Shown here piece after piece: positions 1 through 64,000 of a stretch of DNA of 64,000 nucleotides (its first letter is position 1; each line of letters starts with the position of its first letter). The position numbers were made by a program, and so were the translations under genes. Under the pieces are notes generated by a model. That model worked only from the letters and a program-made list of their open reading frames with translations, did not search any database and was not told the origin of the DNA. The stretch comes from Botryococcus braunii (Eukaryota; Chlorophyta; Trebouxiophyceae), in assembly GCA_002005505.1 (NCBI GenBank), contig KV908534.1:38934-102933 (forward strand). Direction: 5' to 3'.

Positions 1-2
1 AA

Positions 3-956
3 GCCAGAGCCATGCTGACTGCCTCGAGCCTACCTCCAGAATATTGGGGTGACTCTCTCTTAACTGCAAACTATGTTAGAAATTTGTCTGCAGTTTCAAA
101 TCATGATAAGACCCCATTTGAGATGTGGTTTGGCACTGTTCCTGATGTCAGTCACTTACGTGTTTTTGGGAGCAAGTGTCATGTCATGATTGAAAAGTCC
201 AAAAGGGATGGTAAATTTAGCCCTGTCAGTAAGGAGGGTATTTTCTTGGGCTATGATGGGCACAGCAAGAATTATCGTGTCCTCATGGATTCCAAAGTCA
301 TAGTGTGTGCAAGACAATTTGTCAAGTTTGAGGAGGCCTTGTCTGATGATGATGAAATGCCTGATCTCCTTGATGTGGTGAATGATGAAGAGGATTCTCC
401 TGAAGATTCTGAAACTGCAATCATTGGGGAAGATGTGCATGAAACTTCTGAAGACTTGTCTCCTGTTTCTTTAGACCTTTTGGGCACTGATCCAAGTGTC
501 ATAAGGTTTGATCAGCTAAACCTTGAAAGGGCTAAGTTTATAAGTCAAGAAAACACTAACCTTGGGGAAAATCAGGACATTGCAGGTCCTGAATCCCATG
601 GCTCGGACCCGCGTCCCGTTCAGGATGTTCCACAAGTGGTCCTCCAACAAGGTATAGTTAATGAGGCTCCTGATGTCCAACTTGAGCCTGTTGAGTTTGA
701 TTTTCTAGGTGCTGGTGTTTCACACTCACCTGCTGGTCTCTTTGGGGGTAGATATCCTGACAGAATTAGGAATACAGTACTCCAAAATGAAGCAAATTCA
801 ATTGAAATTTTCAGTGGTTATGTGCAAGTTCAAAAGGACACACTGATAATTGAGGCAAAGTATGTGGCTACCAGTGAGAATATTGCAGATTTCTTCACTA
901 AGGTACTTTCAAAGGTCACTTTTGCCAAGCTTAGAGCAATGGCAGGTCTTAAATAA
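3..956 (+). pseudogene. Ty1/copia polyprotein remnant C0, reverse transcriptase deleted
   Basis: The frame is already open at the window edge (ARA precedes the ATG at 12), so the 5' part lies outside. The first ~105 residues are the C-terminal part of a copia integrase, seen as YWGDSLLTANYVRNLS, HLRVFGSKC and GIFLGYDGHSKNYRVL. An acidic linker follows, then a hinge (VEFDF...PAGLFGGRYPDR) that also precedes the RT domain in element C1 of this window. Here the hinge runs almost directly into the RNase H tail (AKYVATSENIADFFTK), so all of RT and most of RNase H are missing. The frame is kept across the deletion, with the stop at 954-956. The element could at best be mobilised by others. A single unspliced ORF and a purine tract plus LTR just downstream support the retrotransposon call. 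Confidence 0.85.
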
Positions 957-1004
957 ACTTGTGACCTATTTTCAAACAATCTAGAGATGTTTCTCCCTAC
1001 ACAT

Positions 1005-1013
1005 GAGGGGAGG
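1005..1013 (+). promoter_or_regulatory. Polypurine tract of copia C0
   Basis: GAGGGGAGG lies immediately 5' of the LTR start TGTTAG. This is the position of the plus-strand primer in LTR retrotransposons and it fixes the left edge of the 3' LTR. Confidence 0.75.
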
Positions 1014-1567
1014 TGTTAGAAAAATGGACACTAACATGTATACCTTAGGTATTTCTTCAACATGTTGGGTCATTTCATCTTAGCATGTTTGTGAGCCACA
1101 TCTATCATTAAAAGGCTTTATAATACTTATAATACATATAAACAATAAGGTACAGTCATATCTCACTTGGGTGTGTTCGTACTGTATGGTACTTTAAGGA
1201 TAAAAGACACTCATAGTGGTTTATAGGGGCCATGGTACAAACTTCGGCTGTTTTTCCGGAGTTTTCTAGTAGGGTACACTCAGCCCGGATCTCATCGATC
1301 GTGAGACTTTATGTCCTGCGGTCCTTGGTTTCTGATTCGAGGTTTATCTCGGTGGTGAGTCAAAGTTTCGAGTCACTTAGATTCGAGATTAGCATCGACC
1401 GAGATTCGCACTGTTCATCGACGACTATGTCGAATCATGAGGTACATTGAAATTCCAGTGCATAGTACTGATGGCATGCAAACTTGATCGTGCCCGTACG
1501 CTTTTAAGATCTGGAGTTGCAAACCTGTCAGGAGGAGGAGGAATAAATGTTTAGTCTCCCTAGTTAG

Positions 1568-1576
1568 TATAAATAG
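1568..1576 (+). promoter_or_regulatory. TATA box of the C0 LTR promoter
   Basis: TATAAATAG lies 32 bp upstream of the CAG|TCTTGAG boundary at 1600, the expected distance from a TATA box to a Pol II start site. It marks the probable U3/R boundary. Confidence 0.6.
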
Positions 1577-1599
1577 GAAGTGCTCAAAGGGTCAGTCAG

Positions 1600-1860
1600 T
1601 CTTGAGTTCCCTTATCAAGCTCCTGTCCCGTTTGCTTGGTCGTGTTTCGTCCACTTCTACAAGCTTTTGTTTGGGTACAGTTCACTTACTCAGAAGAGTG
1701 TGAGTCACAGGTAATTGCAACATCATTAGATTAGTTGTTATTGTAAAAGTCTTGAGTTCCCTTATCAAGCTCCTGTCCCGTTTGCTTGGTCGTGTTTCGT
1801 CCACTTCTACAAGCTCTTGTTTGGGTACAGTTCACTTACTCAGAAGAGTGTGAGTCACAG
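1600..1860 (+). repeat. Duplicated leader segment in C0 LTR (111 bp x2)
   Basis: A 111-bp segment (TCTTGAGTTCCC...GAGTCACAG) occurs at 1600-1710 and again at 1750-1860 with one visible mismatch. The 39-bp spacer begins GTAATT and ends AAAAG. The first copy starts about 32 bp after a TATA box. The same arrangement, with unrelated sequence, occurs in the LTRs of C1 and C2 and at 2642-2907. Confidence 0.85.
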
Positions 1861-1927
1861 GGATTTTTATACCAATTACAATTCTGCAAATTCTGTTTTG
1901 ATGATGCCATTATGCTAAAACTTTACA

Positions 1928-2641
1928 TGACTTATGACATTAATGCCGTGATTAACCTACCCCCCCCCCCCCTGGGGAGGGTAGGTTGACGTTGCCACTC
2001 TACCCCCTAGAAGATGTTGTGAAATAATATGGGAACCCTAGGGTTTGAGGTTCCCCGTAGCGTGTGCCTTCGTGTGTGAAGTGGCTGATGGACAATAAAT
2101 GGTCACTTTCCAGTCGTTCGTAAACATGTGGAACTCATGGTTTAGTTTGGAAGGTACACTTGGCATGTGACTAGCTCCTTGTGTTATGCTTGGTGCTTGT
2201 CATACGGTAATCTCAAAGGTAATGTCTACTAATGTGGTTGCCTGTCGTTGAGGATTAGTCGATTCGAGAAGTCATGACCTCAAGTTTACTATCATCCTCT
2301 TGTGTGCCTTGGAGGTTCAAGTGATGTACTCATGAAGGGCAATTAGTTCTCTTCTTGAGTAATTGCTAGGTCTGACCTTTGTACCCAGGAAACACTAGGG
2401 TACTCTTAAAGGTCATAGGAGTTCCTTGGAAGTTAGGAAACGTGCTGAGGATTTGACCTCCTTGAAGCGCGTGTGAGTGGCAGTTCCGTAGGGACCCGGA
2501 TTATTGTCGTACGGTCTCGTCGGAGTCAGTGTAGCTGGTAGGCTCGGAGGCCTAGAACTTAGGAATTCTAGCCTCGTCCACCTACCGTTTAGTTTCCTTT
2601 GGCCTTGCGTCATATGGGACGGCTTGGCATTCTTTCATCAG
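1928..2641. other. Non-coding DNA with a hairpin at 1954-1987
   Basis: No coding signal was recognised. AACCTACCC and GGGTAGGTT are inverted around a C-run and can form a hairpin (1954-1987). A 12-bp palindrome AACCCTAGGGTT sits at 2034-2045. The 3' part may be the U3 of another copia LTR whose leader duplication follows, but no TG start was located. Confidence 0.4.
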
Positions 2642-2907
2642 TCTTGATGGTGGATAGCCTCGACTCCTTGTCCCTTGTGCGCATGGTGCGACAGGACTCG
2701 TACTACACGTCCTTACGTTTTCTGTGACATACATGGTTATGGCACAGGTAAGACTGCCCTTAGTAAGGTTGCTTTGTTAAGCTACGATACTTTGTGTAAA
2801 GTCTTGATGGTGGATAGCCTCGACTCCTTGTCCCTTGTGCGCATGGTGCGACAGGACTCGTACTACACGTCCTTACGTTTTCTGTGACATACATGGTTAT
2901 GGCACAG
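2642..2907 (+). repeat. Second duplicated leader segment (106 bp x2), possible solo or partial copia LTR
   Basis: A 106-bp segment (TCTTGATGGTGG...TGGCACAG) occurs at 2642-2747 and 2802-2907, identical by eye. The 54-bp spacer begins GTAAGA and ends TAAAG. The first copy is preceded by CAG. A weak TATA-like CATATGG lies about 32 bp upstream. The layout matches the copia LTR leaders of C0, C1 and C2, so this is probably a relic LTR, but the LTR edges could not be set. Confidence 0.6.
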
Positions 2908-4158
2908 GTGGCCTTGTTAGATGGTGTTCCTAACAAGTGTCTGGAGTTATCTCCTGCTCTGGAGTCGTCCAAGTGGAGTCGTCCATCAGGAGCGTGCTTG
3001 AAGCTTTGTCTCACGTTTCGACAAAGGGTTGGATGGTGTTCCCAACCTAATTTAATGTTTTCCTTCTGAAGTAATTGTGGTCTAATGTTATGGCTTCATC
3101 GAACTTCTTTTTCAGAAGAGTGAAGGATTCCGCTGGGCAGGCGCATAATTCTCACCTAGTGTCGCGCCACGACGCAAACTTTTTTCAGTAAAAATTGGTC
3201 GGTTTCCGCAGGGCAGTCGACAAATTAATAACTAAGAAAATGTCAAAACAGACATTTTGGGGGTAGCCGGAATGTGGGCCGTTGTGTGGTAGCCGATCGT
3301 GCAGCCATGAGATTCGGGTGAATTTGTAGTATTTCCTGCACTGGCGCTGCGGATGTCTGGCATTTGCCTGACGGTGGCCTCCAGTATTGCGTTTTTCGTA
3401 TTTTCCGTGTGTGACCGTGTGATGTGCGGAATTGTGCACGGTCTGTGGGTGGGGACTGCGTTTAGCCCGCAATTTCCGGTGGTCGACATACTCTTCGGTG
3501 CGCAGATGTCTGGCATGTCGCGCATTCGCTAGGCGGTGGCCTGAAATTTCTGTCCTGAATACATACTGGATTTCGAACCCAATCGCGCATTGCGGAGCCT
3601 CGCCGGCATGTCTTGTACTTTGCGGTCGTACGTATGTGAAGTTCGCCTCCTTTGAAAGGGCAAGGGCCGCTTTCTCTTATCCAAAACGATTCGCTGTGGT
3701 CCAGGAATCCTGGACCAGGATCTGTTTTTTTTAGTACATTCCATCGATTTGAAGCCACTTACGAGAGAGACGTTCGTGCGGACGGTATGCGTTGCATAGC
3801 CCCAAACACAACGAACCCGCGATTCTTGTCCAATGGGAAAGCTTGTGAGGACGCGTTTTGACATTTTGGTAATTGAAATCTAAAAAACGCCGCGCGGACC
3901 ACGATTTAGACCACAAGTTGGCCGCATGACTTCGATGGACTTTCTGTACGATTATGACTTCGGCAACAATGTCGTATGGCCATTCGACTGTTGCGTTTTA
4001 GGCCATGCATTTTACGATTTTCCCTTCCATGTTGACGGTTGGCGATGCTCTGCTGCGATGCCTGTTCGTCAGTCGGTTTAAGGTCGTATGTTCGTCACTG
4101 TCGGGTGATGCTTGCAGGTTCTCTTGCATAAGAGTCTTATGATAAGACAGGTTGTACA
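2908..4158. other. Unassigned non-coding DNA
   Basis: No protein domain, RNA gene or terminal repeat was recognised. Open frames here are short, overlap on both strands and have no recognisable motif. CTTGTTAG and CTAACAAG (about 2912-2937) form a small inverted repeat just after the duplicated leader. Confidence 0.35.
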
Positions 4159-4655
4159 TCATGGACTGACTGTAGATGTTCTGTGCATTTTGAGATAAGA
4201 AATCCGATATTTGGGACGACATGATGATGTGGCACCGACTCTTGATGTCACCACCTCCAGTGCCTGGGTCACGATATACCAGAACTTACACGTGCGAAGT
4301 TTGGCATTTTGAAACGTTGCAATGGCCCTAAAATTGAGATTGTTAAATATTCGCCGTATTGGATTTGGCAAAGCAATCCACCGTGATCGACCCCACTTCA
4401 TGGAAGATTGCAGTTTCTCCTGTAGAAGACAGATTATAAATCATGGACTGACTGAAGAAACTCTGTGCAGTGTGAGATAAGAAATCGATATTCGGGACGA
4501 CATGCCATGGCAACGACTCTTGATGTCACAACCTCCGGTGCCTGGGTCACGGTATACTAGAACTTACATTTGCGAAGTTTGGCATTTTGAACGTTGTAGT
4601 AGCCCTGTAATTGCTGTTGTTGAAGAGTCGCCATATTGGAATTGGGAAACAGTGA
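4159..4655. repeat. Diverged direct duplication of about 215-220 bp
   Basis: The segment at 4159-4381 (starting TCATGGACTGACTG) is repeated at 4441-4655 in the same orientation. Both copies contain CGACTCTTGATGTCAC, GTGCCTGGGTCACG and GCGAAGTTTGGCATTTTG. There are many substitutions and small indels, so the duplication is old. No reading frame is conserved between the copies. Confidence 0.75.
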
Positions 4656-4717
4656 AATTTTTAAGGAATCTTGGAGTTATGCCACGTGGCATAATTTGGC
4701 TCAGTAGTTTATTTTTC

Positions 4718-4738
4718 GTCTGCCACGGGGTGGCAGAC
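4718..4738. repeat. Perfect 9-bp-arm hairpin
   Basis: GTCTGCCAC and GTGGCAGAC flank GGG. A near copy of the motif (CCGCCACGGTGGCAG) follows at about 4765, and the palindrome GCCACGTGGC lies at 4681-4690. Function unknown. Confidence 0.6.
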
Positions 4739-4837
4739 ACGGCAGGAATAATTTAATTTCCCCCCGCCACGGTGGCAGAATTAGTATCAAATCAAGAGTT
4801 TCGCCAACTGACCAGTGTTGTACAGGCCATCCAAAAT

Positions 4838-5607
4838 TGGTACGGGGGCCCCAGGTTGGCCCCGTAAAAGTGCCGGGGGTGGCCCCGTATTTCTGGTAGG
4901 AAAACCGTCGTGATTATACGGGTGCCCCGTATGGCATGTCGAAAATCGTACGGGGTACCAAAAATGCACATTTCTGGCCCAAACCGCGCGCCAGCCACCA
5001 TATCACTTAGTGCGGCCCACTTAGTGCGGCCCTTAGCAATTTTTCAATACAAATAAAGGAACGTCGTGTCTGTCTTCAAAAGGCAGCAACCCTGTGTCAG
5101 TTCAAGGTGTGAACTTCACACCGTTTTGGATGGCATAAACGAACCGACTACGCAAAAGATATTGAGAACTCCCGCGGCGGGAGTCCCGCTGTGCTTTCGC
5201 GTGATCGCATTTCAGCCAATAGGGTGACCCGATTCCCGAGTCGGGACACCCTGAAGGCCCCAAATTCTCCTATCAATAAAGGAATTTGCGCTGGAAATCC
5301 AAATAAATTCGACCTCGCGAGTTCCCAAACAAATGTGACACGGCCGGCCGCTTCTTGTAGTATTTGAAGCCATTTTCACCAAATACATGGGCTTTGTACG
5401 TCGATCAGAGCTTTTTCCCCCCGTAAATCAATTGAGAAGTAGGCGTAATTTTTACGGGGGCCCCGTAGGGCGGGCACCAACTGGCATGGGGCCTCCCCGT
5501 ATTTCCTTAACCAAACAGTCCGGATTTTTACGGGTGCCCCGACCCAGGCCTGGAATTCTGTACGGGCCCTGTATGAATTTGCATTCCCCGTACGGGCAAC
5601 GTACGGG
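4838..5607. repeat. Cluster of TACGGGG / CCCCGTA motifs in both orientations
   Basis: The heptamer TACGGGG, its complement, or a one-base variant occurs at least a dozen times between about 4838-4956 and 5415-5607, often as facing pairs. The DNA between the two sub-clusters includes a perfect hairpin at 5168-5184 (ACTCCCGC/GCGGGAGT) and a 14-bp tandem CACTTAGTGCGGCC at about 5005-5033. No gene is visible. Confidence 0.6.
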
Positions 5608-5630
5608 GTGTAAAACACTGCAACTGACCA

Positions 5631-5895
5631 CAGAACTCGCCGCTTTTGTACCTCTGCTGGAGTTTGATCACGAAACTCGCCTCTTTTGTAGCAGACCCCT
5701 ACCTCTGCAGGAGTTTGATCACGAAACTCGCCTCTTTTGTAGCAGACCCCTACCTCTGCTGGAGTTTGATCACGAAACTCGCCTCTTTTGTAGCAGACCC
5801 CTACCTCTGCTGGAGTTTGATCACGAAACTCGCCTCTGCTCTAGCAGACCCTATCTCTGGAGTCTGATCACGAAAGTCGCCGCTCCTGTACCAGC
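5631..5895. repeat. Minisatellite, 51-bp unit
   Basis: Units start at 5651, 5702, 5753 and 5804. The first three are nearly identical (GAGTTTGATCACGAAACTCG core), and the fourth degrades into a fifth partial unit. A partial unit precedes them from about 5631. Because 51 is a multiple of 3, two frames read through as repetitive peptides, so these open frames are not evidence of a gene. Confidence 0.9.
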
Positions 5896-6133
5896 TTTAC
5901 TGCATACCCTTGTCTCGTTTAGAGTCATTGAATAAGACTTCTGTTTTGATGTCTTGAAAGTCTATCAATTCCAACACCCAACCCCTCCACTGCATTATTT
6001 GCACATGCACGATTCACTCGCAGCCCTTCTTGCTGTTTTTATAAATTAATTAATGCAACTTGAGCATGTATATACGCGTTTCCAACAACACAGAACAAAG
6101 AAATCAAGGTCATCAGTAAATAGCAACACGAGG
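5896..6133. other. Unassigned AT-rich DNA next to truncated gypsy G0
   Basis: No feature was recognised. Homology to the G0 integrase stops at about 6134, immediately after the zinc-finger cysteines (CDACQE), and this DNA follows. The left breakpoint of G0 therefore lies here. Confidence 0.4.
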
Positions 6134-8328
6134 GATCTCTCCTGGCACGCATCACAAACGCGAAGATAATCTTCAACACCTTCCCTCAGCTTCGGCCACC
6201 AAAAATACCGTTGTATTTTCTCCAACATTGTAGTCCGGCCCACATGGCCTGCCTGTGGCACTTCATGGTTTTCTTTGAGAATGGCTTCTTTGAGCTCTTT
6301 ATCTTTACCATCTGCCATTTCGGGAACATACATTGCTTTTCCACGGAACCAGTAACCATCTTTAGCGACCAACTTCGCTCTTTGTCTTTTACGCCCATCC
6401 CTTAGAAGATGATCCTGCTCATACGCGGTCCGTATGCGGTGCAACCAGTCTTCCCCCTCGGGGCACCACATGGTGAACCCATCCGGGCACGCGTCGCCCG
6501 AGTCACTTGCTGCTCCAGGGACCACCCCACCTAATGGCGGGGCCGTACCGCCTCCAGTGGAACGCGCCCCCTTGCGCGGAAGTACAGCACACCTAATACG
6601 ATGACCTATGCCGCGCCCCCCCATTGCGGCCCTACGCTGAACAGAGCCCCTAGGAGTGTGCACCAAAGAACTAACGACGAACGCTGGATTCCTACTCAAA
6701 GGGTCCGCAACATTAGTACGACCGGGCTCATACTTCCACTCTATAGAGTACATCTGGAGCAACTCCGACCACCTGGCTTGCCGAGGGCTCAAAACCGATT
6801 GGGACGGCAAAAACGTGTTTGCTGCATGATCAGTGACCACTTCAAAGGGTTTCCCAAGGAGATAACATCGCCAATCAGTCAATGCCATACACACTGCAGC
6901 CAACTCTTGCTCGGTGACATGATAATTTCTCTCAGCATCAGAAAATTTCCGGCTCATATAGGCACATGGGCGTCCATTTTGCTCAAGCACAGCACCAACA
7001 CCATTCTTTGAGGCATCACACACGACCCGAAACTTAATCGCATCCGGGGAGAGATCAGGGATTGCCAACACTGGGGCATTTGTGGTGGCCCACTTCAACC
7101 CATCAAAGGCTTTATGACATGCATCAGTCCACAGCCAAGGGACACCTTTGCGCAATAAGTGATTCAACGGGGCAGCAAGTTGGCTATACCCTTGTACAAA
7201 TTTCCGCGAAAAATTGCAGAGGCCCAAAAACTGTCGTACCTCAGTGGCCGTCGTCGGTACGACCCACTTCATCACTGCTGCGACTTTATCCGGATCAATC
7301 TTGATTCCATGCTTCCCCACAATAAAGCCAAGATAGCGTAGTTCAGGCTGACAAAAAGAACACTTCTTTAGCTTCACAAACAATTTATCTTCACGTAGGC
7401 GCTCGAACACTTTTTGCAAATGCTCTTTATGCTCTTCTTCGGTTTTAGAGAAGATCAAAACATCATCAAGGTACACTACCACAAAGCCTTCAGCCACAAA
7501 GTCATGGAATACGCGATTCATCATACGTTGAAAAGTAGCGGGGGCATTTGTCAAACCGAAGGGTAGGACTTTGAACTGATAATGGCCAAAAGGTACACGG
7601 AAAGCAGTTTTGGGAACATCCTCCTCTTGCAAGCGAATTTAATGATAGCCAGAGAGTAAATCAAGACTTGTAAAGAACACAGCACCTTGCAGTTTATCAA
7701 GCAACTCATCAATCCGCGGGAGGGGATAACGATCAGGGACAGTAATGCGGTTTAACGCACGATAGTCGATAACCATACGCAATGTGTCATCCTTTTTCTT
7801 CACAAACAGAACAGGGCTGCTAAACGGACTGCAACTTGGCTGAATCAATCCCTGCTCAAGAAGTTCAGCAACCCGTTTCTGTGCTTCTTGCAACTCAGGC
7901 AAAGCTAAACGGTAACCAGGTCGGGATGGAGGAACATGTTTACTGTACAATGGGATGGTGTGGAACAGATGTCTGTCAGGGGGTAGGCCTTCTAATTTCT
8001 CAGAAAAGACATCACTGAGCTCAGCACGAAGGTGTTGACAAATGGGGTGATTCAATCCACTTTTATCAGAAGGGACATCGGCCTTGTTTGTAGGCCCAAA
8101 AGCAGGTTCAAACTCTTTAACATCATGATCATAATCGCTATGCCCTTCGTTACACGCCTCATTGCCCTCTTGCCTATCAACATGTTCATGCCCTTGCCCA
8201 TCCGAGCGTGTCTCATTATCATGCCCTTCATTCTTGCTTACCATGCCCACAAACACTGGACAGCCTTGCTTCATATAGCGCGCCAAATGCCTCGCAGAGA
8301 TGACAGGGGACTTCTTTCTAGCTCTCTT
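6134..8328 (-). pseudogene. G0 pol: RT, RNase H, integrase zinc finger
   Basis: The frame runs down from 8328. It has an RT with [11 protein letters not shown] and the catalytic VVYLDDVLIF, a gypsy RNase H (CDASKNGVGAVLEQNG, TDHAANTF), and the start of integrase with its HHCC finger (HEVPQAGHVGR...CDACQ). A TAA stop at 7639-7641 follows SGYH, where intact relatives continue QVRL, as a single in-frame nonsense change. Homology ends at about 6134, so the integrase DDE core, chromodomain and LTR are gone. Upstream, the frame continues across the E1 array into the protease piece at 18014-18178. Confidence 0.85.
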
Positions 8329-8366
8329 CACCCATGACAATAAATCTTGTCAGGCGCAAATCTGGG

Positions 8367-10163
8367 AAAAGGAAAGGAAGATTACATCCAAAGACCAGCC
8401 ACTAGGGCTGAAGAGGACGGCAGTACAATGAATTACCCATATCTAGCCAACTAAGGTCGCACAGCACCTGGGAGAGTGAGGTAGCTCTCCAGTGCTCTAG
8501 TCACAAATTTGGCAACCCCTTCAAGGTCTTCTTGCCACATAAACGTCTGTACAGATCGACTCCTTTGTTGAAAAAGATGCATAAATTGTTGCCGTACATG
8601 TTGTACAGCCGGACAAGTGAACAACAGATGATGTTCATCACCAACGAGCTCTAAGGAGCACCTCGTGCAAATCCTCTGGTCTCGAGGGATGCCTTGTTGT
8701 CTACCTTTATCAATAGGAAGGTCATGACACCCTAATCTAAATCGCATAAAGGTCCGCAATGTACCATTAGGAAGGTGGAGTTTGAGCGCACTCTTACTCC
8801 GTGGTACATGAGGCGGACGTGCGAACCACCTTTGGTATCTGCAGAATAAGGCTCTTGGGGATGCACAAGAGCGAGGGGAGATGTCTAGGTCATCCCATAT
8901 CATGTCACTTTTACGGTCTAACAGATCCTTTACCTGTGAAATGTCAATCTGCAAGGCTCTGTCAAACCGCACATGGTCAGCTATATAGTATCCTAGTTTC
9001 TTAAGTTGTTGCATAAGGGTACCCGAAAACGTTTCTCGGCCTTCTACTATTGCCAACCTAATGTCATGCATGAGGACCTTGTAGTGTAATGAATCAGGTC
9101 TCATGGCCGCTATATTGTTCCAAAACCTAGCCATACGTAAGATCCAAGTTGACCACAAAGAGAATATGTTTAATTCACAATTGATTATTTCCTCAGGGAT
9201 TGTCCGACGTACCCCCAAAATCTGAGCTAGGACCCGCTTGTGCGCATCCAATAGGGGTATACTACTAGGTTTTCCCGAAGACAATTGTCTGCCTTGAAAG
9301 CATCTGAATGCCCAGACTTCACATCCATAGGAGATGAGGGGTGGTAGGCAAGCTAAGTACAATTCTGTCATGAGCATCATTGACATGTTGCAACCAAGAT
9401 TGCTATAAGCTCTAGTAAGGTCTTCCCATGCTATCCAGAACCTCTGCTCGAGGTTCTTAATGCCGGCTTGAAGGCCATTCTTGGCATGAATCTGTAATCC
9501 AAGGTATTTAACCTCCTGTACCGGACTAATTCTAACCCCTGCAACCTCCAGAGAGGTAGAGAGTGTCAGAGGGTCTGGATTTACTGAAAGGTATTGCGTC
9601 TTGGCCCCATTTAGGCGCATGTCCATACTCTTACACCATTCTTGAGTAGCATTCACCAACACCTGTAGGTCCTCAACTGTAGGCGCGACGAGAACAAAAT
9701 CGTCGGCAAAGCCTAGCACTTGGATACGTATTATATTTAAACGTGTGCCATCAGGTAACTGAAGGCCAGCCGTGGGGCAATGGTGTGCAAGATATCGGGG
9801 GAGTCCATCCGACATAATTCCAAATAGTGTAGGGCTAATGGGGCACCCTTGAGGAACACCCGCACTTGATTCAAACAACCCCCCATGTTTGCCCTCAATT
9901 TTGATCGCCAATACTGTACTGTCTATTACAGCTTGGGTAGCATATAGAAAATCCCCTTGGATTCCCAACTGCTCCAAAATATGCCCTAACTTAAGACGCG
10001 ATACCCTGTCATAAGCTTTAGAGAGGTCCAGGAATGCAAAATGGAGTGGAGTGATGCCCATTGCCCAATCTATGAGATGTTGTATAACAAACAGTTGATG
10101 GGTGGTGGACATTTCAGGACGGAAGCCTGTTTGGCAAGAATCCGCATTTCAGGAATGTACGAA
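8367..10163 (-). mobile_element. 5'-truncated LINE (non-LTR retrotransposon) inside E1 copy 1
   Basis: Comparison with uninterrupted E1 copies puts the insertion exactly between 8366 and 10168, with TGGG duplicated (8363-8366 and 10164-10167). The minus-strand 5' end starts inside the RT domain, as is usual for LINEs. The 3' end is a pyrimidine-rich TTCCTTTCCTTTT with no poly(A). The 5' junction contains CCTGAAATGCGGATT, also present in the flanking E1 sequence, suggesting microhomology or template switching. Confidence 0.85.
8451..10163 (-). pseudogene. LINE reverse transcriptase, N-terminally truncated
   Basis: The protein enters at QTGFRPEM, a conserved RT segment, so the endonuclease and RT N-terminus are absent. 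Visible motifs are LDLSKAYDRVSR (first catalytic Asp), GVPQGCPISPTLF, LGFADDFVLVA (catalytic FADD), the thumb region (KYLGLQI) and a C-terminal cysteine-histidine knuckle beginning CTRCSLELVGDEHHLLFTC, typical of LINE ORF2 proteins. About 553 codons from the first internal ATG (10112) are free of stops, so the copy is fairly young. It ends 84 bp before the 3' end of the element. Inactive through truncation. Confidence 0.9.
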
Positions 10164-10921
10164 TGGGCTGCAGAAATCCGCATTTCAGGACATTTAATCA
10201 GGGGTTTTGAGGGCCATGGGCAGTACACGTGTGAGGCGTACTGCAAGTTGCCGTAGTACAAAGAAAATCTAGTGGGCCCTGCGCGACAAAGATGGTACAG
10301 TACCGCCCTGAAGTTGCAGGTGGGACATGCCGTTTGAAGCCCGGGGAGGTAAGGGCTCTGTTTGCAAGAGCTTTAGAGGGCGTTCCCAGGGCTTTCTTTT
10401 TGCAAGAGGCATACCAGTGGGTGGCCGTGGTGGCAAGGAGAAAGGGTGCGAAGTTTGGAGAGCATCGGGGAAGGGACGGAATTTTGCATGCCCAAGGTCC
10501 GAAAGGAAGCCGTGTGCCCGACACCTTGGTAACATTTTGCTGCAATATTTTCAAGCAATCCGTGATTGGTTTGGGGTATTTCTGAATGTTTTGGCTGGGC
10601 TGAAAGCCTGGCCCGTGTGAATGCGGACGGGCAGAGGGGAGGGGACGCACCCTCAAGGGGTGATGTTGGGCCCTACGCCGAGTTGCGGGGCCCAAAATTG
10701 AGAAATATGGTGAACTTCCACTTGTTGGTGCAACTGGTGTGTGTGAAACCAAGCGTTGGTCATGTGTAGGGGCTGTATCTCGTCGGCCTAGCTTCCATCC
10801 ACGTTTTGCCTTGCTCATGTAGGACCTTGATATTGAAGCTTGTGGGCTGTAAGCGCAAACTGGGGTTTTGCAGGCCAGACTTGCGTGAGTAACGCTGTGA
10901 CAAGACTTCTTGTCATGGGTG

Positions 10922-12493
10922 TCGCGCAAGAGCAAGGAAACCTCGGAAATTCGACTATCGCTCGTTTGAGCATTAGCGGAGCTCACCGACCACGGAGCTT
11001 GTAATAAAAATACATTCTTATTCCTTGCTATTGGCCACGTTTGAGAAGTTGCTTTTTATTTTCGGCGATTCTCAAGGTGCCGATCCGGGGCATTCAGCCC
11101 TACTTCCTCATTTCTGACGCGGAATGCGTTTGTTACCGAAAAAAAGTCATTTGAATGTTTTAAACGTAAGTTTGAAAGCATTTGATGCAATGTGTATAAG
11201 AAATTTCGACTTTTTGCTCCAAATCAAGGGTGGGCCCATGCAATGGGGGCCATGGCAAGTGGCAGCACCGACTTGCTATGATTTCAAAATGATTTTTTTA
11301 CTAGTTCAATACTTGCTATACTGCATCAATCTCCATATTTCCTTGGTATTGCCAAGGCTGGACTCGGATGGCAATGTTGATGGCCATACCATGCCCACAT
11401 GTGATGCCACACAAATATGGCTCAAAAACTGAAGGGCCAGCATATTTTTCTACATGACTCTGCTTGAACATTGTTTAGATTCGCTGCCTTCTCATCCACC
11501 GAAATTATCACAGGAATCTGATGTTTATTTCAAGAAAGCGCCTTCGTCGCATAGCCGCTTTCGCTAGTACTAATGAATCAACACAAAGTCATGTAACTTG
11601 GGCAACCTACTCACATGCCTGGCCACAATTGTTGTGAGTTGGTGCAGTGGATGCCTGTGTGTGGAAGAGAGGGTCAATATATAAATTGATGGGCAGCAAC
11701 ACTTCAATGAGTCAGGACTTGATGGGGTGTGACTCTCGAAGCAGCAAGAGCGCTAGCGGGACGAGGAGCTTGGCTTTCAACAAGGCTGGCACATCCTGCG
11801 CTTGCATTTCGGGGACACTGGCCAACAACATGCATGGATTAGGCTTTCATATTAAATGTAAAGCTGAGGCTGCATTTGATGAGCATAGGAAGGCCATAAT
11901 TCAAACCCACAGTGACGTTCTCGCTCTCGTATTTTTGACCGAGCTTACTTGGAATCATGGCCCCAGAAACCCCTAGCTGCTTGATATTACTCTCTAAGGC
12001 TGGAGAAGCGGTGATGGCAGCATCAATGCTATTTAAAGCGCTGCCCATCAGGCATTCCTTTGCCCACAATCTGCGCAAGCTGTCTGGCAAGCTTGCATGC
12101 CTTGCGCAAGGCAGCTTGTGGGGGCGACCCGGCCGACGCCGATCTTCCAACTTTCCCATCTCCATTAGATTGATCCAATTCAGCTCACATGCCCTGACTG
12201 GCTGAAAAAGACATGCACAGCCTAGTTTATGTATTAGCAGTGTGCCCCATTTGGCGCGGTCATGCCCTGCCTCTTCAGAACAATGTGCCGCCGTCTCTCG
12301 CGCGTAAAGCCAGAGTCTCACTTCCGCCCTGCAATTCCGTCCCAACCTCTCAAACCTCTACTCCTCATCCTTGAAATCTTTGAACTCCAAATTCCACCAG
12401 TGGAAGCCCAGATGTGGTGTGCTATTATGCACAACAATAAACCCTCAAGTAAGTCCCATCCCACGTGGACAACCTAGGGTTGGATTGAGTCGT
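10922..12493. repeat. S1 passenger, copy 1 (1572 bp)
   Basis: The sequence lies between E1 copies 1 and 2 and is repeated at 13286-14857 and 15650-17221 with only a few substitutions (for example near 12390, 13864, 15850 and 16043). The flanks of E1 within the array (TCGT before, TCGC after) are not an exact target duplication, so S1 is not simply the empty site of one E1. It may contain a captured gene fragment (see 11839-12345). Confidence 0.8.
11839..12345 (-). CDS. Hypothetical 168-aa frame in S1 with an AT-hook-like motif (possible captured exon)
   Basis: A 168-codon open frame with LEDRRRPGRPHKLP, where RRPGRP resembles an AT-hook. It is followed by an ordinary-looking stretch (SLPDSLRRLWAKECL, SALNSIDAAITASPALESN). 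A GTAAGC donor-like site falls at IPS|K, so the real coding part may stop there. Another plausible minus-strand coding piece with a stop (SVPEMQAQDVPALLKAKL...) begins after a CAG near 11825, but the phases of the two do not join simply. Identical copies are at 14203-14709 and 16567-17073. Function not recognised; it may be a fragment picked up by the composite element, or chance. Confidence 0.3.
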   Translation of the reverse strand: MGRNCRAEVRLWLYARETAAHCSEEAGHDRAKWGTLLIHKLGCACLFQPVRACELNWINLMEMGKLEDRRRPGRPHKLPCARHASLPDSLRRLWAKECLMGSALNSIDAAITASPALESNIKQLGVSGAMIPSKLGQKYESENVTVGLNYGLPMLIKCSLSFTFNMKA

Positions 12494-13285
12494 CACCCAT
12501 GACAATAAATCTTGTCAGGCGCAAATCTGGGCTGCAGAAATCCGCATTTCAGGACATTTAATCAGGGGTTTTGAGGGCCATGGGCAGTACACGTGTGAGG
12601 CGTACTGCAAGTTGCCGTAGTACAAAGAAAATCTAGTGGGCCCTGCGCGACAAAGATGGTACAGTACCGCCCTGAAGTTGCAGGTGGGACATGCCGTTTG
12701 AAGCCCGGGGAGGTAAGGGCTCTGTTTGCAAGAGCTTTAGAGGGCGTTCCCAGGGCTTTCTTTTTGCAAGAGGCATACCAGTGGGTGGCCGTGGTGGCAA
12801 GGAGAAAGGGTGCGAAGTTTGGAGAGCATCGGGGAAGGGACGGAATTTTGCATGCCCAAGGTCCGAAAGGAAGCCGTGTGCCCGACACCTTGGTAACATT
12901 TTGCTGCAATATTTTCAAGCAATCCGTGATTGGTTTGGGGTATTTCTGAATGTTTTGGCTGGGCTGAAAGCCTGGCCCGTGTGAATGCGGACGGGCAGAG
13001 GGGAGGGGACGCACCCTCAAGGGGTGATGTTGGGCCCTACGCCGAGTTGCGGGGCCCAAAATTGAGAAATATGGTGAACTTCCACTTGTTGGTGCAACTG
13101 GTGTGTGTGAAACCAAGCGTTGGTCATGTGTAGGGGCTGTATCTCGTCGGCCTAGCTTCCATCCACGTTTTGCCTTGCTCATGTAGGACCTTGATATTGA
13201 AGCTTGTGGGCTGTAAGCGCAAACTGGGGTTTTGCAGGCCAGACTTGCGTGAGTAACGCTGTGACAAGACTTCTTGTCATGGGTG
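12494..13285 (+). mobile_element. E1 copy 2 (792 bp, uninterrupted)
   Basis: This is the reference intact copy. It starts CACCCATGACAATAAATC, ends ACTTCTTGTCATGGGTG, and shows the empty LINE site at 12528-12532. A 262-codon minus-strand frame spans the element in every copy but has no recognisable domain. Confidence 0.85.
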
Positions 13286-14857
13286 TCGCGCAAGAGCAAG
13301 GAAACCTCGGAAATTCGACTATCGCTCGTTTGAGCATTAGCGGAGCTCACCGACCACGGAGCTTGTAATAAAAATACATTCTTATTCCTTGCTATTGGCC
13401 ACGTTTGAGAAGTTGCTTTTTATTTTCGGCGATTCTCAAGGTGCCGATCCGGGGCATTCAGCCCTACTTCCTCATTTCTGACGCGGAATGCGTTTGTTAC
13501 CGAAAAAAAGTCATTTGAATGTTTTAAACGTAAGTTTGAAAGCATTTGATGCAATGTGTATAAGAAATTTCGACTTTTTGCTCCAAATCAAGGGTGGGCC
13601 CATGCAATGGGGGCCATGGCAAGTGGCAGCACCGACTTGCTATGATTTCAAAATGATTTTTTTACTAGTTCAATACTTGCTATACTGCATCAATCTCCAT
13701 ATTTCCTTGGTATTGCCAAGGCTGGACTCGGATGGCAATGTTGATGGCCATACCATGCCCACATGTGATGCCACACAAATATGGCTCAAAAACTGAAGGG
13801 CCAGCATATTTTTCTACATGACTCTGCTTGAACATTGTTTAGATTCGCTGCCTTCTCATCCACCAAAATTATCACAGGAATCTGATGTTTATTTCAAGAA
13901 AGCGCCTTCGTCGCATAGCCGCTTTCGCTAGTACTAATGAATCAACACAAAGTCATGTAACTTGGGCAACCTACTCACATGCCTGGCCACAATTGTTGTG
14001 AGTTGGTGCAGTGGATGCCTGTGTGTGGAAGAGAGGGTCAATATATAAATTGATGGGCAGCAACACTTCAATGAGTCAGGACTTGATGGGGTGTGACTCT
14101 CGAAGCAGCAAGAGCGCTAGCGGGACGAGGAGCTTGGCTTTCAACAAGGCTGGCACATCCTGCGCTTGCATTTCGGGGACACTGGCCAACAACATGCATG
14201 GATTAGGCTTTCATATTAAATGTAAAGCTGAGGCTGCATTTGATGAGCATAGGAAGGCCATAATTCAAACCCACAGTGACGTTCTCGCTCTCGTATTTTT
14301 GACCGAGCTTACTTGGAATCATGGCCCCAGAAACCCCTAGCTGCTTGATATTACTCTCTAAGGCTGGAGAAGCGGTGATGGCAGCATCAATGCTATTTAA
14401 AGCGCTGCCCATCAGGCATTCCTTTGCCCACAATCTGCGCAAGCTGTCTGGCAAGCTTGCATGCCTTGCGCAAGGCAGCTTGTGGGGGCGACCCGGCCGA
14501 CGCCGATCTTCCAACTTTCCCATCTCCATTAGATTGATCCAATTCAGCTCACATGCCCTGACTGGCTGAAAAAGACATGCACAGCCTAGTTTATGTATTA
14601 GCAGTGTGCCCCATTTGGCGCGGTCATGCCCTGCCTCTTCAGAACAATGTGCCGCCGTCTCTCGCGCGTAAAGCCAGAGTCTCACTTCCGCCCTGCAATT
14701 CCGTCCCAACCTCTCAAACCTCTACTCCTCATCCTTGAAACCTTTGAACTCCAAATTCCACCAGTGGAAGCCCAGATGTGGTGTGCTATTATGCACAACA
14801 ATAAACCCTCAAGTAAGTCCCATCCCACGTGGACAACCTAGGGTTGGATTGAGTCGT
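13286..14857. repeat. S1 passenger, copy 2
   Basis: 1572 bp, nearly identical to 10922-12493. Differences include A for G at about 13864 and C for T at about 14740. Confidence 0.85.
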
Positions 14858-15649
14858 CACCCATGACAATAAATCTTGTCAGGCGCAAATCTGGGCTGCA
14901 GAAATCCGCATTTCAGGACATTTAATCAGGGGTTTTGAGGGCCATGGGCAGTACACGTGTGAGGCGTACTGCAAGTTGCCGTAGTACAAAGAAAATCTAG
15001 TGGGCCCTGCGCGACAAAGATGGTACAGTACCGCCCTGAAGTTGCAGGTGGGACATGCCGTTTGAAGCCCGGGGAGGTAAGGGCTCTGTTTGCAAGAGCT
15101 TTAGAGGGCGTTCCCAGGGCTTTCTTTTTGCAAGAGGCATACCAGTGGGTGGCCGTGGTGGCAAGGAGAAAGGGTGCGAAGTTTGGAGAGCATCGGGGAA
15201 GGGACGGAATTTTGCATGCCCAAGGTCCGAAAGGAAGCCGTGTGCCCGACACCTTGGTAACATTTTGCTGCAATATTTTCAAGCAATCCGTGATTGGTTT
15301 GGGGTATTTCTGAATGTTTTGGCTGGGCTGAAAGCCTGGCCCGTGTGAATGCGGACGGGCAGAGGGGAGGGGACGCACCCTCAAGGGGTGATGTTGGGCC
15401 CTACGCCGAGTTGCGGGGCCCAAAATTGAGAAATATGGTGAACTTCCACTTGTTGGTGCAACTGGTGTGTGTGAAACCAAGCGTTGGTCATGTGTAGGGG
15501 CTGTATCTCGTCGGCCTAGCTTCCATCCACGTTTTGCCTTGCTCATGTAGGACCTTGATATTGAAGCTTGTGGGCTGTAAGCGCAAACTGGGGTTTTGCA
15601 GGCCAGACTTGCGTGAGTAACGCTGTGACAAGACTTCTTGTCATGGGTG
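14858..15649 (+). mobile_element. E1 copy 3 (792 bp)
   Basis: Same length and ends as copy 2, with no interruption. Near-identity to copy 2 points to recent tandem amplification or gene conversion. Confidence 0.85.
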
Positions 15650-17221
15650 TCGCGCAAGAGCAAGGAAACCTCGGAAATTCGACTATCGCTCGTTTGAGCA
15701 TTAGCGGAGCTCACCGACCACGGAGCTTGTAATAAAAATACATTCTTATTCCTTGCTATTGGCCACGTTTGAGAAGTTGCTTTTTATTTTCGGCGATTCT
15801 CAAGGTGCCGATCCGGGGCATTCAGCCCTACTTCCTCATTTCTGACGCGTAATGCGTTTGTTACCGAAAGAAAGTCATTTGAATGTTTTAAACGTAAGTT
15901 TGAAAGCATTTGATGCAATGTGTATAAGAAATTTCGACTTTTTGCTCCAAATCAAGGGTGGGCCCATGCAATGGGGGCCATGGCAAGTGGCAGCACCGAC
16001 TTGCTATGATTTCAAAATGATTTTTTTACTAGTTCAATACTTGATATACTGCATCAATCTCCATATTTCCTTGGTATTGCCAAGGCTGGACTCGGATGGC
16101 AATGTTGATGGCCATACCATGCCCACATGTGATGCCACACAAATATGGCTCAAAAACTGAAGGGCCAGCATATTTTTCTACATGACTCTGCTTGAACATT
16201 GTTTAGATTCGCTGCCTTCTCATCCACCGAAATTATCACAGGAATCTGATGTTTATTTCAAGAAAGCGCCTTCGTCGCATAGCCGCTTTCGCTAGTACTA
16301 ATGAATCAACACAAAGTCATGTAACTTGGGCAACCTACTCACATGCCTGGCCACAATTGTTGTGAGTTGGTGCAGTGGATGCCTGTGTGTGGAAGAGAGG
16401 GTCAATATATAAATTGATGGGCAGCAACACTTCAATGAGTCAGGACTTGATGGGGTGTGACTCTCGAAGCAGCAAGAGCGCTAGCGGGACGAGGAGCTTG
16501 GCTTTCAACAAGGCTGGCACATCCTGCGCTTGCATTTCGGGGACACTGGCCAACAACATGCATGGATTAGGCTTTCATATTAAATGTAAAGCTGAGGCTG
16601 CATTTGATGAGCATAGGAAGGCCATAATTCAAACCCACAGTGACGTTCTCGCTCTCGTATTTTTGACCGAGCTTACTTGGAATCATGGCCCCAGAAACCC
16701 CTAGCTGCTTGATATTACTCTCTAAGGCTGGAGAAGCGGTGATGGCAGCATCAATGCTATTTAAAGCGCTGCCCATCAGGCATTCCTTTGCCCACAATCT
16801 GCGCAAGCTGTCTGGCAAGCTTGCATGCCTTGCGCAAGGCAGCTTGTGGGGGCGACCCGGCCGACGCCGATCTTCCAACTTTCCCATCTCCATTAGATTG
16901 ATCCAATTCAGCTCACATGCCCTGACTGGCTGAAAAAGACATGCACAGCCTAGTTTATGTATTAGCAGTGTGCCCCATTTGGCGCGGTCATGCCCTGCCT
17001 CTTCAGAACAATGTGCCGCCGTCTCTCGCGCGTAAAGCCAGAGTCTCACTTCCGCCCTGCAATTCCGTCCCAACCTCTCAAACCTCTACTCCTCATCCTT
17101 GAAATCTTTGAACTCCAAATTCCACCAGTGGAAGCCCAGATGTGGTGTGCTATTATGCACAACAATAAACCCTCAAGTAAGTCCCATCCCACGTGGACAA
17201 CCTAGGGTTGGATTGAGTCGT
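15650..17221. repeat. S1 passenger, copy 3
   Basis: 1572 bp. Private substitutions near 15850 (GCGTAATG), 15869 and 16043 show that it is a real, separate copy. Confidence 0.85.
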
Positions 17222-18013
17222 CACCCATGACAATAAATCTTGTCAGGCGCAAATCTGGGCTGCAGAAATCCGCATTTCAGGACATTTAATCAGGGGTTTT
17301 GAGGGCCATGGGCAGTACACGTGTGAGGCGTACTGCAAGTTGCCGTAGTACAAAGAAAATCTAGTGGGCCCTGCGCGACAAAGATGGTACAGTACCGCCC
17401 TGAAGTTGCAGGTGGGACATGCCGTTTGAAGCCCGGGGAGGTAAGGGCTCTGTTTGCAAGAGCTTTAGAGGGCGTTCCCAGGGCTTTCTTTTTGCAAGAG
17501 GCATACCAGTGGGTGGCCGTGGTGGCAAGGAGAAAGGGTGCGAAGTTTGGAGAGCATCGGGGAAGGGACGGAATTTTGCATGCCCAAGGTCCGAAAGGAA
17601 GCCGTGTGCCCGACACCTTGGTAACATTTTGCTGCAATATTTTCAAGCAATCCGTGATTGGTTTGGGGTATTTCTGAATGTTTTGGCTGGGCTGAAAGCC
17701 TGGCCCGTGTGAATGCGGACGGGCAGAGGGGAGGGGACGCACCCTCAAGGGGTGATGTTGGGCCCTACGCCGAGTTGCGGGGCCCAAAATTGAGAAATAT
17801 GGTGAACTTCCACTTGTTGGTGCAACTGGTGTGTGTGAAACCAAGCGTTGGTCATGTGTAGGGGCTGTATCTCGTCGGCCTAGCTTCCATCCACGTTTTG
17901 CCTTGCTCATGTAGGACCTTGATATTGAAGCTTGTGGGCTGTAAGCGCAAACTGGGGTTTTGCAGGCCAGACTTGCGTGAGTAACGCTGTGACAAGACTT
18001 CTTGTCATGGGTG
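17222..18013 (+). mobile_element. E1 copy 4 (792 bp), right end of composite 1
   Basis: It ends at GGGTG (18013), directly followed by the TCTT duplication and the G0 protease frame. Its right end is followed by TCTTAACAG here but by TCGCGCAAG in the other copies, so this is the outer edge of the array. Confidence 0.85.
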
Positions 18014-18178
18014 TCTTAACAGTAGCAGAAATAGACTTTACAATCATGCCTCGCCCTCTGTTCCAAAATGTACACGTATCTTCCGCTACATCAATCTTGG
18101 CCTTATAGCGCTTAAGGAAATCCATGCCCAACAAGACATCACAGTCACCAGCCAATTTTGGTAGCACATAGTAAGTAT
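18014..18178 (-). pseudogene. G0 aspartyl protease, C-terminal part
   Basis: The minus-strand peptide LPKLAGDCDVLLGMDFLKRY matches the second half of a gypsy protease; the D-LLGMDFL block corresponds to DLILGEDFLKER in G1. The upstream half is at 51748-52195 and the downstream RT begins at 8328. Both joints are in phase once the insertions are removed. Confidence 0.8.
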
Positions 18179-18931
18179 CACTCCCCCGAAAAAATAAGTG
18201 GCGATCGAATATACAGGGCGAAATTGCCTAAGGTAGCCGCACGTGCCTAGGGAAGCGAGACACAGCCATGTGTAGCTCTAGTGCTGACGTGGTATGTACT
18301 GCCAAGAGTACGATGAACCGACTCTCTCTTTCGCACTTGGGCAAATTTTCTAAGGTGGGCAAGCGGGCGACTCGGCAGTGGTCCAGAGTCGTCACGCCTG
18401 AAATTCTAACAAAGAAAATTCCCTTTCCAAATTAAATTTGATTAGAAAGCAAGGCACAAGGCCGTGTATTTGAAGAGGGACGGTCAGGGCGTGTGAGTTT
18501 TCAGGTAAGCCAATGTACTCCGTACAAGGTTCGGGGGTCACTTTGGGCTAAAATGCAATTTTGCATGCTGTATTTTCGTGTGGTATGAAGAGGATAGGAG
18601 CCCAGCATGGCTTTGGGTGCCACTATCCAAAGGATTGGCCCTTGACAGAGGTGTGTGTGGGCCCGGACCCGCGAGCAAGGTCTAAGGGGAAACCTTGTGA
18701 GGCTTTAAACGCAAGGGCCGAAGGGGACAAAACTTGAGGAAACAGAAATTCTGGGCCTTGTCAAGAATTTGGGGATTGCTTGCAATCTATTTAGAGTCAT
18801 GGCTTGCTAGCCCCATGCGCTAACAACAACTCACAAAGGGACCGTTTAATGGCACGCTTGTATGCAGAGCCCCTATCTATATGTAGCAACAACTTCTCAA
18901 AGTGACCGCCACTAATTTTTTCGGGGGAGTG
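18179..18931 (+). mobile_element. E2 copy 1 (753 bp)
   Basis: Terminal inverted repeat of about 28 bp: CACTCCCCCGAAAAAAT, A/T, AGTGGCG, then a near match to GTC. No significant open frame was seen on either strand, so it is a non-autonomous, MITE-like element. It is adjacent to the TAT target duplication and forms the left edge of composite 2. Confidence 0.85.
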
Positions 18932-19685
18932 ATGCGAGTTTGGTGTTTTCTTCCTAACTCACTCGCCGGAAATCTGCTGCCGTGTCGCGAATGCATTAAG
19001 CACTGGGCCGCAAAACTTCAGCTATAATGATAACTTACGTCTTTAAGGTAAATACAATAAAAATGTTGGGTAAATGTTTAAAAACTGCTTCGTGGGTTGC
19101 TGCCGGGATCTGGCCGATGGTCTTTCGAAGTGCGACACCCTTGTCTTGCACTTCCGTCACCGGAAATGCTGTGAAATAAGACATTCTGGCAAATTAAAAG
19201 ATTTTGTGAAGGATTGATTCGTGTGCAATTCGATATTTGGCTACTTTCAAGACTTTGTCCTACGTGATTGGACCAACGGGTTTGATAAGTGGCGGATAGA
19301 CAAATGTAGCATTCAAACAACGGTCCAGAACTTTTTAAACTACGGTGTTTAGACCCATTTGCTTGATACCGCAACCATCTCCTGGCTAAAACGTCCAGAT
19401 ATATGCCACATGGTGTAGATCTGATGATGATCCAGTGGTAGCAAAAAAATAAACATGAAGCTCTTAAAACTTATAGGGTTCACCGACGTTCGTCTTGGAT
19501 ACTAAAGAGCCCTTTCAAGTATATGGGTACGTCCAAATTCGGGAGGTGTCTGTCCAATGAAGATGTGGATGTGTATGTGCACATGCCCACTACAAACACG
19601 AATGAACTCAAGCAGATAAAGTGCAAGGAATCTATTGTTTCTTATTGGCATTTCCAGATGTCACTCTCGCTCCAGCATGTCATTA

Positions 19686-19743
<58 letters not shown>

Positions 19744-19747
<4 letters not shown>

Positions 19748-20220
19748 GCGCTCAGCGGAATTCGAACCCGGGACTGTCGCCCGGCGTGGGATTGTGCTCT
19801 CTACCCAAAAGGAGCAACCACGTGTTCGGAGTACGGAGAGGGTAATTCTCTTGGATATTAACCGATCGAGCCGGGGACGCATTCCGCGCGTTACATCTCC
19901 CCCCCCTTAAGAGGAAACCCCCCGCTTGGGAGTTGGGCACCTTGGATTAGGTAGGCTCTGTGTCGACTCTGCGATCCACAGGAGCTCGGCTCTTCTGGCC
20001 TCTACCCGATTGGGAGAAAGAGACGCCCCACCCGATCGGAAGGAGAGAAACCACTCGCCGATACCAAATGTGGCGCTCAGCGGAATTCGAACCCGGGACT
20101 GTCGCCCGGCGTGGGATTGTGCTCTCTACCCAAAAGGAGCAACCACGTGTTCGGAGTACGGAGAGGGTAATTCTCTCGGATATTAACCGATCGAGCCGGG
20201 GACGCATTCCGCGCGTTACA
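19744..20220 (-). mobile_element. TRIM copy 1 with tRNA-like LTRs
   Basis: Two 152-bp direct repeats (19744-19895 and 20069-20220, TGTGGCGCTC...GCGCGTTACA) flank 173 bp. On the minus strand the internal DNA begins 2 bp after the LTR with a primer-binding site TGGTATCGGCGAG (PBS at 20055-20066) and ends with a purine tract AAGGGGGGGAGA (about 19896-19908) next to the other LTR. No coding capacity. These are the hallmarks of a terminal-repeat retrotransposon in miniature. It sits in a (CT)n microsatellite, so a TSD cannot be read. The LTRs contain a tRNA-like Pol III promoter. Confidence 0.8.
19747..19824 (-). promoter_or_regulatory. tRNA-like sequence with Pol III A and B boxes in the TRIM LTR
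   Basis: Read on the minus strand, the LTR has a D-arm-like GCTC...TTGGGTAGA...GAGC (19796-19815) and, 27 nt on, a B box/T-loop GGTTCGAATTCC (19757-19768). GTGG and CCAC can pair as part of an acceptor stem. The anticodon arm is not canonical, so this is tRNA-derived rather than a working tRNA gene. It is repeated in the other LTR (+325 bp) and in TRIM copy 2. Confidence 0.6.
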
Positions 20221-20222
20221 CA

Positions 20223-20349
<127 letters not shown>

Positions 20350-20957
20350 CCACACACACATCATCCTTTCGTTACTTTGCAACCATCTAATAGAAACTAG
20401 CACGCCGCTCCTCGTGTTGGTAACGGCTATGTCACACGTGTCCGCCATGGCAAAAGCTAGGCTATCCTTCAATCCAGGTTGGCCGGAAGAATGACAATGC
20501 CATGAAGCATTTTGAGTCACACAAATCGTTACTAATTGAGAGCGTAGGCCCATATGTTTTACTTTCAAACGTTTCTTGAGCCATCCGACCATGTCTAAAA
20601 TCATGGTCGTGTGTGTAATGCAAGCCGTGGCTTGTTAGATTCCATATACCATGGTATTTTTATTGCTCTCCATTCGTCAACATGGTGCTAACCAAACTCT
20701 GGCACGTTCTTACATAATCTAATTGAAATGACGTTTCAATTATGTATGCCAAGTCCCAAACGAAGGGAAGCCATGTGCTGCTATGACGAGAAATGGAGCG
20801 CACTTCTATTTAATGAGTGTCACATGTGCTAGGTGTTGTGTACCCCTTCCCCACATGAGTGGGGGACGCCACCCCTGGGTCATTTGGGGCCTATCAGGAA
20901 ACCCACGTGACACTCACGTGACATGACCTATTATTGTACCAGGGGGATTAAGGCACT

Positions 20958-21710
20958 CACTCCCCCGAAAAAATAAGTGGCGGTCGAATATACAGGGCGA
21001 AATTGCCTAAGGTAGCCGCACGTGCCTAGGGAAGCGAGACACAGCCATGTGTAGCTCTAGTGCTGACGTGGTATGTACTGCCAAGAGTACGATGAACCGA
21101 CTCTCTCTTTCGCACTTGGGCAAATTTTCTAAGGTGGGCAAGCGGGCGACTCGGCAGTGGTCCAGAGTCTTCACGCCTGAAATTCTAACAAAGAAAATTC
21201 CCTTTCCAAATTAAATTTGATTAGAAAGCAAGGCACAAGGCCGTGTATTTGAAGAGGGACGGTCAGGGTGTGTGAGTTTTCAGGTAAGCCAATGTACTCC
21301 GTACAAGGTTCGGGGGTCACTTTGGGCTAAAATGCAATTTTGCATGCTGTATTTTCGTGTGGTATGAAGAGGATAGGAGCCCAGCATGGCTTTGGGTGCC
21401 ACTATCCAAAGGATTGGCCCTTGACAGAGGTGTGTGTGGGCCCGGACCCGCGAGCAAGGTCTAAGGGGAAACCTTGTGAGGCTTTAAACGCAAGGGCCGA
21501 AGGGGACAAAACTTGAGGAAACAGAAATTCTGGGCCTTGTCAAGAATTTGGGGATTGCTTGCAATCTATTTAGAGTCATGGCTTGCTAGCCCCATGCGCT
21601 AACAACAACTCACAAAGGGACCGTTTAATGGCACGCTTGTATGCAGAGCCCCTATCTATATGTAGCAACAACTTCTCAAAGTGACCGCCACTAATGTTTT
21701 CGGGGGAGTG
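20958..21710 (+). mobile_element. E2 copy 2 (753 bp)
   Basis: Same length and ends as copy 1. The right end has CTAATGTTTTCGGGG (one substitution). It is flanked by S2 on both sides with no TSD between them (ACT before, ATG after). Confidence 0.85.
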
Positions 21711-22467
21711 ATGCGAGTTTGGTGTTTTCTTCCTAACTCACTCGCCGGAAATCTGCTGCCGTGTCGCGAATGCATTAAGCACTGGGCCGCAAAACTTCAG
21801 CTATAATGATAACTTACGTCTTTAAGGTAAATACAATGAAAATGTTGGGTAAATTTTAAAAAACTGCTTCGTGGGTTGCTGCCGGGATCTGGCCGATGGT
21901 CTTTCGAAGTGCGACACCCTTGTCTTGCACTTCCGTCCCGGACATGCTGTGAAATAAGACATTCTGGCAAATTAAAAGATTTTTTGAAGGATTGATTCGT
22001 GTGCAATTCGATATTTGGCTACTTTCAAGACTTTGTCCTACGTGATTGGACCAACGGGTTTGATAAGTGGCGGATAGACAAATGTAGCATTCAAACAACG
22101 GTCCAGAACTTTTTGAACTACGGTGTTTAGACCCATTTGCTTGATACCGCAACCATCTGCTGGCTAAAACGTCCAGATATATGCCACATGGTGTAGATCT
22201 GATGATGATCCAGTGGTAGCAAAAAAATAAACATGAAGCTCTTAAAACTTATAGGGTTCACCGACGTTCGTCTTGGATACTAAAGAGCCCTTTCAAGTAT
22301 ATGGGTACGTCCAAATTCGGGAGGTGTCTGTCCAATGAAGATGTGGATGTGTATGTGCACATGCCCACTACAAACACGAATGAACTCAAGCAGATAAAGT
22401 GCAAGGAATCTATTGTTTCTTATTGGCATTTCCAGATGTCACTCTCGCTCCAGCATGTCATTACCCC

Positions 22468-23052
<585 letters not shown>

Positions 23053-23062
23053 CACACACACA

Positions 23063-23161
<99 letters not shown>

Positions 23162-24617
23162 CCACACACACATCATCCTCATCATCCTCTCGTTACTTTG
23201 CAACCATCTAATAGAAACTAGCACGCCGCTCCTCGTGTTGGTAACGGCTATGTCACACGTGTCCGCCCTGGCAAAAGCTAGGCTATCCTTCAATCCTGGT
23301 TGGCCGGAAGAATGACAATGCCATGAAGCATTTTGAGTCATACAAATCGTTACTAATTGAGAGCGTAGGCCCATATGTTTTACTTTCAAACGTTTCTTGA
23401 GCCATCCGACCATGTCTAAAATCATGGTCGTGTGTGTAATGCAAGCCGTGGCTTGTTAGATTCCATATACCATGGTATTTTTATTGCTCTCCATTCGTCA
23501 ACATGGTGCTAACCAAACTCTGGCACGTTCTTACATAATCTAATTGAAATGACGTTTCAAAAATGTATGCCAAGTCCCAAACGAAGGGAAGCCATGTGCT
23601 GCTATGACGAGAAATGGAGCGCACTTATATTTAATGAGTGTCACATGTGCTAGGTGTTGTGTACCCCTTCCCCACATGAGTGGGGGACGCCACCCCTGGG
23701 TCATTTGAGGCCTATCAGGAAACCCACGTGACACTCACGTGACATGACCTATTATTGTACCAGGGGGTTTAATGTAGATAAAACAACATGAAATAAACAA
23801 TTACTTCAACAATTACTTCAAACCTTGCTGACGGAACACCATCGTCAGTAAGGATAATGCCTGCATGCGCACCGACACCAGGACTTCAAACAAGCCTTAT
23901 TGAAGGCACATAACAACAAGACGTGAGCCGTGGTCATATAGAAAGCCAACGAACTTTGTTACAATGTGTGTGTCTTGTAATTGTAGCCTATAGCTAAGCA
24001 AGCTATAATGAAGGTGATTACCTGCATGCGCACCGACACCAGGACTTCAAACAAGCCTTATTGAAGGCACATAACAACAAGACGTGAGCCGTGGTCATAT
24101 AGAAAGCCAACGAACTGTTGACTTCAAGAGACTGGCCCTCTTAAATACCATGACAAGCTACGTAGCCGTACCCGAGTCAGCCCAAGTACGTCTACCTTGT
24201 ACATGGTGTACAATACACCGGACTTCGTGTTCGAATTTGTAAGTCCGAACATCCGGGTCCTGATTCGGACCAGAACACTCATGTTTCTAGTCACGATCGT
24301 CGGTGCTGGCTACTAAATGGCTAATCAAGGGGAAAGGACCGTGAATGCATACGGTCAACCTTTCGGTTACCCCTTGGGTTTGCCCACTCATATTTCTATC
24401 TCCTGGAGGTGCTAGTTGACTTCCAGAAGTGGCACAACACATTGAGGCTTATGAATTGCCAAGATCTAAGTGCTTAGTCAATTCCAGGCCTCAGCATTTC
24501 ATCATAAGACTAGACAAATGATAAGGTCATACTGGAGTTCATGAGAGAACACCAAGATCAGCGTCCAAACAGCTTCTATACAAGTATTCACGCATGGAAT
24601 GCCTTAGAAACTGTCTG

Positions 24618-24915
24618 TGATACAGTAGAAACGGCCAAAGGATGCGAAAACAATGGTTACAAGTTGTTTGGGCTCCACCTCAGTACCCGTCCAGTCCGGC
24701 CCGGTCCTTCCTCTGCCAAAGCCTTATTCTATCCTGTTCTAAGTGTGTCCCTGTCTCCATCGCCAATGCGCCTTGTCAAGTAAGGGTCACTCCCTTGGCG
24801 CGTGAAGTAGCCACTTCTTGGCGTGGAGGAACATAACTCACGAAGGGACCTTTATGGAGGTCCAAATCCTCGTGGTCCGGTCATTTTCCTATAACACGCG
24901 ACTTTTCCTGTTACA
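24618..24915 (-). repeat. 3' LTR of G1
   Basis: 298 bp, identical to 31190-31487. The adjacent purine tract (minus strand AAGGGGGGAGGG, about 24916-24929) marks it as the 3' LTR. Confidence 0.92.
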
Positions 24916-24929
24916 CCCTCCCCCCCTTA

Positions 24930-25499
24930 GCTTGGACGTCACGGCCAAGAGGGAGACTCACTCTAAACAACTACACTACGCACCTAACACACTTGGCAGA
25001 GGTACGGTCCTGTCACGTCCTGTCCGCGGGTACTAGTCTGGCGTCCCCAGCCCAAGCCAGACCCCTGTCCTGTCTTGTCCAGCCCTGTCCGTATAACAAT
25101 GTAAAATCTGTCCCGTCCATACATAAATTCGCCCGTCCTGTCCAATAGGAATTCTTCCCAACGGCAGTGGGGCCACCCATCTGCGTCGGGCGTTACGCTA
25201 CAGCGCGAGCTAGCACGGATGTCGCGACATTACATGCTTGACGTCCGAAACCTGACAAGGGTGAGCAGTCAGCACCGCACGCACCCGAGGTAGACGACAC
25301 CCTACCTCGACGAGTCCTGTCCAGGGTGAGCGGTCATCACCGCACGCACCCGAGGTAGACATTCTACCCCGCTTACGTCCTATTCATCCGAGTGCGCTCT
25401 AGTACTGGGATACCCCCAGGGTACACTCTAAGGGCCAAGCTTAGAGCTTCCAAGGTGGCCCAAGGACGTACCGAGGGGCCGACCCGACCTGCCAGAGCA
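24930..25499 (-). other. G1 3' untranslated region
   Basis: Non-coding DNA between the pol stop and the purine tract. It has many CCTGTCC/CGTCC repeats (about 25010-25160) and an imperfect direct repeat of about 38 bp (around 25257-25296 and 25325-25362, core CACCGCACGCACCCGAGG). It is conserved in G1b (53760-54334). Confidence 0.7.
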
Positions 25500-28400
25500 C
25501 TAAGCGCGCCTAGCGCGCTTCCGCTGCTTCTCAGCATTTTTACCACGTCCTTTACGTTTCTTGTCCACCTTTTCTTTTTGTTCCGGCCTGTGCTCCGTGG
25601 TTAAATCCCAGTACCGCTGTAACGCCTCCCTGGCGTGTTCTAAGTTATCCTCTGGCTCCCAAGTATTATGAATATCCTGATACCCGGTCCACTTTACAAG
25701 ATATTCTCGCGCAGTTTTTCGACCTCGTAACTTTCGTTCCCTATGAGCTAGCACAGCCTCGACCTCATACTCCTCTTCTCCATCAATAATCTCAGGTAGA
25801 GGAGGAGGTTGTACCGTCCCACCTTCCTTATAAGGCTTAAGCATAGAAACATGGAAGACATCATGAACCCTCAGAGTTTTTGGAAGCCTAATTCTGAAAG
25901 CTACCGATGATACCTCCTGGACGATGGGAAAAGGCCCAATAAACCGAGGTAAGAGTTTTCTTGTCCGAGTATGCTTGAATTTCAGATTCTTTGTTGAGAG
26001 GAGGACAGGTTGGCCTATTTTTAAAATAGGAGCATCTTTTCTCCTCGCGTCCGCATATGCCTTCATGCGGTCCTGCGCAGCTTTGAGACATGTCCGCGCT
26101 CTTTCTAGATCCCATCTCATCCTTCGTACAAACTCTGCTGCTGCCGGTACATACTCACGTACAGAAGATGTCACACCTTCATAGACTTCCTGGAAGGGAA
26201 TCGTGGGATCCTGACCGAAAGTCAACCTAAATGGAGTAGTGTTGATTGATTGCTGAAAAGTGTTGTTGTAAGAAAATTCAGCCTCACACAAATGTTTATC
26301 CCAGTCGTTGTGTCTTCCAGTGACGTAATGACGCAAATAATCCTCCAAAATCCTATTAATTCGTTCCGTTTGACCGTCGGTCTGCGGATGAAACGCTGTA
26401 GATAGCGCAGAGCGACAACCGGTCAACCGAAAGAGCTCTTGACAGAAGCGACCCACCCACCTAGGATCTCTGTCTGATACAATGTGAGTGGGAAACCCAT
26501 GCAAGGTGAAAACCCGGGTCCGTAACAGTTGAGCTATCACTTCTGCACTTGCGTCAGTGGTCGTCGGAGCGAAGTGCGCATACTTTGACAACCTATCAAC
26601 AGCAACCCAGATAGCGTCATATCCTTCCTTAGTTCTTGGCAGTCCAGTGATTAGGTCCATAGACATTGATTGCCACTTTCTGTCAGGTATTTCTAGAGGG
26701 TGTAGTAACCCTGCAGGTAAGTGTGCTGGGGCTTTGACACGCTGACACGAGTCACATTGGGCCACAAAGTCAGCCACATCTGCGGCCATCCCTGGCCACC
26801 ACCAGGAACGTTGAACTAATTCGAGGGTCCTGTCCCTGCCTGGATGACCAACTATAGGTGGTCCATGCAAATTTTCCAGGATTTCTCTACGAAGGTTACG
26901 TTCGACACCGTCAGAACTCATATGGTGGGAGGGAACGTAAATGCGCGCACCGCGCTTCCACAAGCCACTATGGAAGCTTAACTTGCGGCGATTTTGTTTA
27001 CGATGGAGCCAATCATCTATCTCATATGCCTCACTTAAAACCCTTCCCCATCCCCTCAACCCGTCCATCGACGTGGGTAGGGTGGTGGAGTCTGCAGCCT
27101 CCCCAACCCCCATCGCTCCTACTCCGACAGGGGGAGAGTGCTCCCCCAGGGGCCCTGCCCTAGCCTGAACCGACGCCTGAACCCCAGCCTGGGCCCGAGC
27201 TAGGGCTCGGACGTGGGCCCCGGCTAAGTGAGGACTCCTAGACAATGGGTCAGCAGGGTTAGTGGATCCCGGCGCATATTCCCATTGGATGTCGAATAAC
27301 TGTAGAAACTCCGCCCAGCGCGCCCGTCTGGGTGAGAGTAGGGTTTGGGTTTGCAAAAAACTATTCGCGCGATGGTCCGTAACAACTGTGAAAGTTTGCC
27401 CTAATAAGTAACACCTCCACTCCTTGAGGGCATACAACACACCTGCAAGCTCTTTCTCAGTTGTGGAATAATTGCGTTCGGCATTACTAAGCTTTTTACT
27501 GAAGTATGCTACAGGTCTACCTTCTTGCAATAGTACTGCACCCACCCCATAGTCACTGGCATCTGAGATCACTTTGAAAGGCTTGCTACTGTCTGGGAGT
27601 GCTAGTACAGGAGCATTGGACAAAGTTTCTTTTAAACTTTGAAACGCGTGCTCTTCAGCTTCTCCCCACGTCCAAGGAACTTTGCCAGTGAGCCGGGTTA
27701 AGGGGGCCGCAAGCGTACTGTAACCCGGGACGAACTTGCGGAAGTAGTTGGCTAGTCCCAAGAATTGTCGTACGTGCGTGCTCCCCGTGGGTGTTGGCCA
27801 GTCCACAATAGTCCGAACTTTGGCAGGGTCAACTTTGATGCCGTCGCGCCCCACGACATGTCCCAAATACCGCAACTCGTCAGCAAAAAACTCACACTTG
27901 GATAATTTTGCATAAAGTTTTTCCTCTCTCAGCCGAGTAAGGATGCGAGTTAAGTGCTCTAAGTGCTGTTCCCTGGACTTGCTGTATACCAACAAATCAT
28001 CTAGGTAAACCACAACAAAACCCTCTCGAATAAAATCATGAAACACACTGTTCATCAGTCTCTGAAACGTGGAGGGAGCATTCGTGAGACCAAAAGGAAG
28101 CACCAAAAATTCAAATGAACCTAAGGGTGTTCTAAAGGCGGTTTTGGGAACATCGGATTCATGTAATCGCACTTGATGGTAACCTGACAAGAGATCAAAA
28201 GAGGTAAAGAACTTTGAACCCTGCAGCTTGTCCAGAAGATCGTCTATCCGTGGCAACGGATATTTGTCCTTCCTTGTTAAGTTATTAACTGCCCTGTAAT
28301 CTATAACCATTCGGAATGTTCCGTCTTTCTTTCTCACAAACAATATGGGGCTACCATACGGTGATGCACTCGGCCTGATGAAACCCTGTGCTAGTAATTC

Positions 28401-29645
28401 CTCAACCTGCCTCCGACACTCCGCCACTTCTGGTTCAGCCAACCTATAAGTGGGGCGACAGGGCGGCGTATGGCCGGGTGTCATAGGTATAGTGTGCAAG
28501 ATGCCCCTGTCTGGAGGTAAATCTGGCAATTTCTCTGGAAAAACATCCAAAAACTCTAACAACAATTGCTTCAAGTCTTGTGGCTTGTCAGTCATACCCT
28601 CAATAACACGCCGGGAGTTTTCGTTTAAATCTAGGCCGGTGGCTCCGCTGTCTTCGTCCCAAGGATTATCCCCCTCTGTAGTTGCCACTGCAACCCTATG
28701 GAGATAGTGTGTTGCACAAACTGAGTCCTGTCCACTCCTTGCCTCTCGCACTACCCCCCAAAACCCTGGACAACCCTTTCGCATAGCCCGCCTAGCTTGA
28801 CCCTCACTTATAACATTTACTTTTTGCGCCGGTAAGGTACCTCTTTCACTAGGGGGCAGCGGGTTGAGGAGTGTAATGTAGTGTGAGGAATGAGGCGGTT
28901 TAAGATGAACTGCGCCATGATTGTAGTCAATTAACGCTTTTCTTTCTTTCAGAAAATCCTCACCAAGGATTAAGTCCACCCCATCCAACAGAGTTTCGCA
29001 GACAATGAAATCCCTCTGTTCCACATATGTTTGAGATAAGTGCACCCTGAGCTTAGCTGTCCCCGCCGAGCGCATGGTCTGCCCATCTGCAAGCTGGACA
29101 TCCACACACTTCTTTGACAGCCTCACTCCGAGAGTAGCTAGGAAGTCATGTCTGACGAACGAGTGCGTCGCCCCGGTATCGACTAAAGCGACGCCCTTCA
29201 CACCAGTACAGTTAACATGAAAAAGCATTGCTAAATGCCTATTTGAAAAAGCTTGAGCAAAAGATACGCTAAATTTGGGTCCGGCATGGTAAACTACATA
29301 GGAGTAGGGGACATCAGGTCCCTTGGTACCTTGCAGGATAACTCTCATGCCTTTTAGCCATGGGTACACTGCCTTGGATTTCGCCACTTTACTACCCATT
29401 AGAAAACAAGCACTTAAATGTTTATTTGCTTGTTGCTCACGAGCGAAAGTGGATAAGGTGTCCTCCGCTTTACCTATAGGTACTGCAACAAATGTCGGTT
29501 TAGACGTTCCATCGGGTAGGGTATTGTCAAAGGGGCCTCTAGAAAAAGAACAATGCAAAAACTCAGAACAACGTTGCTCGATAGAAGAATGAAAAGATTC
29601 CCAAGGAACAAAAGTGTGGAGGTTTCCTTCTCTAACTCCACTCAT
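25500..29645 (-). CDS. pol: G1 Pol polyprotein (PR-RT-RH-IN-chromodomain), 1381 aa
   Basis: Domain order by residue: N-terminal extension; aspartyl protease with ALVDTGATHSF (DTG 156-158) and LILGEDFL; RT with FTSFDLLSGYHQVRL and the catalytic YLDD (547-550); RNase H with SDASDYGVGAVL (Asp 695) and TDHRAN (757); integrase with HHCC finger (H927, H934, C964, C967) and catalytic D997, D1058, E1094 in the D-x35-E spacing; GPF-type C-terminus (FIGPF); chromodomain at about 1293-1345 (YLVKWTGY...NTWEPEDNL); basic tail. All catalytic residues are present. It starts at the ATG 29645-29643, which overlaps the gag stop as ATGA, so translation may be by reinitiation or -1 frameshift. The chromodomain probably directs insertion to modified histones. 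Confidence 0.95.
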   Translation of the reverse strand: MSGVREGNLHTFVPWESFHSSIEQRCSEFLHCSFSRGPFDNTLPDGTSKPTFVAVPIGKAEDTLSTFAREQQANKHLSACFLMGSKVAKSKAVYPWLKGMRVILQGTKGPDVPYSYVVYHAGPKFSVSFAQAFSNRHLAMLFHVNCTGVKGVALVDTGATHSFVRHDFLATLGVRLSKKCVDVQLADGQTMRSAGTAKLRVHLSQTYVEQRDFIVCETLLDGVDLILGEDFLKERKALIDYNHGAVHLKPPHSSHYITLLNPLPPSERGTLPAQKVNVISEGQARRAMRKGCPGFWGVVREARSGQDSVCATHYLHRVAVATTEGDNPWDEDSGATGLDLNENSRRVIEGMTDKPQDLKQLLLEFLDVFPEKLPDLPPDRGILHTIPMTPGHTPPCRPTYRLAEPEVAECRRQVEELLAQGFIRPSASPYGSPILFVRKKDGTFRMVIDYRAVNNLTRKDKYPLPRIDDLLDKLQGSKFFTSFDLLSGYHQVRLHESDVPKTAFRTPLGSFEFLVLPFGLTNAPSTFQRLMNSVFHDFIREGFVVVYLDDLLVYSKSREQHLEHLTRILTRLREEKLYAKLSKCEFFADELRYLGHVVGRDGIKVDPAKVRTIVDWPTPTGSTHVRQFLGLANYFRKFVPGYSTLAAPLTRLTGKVPWTWGEAEEHAFQSLKETLSNAPVLALPDSSKPFKVISDASDYGVGAVLLQEGRPVAYFSKKLSNAERNYSTTEKELAGVLYALKEWRCYLLGQTFTVVTDHRANSFLQTQTLLSPRRARWAEFLQLFDIQWEYAPGSTNPADPLSRSPHLAGAHVRALARAQAGVQASVQARAGPLGEHSPPVGVGAMGVGEAADSTTLPTSMDGLRGWGRVLSEAYEIDDWLHRKQNRRKLSFHSGLWKRGARIYVPSHHMSSDGVERNLRREILENLHGPPIVGHPGRDRTLELVQRSWWWPGMAADVADFVAQCDSCQRVKAPAHLPAGLLHPLEIPDRKWQSMSMDLITGLPRTKEGYDAIWVAVDRLSKYAHFAPTTTDASAEVIAQLLRTRVFTLHGFPTHIVSDRDPRWVGRFCQELFRLTGCRSALSTAFHPQTDGQTERINRILEDYLRHYVTGRHNDWDKHLCEAEFSYNNTFQQSINTTPFRLTFGQDPTIPFQEVYEGVTSSVREYVPAAAEFVRRMRWDLERARTCLKAAQDRMKAYADARRKDAPILKIGQPVLLSTKNLKFKHTRTRKLLPRFIGPFPIVQEVSSVAFRIRLPKTLRVHDVFHVSMLKPYKEGGTVQPPPLPEIIDGEEEYEVEAVLAHRERKLRGRKTAREYLVKWTGYQDIHNTWEPEDNLEHAREALQRYWDLTTEHRPEQKEKVDKKRKGRGKNAEKQRKRARRA

Positions 29646-30973
29646 GGCCTACCGCGTCCCCTTGCCCGGCCCCGTCCACGGCCCCGTCCTCTGATTCTCC
29701 GTCCCCGTCCGGCCCCACCCTGTGCTGTCCACCCTTGCATAGGGGCTGCTCCCACACCGAGGGACCTAAAGTTGTTGTGGCCCCCTCCTACCCGTCGCCG
29801 CAGCAAATCACCAGCCAGACCTGGAATTGGTGGAGCAGGCTGGTTTACCTCCTGTCTGGCCTTCACAATGTGTTGCAAGATGTCCCACTGTTGTTGATTA
29901 AGATAGGCGTTAGGGTCCTCTCTAAGTTTTTTGAGTGGGCAAAACCAAGATTCATGGCCAGGGGTATTGCACGCGTAACAGCTTCTGTTGAGGGGAAAGG
30001 CAACTCTAGTGTCCCTCCGATACTCGGGAGGTAAACCATCCCTGCGGGGATAAGGAGTCGCGCCTTGGATCGCGGCGACCGTGGCGAGCGGCGCAGGGTA
30101 ACCATGGGCCATCTGGATTGGCGCTGCCACCATCGGTGCAGCTGCCATCATCCCAAATTCATGACTGTAGTAGGGGATTGTCCAGTCCTGTCCGACGCCA
30201 GCAACGTGCGGTGCTGGGCCAACGGTGGCGGTTGCAATGCTTGAGTTAGGGGCCCCGGGGCCGGTTCTCAGTCTCTTTGCCTGTAAGGGCCCGCCCACCG
30301 CGGCATCGTACCGTGTGAGTAAACTTATCAAGGCATCCAAATCATCAAAACCTTTGCCTGTTGTAGGGTTAATTGCTGAATATTTCTTTAAATCCTCACG
30401 TAGGCCTTTACGAAACCTATGGATTTTCTCCCCCATGGATAGGTCCCCACTGACTTCTACCTCTGCTAGCAAGGTTGTAAAGCGCTCAACATACTTCTCA
30501 ACTGATTCGTTGCCCTGATATACGGAATCAAGTTTATCCCTTGCCTTTGCAACCTTATCAGTGTTATCATAGACAGAAGACAACAGATCCCCAAAGAGAG
30601 CTAAATCCACGACAGCACCTGGATTTTGCCTCACGTAAGCTGCTTTTTTTGTTAACCACACCTTTTTCACGCTCTTTCCTAAGCAGCGCACTGCGTAGTC
30701 AACCCTGAGGTTCGCGGGCACACCGGTGAGTTCACAATATGACCTCACATCGTCTAGGAATTGTTCGAGATCGTCCCTGCGTCCCTCGAATTTTTCCGGT
30801 AAGTGGGTTCGAACGGTCGGGATTCTTGCCTGTGGGTTCGCGGGGTTTTGAGCCGCAACTTCAGCGTTTTCTGCCTGTTGTCGTAACTCAGCCAGTTCGG
30901 CAGCCATTGCCGCTTCACGCCCCTCGGCCTCGGCCAAAGCAGCCTGCAGCTCTTCGACTTGTCGTCTAGCCAT
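29642..30973 (-). CDS. gag: G1 Gag protein, about 443 aa
   Basis: The first in-frame ATG is at 30973 (MARRQVEELQAAL); the open frame extends upstream to 31084 without an ATG. The N-terminal ~45 residues form a coiled coil (ELQAALAEAEGREAAMAAEL). Next is a Retrotrans_gag-type capsid region with KFEGRRDDLEQFLDDVRSYC and the conserved aromatic/basic core, then one CCHC knuckle CYACNTPGHESWFC, then an arginine-glycine rich tail (RGRGRGRARGRG) likely to bind RNA. The stop TGA (29644-29642) overlaps the pol ATG. It should form the virus-like particle in the cytoplasm. Confidence 0.9.
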   Translation of the reverse strand: MARRQVEELQAALAEAEGREAAMAAELAELRQQAENAEVAAQNPANPQARIPTVRTHLPEKFEGRRDDLEQFLDDVRSYCELTGVPANLRVDYAVRCLGKSVKKVWLTKKAAYVRQNPGAVVDLALFGDLLSSVYDNTDKVAKARDKLDSVYQGNESVEKYVERFTTLLAEVEVSGDLSMGEKIHRFRKGLREDLKKYSAINPTTGKGFDDLDALISLLTRYDAAVGGPLQAKRLRTGPGAPNSSIATATVGPAPHVAGVGQDWTIPYYSHEFGMMAAAPMVAAPIQMAHGYPAPLATVAAIQGATPYPRRDGLPPEYRRDTRVAFPLNRSCYACNTPGHESWFCPLKKLREDPNAYLNQQQWDILQHIVKARQEVNQPAPPIPGLAGDLLRRRVGGGHNNFRSLGVGAAPMQGWTAQGGAGRGRRIRGRGRGRGRARGRGRP

Positions 30974-31176
30974 TTCTGAGCTGTCAGTGCTGGCGAGGCT
31001 CGGTGACACAGGAAATCGAGAAAGTCCGGGTGGGGGCCCTAAACTCGGTGACCCGAGTCGTAGGCCCCTAAAAGCGCCACACACACCACAACTAACCCAA
31101 TCCGAATCTATAGAATTCTCTGAAAAACTTCTTTGGGAAATTTTTTCAACGAGAGGAGCTCAAAATTTGGCCCCTC

Positions 31177-31188
31177 TCGCCGATACCA
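31177..31188 (-). promoter_or_regulatory. Primer-binding site of G1
   Basis: The minus strand reads TGGTATCGGCGA one base after the 5' LTR. It would pair with a tRNA ending TCGCCGATACCA. The same 12 nt occur at the PBS of C1, G1b and both TRIMs. Confidence 0.8.
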
Positions 31189-31189
31189 G

Positions 31190-31487
31190 TGATACAGTAG
31201 AAACGGCCAAAGGATGCGAAAACAATGGTTACAAGTTGTTTGGGCTCCACCTCAGTACCCGTCCAGTCCGGCCCGGTCCTTCCTCTGCCAAAGCCTTATT
31301 CTATCCTGTTCTAAGTGTGTCCCTGTCTCCATCGCCAATGCGCCTTGTCAAGTAAGGGTCACTCCCTTGGCGCGTGAAGTAGCCACTTCTTGGCGTGGAG
31401 GAACATAACTCACGAAGGGACCTTTATGGAGGTCCAAATCCTCGTGGTCCGGTCATTTTCCTATAACACGCGACTTTTCCTGTTACA
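31190..31487 (-). repeat. 5' LTR of G1
   Basis: 298 bp, identical to the 3' LTR. It must hold the promoter, but no convincing TATA box was picked out. Confidence 0.92.
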
Positions 31488-31711
31488 GTCTGAGCACCCG
31501 CAGACACTCTTAAAGAGTACATAGACACTCTTGAAGATTACAAATAAACAGCAGGTACGTATCTCGCATTGCTCAGTAAGTACAAACCACGTGGCAGATG
31601 AGGTCGGCATGGCCTAGATACTTTGTTCAATGATCCTTGTCCCCAAAGTCACATGTCAATTTATTGGATAATGACAATTAGGGTCGCATCTGCAATTAGA
31701 TTATCACAACA

Positions 31712-31720
31712 CTCCCCCAT
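31712..31720 (-). promoter_or_regulatory. Polypurine tract of C1
   Basis: The minus strand reads ATGGGGGAG directly against the 3' LTR start TGTTGTG. Confidence 0.75.
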
Positions 31721-31751
31721 GACTGAAGGGGACAATATTCATGTAGACTTG

Positions 31752-32122
31752 TGTCAAGGAGCTACACGGTGGCACGGTCTTCTACGTCGTGTCGTTCCAC
31801 CACCCTGCTATCCAGCCACCAGAGACTTCCCCCTTTGGGTGCGAAGCCACTCCCACCCTGTGGGTTTATGGTGGAGAAGCTCTATGATACGCAAGGCAAT
31901 CAAGTAGCAGCTTGACATGCATGCATTATGTCATCGGACAATGTTTCAGTACGTCTGTCAGGGAGCTACACGGTGGCACGGTCTTCTACGCCGTGTCGTT
32001 CCACCACCCTGCTATCCAGCCACCAGAGACTTCCCCCTTTGGGTGCGAAGCCACTCCCACCCTGTGGGTTTATGGTGGAGAAGCTCTATGATACGCAAGG
32101 CAATCAAGTAGCAGCCTGACAT
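31752..32122 (-). repeat. 167-bp direct duplication in the C1 3' untranslated region
   Basis: 31752-31918 and 31956-32122 are nearly identical (GAGCTACACGGTGGCACGGT core), separated by 37 bp, between the pol stop (32130) and the polypurine tract. The region lacks a gene. The role is unknown, possibly RNA packaging or a processing signal. Confidence 0.85.
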
Positions 32123-32129
32123 CCATGAA

Positions 32130-35100
32130 TTACTCCATCCCAATCCCAGCCCTCAATTTCTGGAATTGCACTTTAGGCAACGCTTTGGTGAACATGTCCG
32201 CCAGATTTGATGCAGACTCCACATAGAAGGGGCTGATTGATCCTTGCTCCACTTCCTGCCTGACTCTGTGGTATCTGACCCCGATGTGCTTCGTGCGCGG
32301 CGAGATCGGAATGCCCTTGATGTTGGCCAGCGCTCCCGTATTGTCGGTGTAGATCCTGATTGGCGCTGGAACTCCCCCAAAATCTGACACGAGCTTGGAG
32401 ATCCACAGGGCTTCCTGTACTCCGCTGCACATGGAGACAAACTCTGCCTCCACTGTAGAGAGGGCTGTGACCTTTTGCAGCTTACTCCCCCATAAGATGG
32501 CAGCCGTACCACTGAGAAAGACATGGCCAGAAGTGGACCTTCTGCCATCGACTTCTCCTGCATAATCACTATCGACAAAGCCGGTTATCCCATTCTTCCC
32601 TTTATCCCACAACAGCCCAAAATCCTTGGAGCCGAGCAGGTATTTCAGCACAGAGATGCCAGCCCTGTAATGATGACTTGTAGGGCTGACGGCAAACCTA
32701 GCAAGGTGGTTGGCAGCAAAAGCAATATCTGGCCTAACGGTATTTGCCAAATACATTATCCCACCCACCAGCTCTCTGTACCTATTCCCAACTGGAAGAG
32801 GATCACCAACATGTGCAGATAACTGAAATGCTGTGTCCATAGGTAGGGCTTTGGGTTTTAAGCTTTCTTCACCATGAAAGCTGGTTATTATTTCTGCAGT
32901 CAACTTTTCGTTTGACAATTTGATTGACTGCAACACACCATTGTTGTCAAAACTTTGCGTTACGCTCATGCCGAGAAAACACTTAGCAGGACCTAAGTCT
33001 TTCACAGCAAAGTGTGCATTTAGCAAGGCTTTGACAGCAGTGACTTTGTCCATGTTCTTGGAAGCGACAAGAATGTCATCAACATAGACGAGCACATAAA
33101 CATCATCATCTCCCAATTTTCTTGCTATGAATAGGGAGGGGTCAGAATCAGCAATGACAAAGCCATCATCGAGCAAAACTTTAGACATAGTGTCATACCA
33201 TGCTTTTGGTGCTTGCTTTAAACCATATAGGGCTTTGTTTAGTTTGCACACTGTGTTTGGTCCTCCCTCATAAAAGCCAGGTGGCTGCTGAACATAGACG
33301 GTTTCCTGCAATTTACCATGGAGAAATGCAGTACTAATGTCCAGCTGGTGTAGATGCATTTGTTGCTCTACAGCCATGGAGAGAAGGTACCTTAGAGTTG
33401 AGTGTCGAGAGACGGGAGCGTACACTTCTGTATAGTCCACTCCGTATACCTGCTTAAACCCTTTGGCGACGAGTCGGGCCTTGAATTTCTCGACGTCTCC
33501 ACTCTCTGTCAGCTTGACCTTGAACACCCAGCGTACCGGCAAAGCTCTCTTTGCTTGTTGCTCCGACACCTGTACTAAATCCCAGGTCTCCAAGGCATTT
33601 AAAGAACCCATTTCTTCAAGCATAGCAGTAATCCATTTTTCGGCTTCGGGACTATTGATTGCTTCAAGATAAGTGTTGGGTTCTGCATACACAGTGTTTG
33701 CTTCAATTTGAATGACACCCTGTACAGAAGTGTCAGCAAAATGTGCCTGTGTTGTGTGTGTGTATCTCTTCCTAACCGGATACCGACCGGCAAATAGACC
33801 AGCAGGGGTAACAGGGATTTTAGACCCAGAGAAGTCAAACTCAACTACCTTCTCCGTTCGAGAGCCCGAGACTTCGCCCTCTACACTGTTGTGAGTGGAG
33901 ACTTGTGGAACACCCTTGGGCAAAGGGCGCGCTCCCGGAGGACTTGTGGAACGGGAGGGAATCAAGTGATCACCATGCCCCGCGCCTCCCTTTTGCTCAC
34001 CCCTAGCCTCGTTTGGAAAGGTATCCTGCTGATCCACTTCCCCATCCCAGGCATCAGCCACTGCAGATCTATTGCCACTAAACTCCATATCAGACACATC
34101 AGGCACATACTCTAAATCAGGCTCATCATCCGACTCAGGCTCAAAATCTTCCTCTTCCTCCATTGCACTTAGAGGAGAAGAGACACCATAAGTGAAATCA
34201 AGATCAGAAGATGCATGCGTGCGATGATTTACAGCACCGTAAGGCTGCGCTGCGGAAATCTGCGTGTCGGGTGCGACTTCAAAGCACTTGCAGTCAGCAC
34301 CTCTATGCACTGTCACCTTCCCATCTATCAAGACCCTGTACTGCTTGCTGTCTCCCTGATAGCCAAGAAAAACACCAGTTTGACAAACAGGATGGAATTT
34401 ACCAGTCCTAAGGGTCTTGGGTGTCAGAACTTTGCACTTGCTTCCAAACACTCTCAAGTATGAGACATTTGGGACAACACCATACATGAGCTCGTAGGGT
34501 GTTTTGTCATGCAAATTAGTAGGGGACAAGTTTCTTACGTGACATGCGGTCAACACTGCTTCCCCCCAATACTTTCGTGGTAGCTCTGAGTCTGCAAGCA
34601 TGGCCCGTGCTTTCTCTTGGAGAGTCCGGTTCAAGCGCTCAACCTTCCCATTTGATTGATGAGAGTAAGGAGGTGTCACTTGGTGCAGAATCCCATGTTT
34701 TCTGCAGAACCGGTCAAGTCCCAAGAATTCAGTCCCACCATCCGTTCTAATGGCTTTGACTGGCAATTCAGTAGAGAGAGAGAGGGTCTTCAACACTAGA
34801 ATAGCCTCCGAGCTCGCGTCGCTCTTCTTCTTGAGTAGCACTGTTACTGAAAAATCAGAACGTTCATCAATAATATTTAATGCATACTCTTCCCCCTCAG
34901 GTGTGACAGGTCTGATGGGACCCATCACATCCATGTGTACAAGTTCCATCCTATTAGAGACAGTGGACCCTGTTGGTTTGTGGGGAGCAGACGACATTTT
35001 ACCATCAATGCAAGCTTCACACATGCCATTCATCCCAATGAGGGAAGTCAAGTTCCCCGCCGGAAGAACAACCCCTTGCACGCATGAGGTTTTCCTAATT

Positions 35101-37430
35101 TTGCTCAGCATAGCAGGAGACAAGTGGCCAAATCTTCTATGCCATAAGTCAACAGACATGGAAGCAAGAGGGTTGGCTTCAGGCTGTGTGTGTTCTACTG
35201 GATTAGCAAACGTCACTCGTTTGGCAGGAATAGACTTATCAATCAGCCACCAATAAGGGTGAGCGTGGTAAGCCGCAACAATGGGGGTACCCTCTGAGTC
35301 TTTAATTATGCAAGTGAGACCATTGAGGGACACAAACAGACCATCTCTGTATGCTTTTCCAACGGAAAACAGGCGCTTCTGCGTAGAAGGAACATGTTTA
35401 ACATTGAACAGTTGCATGGTACTGCCATTTTCTAAATGCACAGTGACAGTGCCCTCCCCCAGGATATGTTCCTTCCTACCATTTGCCACAGTGACGTATT
35501 GAGGATCAGTGTATGCAACATAATCCTCCATACAAGACATGTCAGAACAAATATGGTCGGTCGCACCGGAGTCGACCAACCAACCAGGAAGAGGAGGGGT
35601 TGCGCCGAACTCATGAGTTTGCACAACGTTTGCCTGAGACTTGTTCTTTGGGCAGTACGTCCTGATATGGCCTGCCTCCCCACATAGGAAGCATATAGGT
35701 ACAGGCCTCCCTGGGGTTTGGACTGCAGCCCTTCCTCCCTGCACAGCTTCCTTGACAACTGCAGTGTCAGCTTCCACAGCACCTTCTACAACATTCAAGG
35801 ATGTTGAAGTTCTAGTGAACTGGGGCCTATTGCCCTGAGGGTGTGGGTTGAAGTTCCTATGTAGTTTAGGAACTTCTGCTGTGGTCGCTTTAGGTGTATG
35901 TCCCTTTGCGGCACGCAACCGGATAAACGTAAGTTCTAGGTTGCCCTGCAGTCTACCAATATCCGGGTTATCTTGGACAAGATTGAACTGTGTGTTCTTG
36001 TCTTGTTCATATTCAGGAGTCAAACCTGCAAGTATGACATAGCATAGAGCCAGATCTGTGTAATTTTGCCCAAAACTTCTCAATGACATGACAAGTTTCC
36101 TAGCTCTGCTGACATACAAGGAGGGTTTTTCTCCTGGATTCATCTTCAGAGTGTGAAGCTCTTGGAATAGAGCCATCACCAGCCCTCGACCTCGTACTGT
36201 GAAGATGTTGATTAAACATGACCAGATACCATATGCAGATTTCTGATCACTGACCTCAATTTGGTACGGCTCTGTGAGTGAACCAGTGAGTAGAGTTTGG
36301 GCTACCCAATCGTGGGGATACTGACTACAGTCAGAGTGTATACACCATTCAACCCCAGCAGACAACAAGATTGCATGAGCAAACCGGGACCAAGCTACCC
36401 AATTGTGATCGTTTAATTTCATAACGTCGAGCTTGGGCAACAGTTTGGAAATTATTCCTTGCAACGCATCGGAAGAGTTTGAAGCGTTACCCATAGGGAA
36501 TGGATTTGGGAGGCCAGAACCTGATCCCCCCGGTCCCCCTGGCCATCCCGGGCCACCTGGGCCACCTGGTCCACCCCCTGGAGGCCACCCACCACCTGGT
36601 GGTCCGCCCCATGTAGGAGGAACGCCGGGAACGTTTGGATTAAATTCACCTGGTGGCCAACCTGGTCCACCCGGTGGTCCCCCACCTGGCCCCCCACCAC
36701 CACCACCTCCACCAGGCAGGCCTGGTGGTGCTGAGGTCCAAGGGAATACCAAGGATGCCTGACTAGTGTTATTTATACTAGCATTGGCATTCATTGTACT
36801 TACTAGATTTGGATCAGGAGCAGACATGGTAACACCAGGTTGTGGAATAGGCATAGATGCAATGCCTAGACTACTAGTAGGTACATTTTCTGCAGCAACT
36901 GGTGCACTCGTATCGGGGAATGTATCATCAAAGGTTTGTGTATGAGACATTTCCCTGAAAAAATTCATGGGCCTGACTCCACTCCCAATGGGTGTTCCTA
37001 GAGGTGGTCTATAGGATAATGAACTCCTACCCATGGAGCGTGGTATGCCATATGTAACATCCATAGGGACAAATGTTCTAGGAGTGGGTCTGGACTGAGA
37101 GGGTGACCAACCTAAGGGCACCGCTGCACCTCTGTGTGGTGGGGCAGAGTACCTGACCCCATCCCTGCTGAAAGACTGCCCCATATCGCTGAAGTTACCG
37201 TGGTCACTTTGTTGAACGTGTGGGGCAGCCCTCCCGGAGAGTGGAGGTGTAACTGCTGCCACTTGTCCAGACAGATTTGGTGCCTGCACAGTTTCAAACA
37301 AAGGATTCTCGTCAATGGCAACGTGATCTGCAAACCTATCGTCTTCAACAACGTTGAAGCGATTGCGAAAAATATTGCCAGATCTGGTTTTAGAAGGGTA
37401 GGTCCCACCTGGACCAAGCCCTGAACTCAT
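32130..37430 (-). CDS. C1 Gag-Pol polyprotein, about 1766 aa, single open frame
   Basis: The start is the ATG at 37430 (MSSGLGPGG); codons further upstream lack ATG. Order by residue from this ATG: disordered N-terminus with a Gly/Pro tract (236-308); capsid-type UBN2 region (about 330-510); CCHC knuckle CFLCGEAGHIRTYC (580-593); aspartyl protease WLVDSGATDH (DSG 620-622); GAG-pre-integrase and HHCC finger (H764, H769, C804, C807); integrase with MDVMGPI, RTDGGTEF and GKVERLNRT; RT with WVFKVKL, AFLHGKL and the catalytic YVDD (about 1449-1452); RNase H with VDSDYAGE, TVEAEFVS and TDNTGA; terminal ADMFTKALPK. PR-IN-RT-RH order defines Ty1/copia. One frame encodes everything, so Gag excess must be set by another means. 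All catalytic residues are present, so it is probably autonomous. Confidence 0.95.
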   Translation of the reverse strand: MSSGLGPGGTYPSKTRSGNIFRNRFNVVEDDRFADHVAIDENPLFETVQAPNLSGQVAAVTPPLSGRAAPHVQQSDHGNFSDMGQSFSRDGVRYSAPPHRGAAVPLGWSPSQSRPTPRTFVPMDVTYGIPRSMGRSSLSYRPPLGTPIGSGVRPMNFFREMSHTQTFDDTFPDTSAPVAAENVPTSSLGIASMPIPQPGVTMSAPDPNLVSTMNANASINNTSQASLVFPWTSAPPGLPGGGGGGGGPGGGPPGGPGWPPGEFNPNVPGVPPTWGGPPGGGWPPGGGPGGPGGPGWPGGPGGSGSGLPNPFPMGNASNSSDALQGIISKLLPKLDVMKLNDHNWVAWSRFAHAILLSAGVEWCIHSDCSQYPHDWVAQTLLTGSLTEPYQIEVSDQKSAYGIWSCLINIFTVRGRGLVMALFQELHTLKMNPGEKPSLYVSRARKLVMSLRSFGQNYTDLALCYVILAGLTPEYEQDKNTQFNLVQDNPDIGRLQGNLELTFIRLRAAKGHTPKATTAEVPKLHRNFNPHPQGNRPQFTRTSTSLNVVEGAVEADTAVVKEAVQGGRAAVQTPGRPVPICFLCGEAGHIRTYCPKNKSQANVVQTHEFGATPPLPGWLVDSGATDHICSDMSCMEDYVAYTDPQYVTVANGRKEHILGEGTVTVHLENGSTMQLFNVKHVPSTQKRLFSVGKAYRDGLFVSLNGLTCIIKDSEGTPIVAAYHAHPYWWLIDKSIPAKRVTFANPVEHTQPEANPLASMSVDLWHRRFGHLSPAMLSKIRKTSCVQGVVLPAGNLTSLIGMNGMCEACIDGKMSSAPHKPTGSTVSNRMELVHMDVMGPIRPVTPEGEEYALNIIDERSDFSVTVLLKKKSDASSEAILVLKTLSLSTELPVKAIRTDGGTEFLGLDRFCRKHGILHQVTPPYSHQSNGKVERLNRTLQEKARAMLADSELPRKYWGEAVLTACHVRNLSPTNLHDKTPYELMYGVVPNVSYLRVFGSKCKVLTPKTLRTGKFHPVCQTGVFLGYQGDSKQYRVLIDGKVTVHRGADCKCFEVAPDTQISAAQPYGAVNHRTHASSDLDFTYGVSSPLSAMEEEEDFEPESDDEPDLEYVPDVSDMEFSGNRSAVADAWDGEVDQQDTFPNEARGEQKGGAGHGDHLIPSRSTSPPGARPLPKGVPQVSTHNSVEGEVSGSRTEKVVEFDFSGSKIPVTPAGLFAGRYPVRKRYTHTTQAHFADTSVQGVIQIEANTVYAEPNTYLEAINSPEAEKWITAMLEEMGSLNALETWDLVQVSEQQAKRALPVRWVFKVKLTESGDVEKFKARLVAKGFKQVYGVDYTEVYAPVSRHSTLRYLLSMAVEQQMHLHQLDISTAFLHGKLQETVYVQQPPGFYEGGPNTVCKLNKALYGLKQAPKAWYDTMSKVLLDDGFVIADSDPSLFIARKLGDDDVYVLVYVDDILVASKNMDKVTAVKALLNAHFAVKDLGPAKCFLGMSVTQSFDNNGVLQSIKLSNEKLTAEIITSFHGEESLKPKALPMDTAFQLSAHVGDPLPVGNRYRELVGGIMYLANTVRPDIAFAANHLARFAVSPTSHHYRAGISVLKYLLGSKDFGLLWDKGKNGITGFVDSDYAGEVDGRRSTSGHVFLSGTAAILWGSKLQKVTALSTVEAEFVSMCSGVQEALWISKLVSDFGGVPAPIRIYTDNTGALANIKGIPISPRTKHIGVRYHRVRQEVEQGSISPFYVESASNLADMFTKALPKVQFQKLRAGIGME

Positions 37431-37757
37431 GTTTAAACGTAATGAAGGGTTCAATCAGTGTAAAAGCACGAGTTTGCCTCCCATTAACGGAAAACAAAAC
37501 ACCAAACTCAACACAATCCAAAAGCTCTGTGTGACGTGGCTTGGATATATGTGAATTAACACGGATCCTCCACCACACTATGCTCCAACAGCCACGAAGT
37601 AAATAGTAGTGTAATGCAAGTGATAAATGCAGTAAGCAAAATAATCAAAAAGCACGACATTAATTTACTTCCCTTCCAAAATTTGTACTCCTCACACAGG
37701 CAGATGATGTCCGATCGGGACTAAGATCGCCTCTACTTGCGATCCCATACGACGGGA
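37431..37757 (-). other. C1 5' leader
   Basis: About 330 bp between PBS and ATG. Non-coding, AT-rich in part, with an expected packaging role that cannot be read from sequence. Confidence 0.6.
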
Positions 37758-37769
37758 TCGCCGATACCA
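37758..37769 (-). promoter_or_regulatory. Primer-binding site of C1
   Basis: The minus strand reads TGGTATCGGCGA, directly abutting the 5' LTR end, then diverges (TCCCGTCG) from the other elements. Confidence 0.8.
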
Positions 37770-38833
37770 TGTAGATAAAACAACATGAAATAAACAATTA
37801 CTTCAACAATTACTTCAAACCTTGCTGACGGAACACCATCGTCAGTAAGGATAATGCCTGCATGCGCACCGACACCAGGACTTCAAACAAGCCTTATTGA
37901 AGGCACATAACAACAAGACGTGAGCCGTGGTCATATAGAAAGCCAACGAACTTTGTTACAATGTGTGTGTCTTGTAATTGTAGCCTATAGCTAAGCAAGC
38001 TATAATGAAGGTGATTACCTGCATGCGCACCGACACCAGGACTTCAAACAAGCCTTATTGAAGGCACATAACAACAAGACGTGAGCCGTGGTCATATAGA
38101 AAGCCAACGAACTGTTGACTTCAAGAGACTGGCCCTCTTAAATACCATGACAAGCTACGTAGCCGTACCCGAGTCAGCCCAAGTACGTCTACCTTGTACA
38201 TGGTGTACAATACACCGGACTTCGTGTTCGAATTTGTAAGTCCGAACATCCGGGTCCTGATTCGGACCAGAACACTCATGTTTCTAGTCACGATCGTCGG
38301 TGCTGGCTACTAAATGGCTAATCAAGGGGAAAGGACCGTGAATGCATACGGTCAACCTTTCGGTTACCCCTTGGGTTTGCCCACTCATATTTCTATCTCC
38401 TGGAGGTGCTAGTTGACTTCCAGAAGTGGCACAACACATTGAGGCTTATGAATTGCCAAGATCTAAGTGCTTAGTCAATTCCAGGCCTCAGCATTTCATC
38501 ATAAGACTAGACAAATGATAAGGTCATACTGGAGTTCATGAGAGAACACCAAGATCAGCGTCCAAACAGCTTCTATACAAGTATTCACGCATGGAATGCC
38601 TTAGAAACTGTCTGAGCACCCGCAGACACTCTTAAAGAGTACATAGACACTCTTGAAGATTACAAATAAACAGCAGGTACGTATCTCGCATTGCTCAGTA
38701 AGTACAAACCACGTGGCAGATGAGGTCGGCATGGCCTAGATACTTTGTTCAATGATCCTTGTCCCCAAAGTCACATGTCAATTTATTGGATAATGACAAT
38801 TAGGGTCGCATCTGCAATTAGATTATCACAACA
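37770..38833 (-). repeat. 5' LTR of C1 (1064 bp)
   Basis: Starts (plus strand) TGTAGATAAAACAACATG and ends TTATCACAACA. It contains, on the minus strand, TATTTAAG at 38144-38137, then the duplicated leader (38111-38019 and 37950-37858), then about 88 bp to the LTR end. Confidence 0.92.
37858..38144 (-). promoter_or_regulatory. C1 LTR promoter and duplicated leader (93 bp x2)
   Basis: On the minus strand TATTTAAG is followed 33 bp later by CAG|TTCGTTGGC, the start of a 93-bp segment ending GCATGCAG. A 68-bp spacer begins GTAATC and ends CAAAG, then the same 93 bp recur. Both LTRs carry it, so it belongs to the element. It resembles two copies of a first exon around a GT...AG intron; splicing is not shown. 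Confidence 0.8.
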
Positions 38834-38844
38834 ATTAAGGCACT

Positions 38845-39597
38845 CACTCCCCCGAAAAAATAAGTGGCGGTCGAATATACAGGGCGAAATTGCCTAAGGT
38901 AGCCGCACGTGCCTAGGGAAGCGAGACACAGCCATGTGTAGCTCTAGTGCTGACGTGGTATGTACTGCCAAGAGTACGATGAACCGACTCTCTCTTTCGC
39001 ACTTGGGCAAATTTTCTAAGGTGGGCAAGCGGGCGACTCGGCAGTGGTCCAGAGTCGTCACGCCTGAAATTCTAACAAAGAAAATTACCTTTCCAAATTA
39101 AATTTGATTAGAAAGCAAGGCACAAGGCCGTGTATTTGAAGAGGGACGGTCAGGGCGTGTGAGTTTTCAGGTAAGCCAATGTACTCCGTACAAGGTTCGG
39201 GGGTCACTTTGGGCTAAAATGCAATTTTGCATGCTGTATTTTCGTGTGGTATGAAGAGGATAGGAGCCCATCATGGCTTTGGGTGCCACTATCCAAAGGA
39301 TTGGCCCTTGACAGAGGTGTGTGTGGGCCCGGACCCGCGAGCAAGGTCTAAGGGGAAACCTTGTGAGGCTTTAAACGCAAGGGCCGAAGGGGACAAAACT
39401 TGAGGAAACAGAAATTCTGGGCCTTGTCAAGAATTTGGGGATTGCTTGCAATCTATTTAGAGTCATGGCTTGCTAGCCCCATGCGCTAACAACAACTCAC
39501 AAAGGGACCGTTTAATGGCACGCTTGTATGCAGAGCCCCTATCTATATGTAGCAACAACTTCTCAAAGTGACCGCCACTAATTTTTTCGGGGGAGTG
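38845..39597 (+). mobile_element. E2 copy 3 (753 bp)
   Basis: Same ends and length as the other E2 copies, with a few private substitutions (for example AATTACCTTTCC near 39086). Followed by S2 copy 3. Confidence 0.85.
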
Positions 39598-40352
39598 ATG
39601 CGAGTTTGGTGTTTTCTTCCTAACTCACTCGCCGGAAATCTGCTGGCGTGTCGCGAATGCATTAAGCACTGGGCCGCAAAACTTCAGCTATAATGATAAC
39701 TTACGTCTTTAAGGTAAATACAATGACAATGTTGGGTAAAGTTTAAAAAACTGCTTCGTGGGTTGCTGCCGGGATCTGGCCGATGGTCTTTCGAAGTGCG
39801 ACACCCTTGTCTTGCACTTCCGTCACCGGACATGCTGTGAAATAAGACATTCTGGCAAATTAAAAGATTTTTTAAAGGATTGATTCGTGTGCAATTCGAT
39901 ATTTGGCTACTTTCAAGACTTTGTCCTACGTGATTGGACCAACGGGTTTGATAAGTGGCGGATAGACAAATGTAGCATTCAAACAACGGTCCAGAACTTT
40001 TTAAACTACGGTGGTTAGACCCATTTGCTTGATACCGCAACCATCTGCTGGCCAAAACGTCCAGATATATGCCACATGGTGTAGATCTGATGATGATCCA
40101 GTGGTAGCAAAACAATAAACATGAAGCTCTTAAAACTTATAGGGTTCACCTACGTTCGTCTTGGATACTAAAGAGCCCTTTCAAGTATATGGGTACGTCC
40201 AAATTTGGGAGGTGTCTGTCCAATGAAGATGTGGATGTGTATGTGCACATGCCCACTACAAACACGAATGAACTCAAGCAGATAAAGTGCAAGGAATCTA
40301 TTGTTTCTTATTGGCATTTCCAGATGTCACTCTCGCTCCAGCATGTCATTAC

Positions 40353-40445
<93 letters not shown>

Positions 40446-40595
40446 CCACACACATCATCCTCATCATCCTTTCGTTACTTTGCAACCATCTAATAGAAAC
40501 TAGCACGCCGCTCCTCGTGTTGGTAACGGCTATGTCACACGTGTCCGCCATGGCAAAAGCTAGGCTATCCTTCAAACCAGGTTGGCCGGAAGAAT
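39598..40595. repeat. S2 passenger, copy 3 (truncated)
   Basis: Matches S2 from its start through the (CT)n tract to GGCCGGAAGAAT, then stops. There is no TRIM in the (CT)n tract. Its minus-strand 143-codon frame (39684-40115) is shared with S2 copy 4 (47383-47814), but no domain was recognised. Confidence 0.8.
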
Positions 40596-40599
40596 CACT

Positions 40600-40975
40600 G
40601 TGACGAAGGATTTTTCGGAAAGTCTTCGTATTTTATTCGTAAATTTCTTAAATACGAAGGGTTTACGAAGATTTACGAAGCATTTACGAAACAGAGTCGA
40701 AGGTGTTGTGAAAGGGGCTTCAAAATGCGAAAATGTTACGAATTTCAAACGAAAGATTTGCGAAAGGTTTACGAATGGTTTCCGAGATTCGGCCGATATT
40801 TTTATTTTTGCGAATGCTTTCCGAAGGAGCTTTTACGAAGGATTTGCGAATGATACTCGACATGATTGCGAAGCTGTGTTCGAGAGTGATTTACGGCGGT
40901 TATACGGTGAGTTTGCGAATAGGCCACGATGCAAATAAGACGTATATGCGAAGGAAATGCGAATGACTGGAAATT
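40600..40975. repeat. CGAA-rich degenerate repeat
   Basis: The tetramer CGAA (or TTCG) occurs about 25 times in roughly 375 bp, mostly as TTTACGAAG, TTTGCGAA and relatives at irregular spacing. Open frames here reflect the repeat. Origin unknown. Confidence 0.7.
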
Positions 40976-41101
40976 TACATACGAAGTTACCTTGTCAGAG
41001 CCCATTCCCTGAATTACTTCATCCGCCTCTGCAGCTAAGTACAACTATGAAGTGCTAATTATAATATCCTCCAGTAGCAAAGCTACTATCATTTCGACCT
41101 G

Positions 41102-41154
41102 AGCGCTACTAGTAGCGCTACGTAGCAATAGTACTAGTATACTAGTACTATTGC
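41102..41154. repeat. Two adjacent perfect palindromes (18 bp and 30 bp)
   Basis: 41102-41119 (AGCGCTACTAGTAGCGCT) and 41125-41154 (centre TAGTATACTA) are perfect inverted repeats with no loop, separated by 5 bp. Confidence 0.85.
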
Positions 41155-41344
41155 ACTAGTAAATATCGTGAGAAGACTGACAATCATATTGTATATATGA
41201 CAACAACCTCCAGCTCGTCTCGTGCAAGCTTCTCACACTGCACATGTATTCCTGACTGCCACTGTTGACATTAATGTCAATATTGTCATGTGCAAGTAAG
41301 TTGCAGGTGCATTGGGATCCACCAATGAGCACGTGCACTACGTA

Positions 41345-41420
41345 GGACCACTGTAAACATTGTTCAGGATGATATACCAACACGTGCACCACTGTATACA
41401 TTGTTCAGGATGATATACCT
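41345..41420. repeat. Short direct repeat
   Basis: ACATTGTTCAGGATGATATA occurs twice about 42 bp apart, preceded each time by CCACTGTA. Confidence 0.8.
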
Positions 41421-41580
41421 CCCAATTTCTAAGGATTGCCCTTCCACCCGTATACGCGGAAGTAAAGCTATGTTTGACAGACTCAAGGAGAGGCAAGAAT
41501 GCTGCTTGGCGAGCTCAGGCCTTCAAGTTGTCCACATCTTCTCTGTGCTGGCCCGTTGTTCTCCTCCTCCGAAGAGTCAT

Positions 41581-41788
41581 GAACATCCGAGACGTCCCCC
41601 TTTCCCTGGCAGCAAAAATGGGGGCGGTGTCAATCAACTTGCCAAGTTTGATGCATGCTCAGCACGGCCATGACCAGCTCACGACCACTTCGCGAACCTT
41701 TGCAAAGGCAGTCACTGCAGCACTGAGGCACACGCATACGCAAGAGCAACAGCGAACGCAAAGCACGCAACCACAGTCTCACACACAT

Positions 41789-41864
<76 letters not shown>

Positions 41865-42258
41865 ACACACACACACATGCGGCATGGAGACACCGGTGCA
41901 ATCCTGATACTAGAAAGGGTGAAGGTGGGGTGACACAAATCAAAGGGAAGGGATGCGGAGACCTTAACGGCGGGAAGGGGCCCTCTGCCCTTGCGGAGCC
42001 GTGCTGCCCTCCTAATTTCTTGTTCCGGGGAGGAATGAACATTCAATACGTCTCCCCTGTCCTGGCAGCAAGAAGGGGTGGGGGGGGCGGTGGTCAATAA
42101 ACTTGCAAAGTTGGATCCATATGGCTGTGCACAGGCATGACCACTTCAAGAAAACAGAGGCAGTCAATGCAGCAATGAGACATACGCAGAGATGCATGCA
42201 TATGCACGCACACGCACAGATACAGACACAGCAGTGCGCGCGCGCCCACCCACCCACC

Positions 42259-42290
<32 letters not shown>

Positions 42291-42323
42291 GACACAGACA
42301 CACAGACGCATGCGTGCGCGCGC

Positions 42324-42394
<71 letters not shown>

Positions 42395-42786
42395 CGCGTT
42401 TGGCATGAAGACACCGCGGTGCACTCCTGATCCTAGATAAGGGAAAGGTTGGGCGGCACAGGGAAGGGGTGCGGAGACCTTATCAGCAGGAATGGGCCCT
42501 CTGCACTTGCGAAGCCGTGCTGGCCTAGGGACAATAGGAGGACTCCTAGGAAGGTCAAAGACAATAGGCCTATTGTCTTTGACCGGAGAGGAATGAACAT
42601 CCAAAACGTCTCCCCTTTCCTGGCAGCACAAAGGGGGGGGGGGGGCTGGCTGTCAATATACTTGCAAAGTTGGATCCATATGGCTGTGCACAGGCATGAC
42701 CACCTCACGAAACTTGCAGAGGCAGTCGATGCAGCAATGAGTCATACGCACACACGCATGCACGCACAGACACAGCGGTGCGTGCG

Positions 42787-42836
<50 letters not shown>

Positions 42837-42846
42837 CACGCGCACG

Positions 42847-42877
<31 letters not shown>

Positions 42878-42892
42878 GCACGCACGCACACG

Positions 42893-42930
<38 letters not shown>

Positions 42931-43085
42931 TGTGGCATGGAGACACCGCGGTGCACTACTGATCCCAGAAAGGGGAAACGTTGGGTGACACAGATCTTAG
43001 GGAAGGAAGGGGTGGGGGGAGGAGACCTTATCGGCGGGAGGGTTCCCTCTGCCCTTGCGGGGACGTTTGGGGGCGGGTGATTTCT
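41581..43085. repeat. Three long tandem units (about 460-560 bp) each with (CA)n tracts
   Basis: Units begin at GAACAT near 41581, 42037 and 42595. Each has a purine-rich part (CCTGGCAGCA...GGGGG), a CATGACCA/GCAATGA part, a (CA)n tract (about 41787-41876; 42267-42391; 42789-42927) and a CATGG...GACACCG...GGAGACCTTA part. They are diverged copies of one unit. On the minus strand each has a conserved CCAGGRAAGGGGAGACGT...GATGTTCAT stretch that could be a duplicated exon, but this is unproven. Confidence 0.75.
42553..42584. repeat. Perfect 32-bp palindrome
   Basis: Inverted halves GGTCAAAGACAATAGG / CCTATTGTCTTTGACC with no spacer, present only in the second tandem unit. Confidence 0.9.
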
Positions 43086-43159
43086 TAATCTTTTCTCCCT
43101 TTTTTGCAGTCTTCGCCCTCTGGCAAAACAGATTTTGACTGTCAGACAGTGCTGCTTAC

Positions 43160-44759
43160 CAAGTACGTGTTGACCAGGGCTAAAGTGTGACACAAAGGAC
43201 TCAACCTGGAGGTTCCAGACTTGTGGCTACTTCCCAGTAAAGGCATAGGAGAAAAGCGCAGAGCGTGTTCCAATGGCAGGCAACATTCAGGTGTTAGGTG
43301 TATGTGAAGTACCTTGGCGGTGTGGGCCGCATCTGGAGGTGGTCCAGGGTGATTTGCCGTCTCTACTGCCTCTCCTTGCGTGCGATCTCTAATCTGTCCC
43401 ATGACAATGGCATTTTCGAAAAATAATTCTCGTGTGCTAAACCCATAAATACCCGTTTGTAAGACGAGTGAAATATAAGTACCGTGTATTCCCCCAGGCA
43501 TAATAGCCGCACTACACGATCAATGAATTCAAAGTGACAGCATGCATGCTCTCACTTTCACATGATCATGAGACCAGCACACCACACACACGCACTCACA
43601 CACACCAACACATGGAGGGACACGCTCAAACGCACAAATAAGGTATGCAGGTCGGGGGCGGGGAGAGGGAGATAGAGGGGGGGGGGGGGGAGGGGGGAGG
43701 GAGAGGGAGAGAGAGACAGGGGGGAGGGGGGGCACAAGCACAAGCACACCTGTACTGCCATCAAGGCAGCAAAGTCCATTGAGGACGTCGACGCGTTGCT
43801 CCTTGCAACTCCAACCTCCAAGCTCGTAGCTGCAGATCTGTTTAGCACACAATCATGTGTCAGGCCATGGTCTCAGGCTGAGTCCACAGACTTTTCAGTT
43901 AGTAATAGTGACTTTTAAGTGCAGAGAATAGGCTGTGTACTAGAAGCCCAATGTGTCTTACATGCCTTGGTGCCTGTGAGTGAGGCAGAACAAGGCTAAC
44001 TTTCATGAGGTTGCCAACTGAAGATTCCTTAAGGGCATACCTGTCTGTGTTCTGCACACTTGCCGTTGCAGCGCATATTGCTAAGTTCCTCTTCTGAGCT
44101 GTGCTGGTATGGTTCATGCGATGATGCTGAAAATCAGCCTTTCTTTCATGTTTACACTTCAATGTTTTTGCCTGTGGGCCAAAGATTACATGTATGTTAG
44201 GGGCTGTGGAGACGGCAGTCCGTTTCTGAATGTGCAAGATTGGAAGAAGCATATAGCCATGGAGACATAGAAAAGGAGGCATAGAGTTTAAAGGCATGGA
44301 AGGGCAAGTGGCCCTTACACTGCAAGACGTTTGGACAGCTCACAGAAATTCGTACCTGTTCCCAGTCTTCAGGTTGTGTGCCATTCACAGCGTGACCCAA
44401 GAGGGCTTTGGCCCAGTCCTTCTCCTGTCTCCACTCCATGAAATATCGCATATCCTCATTGGTTACATTCAACTCCTTCCCTGACAGAAGTTGTTTGTGT
44501 ACAGCTCTATTCATGTCTGATGCCGACCTATCCAGCATAAACATTTATGCATTTCAGTACGATACAAAAAGATTAGAAACCATACTGCAATGGCCAGAGT
44601 ACAAAGTACAATGTTGCTTATGACAGTAAACAGAAAGATAAAGAAGAATAATTTGTACTTACTTCGTCAAGTACTTTCTAACCTCTTCTGGGGTCACGCC
44701 GTAGACATGTACGACTCTGCTAACAATATATTCCCTTGCAGCCCTCACCAAAGTTGAGT
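43160..44759 (-). CDS. Putative multi-exon gene fragment of unknown function (six exons)
   Basis: Six segments joined by GT-AG boundaries keep one phase: 44759-44663 (ends before GTAAGT), 44527-44356 (before GTACGA), 44171-44041 (before GTATGC), 43837-43750 (before GTGTGC), 43393-43313 (before GTACTT) and 43205-43160 (before GTAAGC). Peptide samples: [80 protein letters not shown]. The composition looks like real protein, but I recognise no family. Both ends are missing: no start exon and no stop. It lies between S2 pieces in composite 2, so it may be a host gene fragment captured by the transposon. The last two exons are the least sure. Confidence 0.5.
43653..43732. repeat. G-rich purine tract
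   Basis: 80 bp of almost only G and A with runs of 5-14 G; it could form G-quadruplexes on the plus strand. It lies in the predicted intron between the 43837-43750 and 43393-43313 exons. Confidence 0.8.
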
Positions 44760-44769
44760 CTGCACACCG

Positions 44770-45214
44770 GTAGCAGCACACCCGTCAACCCTCAGTGTTT
44801 GCATTTGCAGAACTGCAACAGCAGCCCCATCCCCCCCTTCCCTGCCCCTCCCAACCAAGTATGCACGAATTTAACGAGGTACATATAACAGGATGCATAT
44901 GGGCATACAGGGCTCATCCGTTACTAGCAAGTACATCCCCTTGGCCAATCCAACGTCAAGATTGTCCTTTGGATGCCGTAGCCAATTCGTCCATTGGTAC
45001 TTCCTCGCCAGACTCATCCATTCCTGATGAGGGCCCCGGCCCTTTTTTCTGTGTTGGACATTGGGCTCCACAGCTGTAGCTGTAGAGCCTGCAGCTGGAG
45101 TGCCCTGGTAGGGCACGATGGCGCCTTCACCAACGTCATGTGCCGCATGTGGCACATCACCTATTAGTATAACAATATTCTTTACCGTAACAAACAAATT
45201 GGGTAGTTGAGTAA
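44770..45214 (-). other. Unassigned DNA upstream of the exon-like segments
   Basis: Minus-strand frames here give ordinary-looking peptide (for example SSGMDESGEEVPMDELATAS), but I could not find splice sites joining them in phase to 44759. They may hold a further exon. Confidence 0.3.
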
Positions 45215-46543
<1,329 letters not shown>

Positions 46544-47296
46544 CACTCCCCCGAAAAAATTAGTGGCGGTCACTTTCAGAAGTTGTTGCTACATATAGAT
46601 AGGGGCTCTGCATACAAGCGTGCCATTAAACGGTCCCTTTGTGAGTTGTTGTTAGCGCATGGGGCTAGCAAGCCATGACTCTAAATAGATTGCAAGCAAT
46701 CCCCAAATTCTTGACATGGCCCAGAATTTCTGTTTCCTCAAGTTTTGTCCCCTACGGCCCTTGCGTTTAAAGCCTCACAAGGTTTCCCCTTAGACCTTGC
46801 TCGCGGGTCCGGGCCCACACACACCTCTGTCAAGGGCCAATCCTTTGGATAGTGGCACCCAAAGCCATGCTGGGCTCCTATCCTCTTCATACCACACGAA
46901 AATACAGCATGCAAAATTGCATTTTAGCCCAAAGTGACCCCCGAACCTTGTACGGAGTACATTGGCTTACCTGAAAACTCACACGCCCTGACCGTCCCTC
47001 TTCAAATACACGGCCTTGTGCCTTGCTTTCTAATCAAATTTAATTTGGAAAGGGAATTTTCTTTGTTAGAATTCCAGGCGTGACGACTCTGGACCACAGC
47101 CGAGTCGCCCGCTTGCCCACCTTAAAAAATTTGCCTTAGTGCGAAAGAGAGAGTCGGTTCATCGTACTCTTGGCAGTACATACCACGTCAGCACTAGAGC
47201 TACACATGGCTGTGTCTCGCTTCCCTAGGCACGTGCGGCTACCTTAGGCAATTTCGCCCTGTATATTCGACCGCCACTTATTTTTTCGGGGGAGTG
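46544..47296 (-). mobile_element. E2 copy 4 (753 bp, inverted)
   Basis: Reverse complement of the other E2 copies. It begins with the mirror of the right end (CCCGAAAAAATTAG) and ends with the mirror of the left end (CTTATTTTTTCGGG). The S2 start sequence ATGCGAG faces outward on both sides. Confidence 0.85.
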
Positions 47297-48049
47297 ATGC
47301 GAGTTTGGTGTTTTCTTCCTAACTCACTCGCCGGAAATCTGCTGGCGTGTCGCGAATGCATTAAGCACTGGGCCGCAAAACTTCAGCTATAATGATAACT
47401 TACGTCTTTAAGGTAAATACAATGAAAATGTTGGGTAAATTTTAAAAAACTGCTTCGTGGGTTGCTGCCGGGATTTCGCCGATGGTCTTTCGAAGTGCGA
47501 CACCCTTGTCTTGCACTTCCGTCACCGGACATGCTGTGAAATAAGACATTCTGGCAAATTAAAAGATTTTTTGAAGGATTGATTCGTGTGCAATTCGATA
47601 TTTGGCTACTTTCAAGACTTTGTCCTACGTGATTGGACCAACGGGTTTGATAAGTGGCGGATAGACAAATGTAGCATTCAAACAACGGTCCAGAACTTTT
47701 TAAACTACGGTGGTTAGACCCATTTGCTTGATACCGCAACCATCTGCTGGCCAAAACGTCCAGATATATGCCACATGGTGTAGATCTGATGATGATCCAG
47801 TGGTAGCAAAACAATAAACATGAAGCTCTTAAAACTTATAGGGTTCACCTACGTTCGTCTTGGATACTAAAGAGCCCTTTCAAGTATATGGGTACGTCCA
47901 AATTTGGGAGGTGTCTGTCCAATGAAGATGTGGATGTGTATGTGCACATGCCCACTACAAACACGAATGAACTCAAGCAGATAAAGTGCAAGAAATCTAT
48001 TGTTTCTTATTGGCATTTCCAGATGTCACTCTCGCTCCAGCATGTCATT

Positions 48050-48140
<91 letters not shown>

Positions 48141-48770
48141 ATCTCTCATAAACCCACACACACATCATCCTCATCATCCTCTCGTTAATTTGCAACCATC
48201 TAATAGAAACTAGCACGCCGCTCCTCGTGTTGGTAACGGCTATGTCACACGTGTCCGCCATGGCAAAAGCTAGGCTATCCTTCAATCCAGGTTGGCCGGA
48301 AGAATGACAATGCCATGAAGCATTTTGAGTCACACAAATCGTTACTAATTGAGAGCGTAGGCCCATATGTTTTACTTTCAAACGTTTCTTGAGCCATCCG
48401 ACCATGTCTAAAATCATGGTCGTGTGTGTAATGCAAGCCGTGGCTTGTTAGATTCCATATACCATGGTATTTTTATTGCTCTCCATTCGTCAACATGGTG
48501 CTAACCAAACTCTGGCACGTTCTTACATAATCTAATTGAAATGACGTTTCAATTATGTATGCCAAGTCCCAAACGAAGGGAAGCCATGTGCTGCTATGAC
48601 GAGAAATGGAGCGCACTTCTATTTAATGAGTGTCACATGTGCTAGGTGTTGTGTACCCCTTCCCCACATGAGTGGGGGACGCCACCCCTGGGTCATTTGG
48701 GGCCTATCAGGAAACCCACGTGACACTCACGTGACATGACCTATTATTGTACCAGGGGGATTAAGGCACT
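47297..48770. repeat. S2 passenger, copy 4 (1474 bp, no TRIM)
   Basis: Complete S2 without TRIM. It gives the empty TRIM site within the (CT)n tract and the empty C1 site (GGGGGATTAAGGCACT). Minus-strand 143-codon (47383-47814) and about 80-codon frames are present; no domain recognised. Confidence 0.85.
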
Positions 48771-49523
48771 CACTCCCCCGAAAAAATAAGTGGCGGTCGA
48801 ATATACAGGGCGAAATTGCCTAAGGTAGCCGCACGTGCCTAGGGAAGCGAGACACAGCCATGTGTAGCTCTAGTGCTGACGTGGTATGTACTGCCAAGAG
48901 TACGATGAACCGACTCTCTCTTTCGCACAAAGGCAAATTTTCTAAGGTGGGCAAGCGGGCGACTCGGCAGTGGTCCAGAGTCGTCACGCCTGAAATTCTA
49001 ACAAAGAAAATTCCCTTTCCAAATTAAATTTGATTAGAAAGCAAGGCACAAGGCCGTGTATTTGAAGAGGGACGGTCAGGGCGTGTGAGTTTTCAGGTAA
49101 GCCAATGTACTCCGTACAAGGTTCGGGGGTCACTTTGGGCTAAAATGCAATTTTGCATGCTGTATTTTCGTGTGGTATGAAGAGGACAGGAGCCCAGCAT
49201 GGCTTTGGGTGCCACTATCCAAAGGATTGGCCCTTGACAGAGGTGTGTGTGGGCCCGGACCCGCGAGCAAGGTCTAAGGGGAAACCTTGTGAGGCTTTAA
49301 ACGCAAGGGCCGTAGGGGACAAAACTTGAGGAAACAGAAATTCTGGGCCTTGTCAAGAATTTGGGGATTGCTTGCAATCTATTTAGAGTCATGGCTTGCT
49401 AGCCCCATGCGCTAACAACAACTCACAAAGGGACCGTTTATTGGCACGCTTGTATGCAGAGCCCCTATCTATATGTAGCAACAACTTCTCAAAGTGACCG
49501 CCACTAATTTTTTCGGGGGAGTG
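48771..49523 (+). mobile_element. E2 copy 5 (753 bp)
   Basis: Same ends and length as the other copies. One local change, GCACAAAGGCAAAT near 48930, replaces GCACTTGGGCAAAT. Confidence 0.85.
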
Positions 49524-50994
<1,471 letters not shown>

Positions 50995-51747
50995 CACTCC
51001 CCCGAAAAAATAAGTGGCGGTCGAATATACAGGGCGAAATTGCCTAAGGTAGCCGCACGTGCCTAGGGAAGCGAGACACAGCCATGTGTAGCTCTAGTGC
51101 TGACGTGGTATGTACTGCCAAGAGTACGAAGAACCGACTCTCTCTTTCGCACTTAGGCAAATTTTCTAAGGTGGGCAAGCGGGCGACTCGGCAGTGGTCC
51201 AGAGTCGTCACGCCTGAAATTCTAACAAAGAAAATTCCCTTTCCAAATTAAATTTGATTAGAAAGCAAGGCACAAGGCCGTGTATTTGAAGAGGCACGGT
51301 CAGGGCGTGTGAGTTTTCAGGTAAGCCAATGTACTCCGTACAAGGTTTGGGGGTCACTTTGGGCTAAAATGCAATTTTGCATGCTGTATTTTCGTGTGGT
51401 ATGAAGAGGATAGGAGCCCAGCATGGCTTTGGGTGCCACTATCCAAAGGATTGGCCCTTAACAGAGGTGTGTGTGGGCCCGGACCCGCGAGCAAGGTCTA
51501 AGGGGAAACCTTGTGAGGCTTTAAACGCAAGGGCCGAAGGGGACAAAACTTGAGGAAACAGAAATTCTGGGCCTTGTCAAGAATTTGGGGATTGCTTGCA
51601 ATCTATTTAAAGTCATGGCTTGCTAGCCCCATGCGCTAACAACAACTCACAAAGGGACCGTTTAATGGCACGCTTGTATGCAAAGCCCCTATCTATATGT
51701 AGCAACAACTTCTCAAAGTGACCGCCACTAATTTTTTCGGGGGAGTG
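50995..51747 (+). mobile_element. E2 copy 6 (753 bp), right edge of composite 2
   Basis: Ends GGGGGAGTG at 51747. Next comes the TAT duplication and the G0 frame, not S2, so this is the outer boundary. Confidence 0.85.
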
Positions 51748-52446
51748 TATGCACACAAGGCAAAGACTATAAAACTGTTCTCAACTTCACTTGATGCACC
51801 ACTTTCGCAATGTCACCCGTGGCCACTTCCACTTCCAATTCATCCACTTGTTGCGGGGTTATGTTCACTCGCTTCAGAAATTCTGCCGAGATGAATGAGA
51901 GTTTCCCCCCGGTATTAACTGCACAATAAGCGGTTGCCCTTGCAACCGTACCGCGCAAGACCATTTGCACTTCGGGGTGCTCTTTTCTCACCATTGATAT
52001 ACTGGGCCTCTTCTTGTCATACCACACTTCAAAAGACCACGGAGCCACAATTTTCTCTTCCCCATGCGCAACTTTTAAAGCTACACTTTCGTTGTGCCTC
52101 CCCTCCATAATTCTCTCTGTACTTTTGAAAAGGGGAGCAACACTTACGGCCTTAGCAACTCGGCAAAACAAAATAAGCGCCAATCTGACGGGCATTCTTC
52201 TTCAGGGCATTATACGCGGAGAGCACTTCATGGGCTTTTTCGGGCTTAAGCACAAACGCATACACGTGACCATCTTGCAGGTTCACTTGGGGGGGTATCT
52301 TCACAAACAAGGATATCAATACCAGGTCCCCATTCCAAACAAACATGAGCAGCCACAAGTTTTGAGAAAGATAAGTCTTCATACCAACCAAAGCGTCCAC
52401 GCCCTCGAGAGGATCCACGCCCACTCGGTGCATTCAGAGGAGACAC
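51748..52446 (-). pseudogene. G0 gag C-terminus and protease N-terminal part
   Basis: Minus strand. A gag tail rich in RG (GRGSSRGRGRFGW) near 52390-52440 is followed, after frame changes, by a linker and the protease start (AYCAVNTGGKLSFISAEFL). The catalytic triplet reads NTG where relatives have DTG, which would abolish activity. A TAG at 51769-51767 interrupts the frame that otherwise runs on, across the E2 array, into 18178-18014. The gag capsid region and LTR are missing beyond about 52446. Confidence 0.75.
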
Positions 52447-52553
52447 CAGTCAGGTTAGAGCATTCAGCGGAATCTGTTACAAGCCGGTCAGCACCGGGAC
52501 TTCCTTCGACGCCAAGATGCGTGCCACTTTCTAGAGCCTTCGATCAAACCCGG

Positions 52554-52628
52554 AATCCTACACATTTCAGGACCTGGCAGCTTCCTGCCCAAAATCCTAC
52601 ACATTTCAGGACCTGGCAGGTTCCTGCC
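52554..52628. repeat. 36-bp tandem repeat at the G0/C2 junction
   Basis: AATCCTACACATTTCAGGAC... occurs at 52554-52589 and 52593-52628 with one mismatch. The DNA between about 52447 and 52630 matches neither G0 nor C2 recognisably. Confidence 0.8.
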
Positions 52629-52679
52629 GTTACAATATTTCTGGTTGGTAGATTTGTCTCTCTCTCTGAAAGGAGTGTT

Positions 52680-53447
52680 CACCATGTTGAAGGAACTAAG
52701 AACATAGAATCATGCAGTGCACAGGTGGACAAAATAAATGTCAACTTGTGGCACAGAAGGTTTTGTCATCTTGGCCCTCACTCACTAGCAAAGTTGAGGA
52801 ACAATGATATGGTAACAGGCTTAAAACTACCAAAAGGGAATCTATCCAAAATGGTTGGGAGTGAGGGGATTTGTGATGCATGTCAACTTGGTAGGATGAC
52901 TGCATCTCCTCATAAACCCACTGGCTCTGTTGTTGTTAATAGACTTGAGTTAGTGCATATGGATCTCATGGGTCCTATCTCTCCAGTTACCCCTGAGGGA
53001 GAGAGATATGCCTTGACAATTATAGATGAGCACTCTAACTACTCTAGAGTGGTATTATTGAAAAACAAGAGTGAAGCTTCCAAATGTGCTATAAATGTTT
53101 TTAAAGAGCTTCAGGTGGCTACAAGCTGTCAAGTTAAGACTGTTAGGACAAATTGTGGCACTGAATTCAATGGTCTTGAAACCTTCTGTAGGAAGGAGGG
53201 AATCTCTCACCAGAGGACCCCTCCTTATTCTCATGAATCAAATGGGAAAGTTGAAAGGTTAAACAGAACTCTACAAGAAAAGGTTAGACCTATCTTGGCT
53301 GATTCTAATTTGCCTAAGAAGTGGTGGGGTGAGGCTATACTAACTGCAAATCATGTGAGAAATTTGTCCCCTGTTTCTGGTGGAATTCTTACACCTCATG
53401 AGTTGTTATTTGGACAAAGCCTTCAGTTGAGCATTTAAGAGTATTTG
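52680..53447 (+). pseudogene. C2 integrase, N-terminal and core part
   Basis: GAG-pre-integrase and HHCC finger (LWHRRFCHL...CDACQLGRM), then the core with HMDLMGPISP, RTNCGTEFNG and GKVERLNRTLQ. The second catalytic Asp reads Asn (RTN; C1 has RTD). Near 53417 one base seems missing from an A-run, shifting HELLFGQ into a short tail that stops at 53438; the other frame continues VEHLRVF up to G1b. Confidence 0.85.
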
Positions 53448-53744
53448 TGATACAGTAGAAACGGCCAAAGGATGCGGGAACAATGGTTACAACTTGTTTG
53501 GGCTCCACCTCGGTACCCGTCCAGTCCGGCCCGGTCCTTCCTCTGCCAAAGCCTTATTCTATCCTGTTCTAAGTGTCCCTGTCTCCATCGCCAATGCGCC
53601 TTGTCAAGTAAGGGGTCACTCCCTTGGCGCGTGAAGCAGCCACTTCTTGGCGTGGAGGACCATAACTCACGAAGGGACCTTTATGGAGGTCCAAATCCTC
53701 GTGGTCCGGTCATTTTCCTATAACACGCGACTATTCCTGTTACA
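53448..53744 (-). repeat. 3' LTR of G1b
   Basis: 297 bp, TGATACAG...CCTGTTACA, followed by the purine tract (about 53745-53758). Confidence 0.9.
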
Positions 53745-54334
53745 CCCTCCCCCCCTTAGCTTGGACGTCACGGCCAAGAGGGAGACTCACTCTAAACAAC
53801 TACACTACGCACCTAACACACTTGGCAGAGGTACAGTCCTGTCACGTCCTGTCCGCGGGTACTAGTCTGGCGTCCCCAGCCCAATGCCAGACCCCTGTCC
53901 TGTCCTGTCTTGTCCAGCCCTGTCCGTCTAACAATGTAAAGTCTGTCCCGTCCATACATGAATTCGCCCGTCCTGTCCAATAGGAATTCTACCCAACGGC
54001 AGTGGGGCCACCCATCTGCGTCGGGCGTTACGCTACAGCGCGAGCTAGCACGGATGTCGCGACATTACATGATTGACGTCCGAAACCTGACAAGGGTGAG
54101 CAGTCAGCACCGCACGCACCAGAGGTAGACGACACCCTACCTCGACGAGTCCTGTCCAGCGTGAGCGGTCATCACCGCTTGCACCCGAGGTAGACATTCT
54201 ACCCCGCTTACATCCTATTCATCCGAGTGCGCTCTAGTACTGGGATACCCCCAGGGTACACTCTAAGGGCCAAGCTTAGAGCTTCCAAGGTGGCCCAAGG
54301 ACGCACCGAGGGGCCGACCCGACCTGCCAGAGCA

Positions 54335-57300
54335 CTAAGCGCGCCTAGCGCGTTTCCGCTGCTTCTCAGCATTTTTACCACGTCCTTTACGTTTCTTGTC
54401 CACCTTTTCTTTTTGTTCCGGCCTGTGCTCCGTGGTTAAATCCCAGTACCGCTGTAACGCCTCCCTGGCGTGTTCTAAGTTATCCTCTGGCTCCCAAGTA
54501 TTATGAATATCCTGATACCCGGTCCACTTTACAAGATATTCTCGCGCAGTTTTTCGACCTCGTAACTTTCGTTCCCTATGAGCTAGCACAGCCTCGACCT
54601 CATACTCCTCTTCTCCATCAATAATCTCAGGTAGAGGAGGAGGTTGTACCGTCCCACCTTCCTTATAAGGCTTAAGCATAGAAACATGGAAGACATCATG
54701 AACCCTCAGAGTTTTTGGAAGCCTAATTCTGAAAGCTACCGATGATACCTCCTGGACGATGGGAAAAGGCCCAATAAACCGAGGTAAGAGTTTTCTTGTC
54801 CGAGTATGCTTGAATTTCAGATTCTTTGTTGAGAGGCGGACAGGTTGGCCTATTTTTAAAATAGGAGCATCTTTTCTCCTCGCGTCCGCATATGCCTTCA
54901 TGCGGTCCTGCGCAGCTTTGAGTCATGTCCGTGCTCTTTCTAGATCCCATCTCATCCTTCGTACAAACTCTGCTGCTGCTGGTACATACTCACGTACAGA
55001 AGATGTCACACCTTCATAGACTTCCTGGAAGGGAATCGTGGGATCCTGACCGAAGGTCAATCTAAAGGGAGTAGTGTTGATTGATTGCTGAAAAGTGTTG
55101 TTGTAAGAAAATTCAGCCTCACACAAATGTTTATCCCAGTCGTTGTGTCTTCCAGTGACGTAATGACGCAAATAATCCTCCAAGATCCTATTAATTCGTT
55201 CCGTTTGACCGTCGGTCTGCGGATGAAACGCTGTAGATAGCGCAGAGCGACAACCGGTCAACCGAAAGAGCTCTTGACAGAAGCGACCCACCCACCTAGG
55301 ATCTCTGTCTGATACAATGTGAGTGGGAAACCCATGCAAGGTGAAAACCCGGGTCCGTAACAGTTGAGCTATCACTTCTGCACTTGCGTCAGTGGTCGTC
55401 GGAGCGAAGTGCGCATACTTTGACAACCTATCAACAGCAACCCAGATAGCGTCATATCCCTCCTTAGTTCTTGGCAGTCCAGTGATTAGGTCCATAGACA
55501 TTGATTGCCACTTTCTGTCAGGTATTTCTAGAGGGTGTAGTAACCCTACAGGTAAGTGTGCTGGGGCTTTGACACGCTGACACGAGTCACATTGGGCCAC
55601 AAAGTCAGCCACATCTGAGGACATCCCTGGCCACCACCAGGAACGTTGAACTAATTCGAGGGTCCTGTCCCTGCCTGGATGACCAACTATAGGTGGTCCA
55701 TGCAAATTTTCCAGGATTTCTCTACGAAGGTTACGTTCGACACCGTCAGAACTCATATGGTGGGAGGGAACGTAAATGTGCGCACCGCGCTTCCACAAGC
55801 CACTATGGAAGCTTAACTTGCGGCGATTTTGTTTACAATGGAGCCAATCATCTATCTCATATGCCTCACTTAAAACCCTTCCCCATCCCCTCAACCCGTC
55901 CATCGGCGTGGGTAGGGTGGTGGAGTCTGCAGCCTCCCCAACTCCCATCGCTCCTACTCCGACAGGGGGAGAGTGCTCCCCCAGGGGCCCTGCCCTAGCC
56001 TGAACCGACGCCTGAACCCCAGCCAGGGCCCGAGCTAGGGCTCGGACGTGGGCCCCGGCTAAGTGAGGACTCCTAGACAATGGGTCAGCAGGGTTAGTGG
56101 ATCCCGGTGCATATTCCCATTGGATGTCGAATAACTGTAGAAACTCCGCCCAGCGCGCCCGTCTGGGTGAGAGTAGGGTTTGGGTTTGCAAAAAACTATT
56201 CGCGCGATGGTCCGTAACAACTGTGAAAGTTTGCCCTAACAAGTAACACCTCCACTCCTTGAGGGCATACAACACACCTGCAAGCTCTTTCTCAGTTGTG
56301 GAATAATTGCGTTCGGCATTACTAAGCTTTTTACTGAAGTATGCTACAGGTCTACCTTCTTGCAATAGTACTGCACCCACCCCATAGTCACTGGCATCTG
56401 AGATCACTTTGAAAGGCTTGCTACTGTCTGGGAGTGCTAGTACAGGAGCATTGGACAAAGTTTCTTTTAAACTTTGAAACGCGTGCTCTTCAGCTTCTCC
56501 CCACGTCCAAGGAACTTTGCCAGTGAGCCGGGTTAAGGGGGCCGCAAGCGTACTGTAACCCGGGACGAACTTGCGGAAGTAGTTGGCTAGTCCCAAGAAT
56601 TGTCGTACGTGCGTGCTCCCCGTGGGTGTTGGCCAGTCCACAATAGTCCGAACTTTGGCAGGGTCAACTTTGATGCCGTTGCGCCCCACGACATGTCCCA
56701 AATACCGCAACTCGTCAGCAAAAAACTCACACTTGGATAATTTTGCATAAAGTTTTTCCTCTCTCAGCCGAGTAAGGATGCGAGTTAAGTGCTCTAAGTG
56801 CTGTTCCCTGGACTTGCTGTATACCAACAAATCATCTAGGTAAACCACAACAAAACCCTCTCGAATAAAATCATGAAACACACTGTTCATCAGTCTCTGA
56901 AACGTGGAGGGAGCATTCGTGAGACCAAAAGGAAGCACCAAAAATTCAAATGAACCTAAGGGTGTTCTAAAAGCGGTTTTGGGAACATCAGATTCATGTA
57001 ATCGCACTTGATGGTAACCTGACAAGAGATCAAAAGAGGTAAAGAACTTTGAACCCTGCAGCTTGTCCAGAAGATCGTCTATCCGTGGCAACGGATATTT
57101 GTCCTTCCTTGTTAAGTTATTAACTGCCCTGTAATCTATAACCATTCGGAATGTTCCGTCTTTCTTTCTCGCAAACAATATGGGGCTACCATACGGTGAT
57201 GCACTCGGCCTGATGAAACCCTGTGCCAGTAATTCCTCAACCTGCCTCCGACACTCCGCCACTTCTGGTTCAGCCAACCTGTAAGTGGGGCGACAGGGCG

Positions 57301-58148
57301 GCGTATGGCCGGGTGTCATAGGTATAGTGTGCAAGATGCCCCTGTCTGGAGGTAAATCTGGCAATTTCTCTGGAAAAACATCCAAAAACTCTAACAACAA
57401 TTGCTTCAAGTCCTGTGGCTTGTCTTTCATACCCTCAATAACACGCCGGGAGTTTTCGTTGAAATTTAGGCCGGTGGCTCCGGTGTCTTCGTCCCAAGGA
57501 TTATCCCCCTCTGTAGTTGCCACTGCAACCCTATGGAGATAGTGTGTTGCACAAACTGAGTCCTGTCCACTCCTTGCCTCTCGCACAACCCCCCAAAACC
57601 CTGGACAACCCTTTCGCATAGCCCGCCTAGCTTGACCCTCACTTATAACATTCACTTTTTGCGCCGGTAAGGTACCTCTTTCACTAGGGGGCAGCGGGTT
57701 GAAGAGTGTAATGTAGTGTGAGGAATGAGGCGGTTTAAGATGAACTGCGCCATGATTGTAGTCAATTAACGCTTTTCTTTCTTTCAGAAAATCCTCACCA
57801 AGGATTAAGTCCACCCCATCCAACAGAGTTTCGCAGACAATGAAATCCCTCTGTTCCACATATGTTTGAGATAAGTGCACCCTGAGCTTAGCTGTCCCCG
57901 CCGAGCGCATGGTCTGCCCATCTGCAAGCTGGACATCCACACACTTCTTTGACAGCCTCACTCCGAGAGTAGCTAGGAAGTCATGTCTGACGAACGAGTG
58001 CGTCGCCCCGGTATCGACTATAGCGACGCCCTTCACACCAGTACAGTTAACATGAAAAAGCATTGCTAAATGCCTATTTGAAAAAGCTTGAGCAAAAGAT
58101 ACGCTAAATTTGGGTCCGGCATGGTAAACTACATAGGAGTAGGGGACA
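54335..58148 (-). pseudogene. pol: G1b pol, N-terminally deleted with one nonsense codon
   Basis: Begins near the PYSYVVYHAG segment, before the protease. It then carries intact protease (DTGATHSF), RT (YLDD), RNase H, integrase and chromodomain. At about 54922 a TGA replaces the TGT of RARTCLKAAQ, splitting off the last ~190 residues (54335-54901) with the chromodomain. The usual N-terminal 110 residues and the gag-pol junction are deleted. RT and integrase core residues look unchanged. Confidence 0.9.
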
Positions 58149-58585
58149 TCAGGTCCATGGTGATCGCATTATCAGTGTTATCATAGACAGAAGACAACAG
58201 ATCCCCAAAGAGAGCTAAATCCACGACAGCACCTGGATTTTGCCTCACGTAAGCTGCTTTTTTGGTTAACCACACCTTTTTCACGCTCTTTCCTAAGCAG
58301 CGCACTGCGTAGTCAACTCTGAGGTTCGCGGGCACACCGGTGAGTTCACAATATGACCTCACATCGTATAGGAATTGTTCGAGATCGTCCCTGCGTCCCT
58401 CGAATTTTTCCGGTAAGTGGGTTCGAACGGTCGGGATTCTTGCCTGTGGGTTCGCGGGGTTTTGAGCCGCAACTTCAGCGTTTTCTGCCTGTTGTCGTAA
58501 CTCAGCCAGTTCGGCAGCCATTGCCGCTTCACGCCCCTCGGCCTCTGCCAAAGCAGCCTGCAGCTCTTCGACTTGTCGTCTAGCC
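58149..58585 (-). pseudogene. gag: G1b gag, truncated
   Basis: Starts at MARRQVEELQ (ATG near 58585) with the coiled coil and the first part of the capsid, then breaks after SSVYDNTD. About 10 bp of filler (TGCGATCACC) joins it to pol sequence in another frame. The CCHC knuckle and RG tail are lost. Confidence 0.85.
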
Positions 58586-58790
58586 ATATCTGAGCTGTCA
58601 GTGCTGGCGAGGCTCGGTGACACAGGAAATCGAGAAAGTCCGGGTGGGGGCCCTAAACTCGGTGACCCGAGTCGTAGGCCCCTAAAAGCGCCACACACAC
58701 CACAACTAACCCAATCCGAATCTATAGAATTCTCTGAAAAACTTCTTTGGGAAATTTTTTCAACGAGAGGAGCTCAAAATTTGGCCCCTC

Positions 58791-58802
58791 TCGCCGATAC
58801 CA
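58791..58802 (-). promoter_or_regulatory. Primer-binding site of G1b
   Basis: TGGTATCGGCGA on the minus strand, one base from the 5' LTR. Confidence 0.8.
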
Positions 58803-58803
58803 G

Positions 58804-59100
58804 TGATACAGTAGAAACGGCCAAAGGATGCGGGAACAATGGTTACAACTTGTTTGGGCTCCACCTCAGTACCCGTCCAGTCCGGCCCGGTCCTTCCTCT
58901 GCCAAAGCCTTATTCTATCCTGTTCTAAGTGTCCCTGTCTCCATCGCCAATGCGCCTTGTCAAGTAAGGGGTCACTCCCTTGGCGCGTGAAGCATCCACT
59001 TCTTGGCGTGGAGGACCATAACTCACGAAGGGACCTTTATGGAGGTCCAAATCCTCGTGGTCCGGTCATTTTCCTATAACACGCGACTATTCCTGTTACA
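58804..59100 (-). repeat. 5' LTR of G1b
   Basis: 297 bp. Differs from the 3' LTR near CCTCAGTACC/CCTCGGTACC and GCATCCAC/GCAGCCAC. Confidence 0.9.
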
Positions 59101-59105
59101 ATTTG

Positions 59106-60845
59106 GCTCCAAGTGCTTTGTGTTTACACCTAAGACCAACAGGTCTGGCAAGTTTCACTCTGTCTCTCAGAAGGGTACCTTTCTTGGGCATGACTCAATG
59201 GGAAAAGGGTATAGAGTTCTGATTGGAAACCTTGTTAAAGTTGTTAGAGGAGCAGATGTGAAGTGGATGAGATTAATTCCACTTTAGCTGCTGTAAGAGC
59301 TGCTGAAGCTGCAGAACTTATGTTTCCTGAACAAATAGGGGAAACAGGGGAGGATTTGGACTATGATGATGATGATGATGATGATGATGGTGATGATGAT
59401 TATGTTCCTCCCATGTCTTTGCATACTAAAGAGGGGGATGTCAATGTGAACAGAGATTTGGTACAACAGGAGCCTATCTTAAATGAGGTGATTGCAGAGG
59501 ACCAAGGAGTTTTGGAGGCTTCAAGTGCACCAGAGTTCCAGGTCCATCCGCAAGCTTGTGATGGGGGTAATCCTTCTGGTCTTGAGCCAGTGTCCTTTGA
59601 CTTTAGCCAAGCTAATGTACCAGTTTCCACACCTGGTGTTTCTAGTAATTATGCTGCAAGTGTTACTCCTCAATTTCAAGGGACTATTCAAGTTGATGGT
59701 AACACTGCAATTGTTGAACCTTCAACCTATTTTGAAGCAATTGACTCTCCTGAGGCAGAGAAATGGTTAGCTGCCATGCAGGATGAAATGAGGTCTCTGT
59801 CTGATTTGGAAGTCTGGTCTTATGTTGATGTTTCTCCTTCTCAGGCCAAGAAAGCTATTCCACTTAAGTGGGTCTTCAAGGTGAAATATAGAGAAAATGG
59901 GGAGATAGAAAGGTTTAAGGCTAGACTAGTTGCTAAAGGATTTAAGCAAGTGTATGGTATTGACTATAGTGAGGTCTTTGCACCTGTCTCAAAATACTCT
60001 ACATTGAGGTTTCTCTTATCTCAAGCTGTGAGGTATAATATGCATGTGCACCAGTTGGATGTGAGCACTGCTTTTCTACATGGTAAGTTAGCTGAGAGAA
60101 TCTTTGTGCAACAACCTCCTGGTTTCCATGTAGGTGGTGCAAATACAGTGTGCAAACTTCATAAGGCCCTCTATGGCCTGAAGCAAGCTCCAAAAGCTTG
60201 GTATGACACACTGTCAACTGTTCTCAAAGATGATAACTTTGTGATATCTGATGCTGACCCCACTCTCTTTATGAAGGAGATCGAAGGACAGCCAACTATA
60301 TATGTGCTGCTTTATGTTGATGATATCTTGGTTTCTTCCACTGACCTTAACTTAGTGGAGGAGACTAAGAAAATGCTTGGTGCACACTATTCTGTAAAGG
60401 ACTTGGGGGAAGCTAAGTACTTCCCTAGGATGTTAATCACCCAAGTCAGAGGACCAGACGGTGTGTTGTCTTCCATTAAGCTTTCAAATGAAAGGCTCAC
60501 TAATGAGCTTCTCAAGGGTTTTGGTATGGAGGATTGCAAACCCAAACCAATTCCTATGGATCCTTCGTGGTCTAAGACAATTGATGAGACTGCTCCTTTA
60601 CCCGCAGACAACCCGTTTAGGGAGCTAGTTGGTGGTCTTCTATATCTCTCAAACACTGTGAGGCCTGATATTTCGTTCGCTCTTGGCAACCTTGCTAGGC
60701 ATGCAGCTACTCCAACCCACCATGATTGGAAGGGTGGCATTGATGTTTTAAAGTATCTGAAAGGCACCAAGTCGTTGGGGCTTTTGTGGACCAAGGACAA
60801 AGAAGGTGTTGTTTCCTTTGTGGATTCTGATTTGGTGGTGATCAA
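59106..60845 (+). pseudogene. C2 integrase C-terminus and reverse transcriptase
   Basis: Resumes with GSKCFVFTPKTNRSGKFHSV. A frame change near 59262 leads to an acidic linker containing a (GAT)n tract (59362-59401). RT follows with KWVFKVKY, FKARLVAKGF, DVSTAFLHGKL and the catalytic YVDDILVSS. Near 60831 one T seems missing (GATTTGGTGG), so the frame stops just after VDSDL and RNase H continues in another frame. Confidence 0.88.
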
Positions 60846-61258
60846 TTGACAAAGAGATCAACCGGCGGTTATGTTCTTCTCTCAGGCTCCGCTGCTATCT
60901 CATGGAGTAGTAAACTCCAGAGACTTGCGGCCCTGTCCACTGTAGAGGCAGAATATATTGCCTTGTGCAGCGGTGTTCAGGAAGCTTTGTGGGTTAGTAA
61001 GCTCCTATCTGATTTTGGGGAACCTCCTCGAGCTTCTGTCATATTCACGGACAACACCGGGGCTTTGACCAACATAAAGAGGTCCCCCGTGTCGCCTCGT
61101 ACTAAGCACATTGGTGTGAGATATCATCGTATTCGAGGGGAGGTAGAAAGAGGGGCAATAGAACCCAAGTATGTGGCCTCTTCAGACAAAATTGCTGATG
61201 CTTCACAAAGCCGCTTCCCAAAGTTCCGTTCCAAAACTTTAGGAACTTGATGGGACTT
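60846..61258 (+). pseudogene. C2 RNase H, C-terminal part
   Basis: TKRSTGGYVLLSGSAAISWS, STVEAEYIALCSGV, FTDNTGALTNIK and PRTKHIGVRYH match copia RNase H. Small indels around 61195-61215 scramble the final ADxxTKxLPK segment; the usual NLMGL-type end is readable in another frame up to 61258. Confidence 0.85.
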
Positions 61259-61282
61259 GCATAATTCTCTCTCTCAGCGTCC

Positions 61283-61291
61283 AAGGGGAGG
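61283..61291 (+). promoter_or_regulatory. Polypurine tract of C2
   Basis: AAGGGGAGG directly before the LTR start TGTTGACATATG. Confidence 0.75.
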
Positions 61292-61939
61292 TGTTGACAT
61301 ATGACGTGTCCGCTCATAGGTTATGGACTCGAGAGATGAGAGAATATTCTTGCCTATTTTATATTCACTTATTGTACAGTAGTGTATGGCCCCCTTTTGG
61401 GGCTGGTTTCTAGAATGATCAAGTGGATAATGCGTAAATGTTCCATGATTTGGACCCACCTGAACTTGCACATATTTCGATGTCCTAAAACTGCCAATCT
61501 GTGGCTATGAACTTTCGGGACGTTACTCCAAGGTACTCTGTACTTGCGGCTGAAGCTGGCAACATATACAAGGCGGTTGCTCTCGGGTCAGAAATCAGTC
61601 TTTGCTGAAACATGACTCCTGTGCTTTCGTGTGCTCCTCTGAGTCGCACAGTAAATCAACTGCTCACCAACTTAGTGCAAGCTTGGTGGCAGGTATGCTT
61701 AGAATCCGGGAAGCTTAATGCTACGTGTACATAGAATAATGGTATATGTTTTCACATGTAATAGTCTTTGCTGAAACATGACTCCTGTGCTTTCGTGTGC
61801 TCCTCTGAGTCGCACAGTAAATCAACTGCTCACCAACTTAGTGCAAGCTTGGTCGCAGATTCACGGAGTTTTATTCTCCATTGTTATTTTATATCTTCTA
61901 TAACCCTATATTTAATAAAACCCCCAGAAAGGATCTACA
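61292..61939 (+). repeat. 3' LTR of copia C2 (right edge inferred)
   Basis: Starts TGTTGACATATGACG. The end is placed at GGATCTACA (61939) because the C1 LTR ends TTATCTACA. It contains TATACAAG at 61565-61572 and the duplicated leader. Confidence 0.65.
61565..61858 (+). promoter_or_regulatory. C2 LTR promoter and duplicated leader (94 bp x2)
   Basis: TATACAAG is followed 34 bp later by CAG|TCTTTGCTG. The 94-bp segment (61599-61692) ends GGCAG. A 72-bp spacer begins GTATGC and ends AATAG, then the segment recurs (61765-61858) with one mismatch. Same layout as in C0 and C1, unrelated sequence. Confidence 0.8.
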
Positions 61940-61959
61940 TATACGTTTGAGTTTGAGGG

Positions 61960-61963
<4 letters not shown>

Positions 61964-62050
<87 letters not shown>
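61964..62050. repeat. (TA)n microsatellite
   Basis: About 87 bp of nearly pure TA with one AATATA interruption. The YIYI-type open frames are due to this tract. It provides the TA target of the adjoining MITE. Confidence 0.95.
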
Positions 62051-62052
<2 letters not shown>

Positions 62053-62462
62053 GTACCGGCGCAAATTATTGGGCAATAAACTTATTTTGGGCACCCAAAA
62101 ATCCCTAAATAATAATTAAAGATAAGAAATAATCCGAAAAATAATGGCGCAAATTATTGGGCACACCCTCCAGGAGGGTCAAGGAATAATTTTTAATATT
62201 TTTTAGAACCCCCTTTCATCGTACTAGATAGTTGATCAACATTGAAAACGGTGAGTTTAGTGACAAAAACACATCACAGTAATATTTTAATGATATTTTG
62301 GATTCATCGGAACATCCCTGCACCTCGAGGACGCACGTACCGCCTACAAAAATCCAGAAAATAATGGCGCAAATAATTGGGCACCCCCTCCGGCCGTTAA
62401 TTCGATTTCTTTTTAAATTGGGCGCCGAAATATTTATTGCCCAATAATTTGCGACGGTACGG
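62051..62462. mobile_element. MITE M1 (412 bp, TA target site)
   Basis: Terminal inverted repeats of about 30 bp (CCGTACCGGCGCAAATTATT... against its mirror, one mismatch near the tip), flanked by TA. There are two further direct internal copies of the GGCGCAAATTATTGGGCA core at 62146 and 62366 (the latter with one change). No coding. A TA target suggests a Tc1/mariner-type source, not proven. Confidence 0.8.
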
Positions 62463-62476
62463 TATATATATGTATA

Positions 62477-62876
62477 CCGTACCTACACTAATTATTGGGC
62501 ATTAAATATATTTTGGGCACCCCAAGAACCTAAATATTAATTAAAAATAAGAAATAATCCGAAAAATAATGGCGCTAATTATTGGGCACACCCTCAAAGA
62601 GGGTCTCGGAATATTTTTAATAAATATTAGAACCCCCTTTCATCGTACTAGATTGTTGAAAACGGTGGGGTTTGTGACAAAAACGCATCACAGTATTTTT
62701 TTAATGATATTTTAGAGTCATCGGAACATCCCTGCCCCCCGAGGACGCACGTACCACCGACAAAACTCCGGAAAATAATGGCGCTAATTATTGGGCACCC
62801 CATCCGCCCGTTTATTCGATTTATTTTTAATTTGGGCGCCGAAACATTTAGTGCCCAATAATTAGTGTAGGTACGG
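62477..62876. mobile_element. MITE M2 (400 bp), relative of M1
   Basis: Terminal inverted repeats of about 32 bp (CCGTACCTACACTAATTATT...), flanked by TA. Internal core copies GGCGCTAATTATTGGGCA at 62571 and 62780. The interior matches M1 in long stretches (GAACCCCCTTTCATCGTACT, AACATCCCTGC). Only 14 bp separate M1 and M2. Confidence 0.8.
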
Positions 62877-62888
62877 TATATTCGGTAG

Positions 62889-62921
62889 CGCCTCGGCTTT
62901 GCCTCGGCTCCACCTCGGTTT
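62889..62921. repeat. CCTCGG triplicate
   Basis: CCTCGG recurs every 11 bp three times (GCGCCTCGGCTTTGCCTCGG...), in a GC-rich stretch with further CGGAG/CCCGGC motifs. 62922-63412 has no other recognised feature. Confidence 0.6.
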
Positions 62922-63412
62922 CTTGGAAATCCCAGCGCCCTCGGAGCCGGGACATATTCGGTGTATACCCCGACCAAGCCCCGGCTAGCCGTTAGATAAC
63001 TAACTTATACCTCAGGCGGGTGATATGAGTTTCGTAAACACGTTTGTTTGTAGAACGTAGGCCCTCGTCGGGATCCGTAGACGCCACAGAACTCCGTGAC
63101 TAATACAACATAATTATTTACTTGGTAATACACAAAATAACATATAAATTATGCTTGGATGGTGCGTACGACGACCCCGTCTTTTTTCCATGAATCGTGA
63201 TCTACCGAGATCGGTGAATCCGACCGGTGTTCACCGTCGGAATGATAAAAAGCGATCAAGGGAACCCACAGACCCCTGCTTTGATACAGACTTATAACCT
63301 TTCATTGATTTTTTGCGTTAAAGACATTGTTTGTGAAACATTCGGCTGCAATAGCGGGAGGAAGCAGGCTCTGCAGTACATATACAAGGTTCAATGCATC
63401 CCTTTGTCCGAA

Positions 63413-63480
63413 AGTGCGGATGGGTAGTGTGCTGCCACCACTGCCGACGAGGAGGACATGGGTTCAAATCCCACTCGAAA
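63413..63480 (+). ncRNA. tRNA-like sequence, possible SINE head
   Basis: GGTTCAAATCC at 63461-63471 fits a Pol III B box (T-loop) with TGGG/CCCA pairing beside it. About 40 bp upstream is a weak A-box-like TGGGTAGTGTG (63421-63431). An A-rich stretch (GAAAAAAGGAGGAAAAAAAG) follows. A full cloverleaf does not fold by eye, so a tRNA-derived SINE or relic is more likely than a tRNA gene. Confidence 0.35.
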
Positions 63481-63513
63481 AAAGGAGGAAAAAAAGTTAC
63501 TTTCCATGAGCCG

Positions 63514-63587
63514 GGGTATATGGAGTTAAGGCGGGGTATATGGAGTGACGGCGGTGGTATATGGAGTGACGGCGGCGGTATATGTAT
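63514..63587. repeat. Tandem repeat, 20-21-bp unit
   Basis: GGTATATGGAGTGACGGCGG and variants, three full units and a partial one. Confidence 0.85.
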
Positions 63588-63589
63588 AG

Positions 63590-63704
63590 GTTATACACCC
63601 GCGAAACCGAGCGCCGAGGGGTACTCCGTCAGGAATGCACTTCCCGAGGGAGGAGGTGCATTCCTGACGGAGTGCCCCGAGGTCCGGTTTAGCGGGTGTA
63701 TAAC
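63590..63704. repeat. 115-bp hairpin with arms of about 50 bp
   Basis: The left arm from 63590 (GTTATACACCCGC, then AAACCGAG) pairs with the right arm ending at 63704 (GCGGGTGTATAAC). The inner part ACTCCGTCAGGAATGCAC pairs with GTGCATTCCTGACGGAGT without mismatch. The loop is about 12-15 nt. It could be a foldback MITE or a small-RNA precursor. Confidence 0.8.
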
Positions 63705-64000
63705 TAATTTATGCACTTCCGGTTCTACTTCAGGGTGGTTCTGTACACTGTTTATATATTGTGATTAGCTTGGTTAGTTATGACTCATGAGGCCGTCCGG
63801 CAGGGGGAAGCAGGTACGCCGGCTCACCATCACGGCCCCGTTTAATTGATAGTAAACACATTTTTGAAATCAAGGTTAAAATATACTGTATTAATTAATA
63901 AAACGTTTAATTTCATGGATTGTTCATGGAAATCATGCTTGTGTGTTTCCGGAATTCCATTTGTGGGGCTCCGTCGAAACCTATAAAGACACCCAACAGA
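63705..64000. other. Unassigned non-coding DNA
   Basis: No recognisable gene or repeat. AT-rich from about 63840. Confidence 0.4.

Follow-up and report, generated by a model that had tools for sequence, protein, structure and literature searches.

Two probable composite-like, non-autonomous DNA transposon families, moved by their outermost ends, in one photosynthetic eukaryote

Two pairs of sequences, E1/S1 and E2/S2, are probably two non-autonomous composite-like DNA transposon families that are moved by their outermost ends and whose arrays are altered by unequal exchange, a reading to which we assign a probability of roughly 0.7. Each pair forms an array in the window (i.e., the whole stretch of 64,000 nucleotides that was analysed, C212:38934-102933, from an assembly of 176 Mb in 989 contigs). 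In both arrays a shorter element, E, alternates with a longer sequence, S, and both lie in the same gypsy element.

The E1 array (8329-18013) consists of four E1 copies alternating with three S1 copies, all on the plus strand. Its outer flanks read TCTT on both sides (8325-8328 and 18014-18017), a 4-bp target site duplication (TSD). E1 is 792 bp long, with 24-bp terminal inverted repeats (TIRs) that start CACCCATGACAA and a near-palindrome within the TIRs, and S1 is 1572 bp long. The first E1 (8329-10921) is interrupted by a reverse-transcriptase fragment matching RVT_1 (about 8367-10162), and is followed by S1 (10922-12493), E1 (12494-13285), S1 (13286-14857, the query for the S1 genome search), E1 (14858-15649), S1 (15650-17221) and E1 (17222-18013). 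There are no differences among E1 copies 2 to 4.

The gypsy sequence between the arrays (18018-18178) ends in the left copy of the 3-bp TSD of the E2 array, TAT, which is read again at 51748-51750. The E2 array (18179-51747) has six E2 copies alternating with S2; E2 is 753 bp long, with 28-bp TIRs that start CACTCCCCCG, and S2 is about 1471 bp long and contains a CT run. The first two E2 copies (18179-18931 and 20958-21710, plus strand) are each followed by an S2 copy on the same strand (18932-20957 and 21711-23771), the second of which has its end at 38834-38844, beyond a nested LTR retrotransposon (23772-38833) that is outside the system. A third E2 (38845-39597) and a truncated S2 (39598-40595), both on the plus strand, precede a further interruption of about 4.6 kb (40596-45212). 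The array then continues with an inverted and truncated S2 (45213-46543, minus strand), an inverted E2 (46544-47296, minus strand) and, on the plus strand, S2 (47297-48770), E2 (48771-49523, the query for the E2 genome search), S2 (49524-50994, the query for the S2 genome search) and E2 (50995-51747).

The terminal motif is CACCC in E1 and CACTC in E2, both families being of the form CA..TG (CAC..GTG), and a comparison of E1, S1, E2 and S2 with one another yielded only short similarity at chance level. The E lengths and terminal motifs, and the alternation of each E with a longer fixed S, agree with a preliminary description of the window. The same description placed TSDs at the outermost ends only. 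This holds for E2, in which the flanks of an internal copy are mismatched (ACT/ATG), and is slightly soft for E1, in which three of four bases agree around an internal copy (TCGT/TCGC).

The window also contains sequences of other kinds. The LTR element at 23772-38833 has identical long terminal repeats, and in one of them lies a gypsy element (24617-31487) whose 299-bp LTRs are likewise identical; these are recent nested insertions. Imperfect CA-rich repeats occupy 41780-42993 within the 4.6-kb interruption, a 51-bp minisatellite lies in the carrier gypsy (5649-5881), and a tandem pair of about 414 bp each, 86% alike, is found next to an AT run (62037-62881). The inverted E2-S2 unit (45213-47300) has an S2 start on each side of the inverted E2, and on contig C384 a long minus-strand array abuts a long plus-strand array near position 128150. 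Ten proteins of the window were scanned against Pfam: nine have matches among retrotransposon families, and the one left, the E1 frame (262 aa), has none. A genome search with PF00504 gave 35 matches, mostly partial; the host has chlorophyll-binding-protein genes, and on this basis we regard it as a photosynthetic eukaryote.

The gypsy element that carries the arrays exists elsewhere in array-free form. A query of 666 bp was built from the carrier with both arrays removed and each target kept once, and the best 40 of 104 candidates were scored. All 40 gypsy copies match at 96% identity, 37 of them from position 1 to 666 and the other three from 1 to 664 or 665. Both arrays are therefore exact net insertions. 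Together with the outer TSDs, the array-free copies support the preliminary claim that each of the two unrelated arrays was inserted as a unit in the same gypsy element.

On a second contig, C516, E1-S1-E1 is followed by 163 bp of gypsy sequence and then by E2-S2-E2. This contig is the same as the window in the right flank of E1 and the left flank of E2, and its first E2 has 0 differences in 753 positions from that of the window. Only the inner array boundary is present on C516, the other two outer ends not being seen there. The arrays of the window and of C516 are one insertion. An assembly artefact produced by collapsed or repeated reads might be suspected given such long and near-identical repeats, above all with E1 copies 2 to 4 identical. 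The recurrence of the inner boundary, with the same flanks, on a second contig counts against a local artefact, as do TSD-flanked monomers on other contigs, and we regard this explanation as having almost no chance of being correct.

Matching outer TSDs are found well beyond the window. Genome-wide, the end pattern of E1 was counted 197 times and that of E2 140 times, with about 100 places listed for each; 45 stretches around listed places (L001-L045) were read, along with end pieces for 10 further E2 loci, a choice of loci that favours intact ends. Both elements occur elsewhere as solo E, as E-S-E and as (E-S)n-E, and solo and composite copies mostly have matching outer TSDs. Solo E1 copies with both ends have a perfect 4-bp TSD in 15 of 16 cases, the exception (L039) matching at 3 bp. 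For solo E2, the 3-bp TSD matches in 5 of 5 (C87, C187, C269, C57 and L002), of which C87 lies within a CA run and carries little weight, and C87, C269 and C57 were taken as solo from paired ends 752-816 bp apart, their interior being unread. C635, which on its right runs up to the end of the contig, was omitted from this count.

Among E1 composites with readable outer ends, the TSD matches in three of four: TCTT in the window, CCCG at L013 and TTCC at L014, where a partial E1 lies 16 bp ahead of the composite. The fourth, L041, does not match. The remaining E1 composite or E-S loci (L005/L040, L006-L007, L008, L009-L010/L042, L012, L015, L016, L017, L018, L020-L023, L031, L035, L043, L044 and L045) were left out because an outer end was cut or degraded, fell in an N gap, or lay beyond the contig or outside the stretches fetched. 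E2 composites have a 3-bp outer TSD in seven of eight cases: TAT (window), AAA (L004), ATT (C24), TTA (C55), GTT (C8), CAC (C222) and ATA (C349), with L003 matching at 4 bp and not at 3. The last five of the seven were picked for intact ends and were read at their outer ends and in the list of S2 matches. At C24, C55 and C349 the S2 match falls exactly between the two E2 copies, as it does in part at C8 and C222, and the E2 copies have the same orientation at C24, C8 and C349. At C150, C177, C260, C363, C384, C516 and C961, E2 loci as well, the two outer ends were not both read.

Taking both families together, outer TSDs match at 10 of the 12 composites with readable ends; for multimers, both outer ends are readable only in the window's two arrays. 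With the exact empty site, this count supports the preliminary proposal of mobilisation by the outermost ends, and we infer that the window's arrays came as E-S-E or longer and not as a single E.

The survey yielded some further observations on insertion sites. At L024 (1650-2576) an older E1 has a solo E1 inserted into its right end. Three of the 16 solo E1 copies (L025, L034 and L036) lie in related sequence and have one AGAG in common, and the right flank is the same at L005 and L041; judged from these flanks, an E1 hot spot is possible. No third family of the same design was seen in 46 sequences (341,146 bases).

E and S behave as one system. The search with S1 listed 57 matches on 16 contigs (best 40 of 59 candidates scored), E1 adjoining on all 16, and the search with S2 listed 50 matches on 12 contigs (best 40 of 55 candidates), E2 adjoining on 11, with C961 unchecked. 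Distances among E copies and among S copies are strongly correlated (Mantel r 0.96, permutation p 0.0001, ten loci, of which at most nine are independent given that the window and C516 are one insertion). On C432, E1 is 83% identical and S1 is 74-83% identical in pieces, and the two still form a tandem array. The co-divergence and this diverged array indicate that E and S have travelled together for long. The longest open frames are 172 aa in S1 and 150 aa in S2, and among the copies read there appears to be one fixed S per family, with no sign of coding. The idea that arbitrary cargo is mobilised hence finds no support in those copies.

One could instead regard S as an ordinary satellite into which a MITE was inserted once, the outer TSDs being coincidental. 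Long arrays of this general appearance do exist, as on C505, with its runs of S, and on C384. Such a history would, however, leave the adjacency of E and S on nearly every listed contig to be explained, and would require coincidence at 10 of 12 outer TSDs, where by chance a match would be expected at roughly one site in 64 or one in 256. The S-S junctions described below also differ from the site expected under insertion with a TSD, and this explanation seems to us highly improbable.

A more serious rival is stepwise gain, in which a single E is inserted with its TSD and an E-S circle or array later recombines into it by homology, the old outer TSD being kept. This predicts an identical outer structure, and Kojima and Bao depict it as a model for KolobokP (PMC9587614, in part). 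The variants carried by the E copies of a locus bear on the matter. The left and right E hardly differ at L013, L014, L015, L016 and the window; private variants common to both number two at L013, one each at L015, L016 and the window (C516 being excluded from the comparison) and none at L014. At L004 four private variants occur in both E2 copies, in a small comparison set. In longer arrays, private variants shared by the E copies number one on C174, two on C451 and 97 on C432, and there are none on C505, C511 and C516. With a single crossover, any private variant carried by the resident E would end up in just one of the two E copies, whereas private variants are found in both at L013, L015, L016, L004 and the window, unless they were later converted. 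Stepwise gain would further require a separate event at each of the ten TSD-matched composites.

Recombination between E copies nevertheless clearly occurs, as seen in L041, in the inverted unit of the window and in homogenised arrays. At L041 the outer flanks are unmatched and the two E1 copies differ by 4%, yet they have three private variants in common. The unmatched flanks and the divergence suggest that ectopic recombination also builds E-S-E, and the shared variants of such unlike copies show that private variants can become common within a locus, so that local conversion can mimic the pattern. This weakens the argument from shared variants, and stepwise gain keeps some weight, although we consider it unlikely.

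Tandem growth, also put forward in the preliminary description, is supported by a nested insertion common to neighbouring units of the window. The first two S2 units contain the same mini-element (19744-20220 and 22576-23052), which has 152-bp terminal repeats (TGTGGCG..GTTACA) and is nested at the CT run of S2. On C516 it is present in only the first of the S2 units read. Its presence in two neighbouring units implies that one unit was copied, most simply at this site. The number of units is not equal between the window contig and C516.

Some arrays contain S copies that adjoin without an E. The order on C505 is E-S-S-S-E-S-S-E and onward, and the S-S junction is GAGTCGT-CTG-TCGCGC in 11 of 11 read, one of which differs by a base further upstream. 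On C184, with S1 pieces that match those of the window at 89-94% identity, the junction is GAGTAGT-CAG-TCGCGC. The three extra bases fit the ends of E: CTG and CAG would be remnants if a departing E (CA...TG) leaves one base at one end and two at the other. Given that most E copies on C505 have an extra C on the left, excision may have left no more than TG there. On the simplest reading of these junctions, C505 and C184 would record two separate excisions of E.

These junctions also bear on a reading in which E is an LTR, belonging to a small LTR retrotransposon that lacks coding sequence; single E copies would then be solo LTRs and the arrays tandem LTR elements. Tandem LTR elements with shared internal LTRs are known (PMC11899658, in part), as are tandem TRIMs (PMC9587614, in part), and the near-identical E copies of each locus resemble LTR pairs. 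The S-S junctions, however, resemble E excision, the ends are CAC..GTG with TIRs of 24 and 28 bp and not TG..CA, the TSD of E2 is 3 bp, and, as regards a primer-binding site after the 5' LTR, neither strand of S1 or S2 has a leading TGG by inspection. We therefore find this explanation very hard to credit.

An autonomous partner with the same TIRs was not found by TIR searches of the genome: one search returned 0 places and a second returned four, three of which are E1 copies, the match on C702 not having been looked at. Unpaired ends proved to have E1 interior in 13 of 13 sampled, and C74 and C131, where E ends lie far apart, were rejected as candidates, the intervening sequence being insertions within E1 and E2. 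Genome searches with PF02992 (Transposase_21) and PF05551 gave no match, but the control genomes were likewise silent for both, so that neither search is informative. E1 was also considered as a coding element, given a stop-free frame of 240 codons in many copies, and rejected, as substitutions by codon position number 46/50/38 (between a copy from the window and another at 83% identity, with two indel columns) and as the 262-aa frame has no Pfam match. Replitrons were considered and dropped, E1 and E2 having TIRs and TSDs.

Elements of the CACTA/EnSpm group (CMC) have a 3-bp TSD and CACTA/CACTG termini. CACTA/Chapaev (CMC) elements are like E1 and E2 in their CAC..GTG ends and in TSDs of 3 bp (as in E2) or 4 bp (as in E1), but the termini are CACTC in E2 and CACCC in E1. 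The ends and TSDs hint at the CACTA/Chapaev group as a possible affiliation, for which no supporting transposase was found.

Under composite-like transposition, E would be a long terminal direct repeat with TIRs of its own, able to move alone as well, and S a fixed internal region. A transposase supplied in trans would cut one left and one right E end. If the outermost pair is cut, an E-S-E or longer unit would move and create a target duplication of 4 bp for E1 or 3 bp for E2; if an inner pair is cut, one E would be removed and S-S left. Unequal exchange among direct E copies would presumably make an array longer, shorter or homogenised in place.

We tentatively propose, at somewhat less than even odds, that the composite-like layout of long terminal direct repeats had two origins outside Kolobok in a single photosynthetic eukaryote, and that arrays act as donors in which any pair of left and right E ends may be cut, giving solo E, E-S-E, S-S remnants and satellite-like blocks. 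If so, composite-like transposons would be recurrent among eukaryotic DNA transposons and not the peculiarity of one animal lineage, and the layout would persist without genes of its own, as in these two families. There would also be a route from transposon to satellite (satellites derived from transposons are the subject of a review, PMC12628747, seen in part), by insertion as a unit, local tandem growth and excision that leaves E-free repeats. The many empty gypsy sites and the E-S-E monomers, whose TSDs are clean, allow transposition to be tested against recombination.

The mechanism put forward in the preliminary description is largely right. The same description held this class to be undescribed in eukaryotes, which is wrong: related arrangements are reported, in the available passages, for maize Ac macrotransposons (PMC9910405), coral CMITEs (PMC2872659) and KolobokP (PMC9587614). 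In maize, DNA between two Ac elements is excised and reinserted, one excision having left a modified TSD (PMC9910405, PMC4270019). As proposed here, ends on two copies carry the intervening DNA; the maize cases, however, are individual events with varied DNA inside, whereas here there is one S per E across subfamilies. The CMITEs are likewise tandem non-coding elements with TIRs, one array having highly similar intervening sequence, but they are about 100 bp long with TTAA, and the passages describe no movement of whole arrays.

The closest comparison is KolobokP, reported from seven animal phyla, with a layout that its authors call unlike that of any other DNA transposon (PMC9587614, as are the statements on KolobokP below, from the available passages). 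It occurs in TSD-flanked solo, monomer, (LTDR-INT)n-LTDR and LTDR-(INT)n-LTDR forms, and in autonomous KolobokP the INT encodes a DDD/E transposase and a His-Me nuclease. Titles and abstracts, mainly outside subscription journals, gave no second lineage with such a layout. The families described here have the same LTDR-INT-LTDR layout, in which the LTDR has its own TIRs, and all four structural forms. TSDs are 3-4 or 4-5 bp by family in KolobokP and 3 (E2) and 4 (E1) bp here, and LTDR excision is suggested there as E excision is here. The non-autonomous oyster families measure 1,738-3,261 bp, and seven monomers compared in size here (L013, L014, C24, C55, C8, C222 and C349) measure 2,608-3,162 bp. 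The two systems differ in their terminal bases (5'-RR..YY-3' in KolobokP, 5'-CA..TG-3' in E1 and E2), in TIR length (11-18 bp against 24 and 28 bp) and in repeat length (about 450 or 660 bp against 792 and 753 bp). INT-INT junctions lose 3-4 bp of INT, whereas S-S junctions gain three bases, and KolobokP is found in animals, whereas the present host has chlorophyll-binding-protein genes. The novelty lies in the host, in the differing ends and in the recurrence of one design in two unrelated families.
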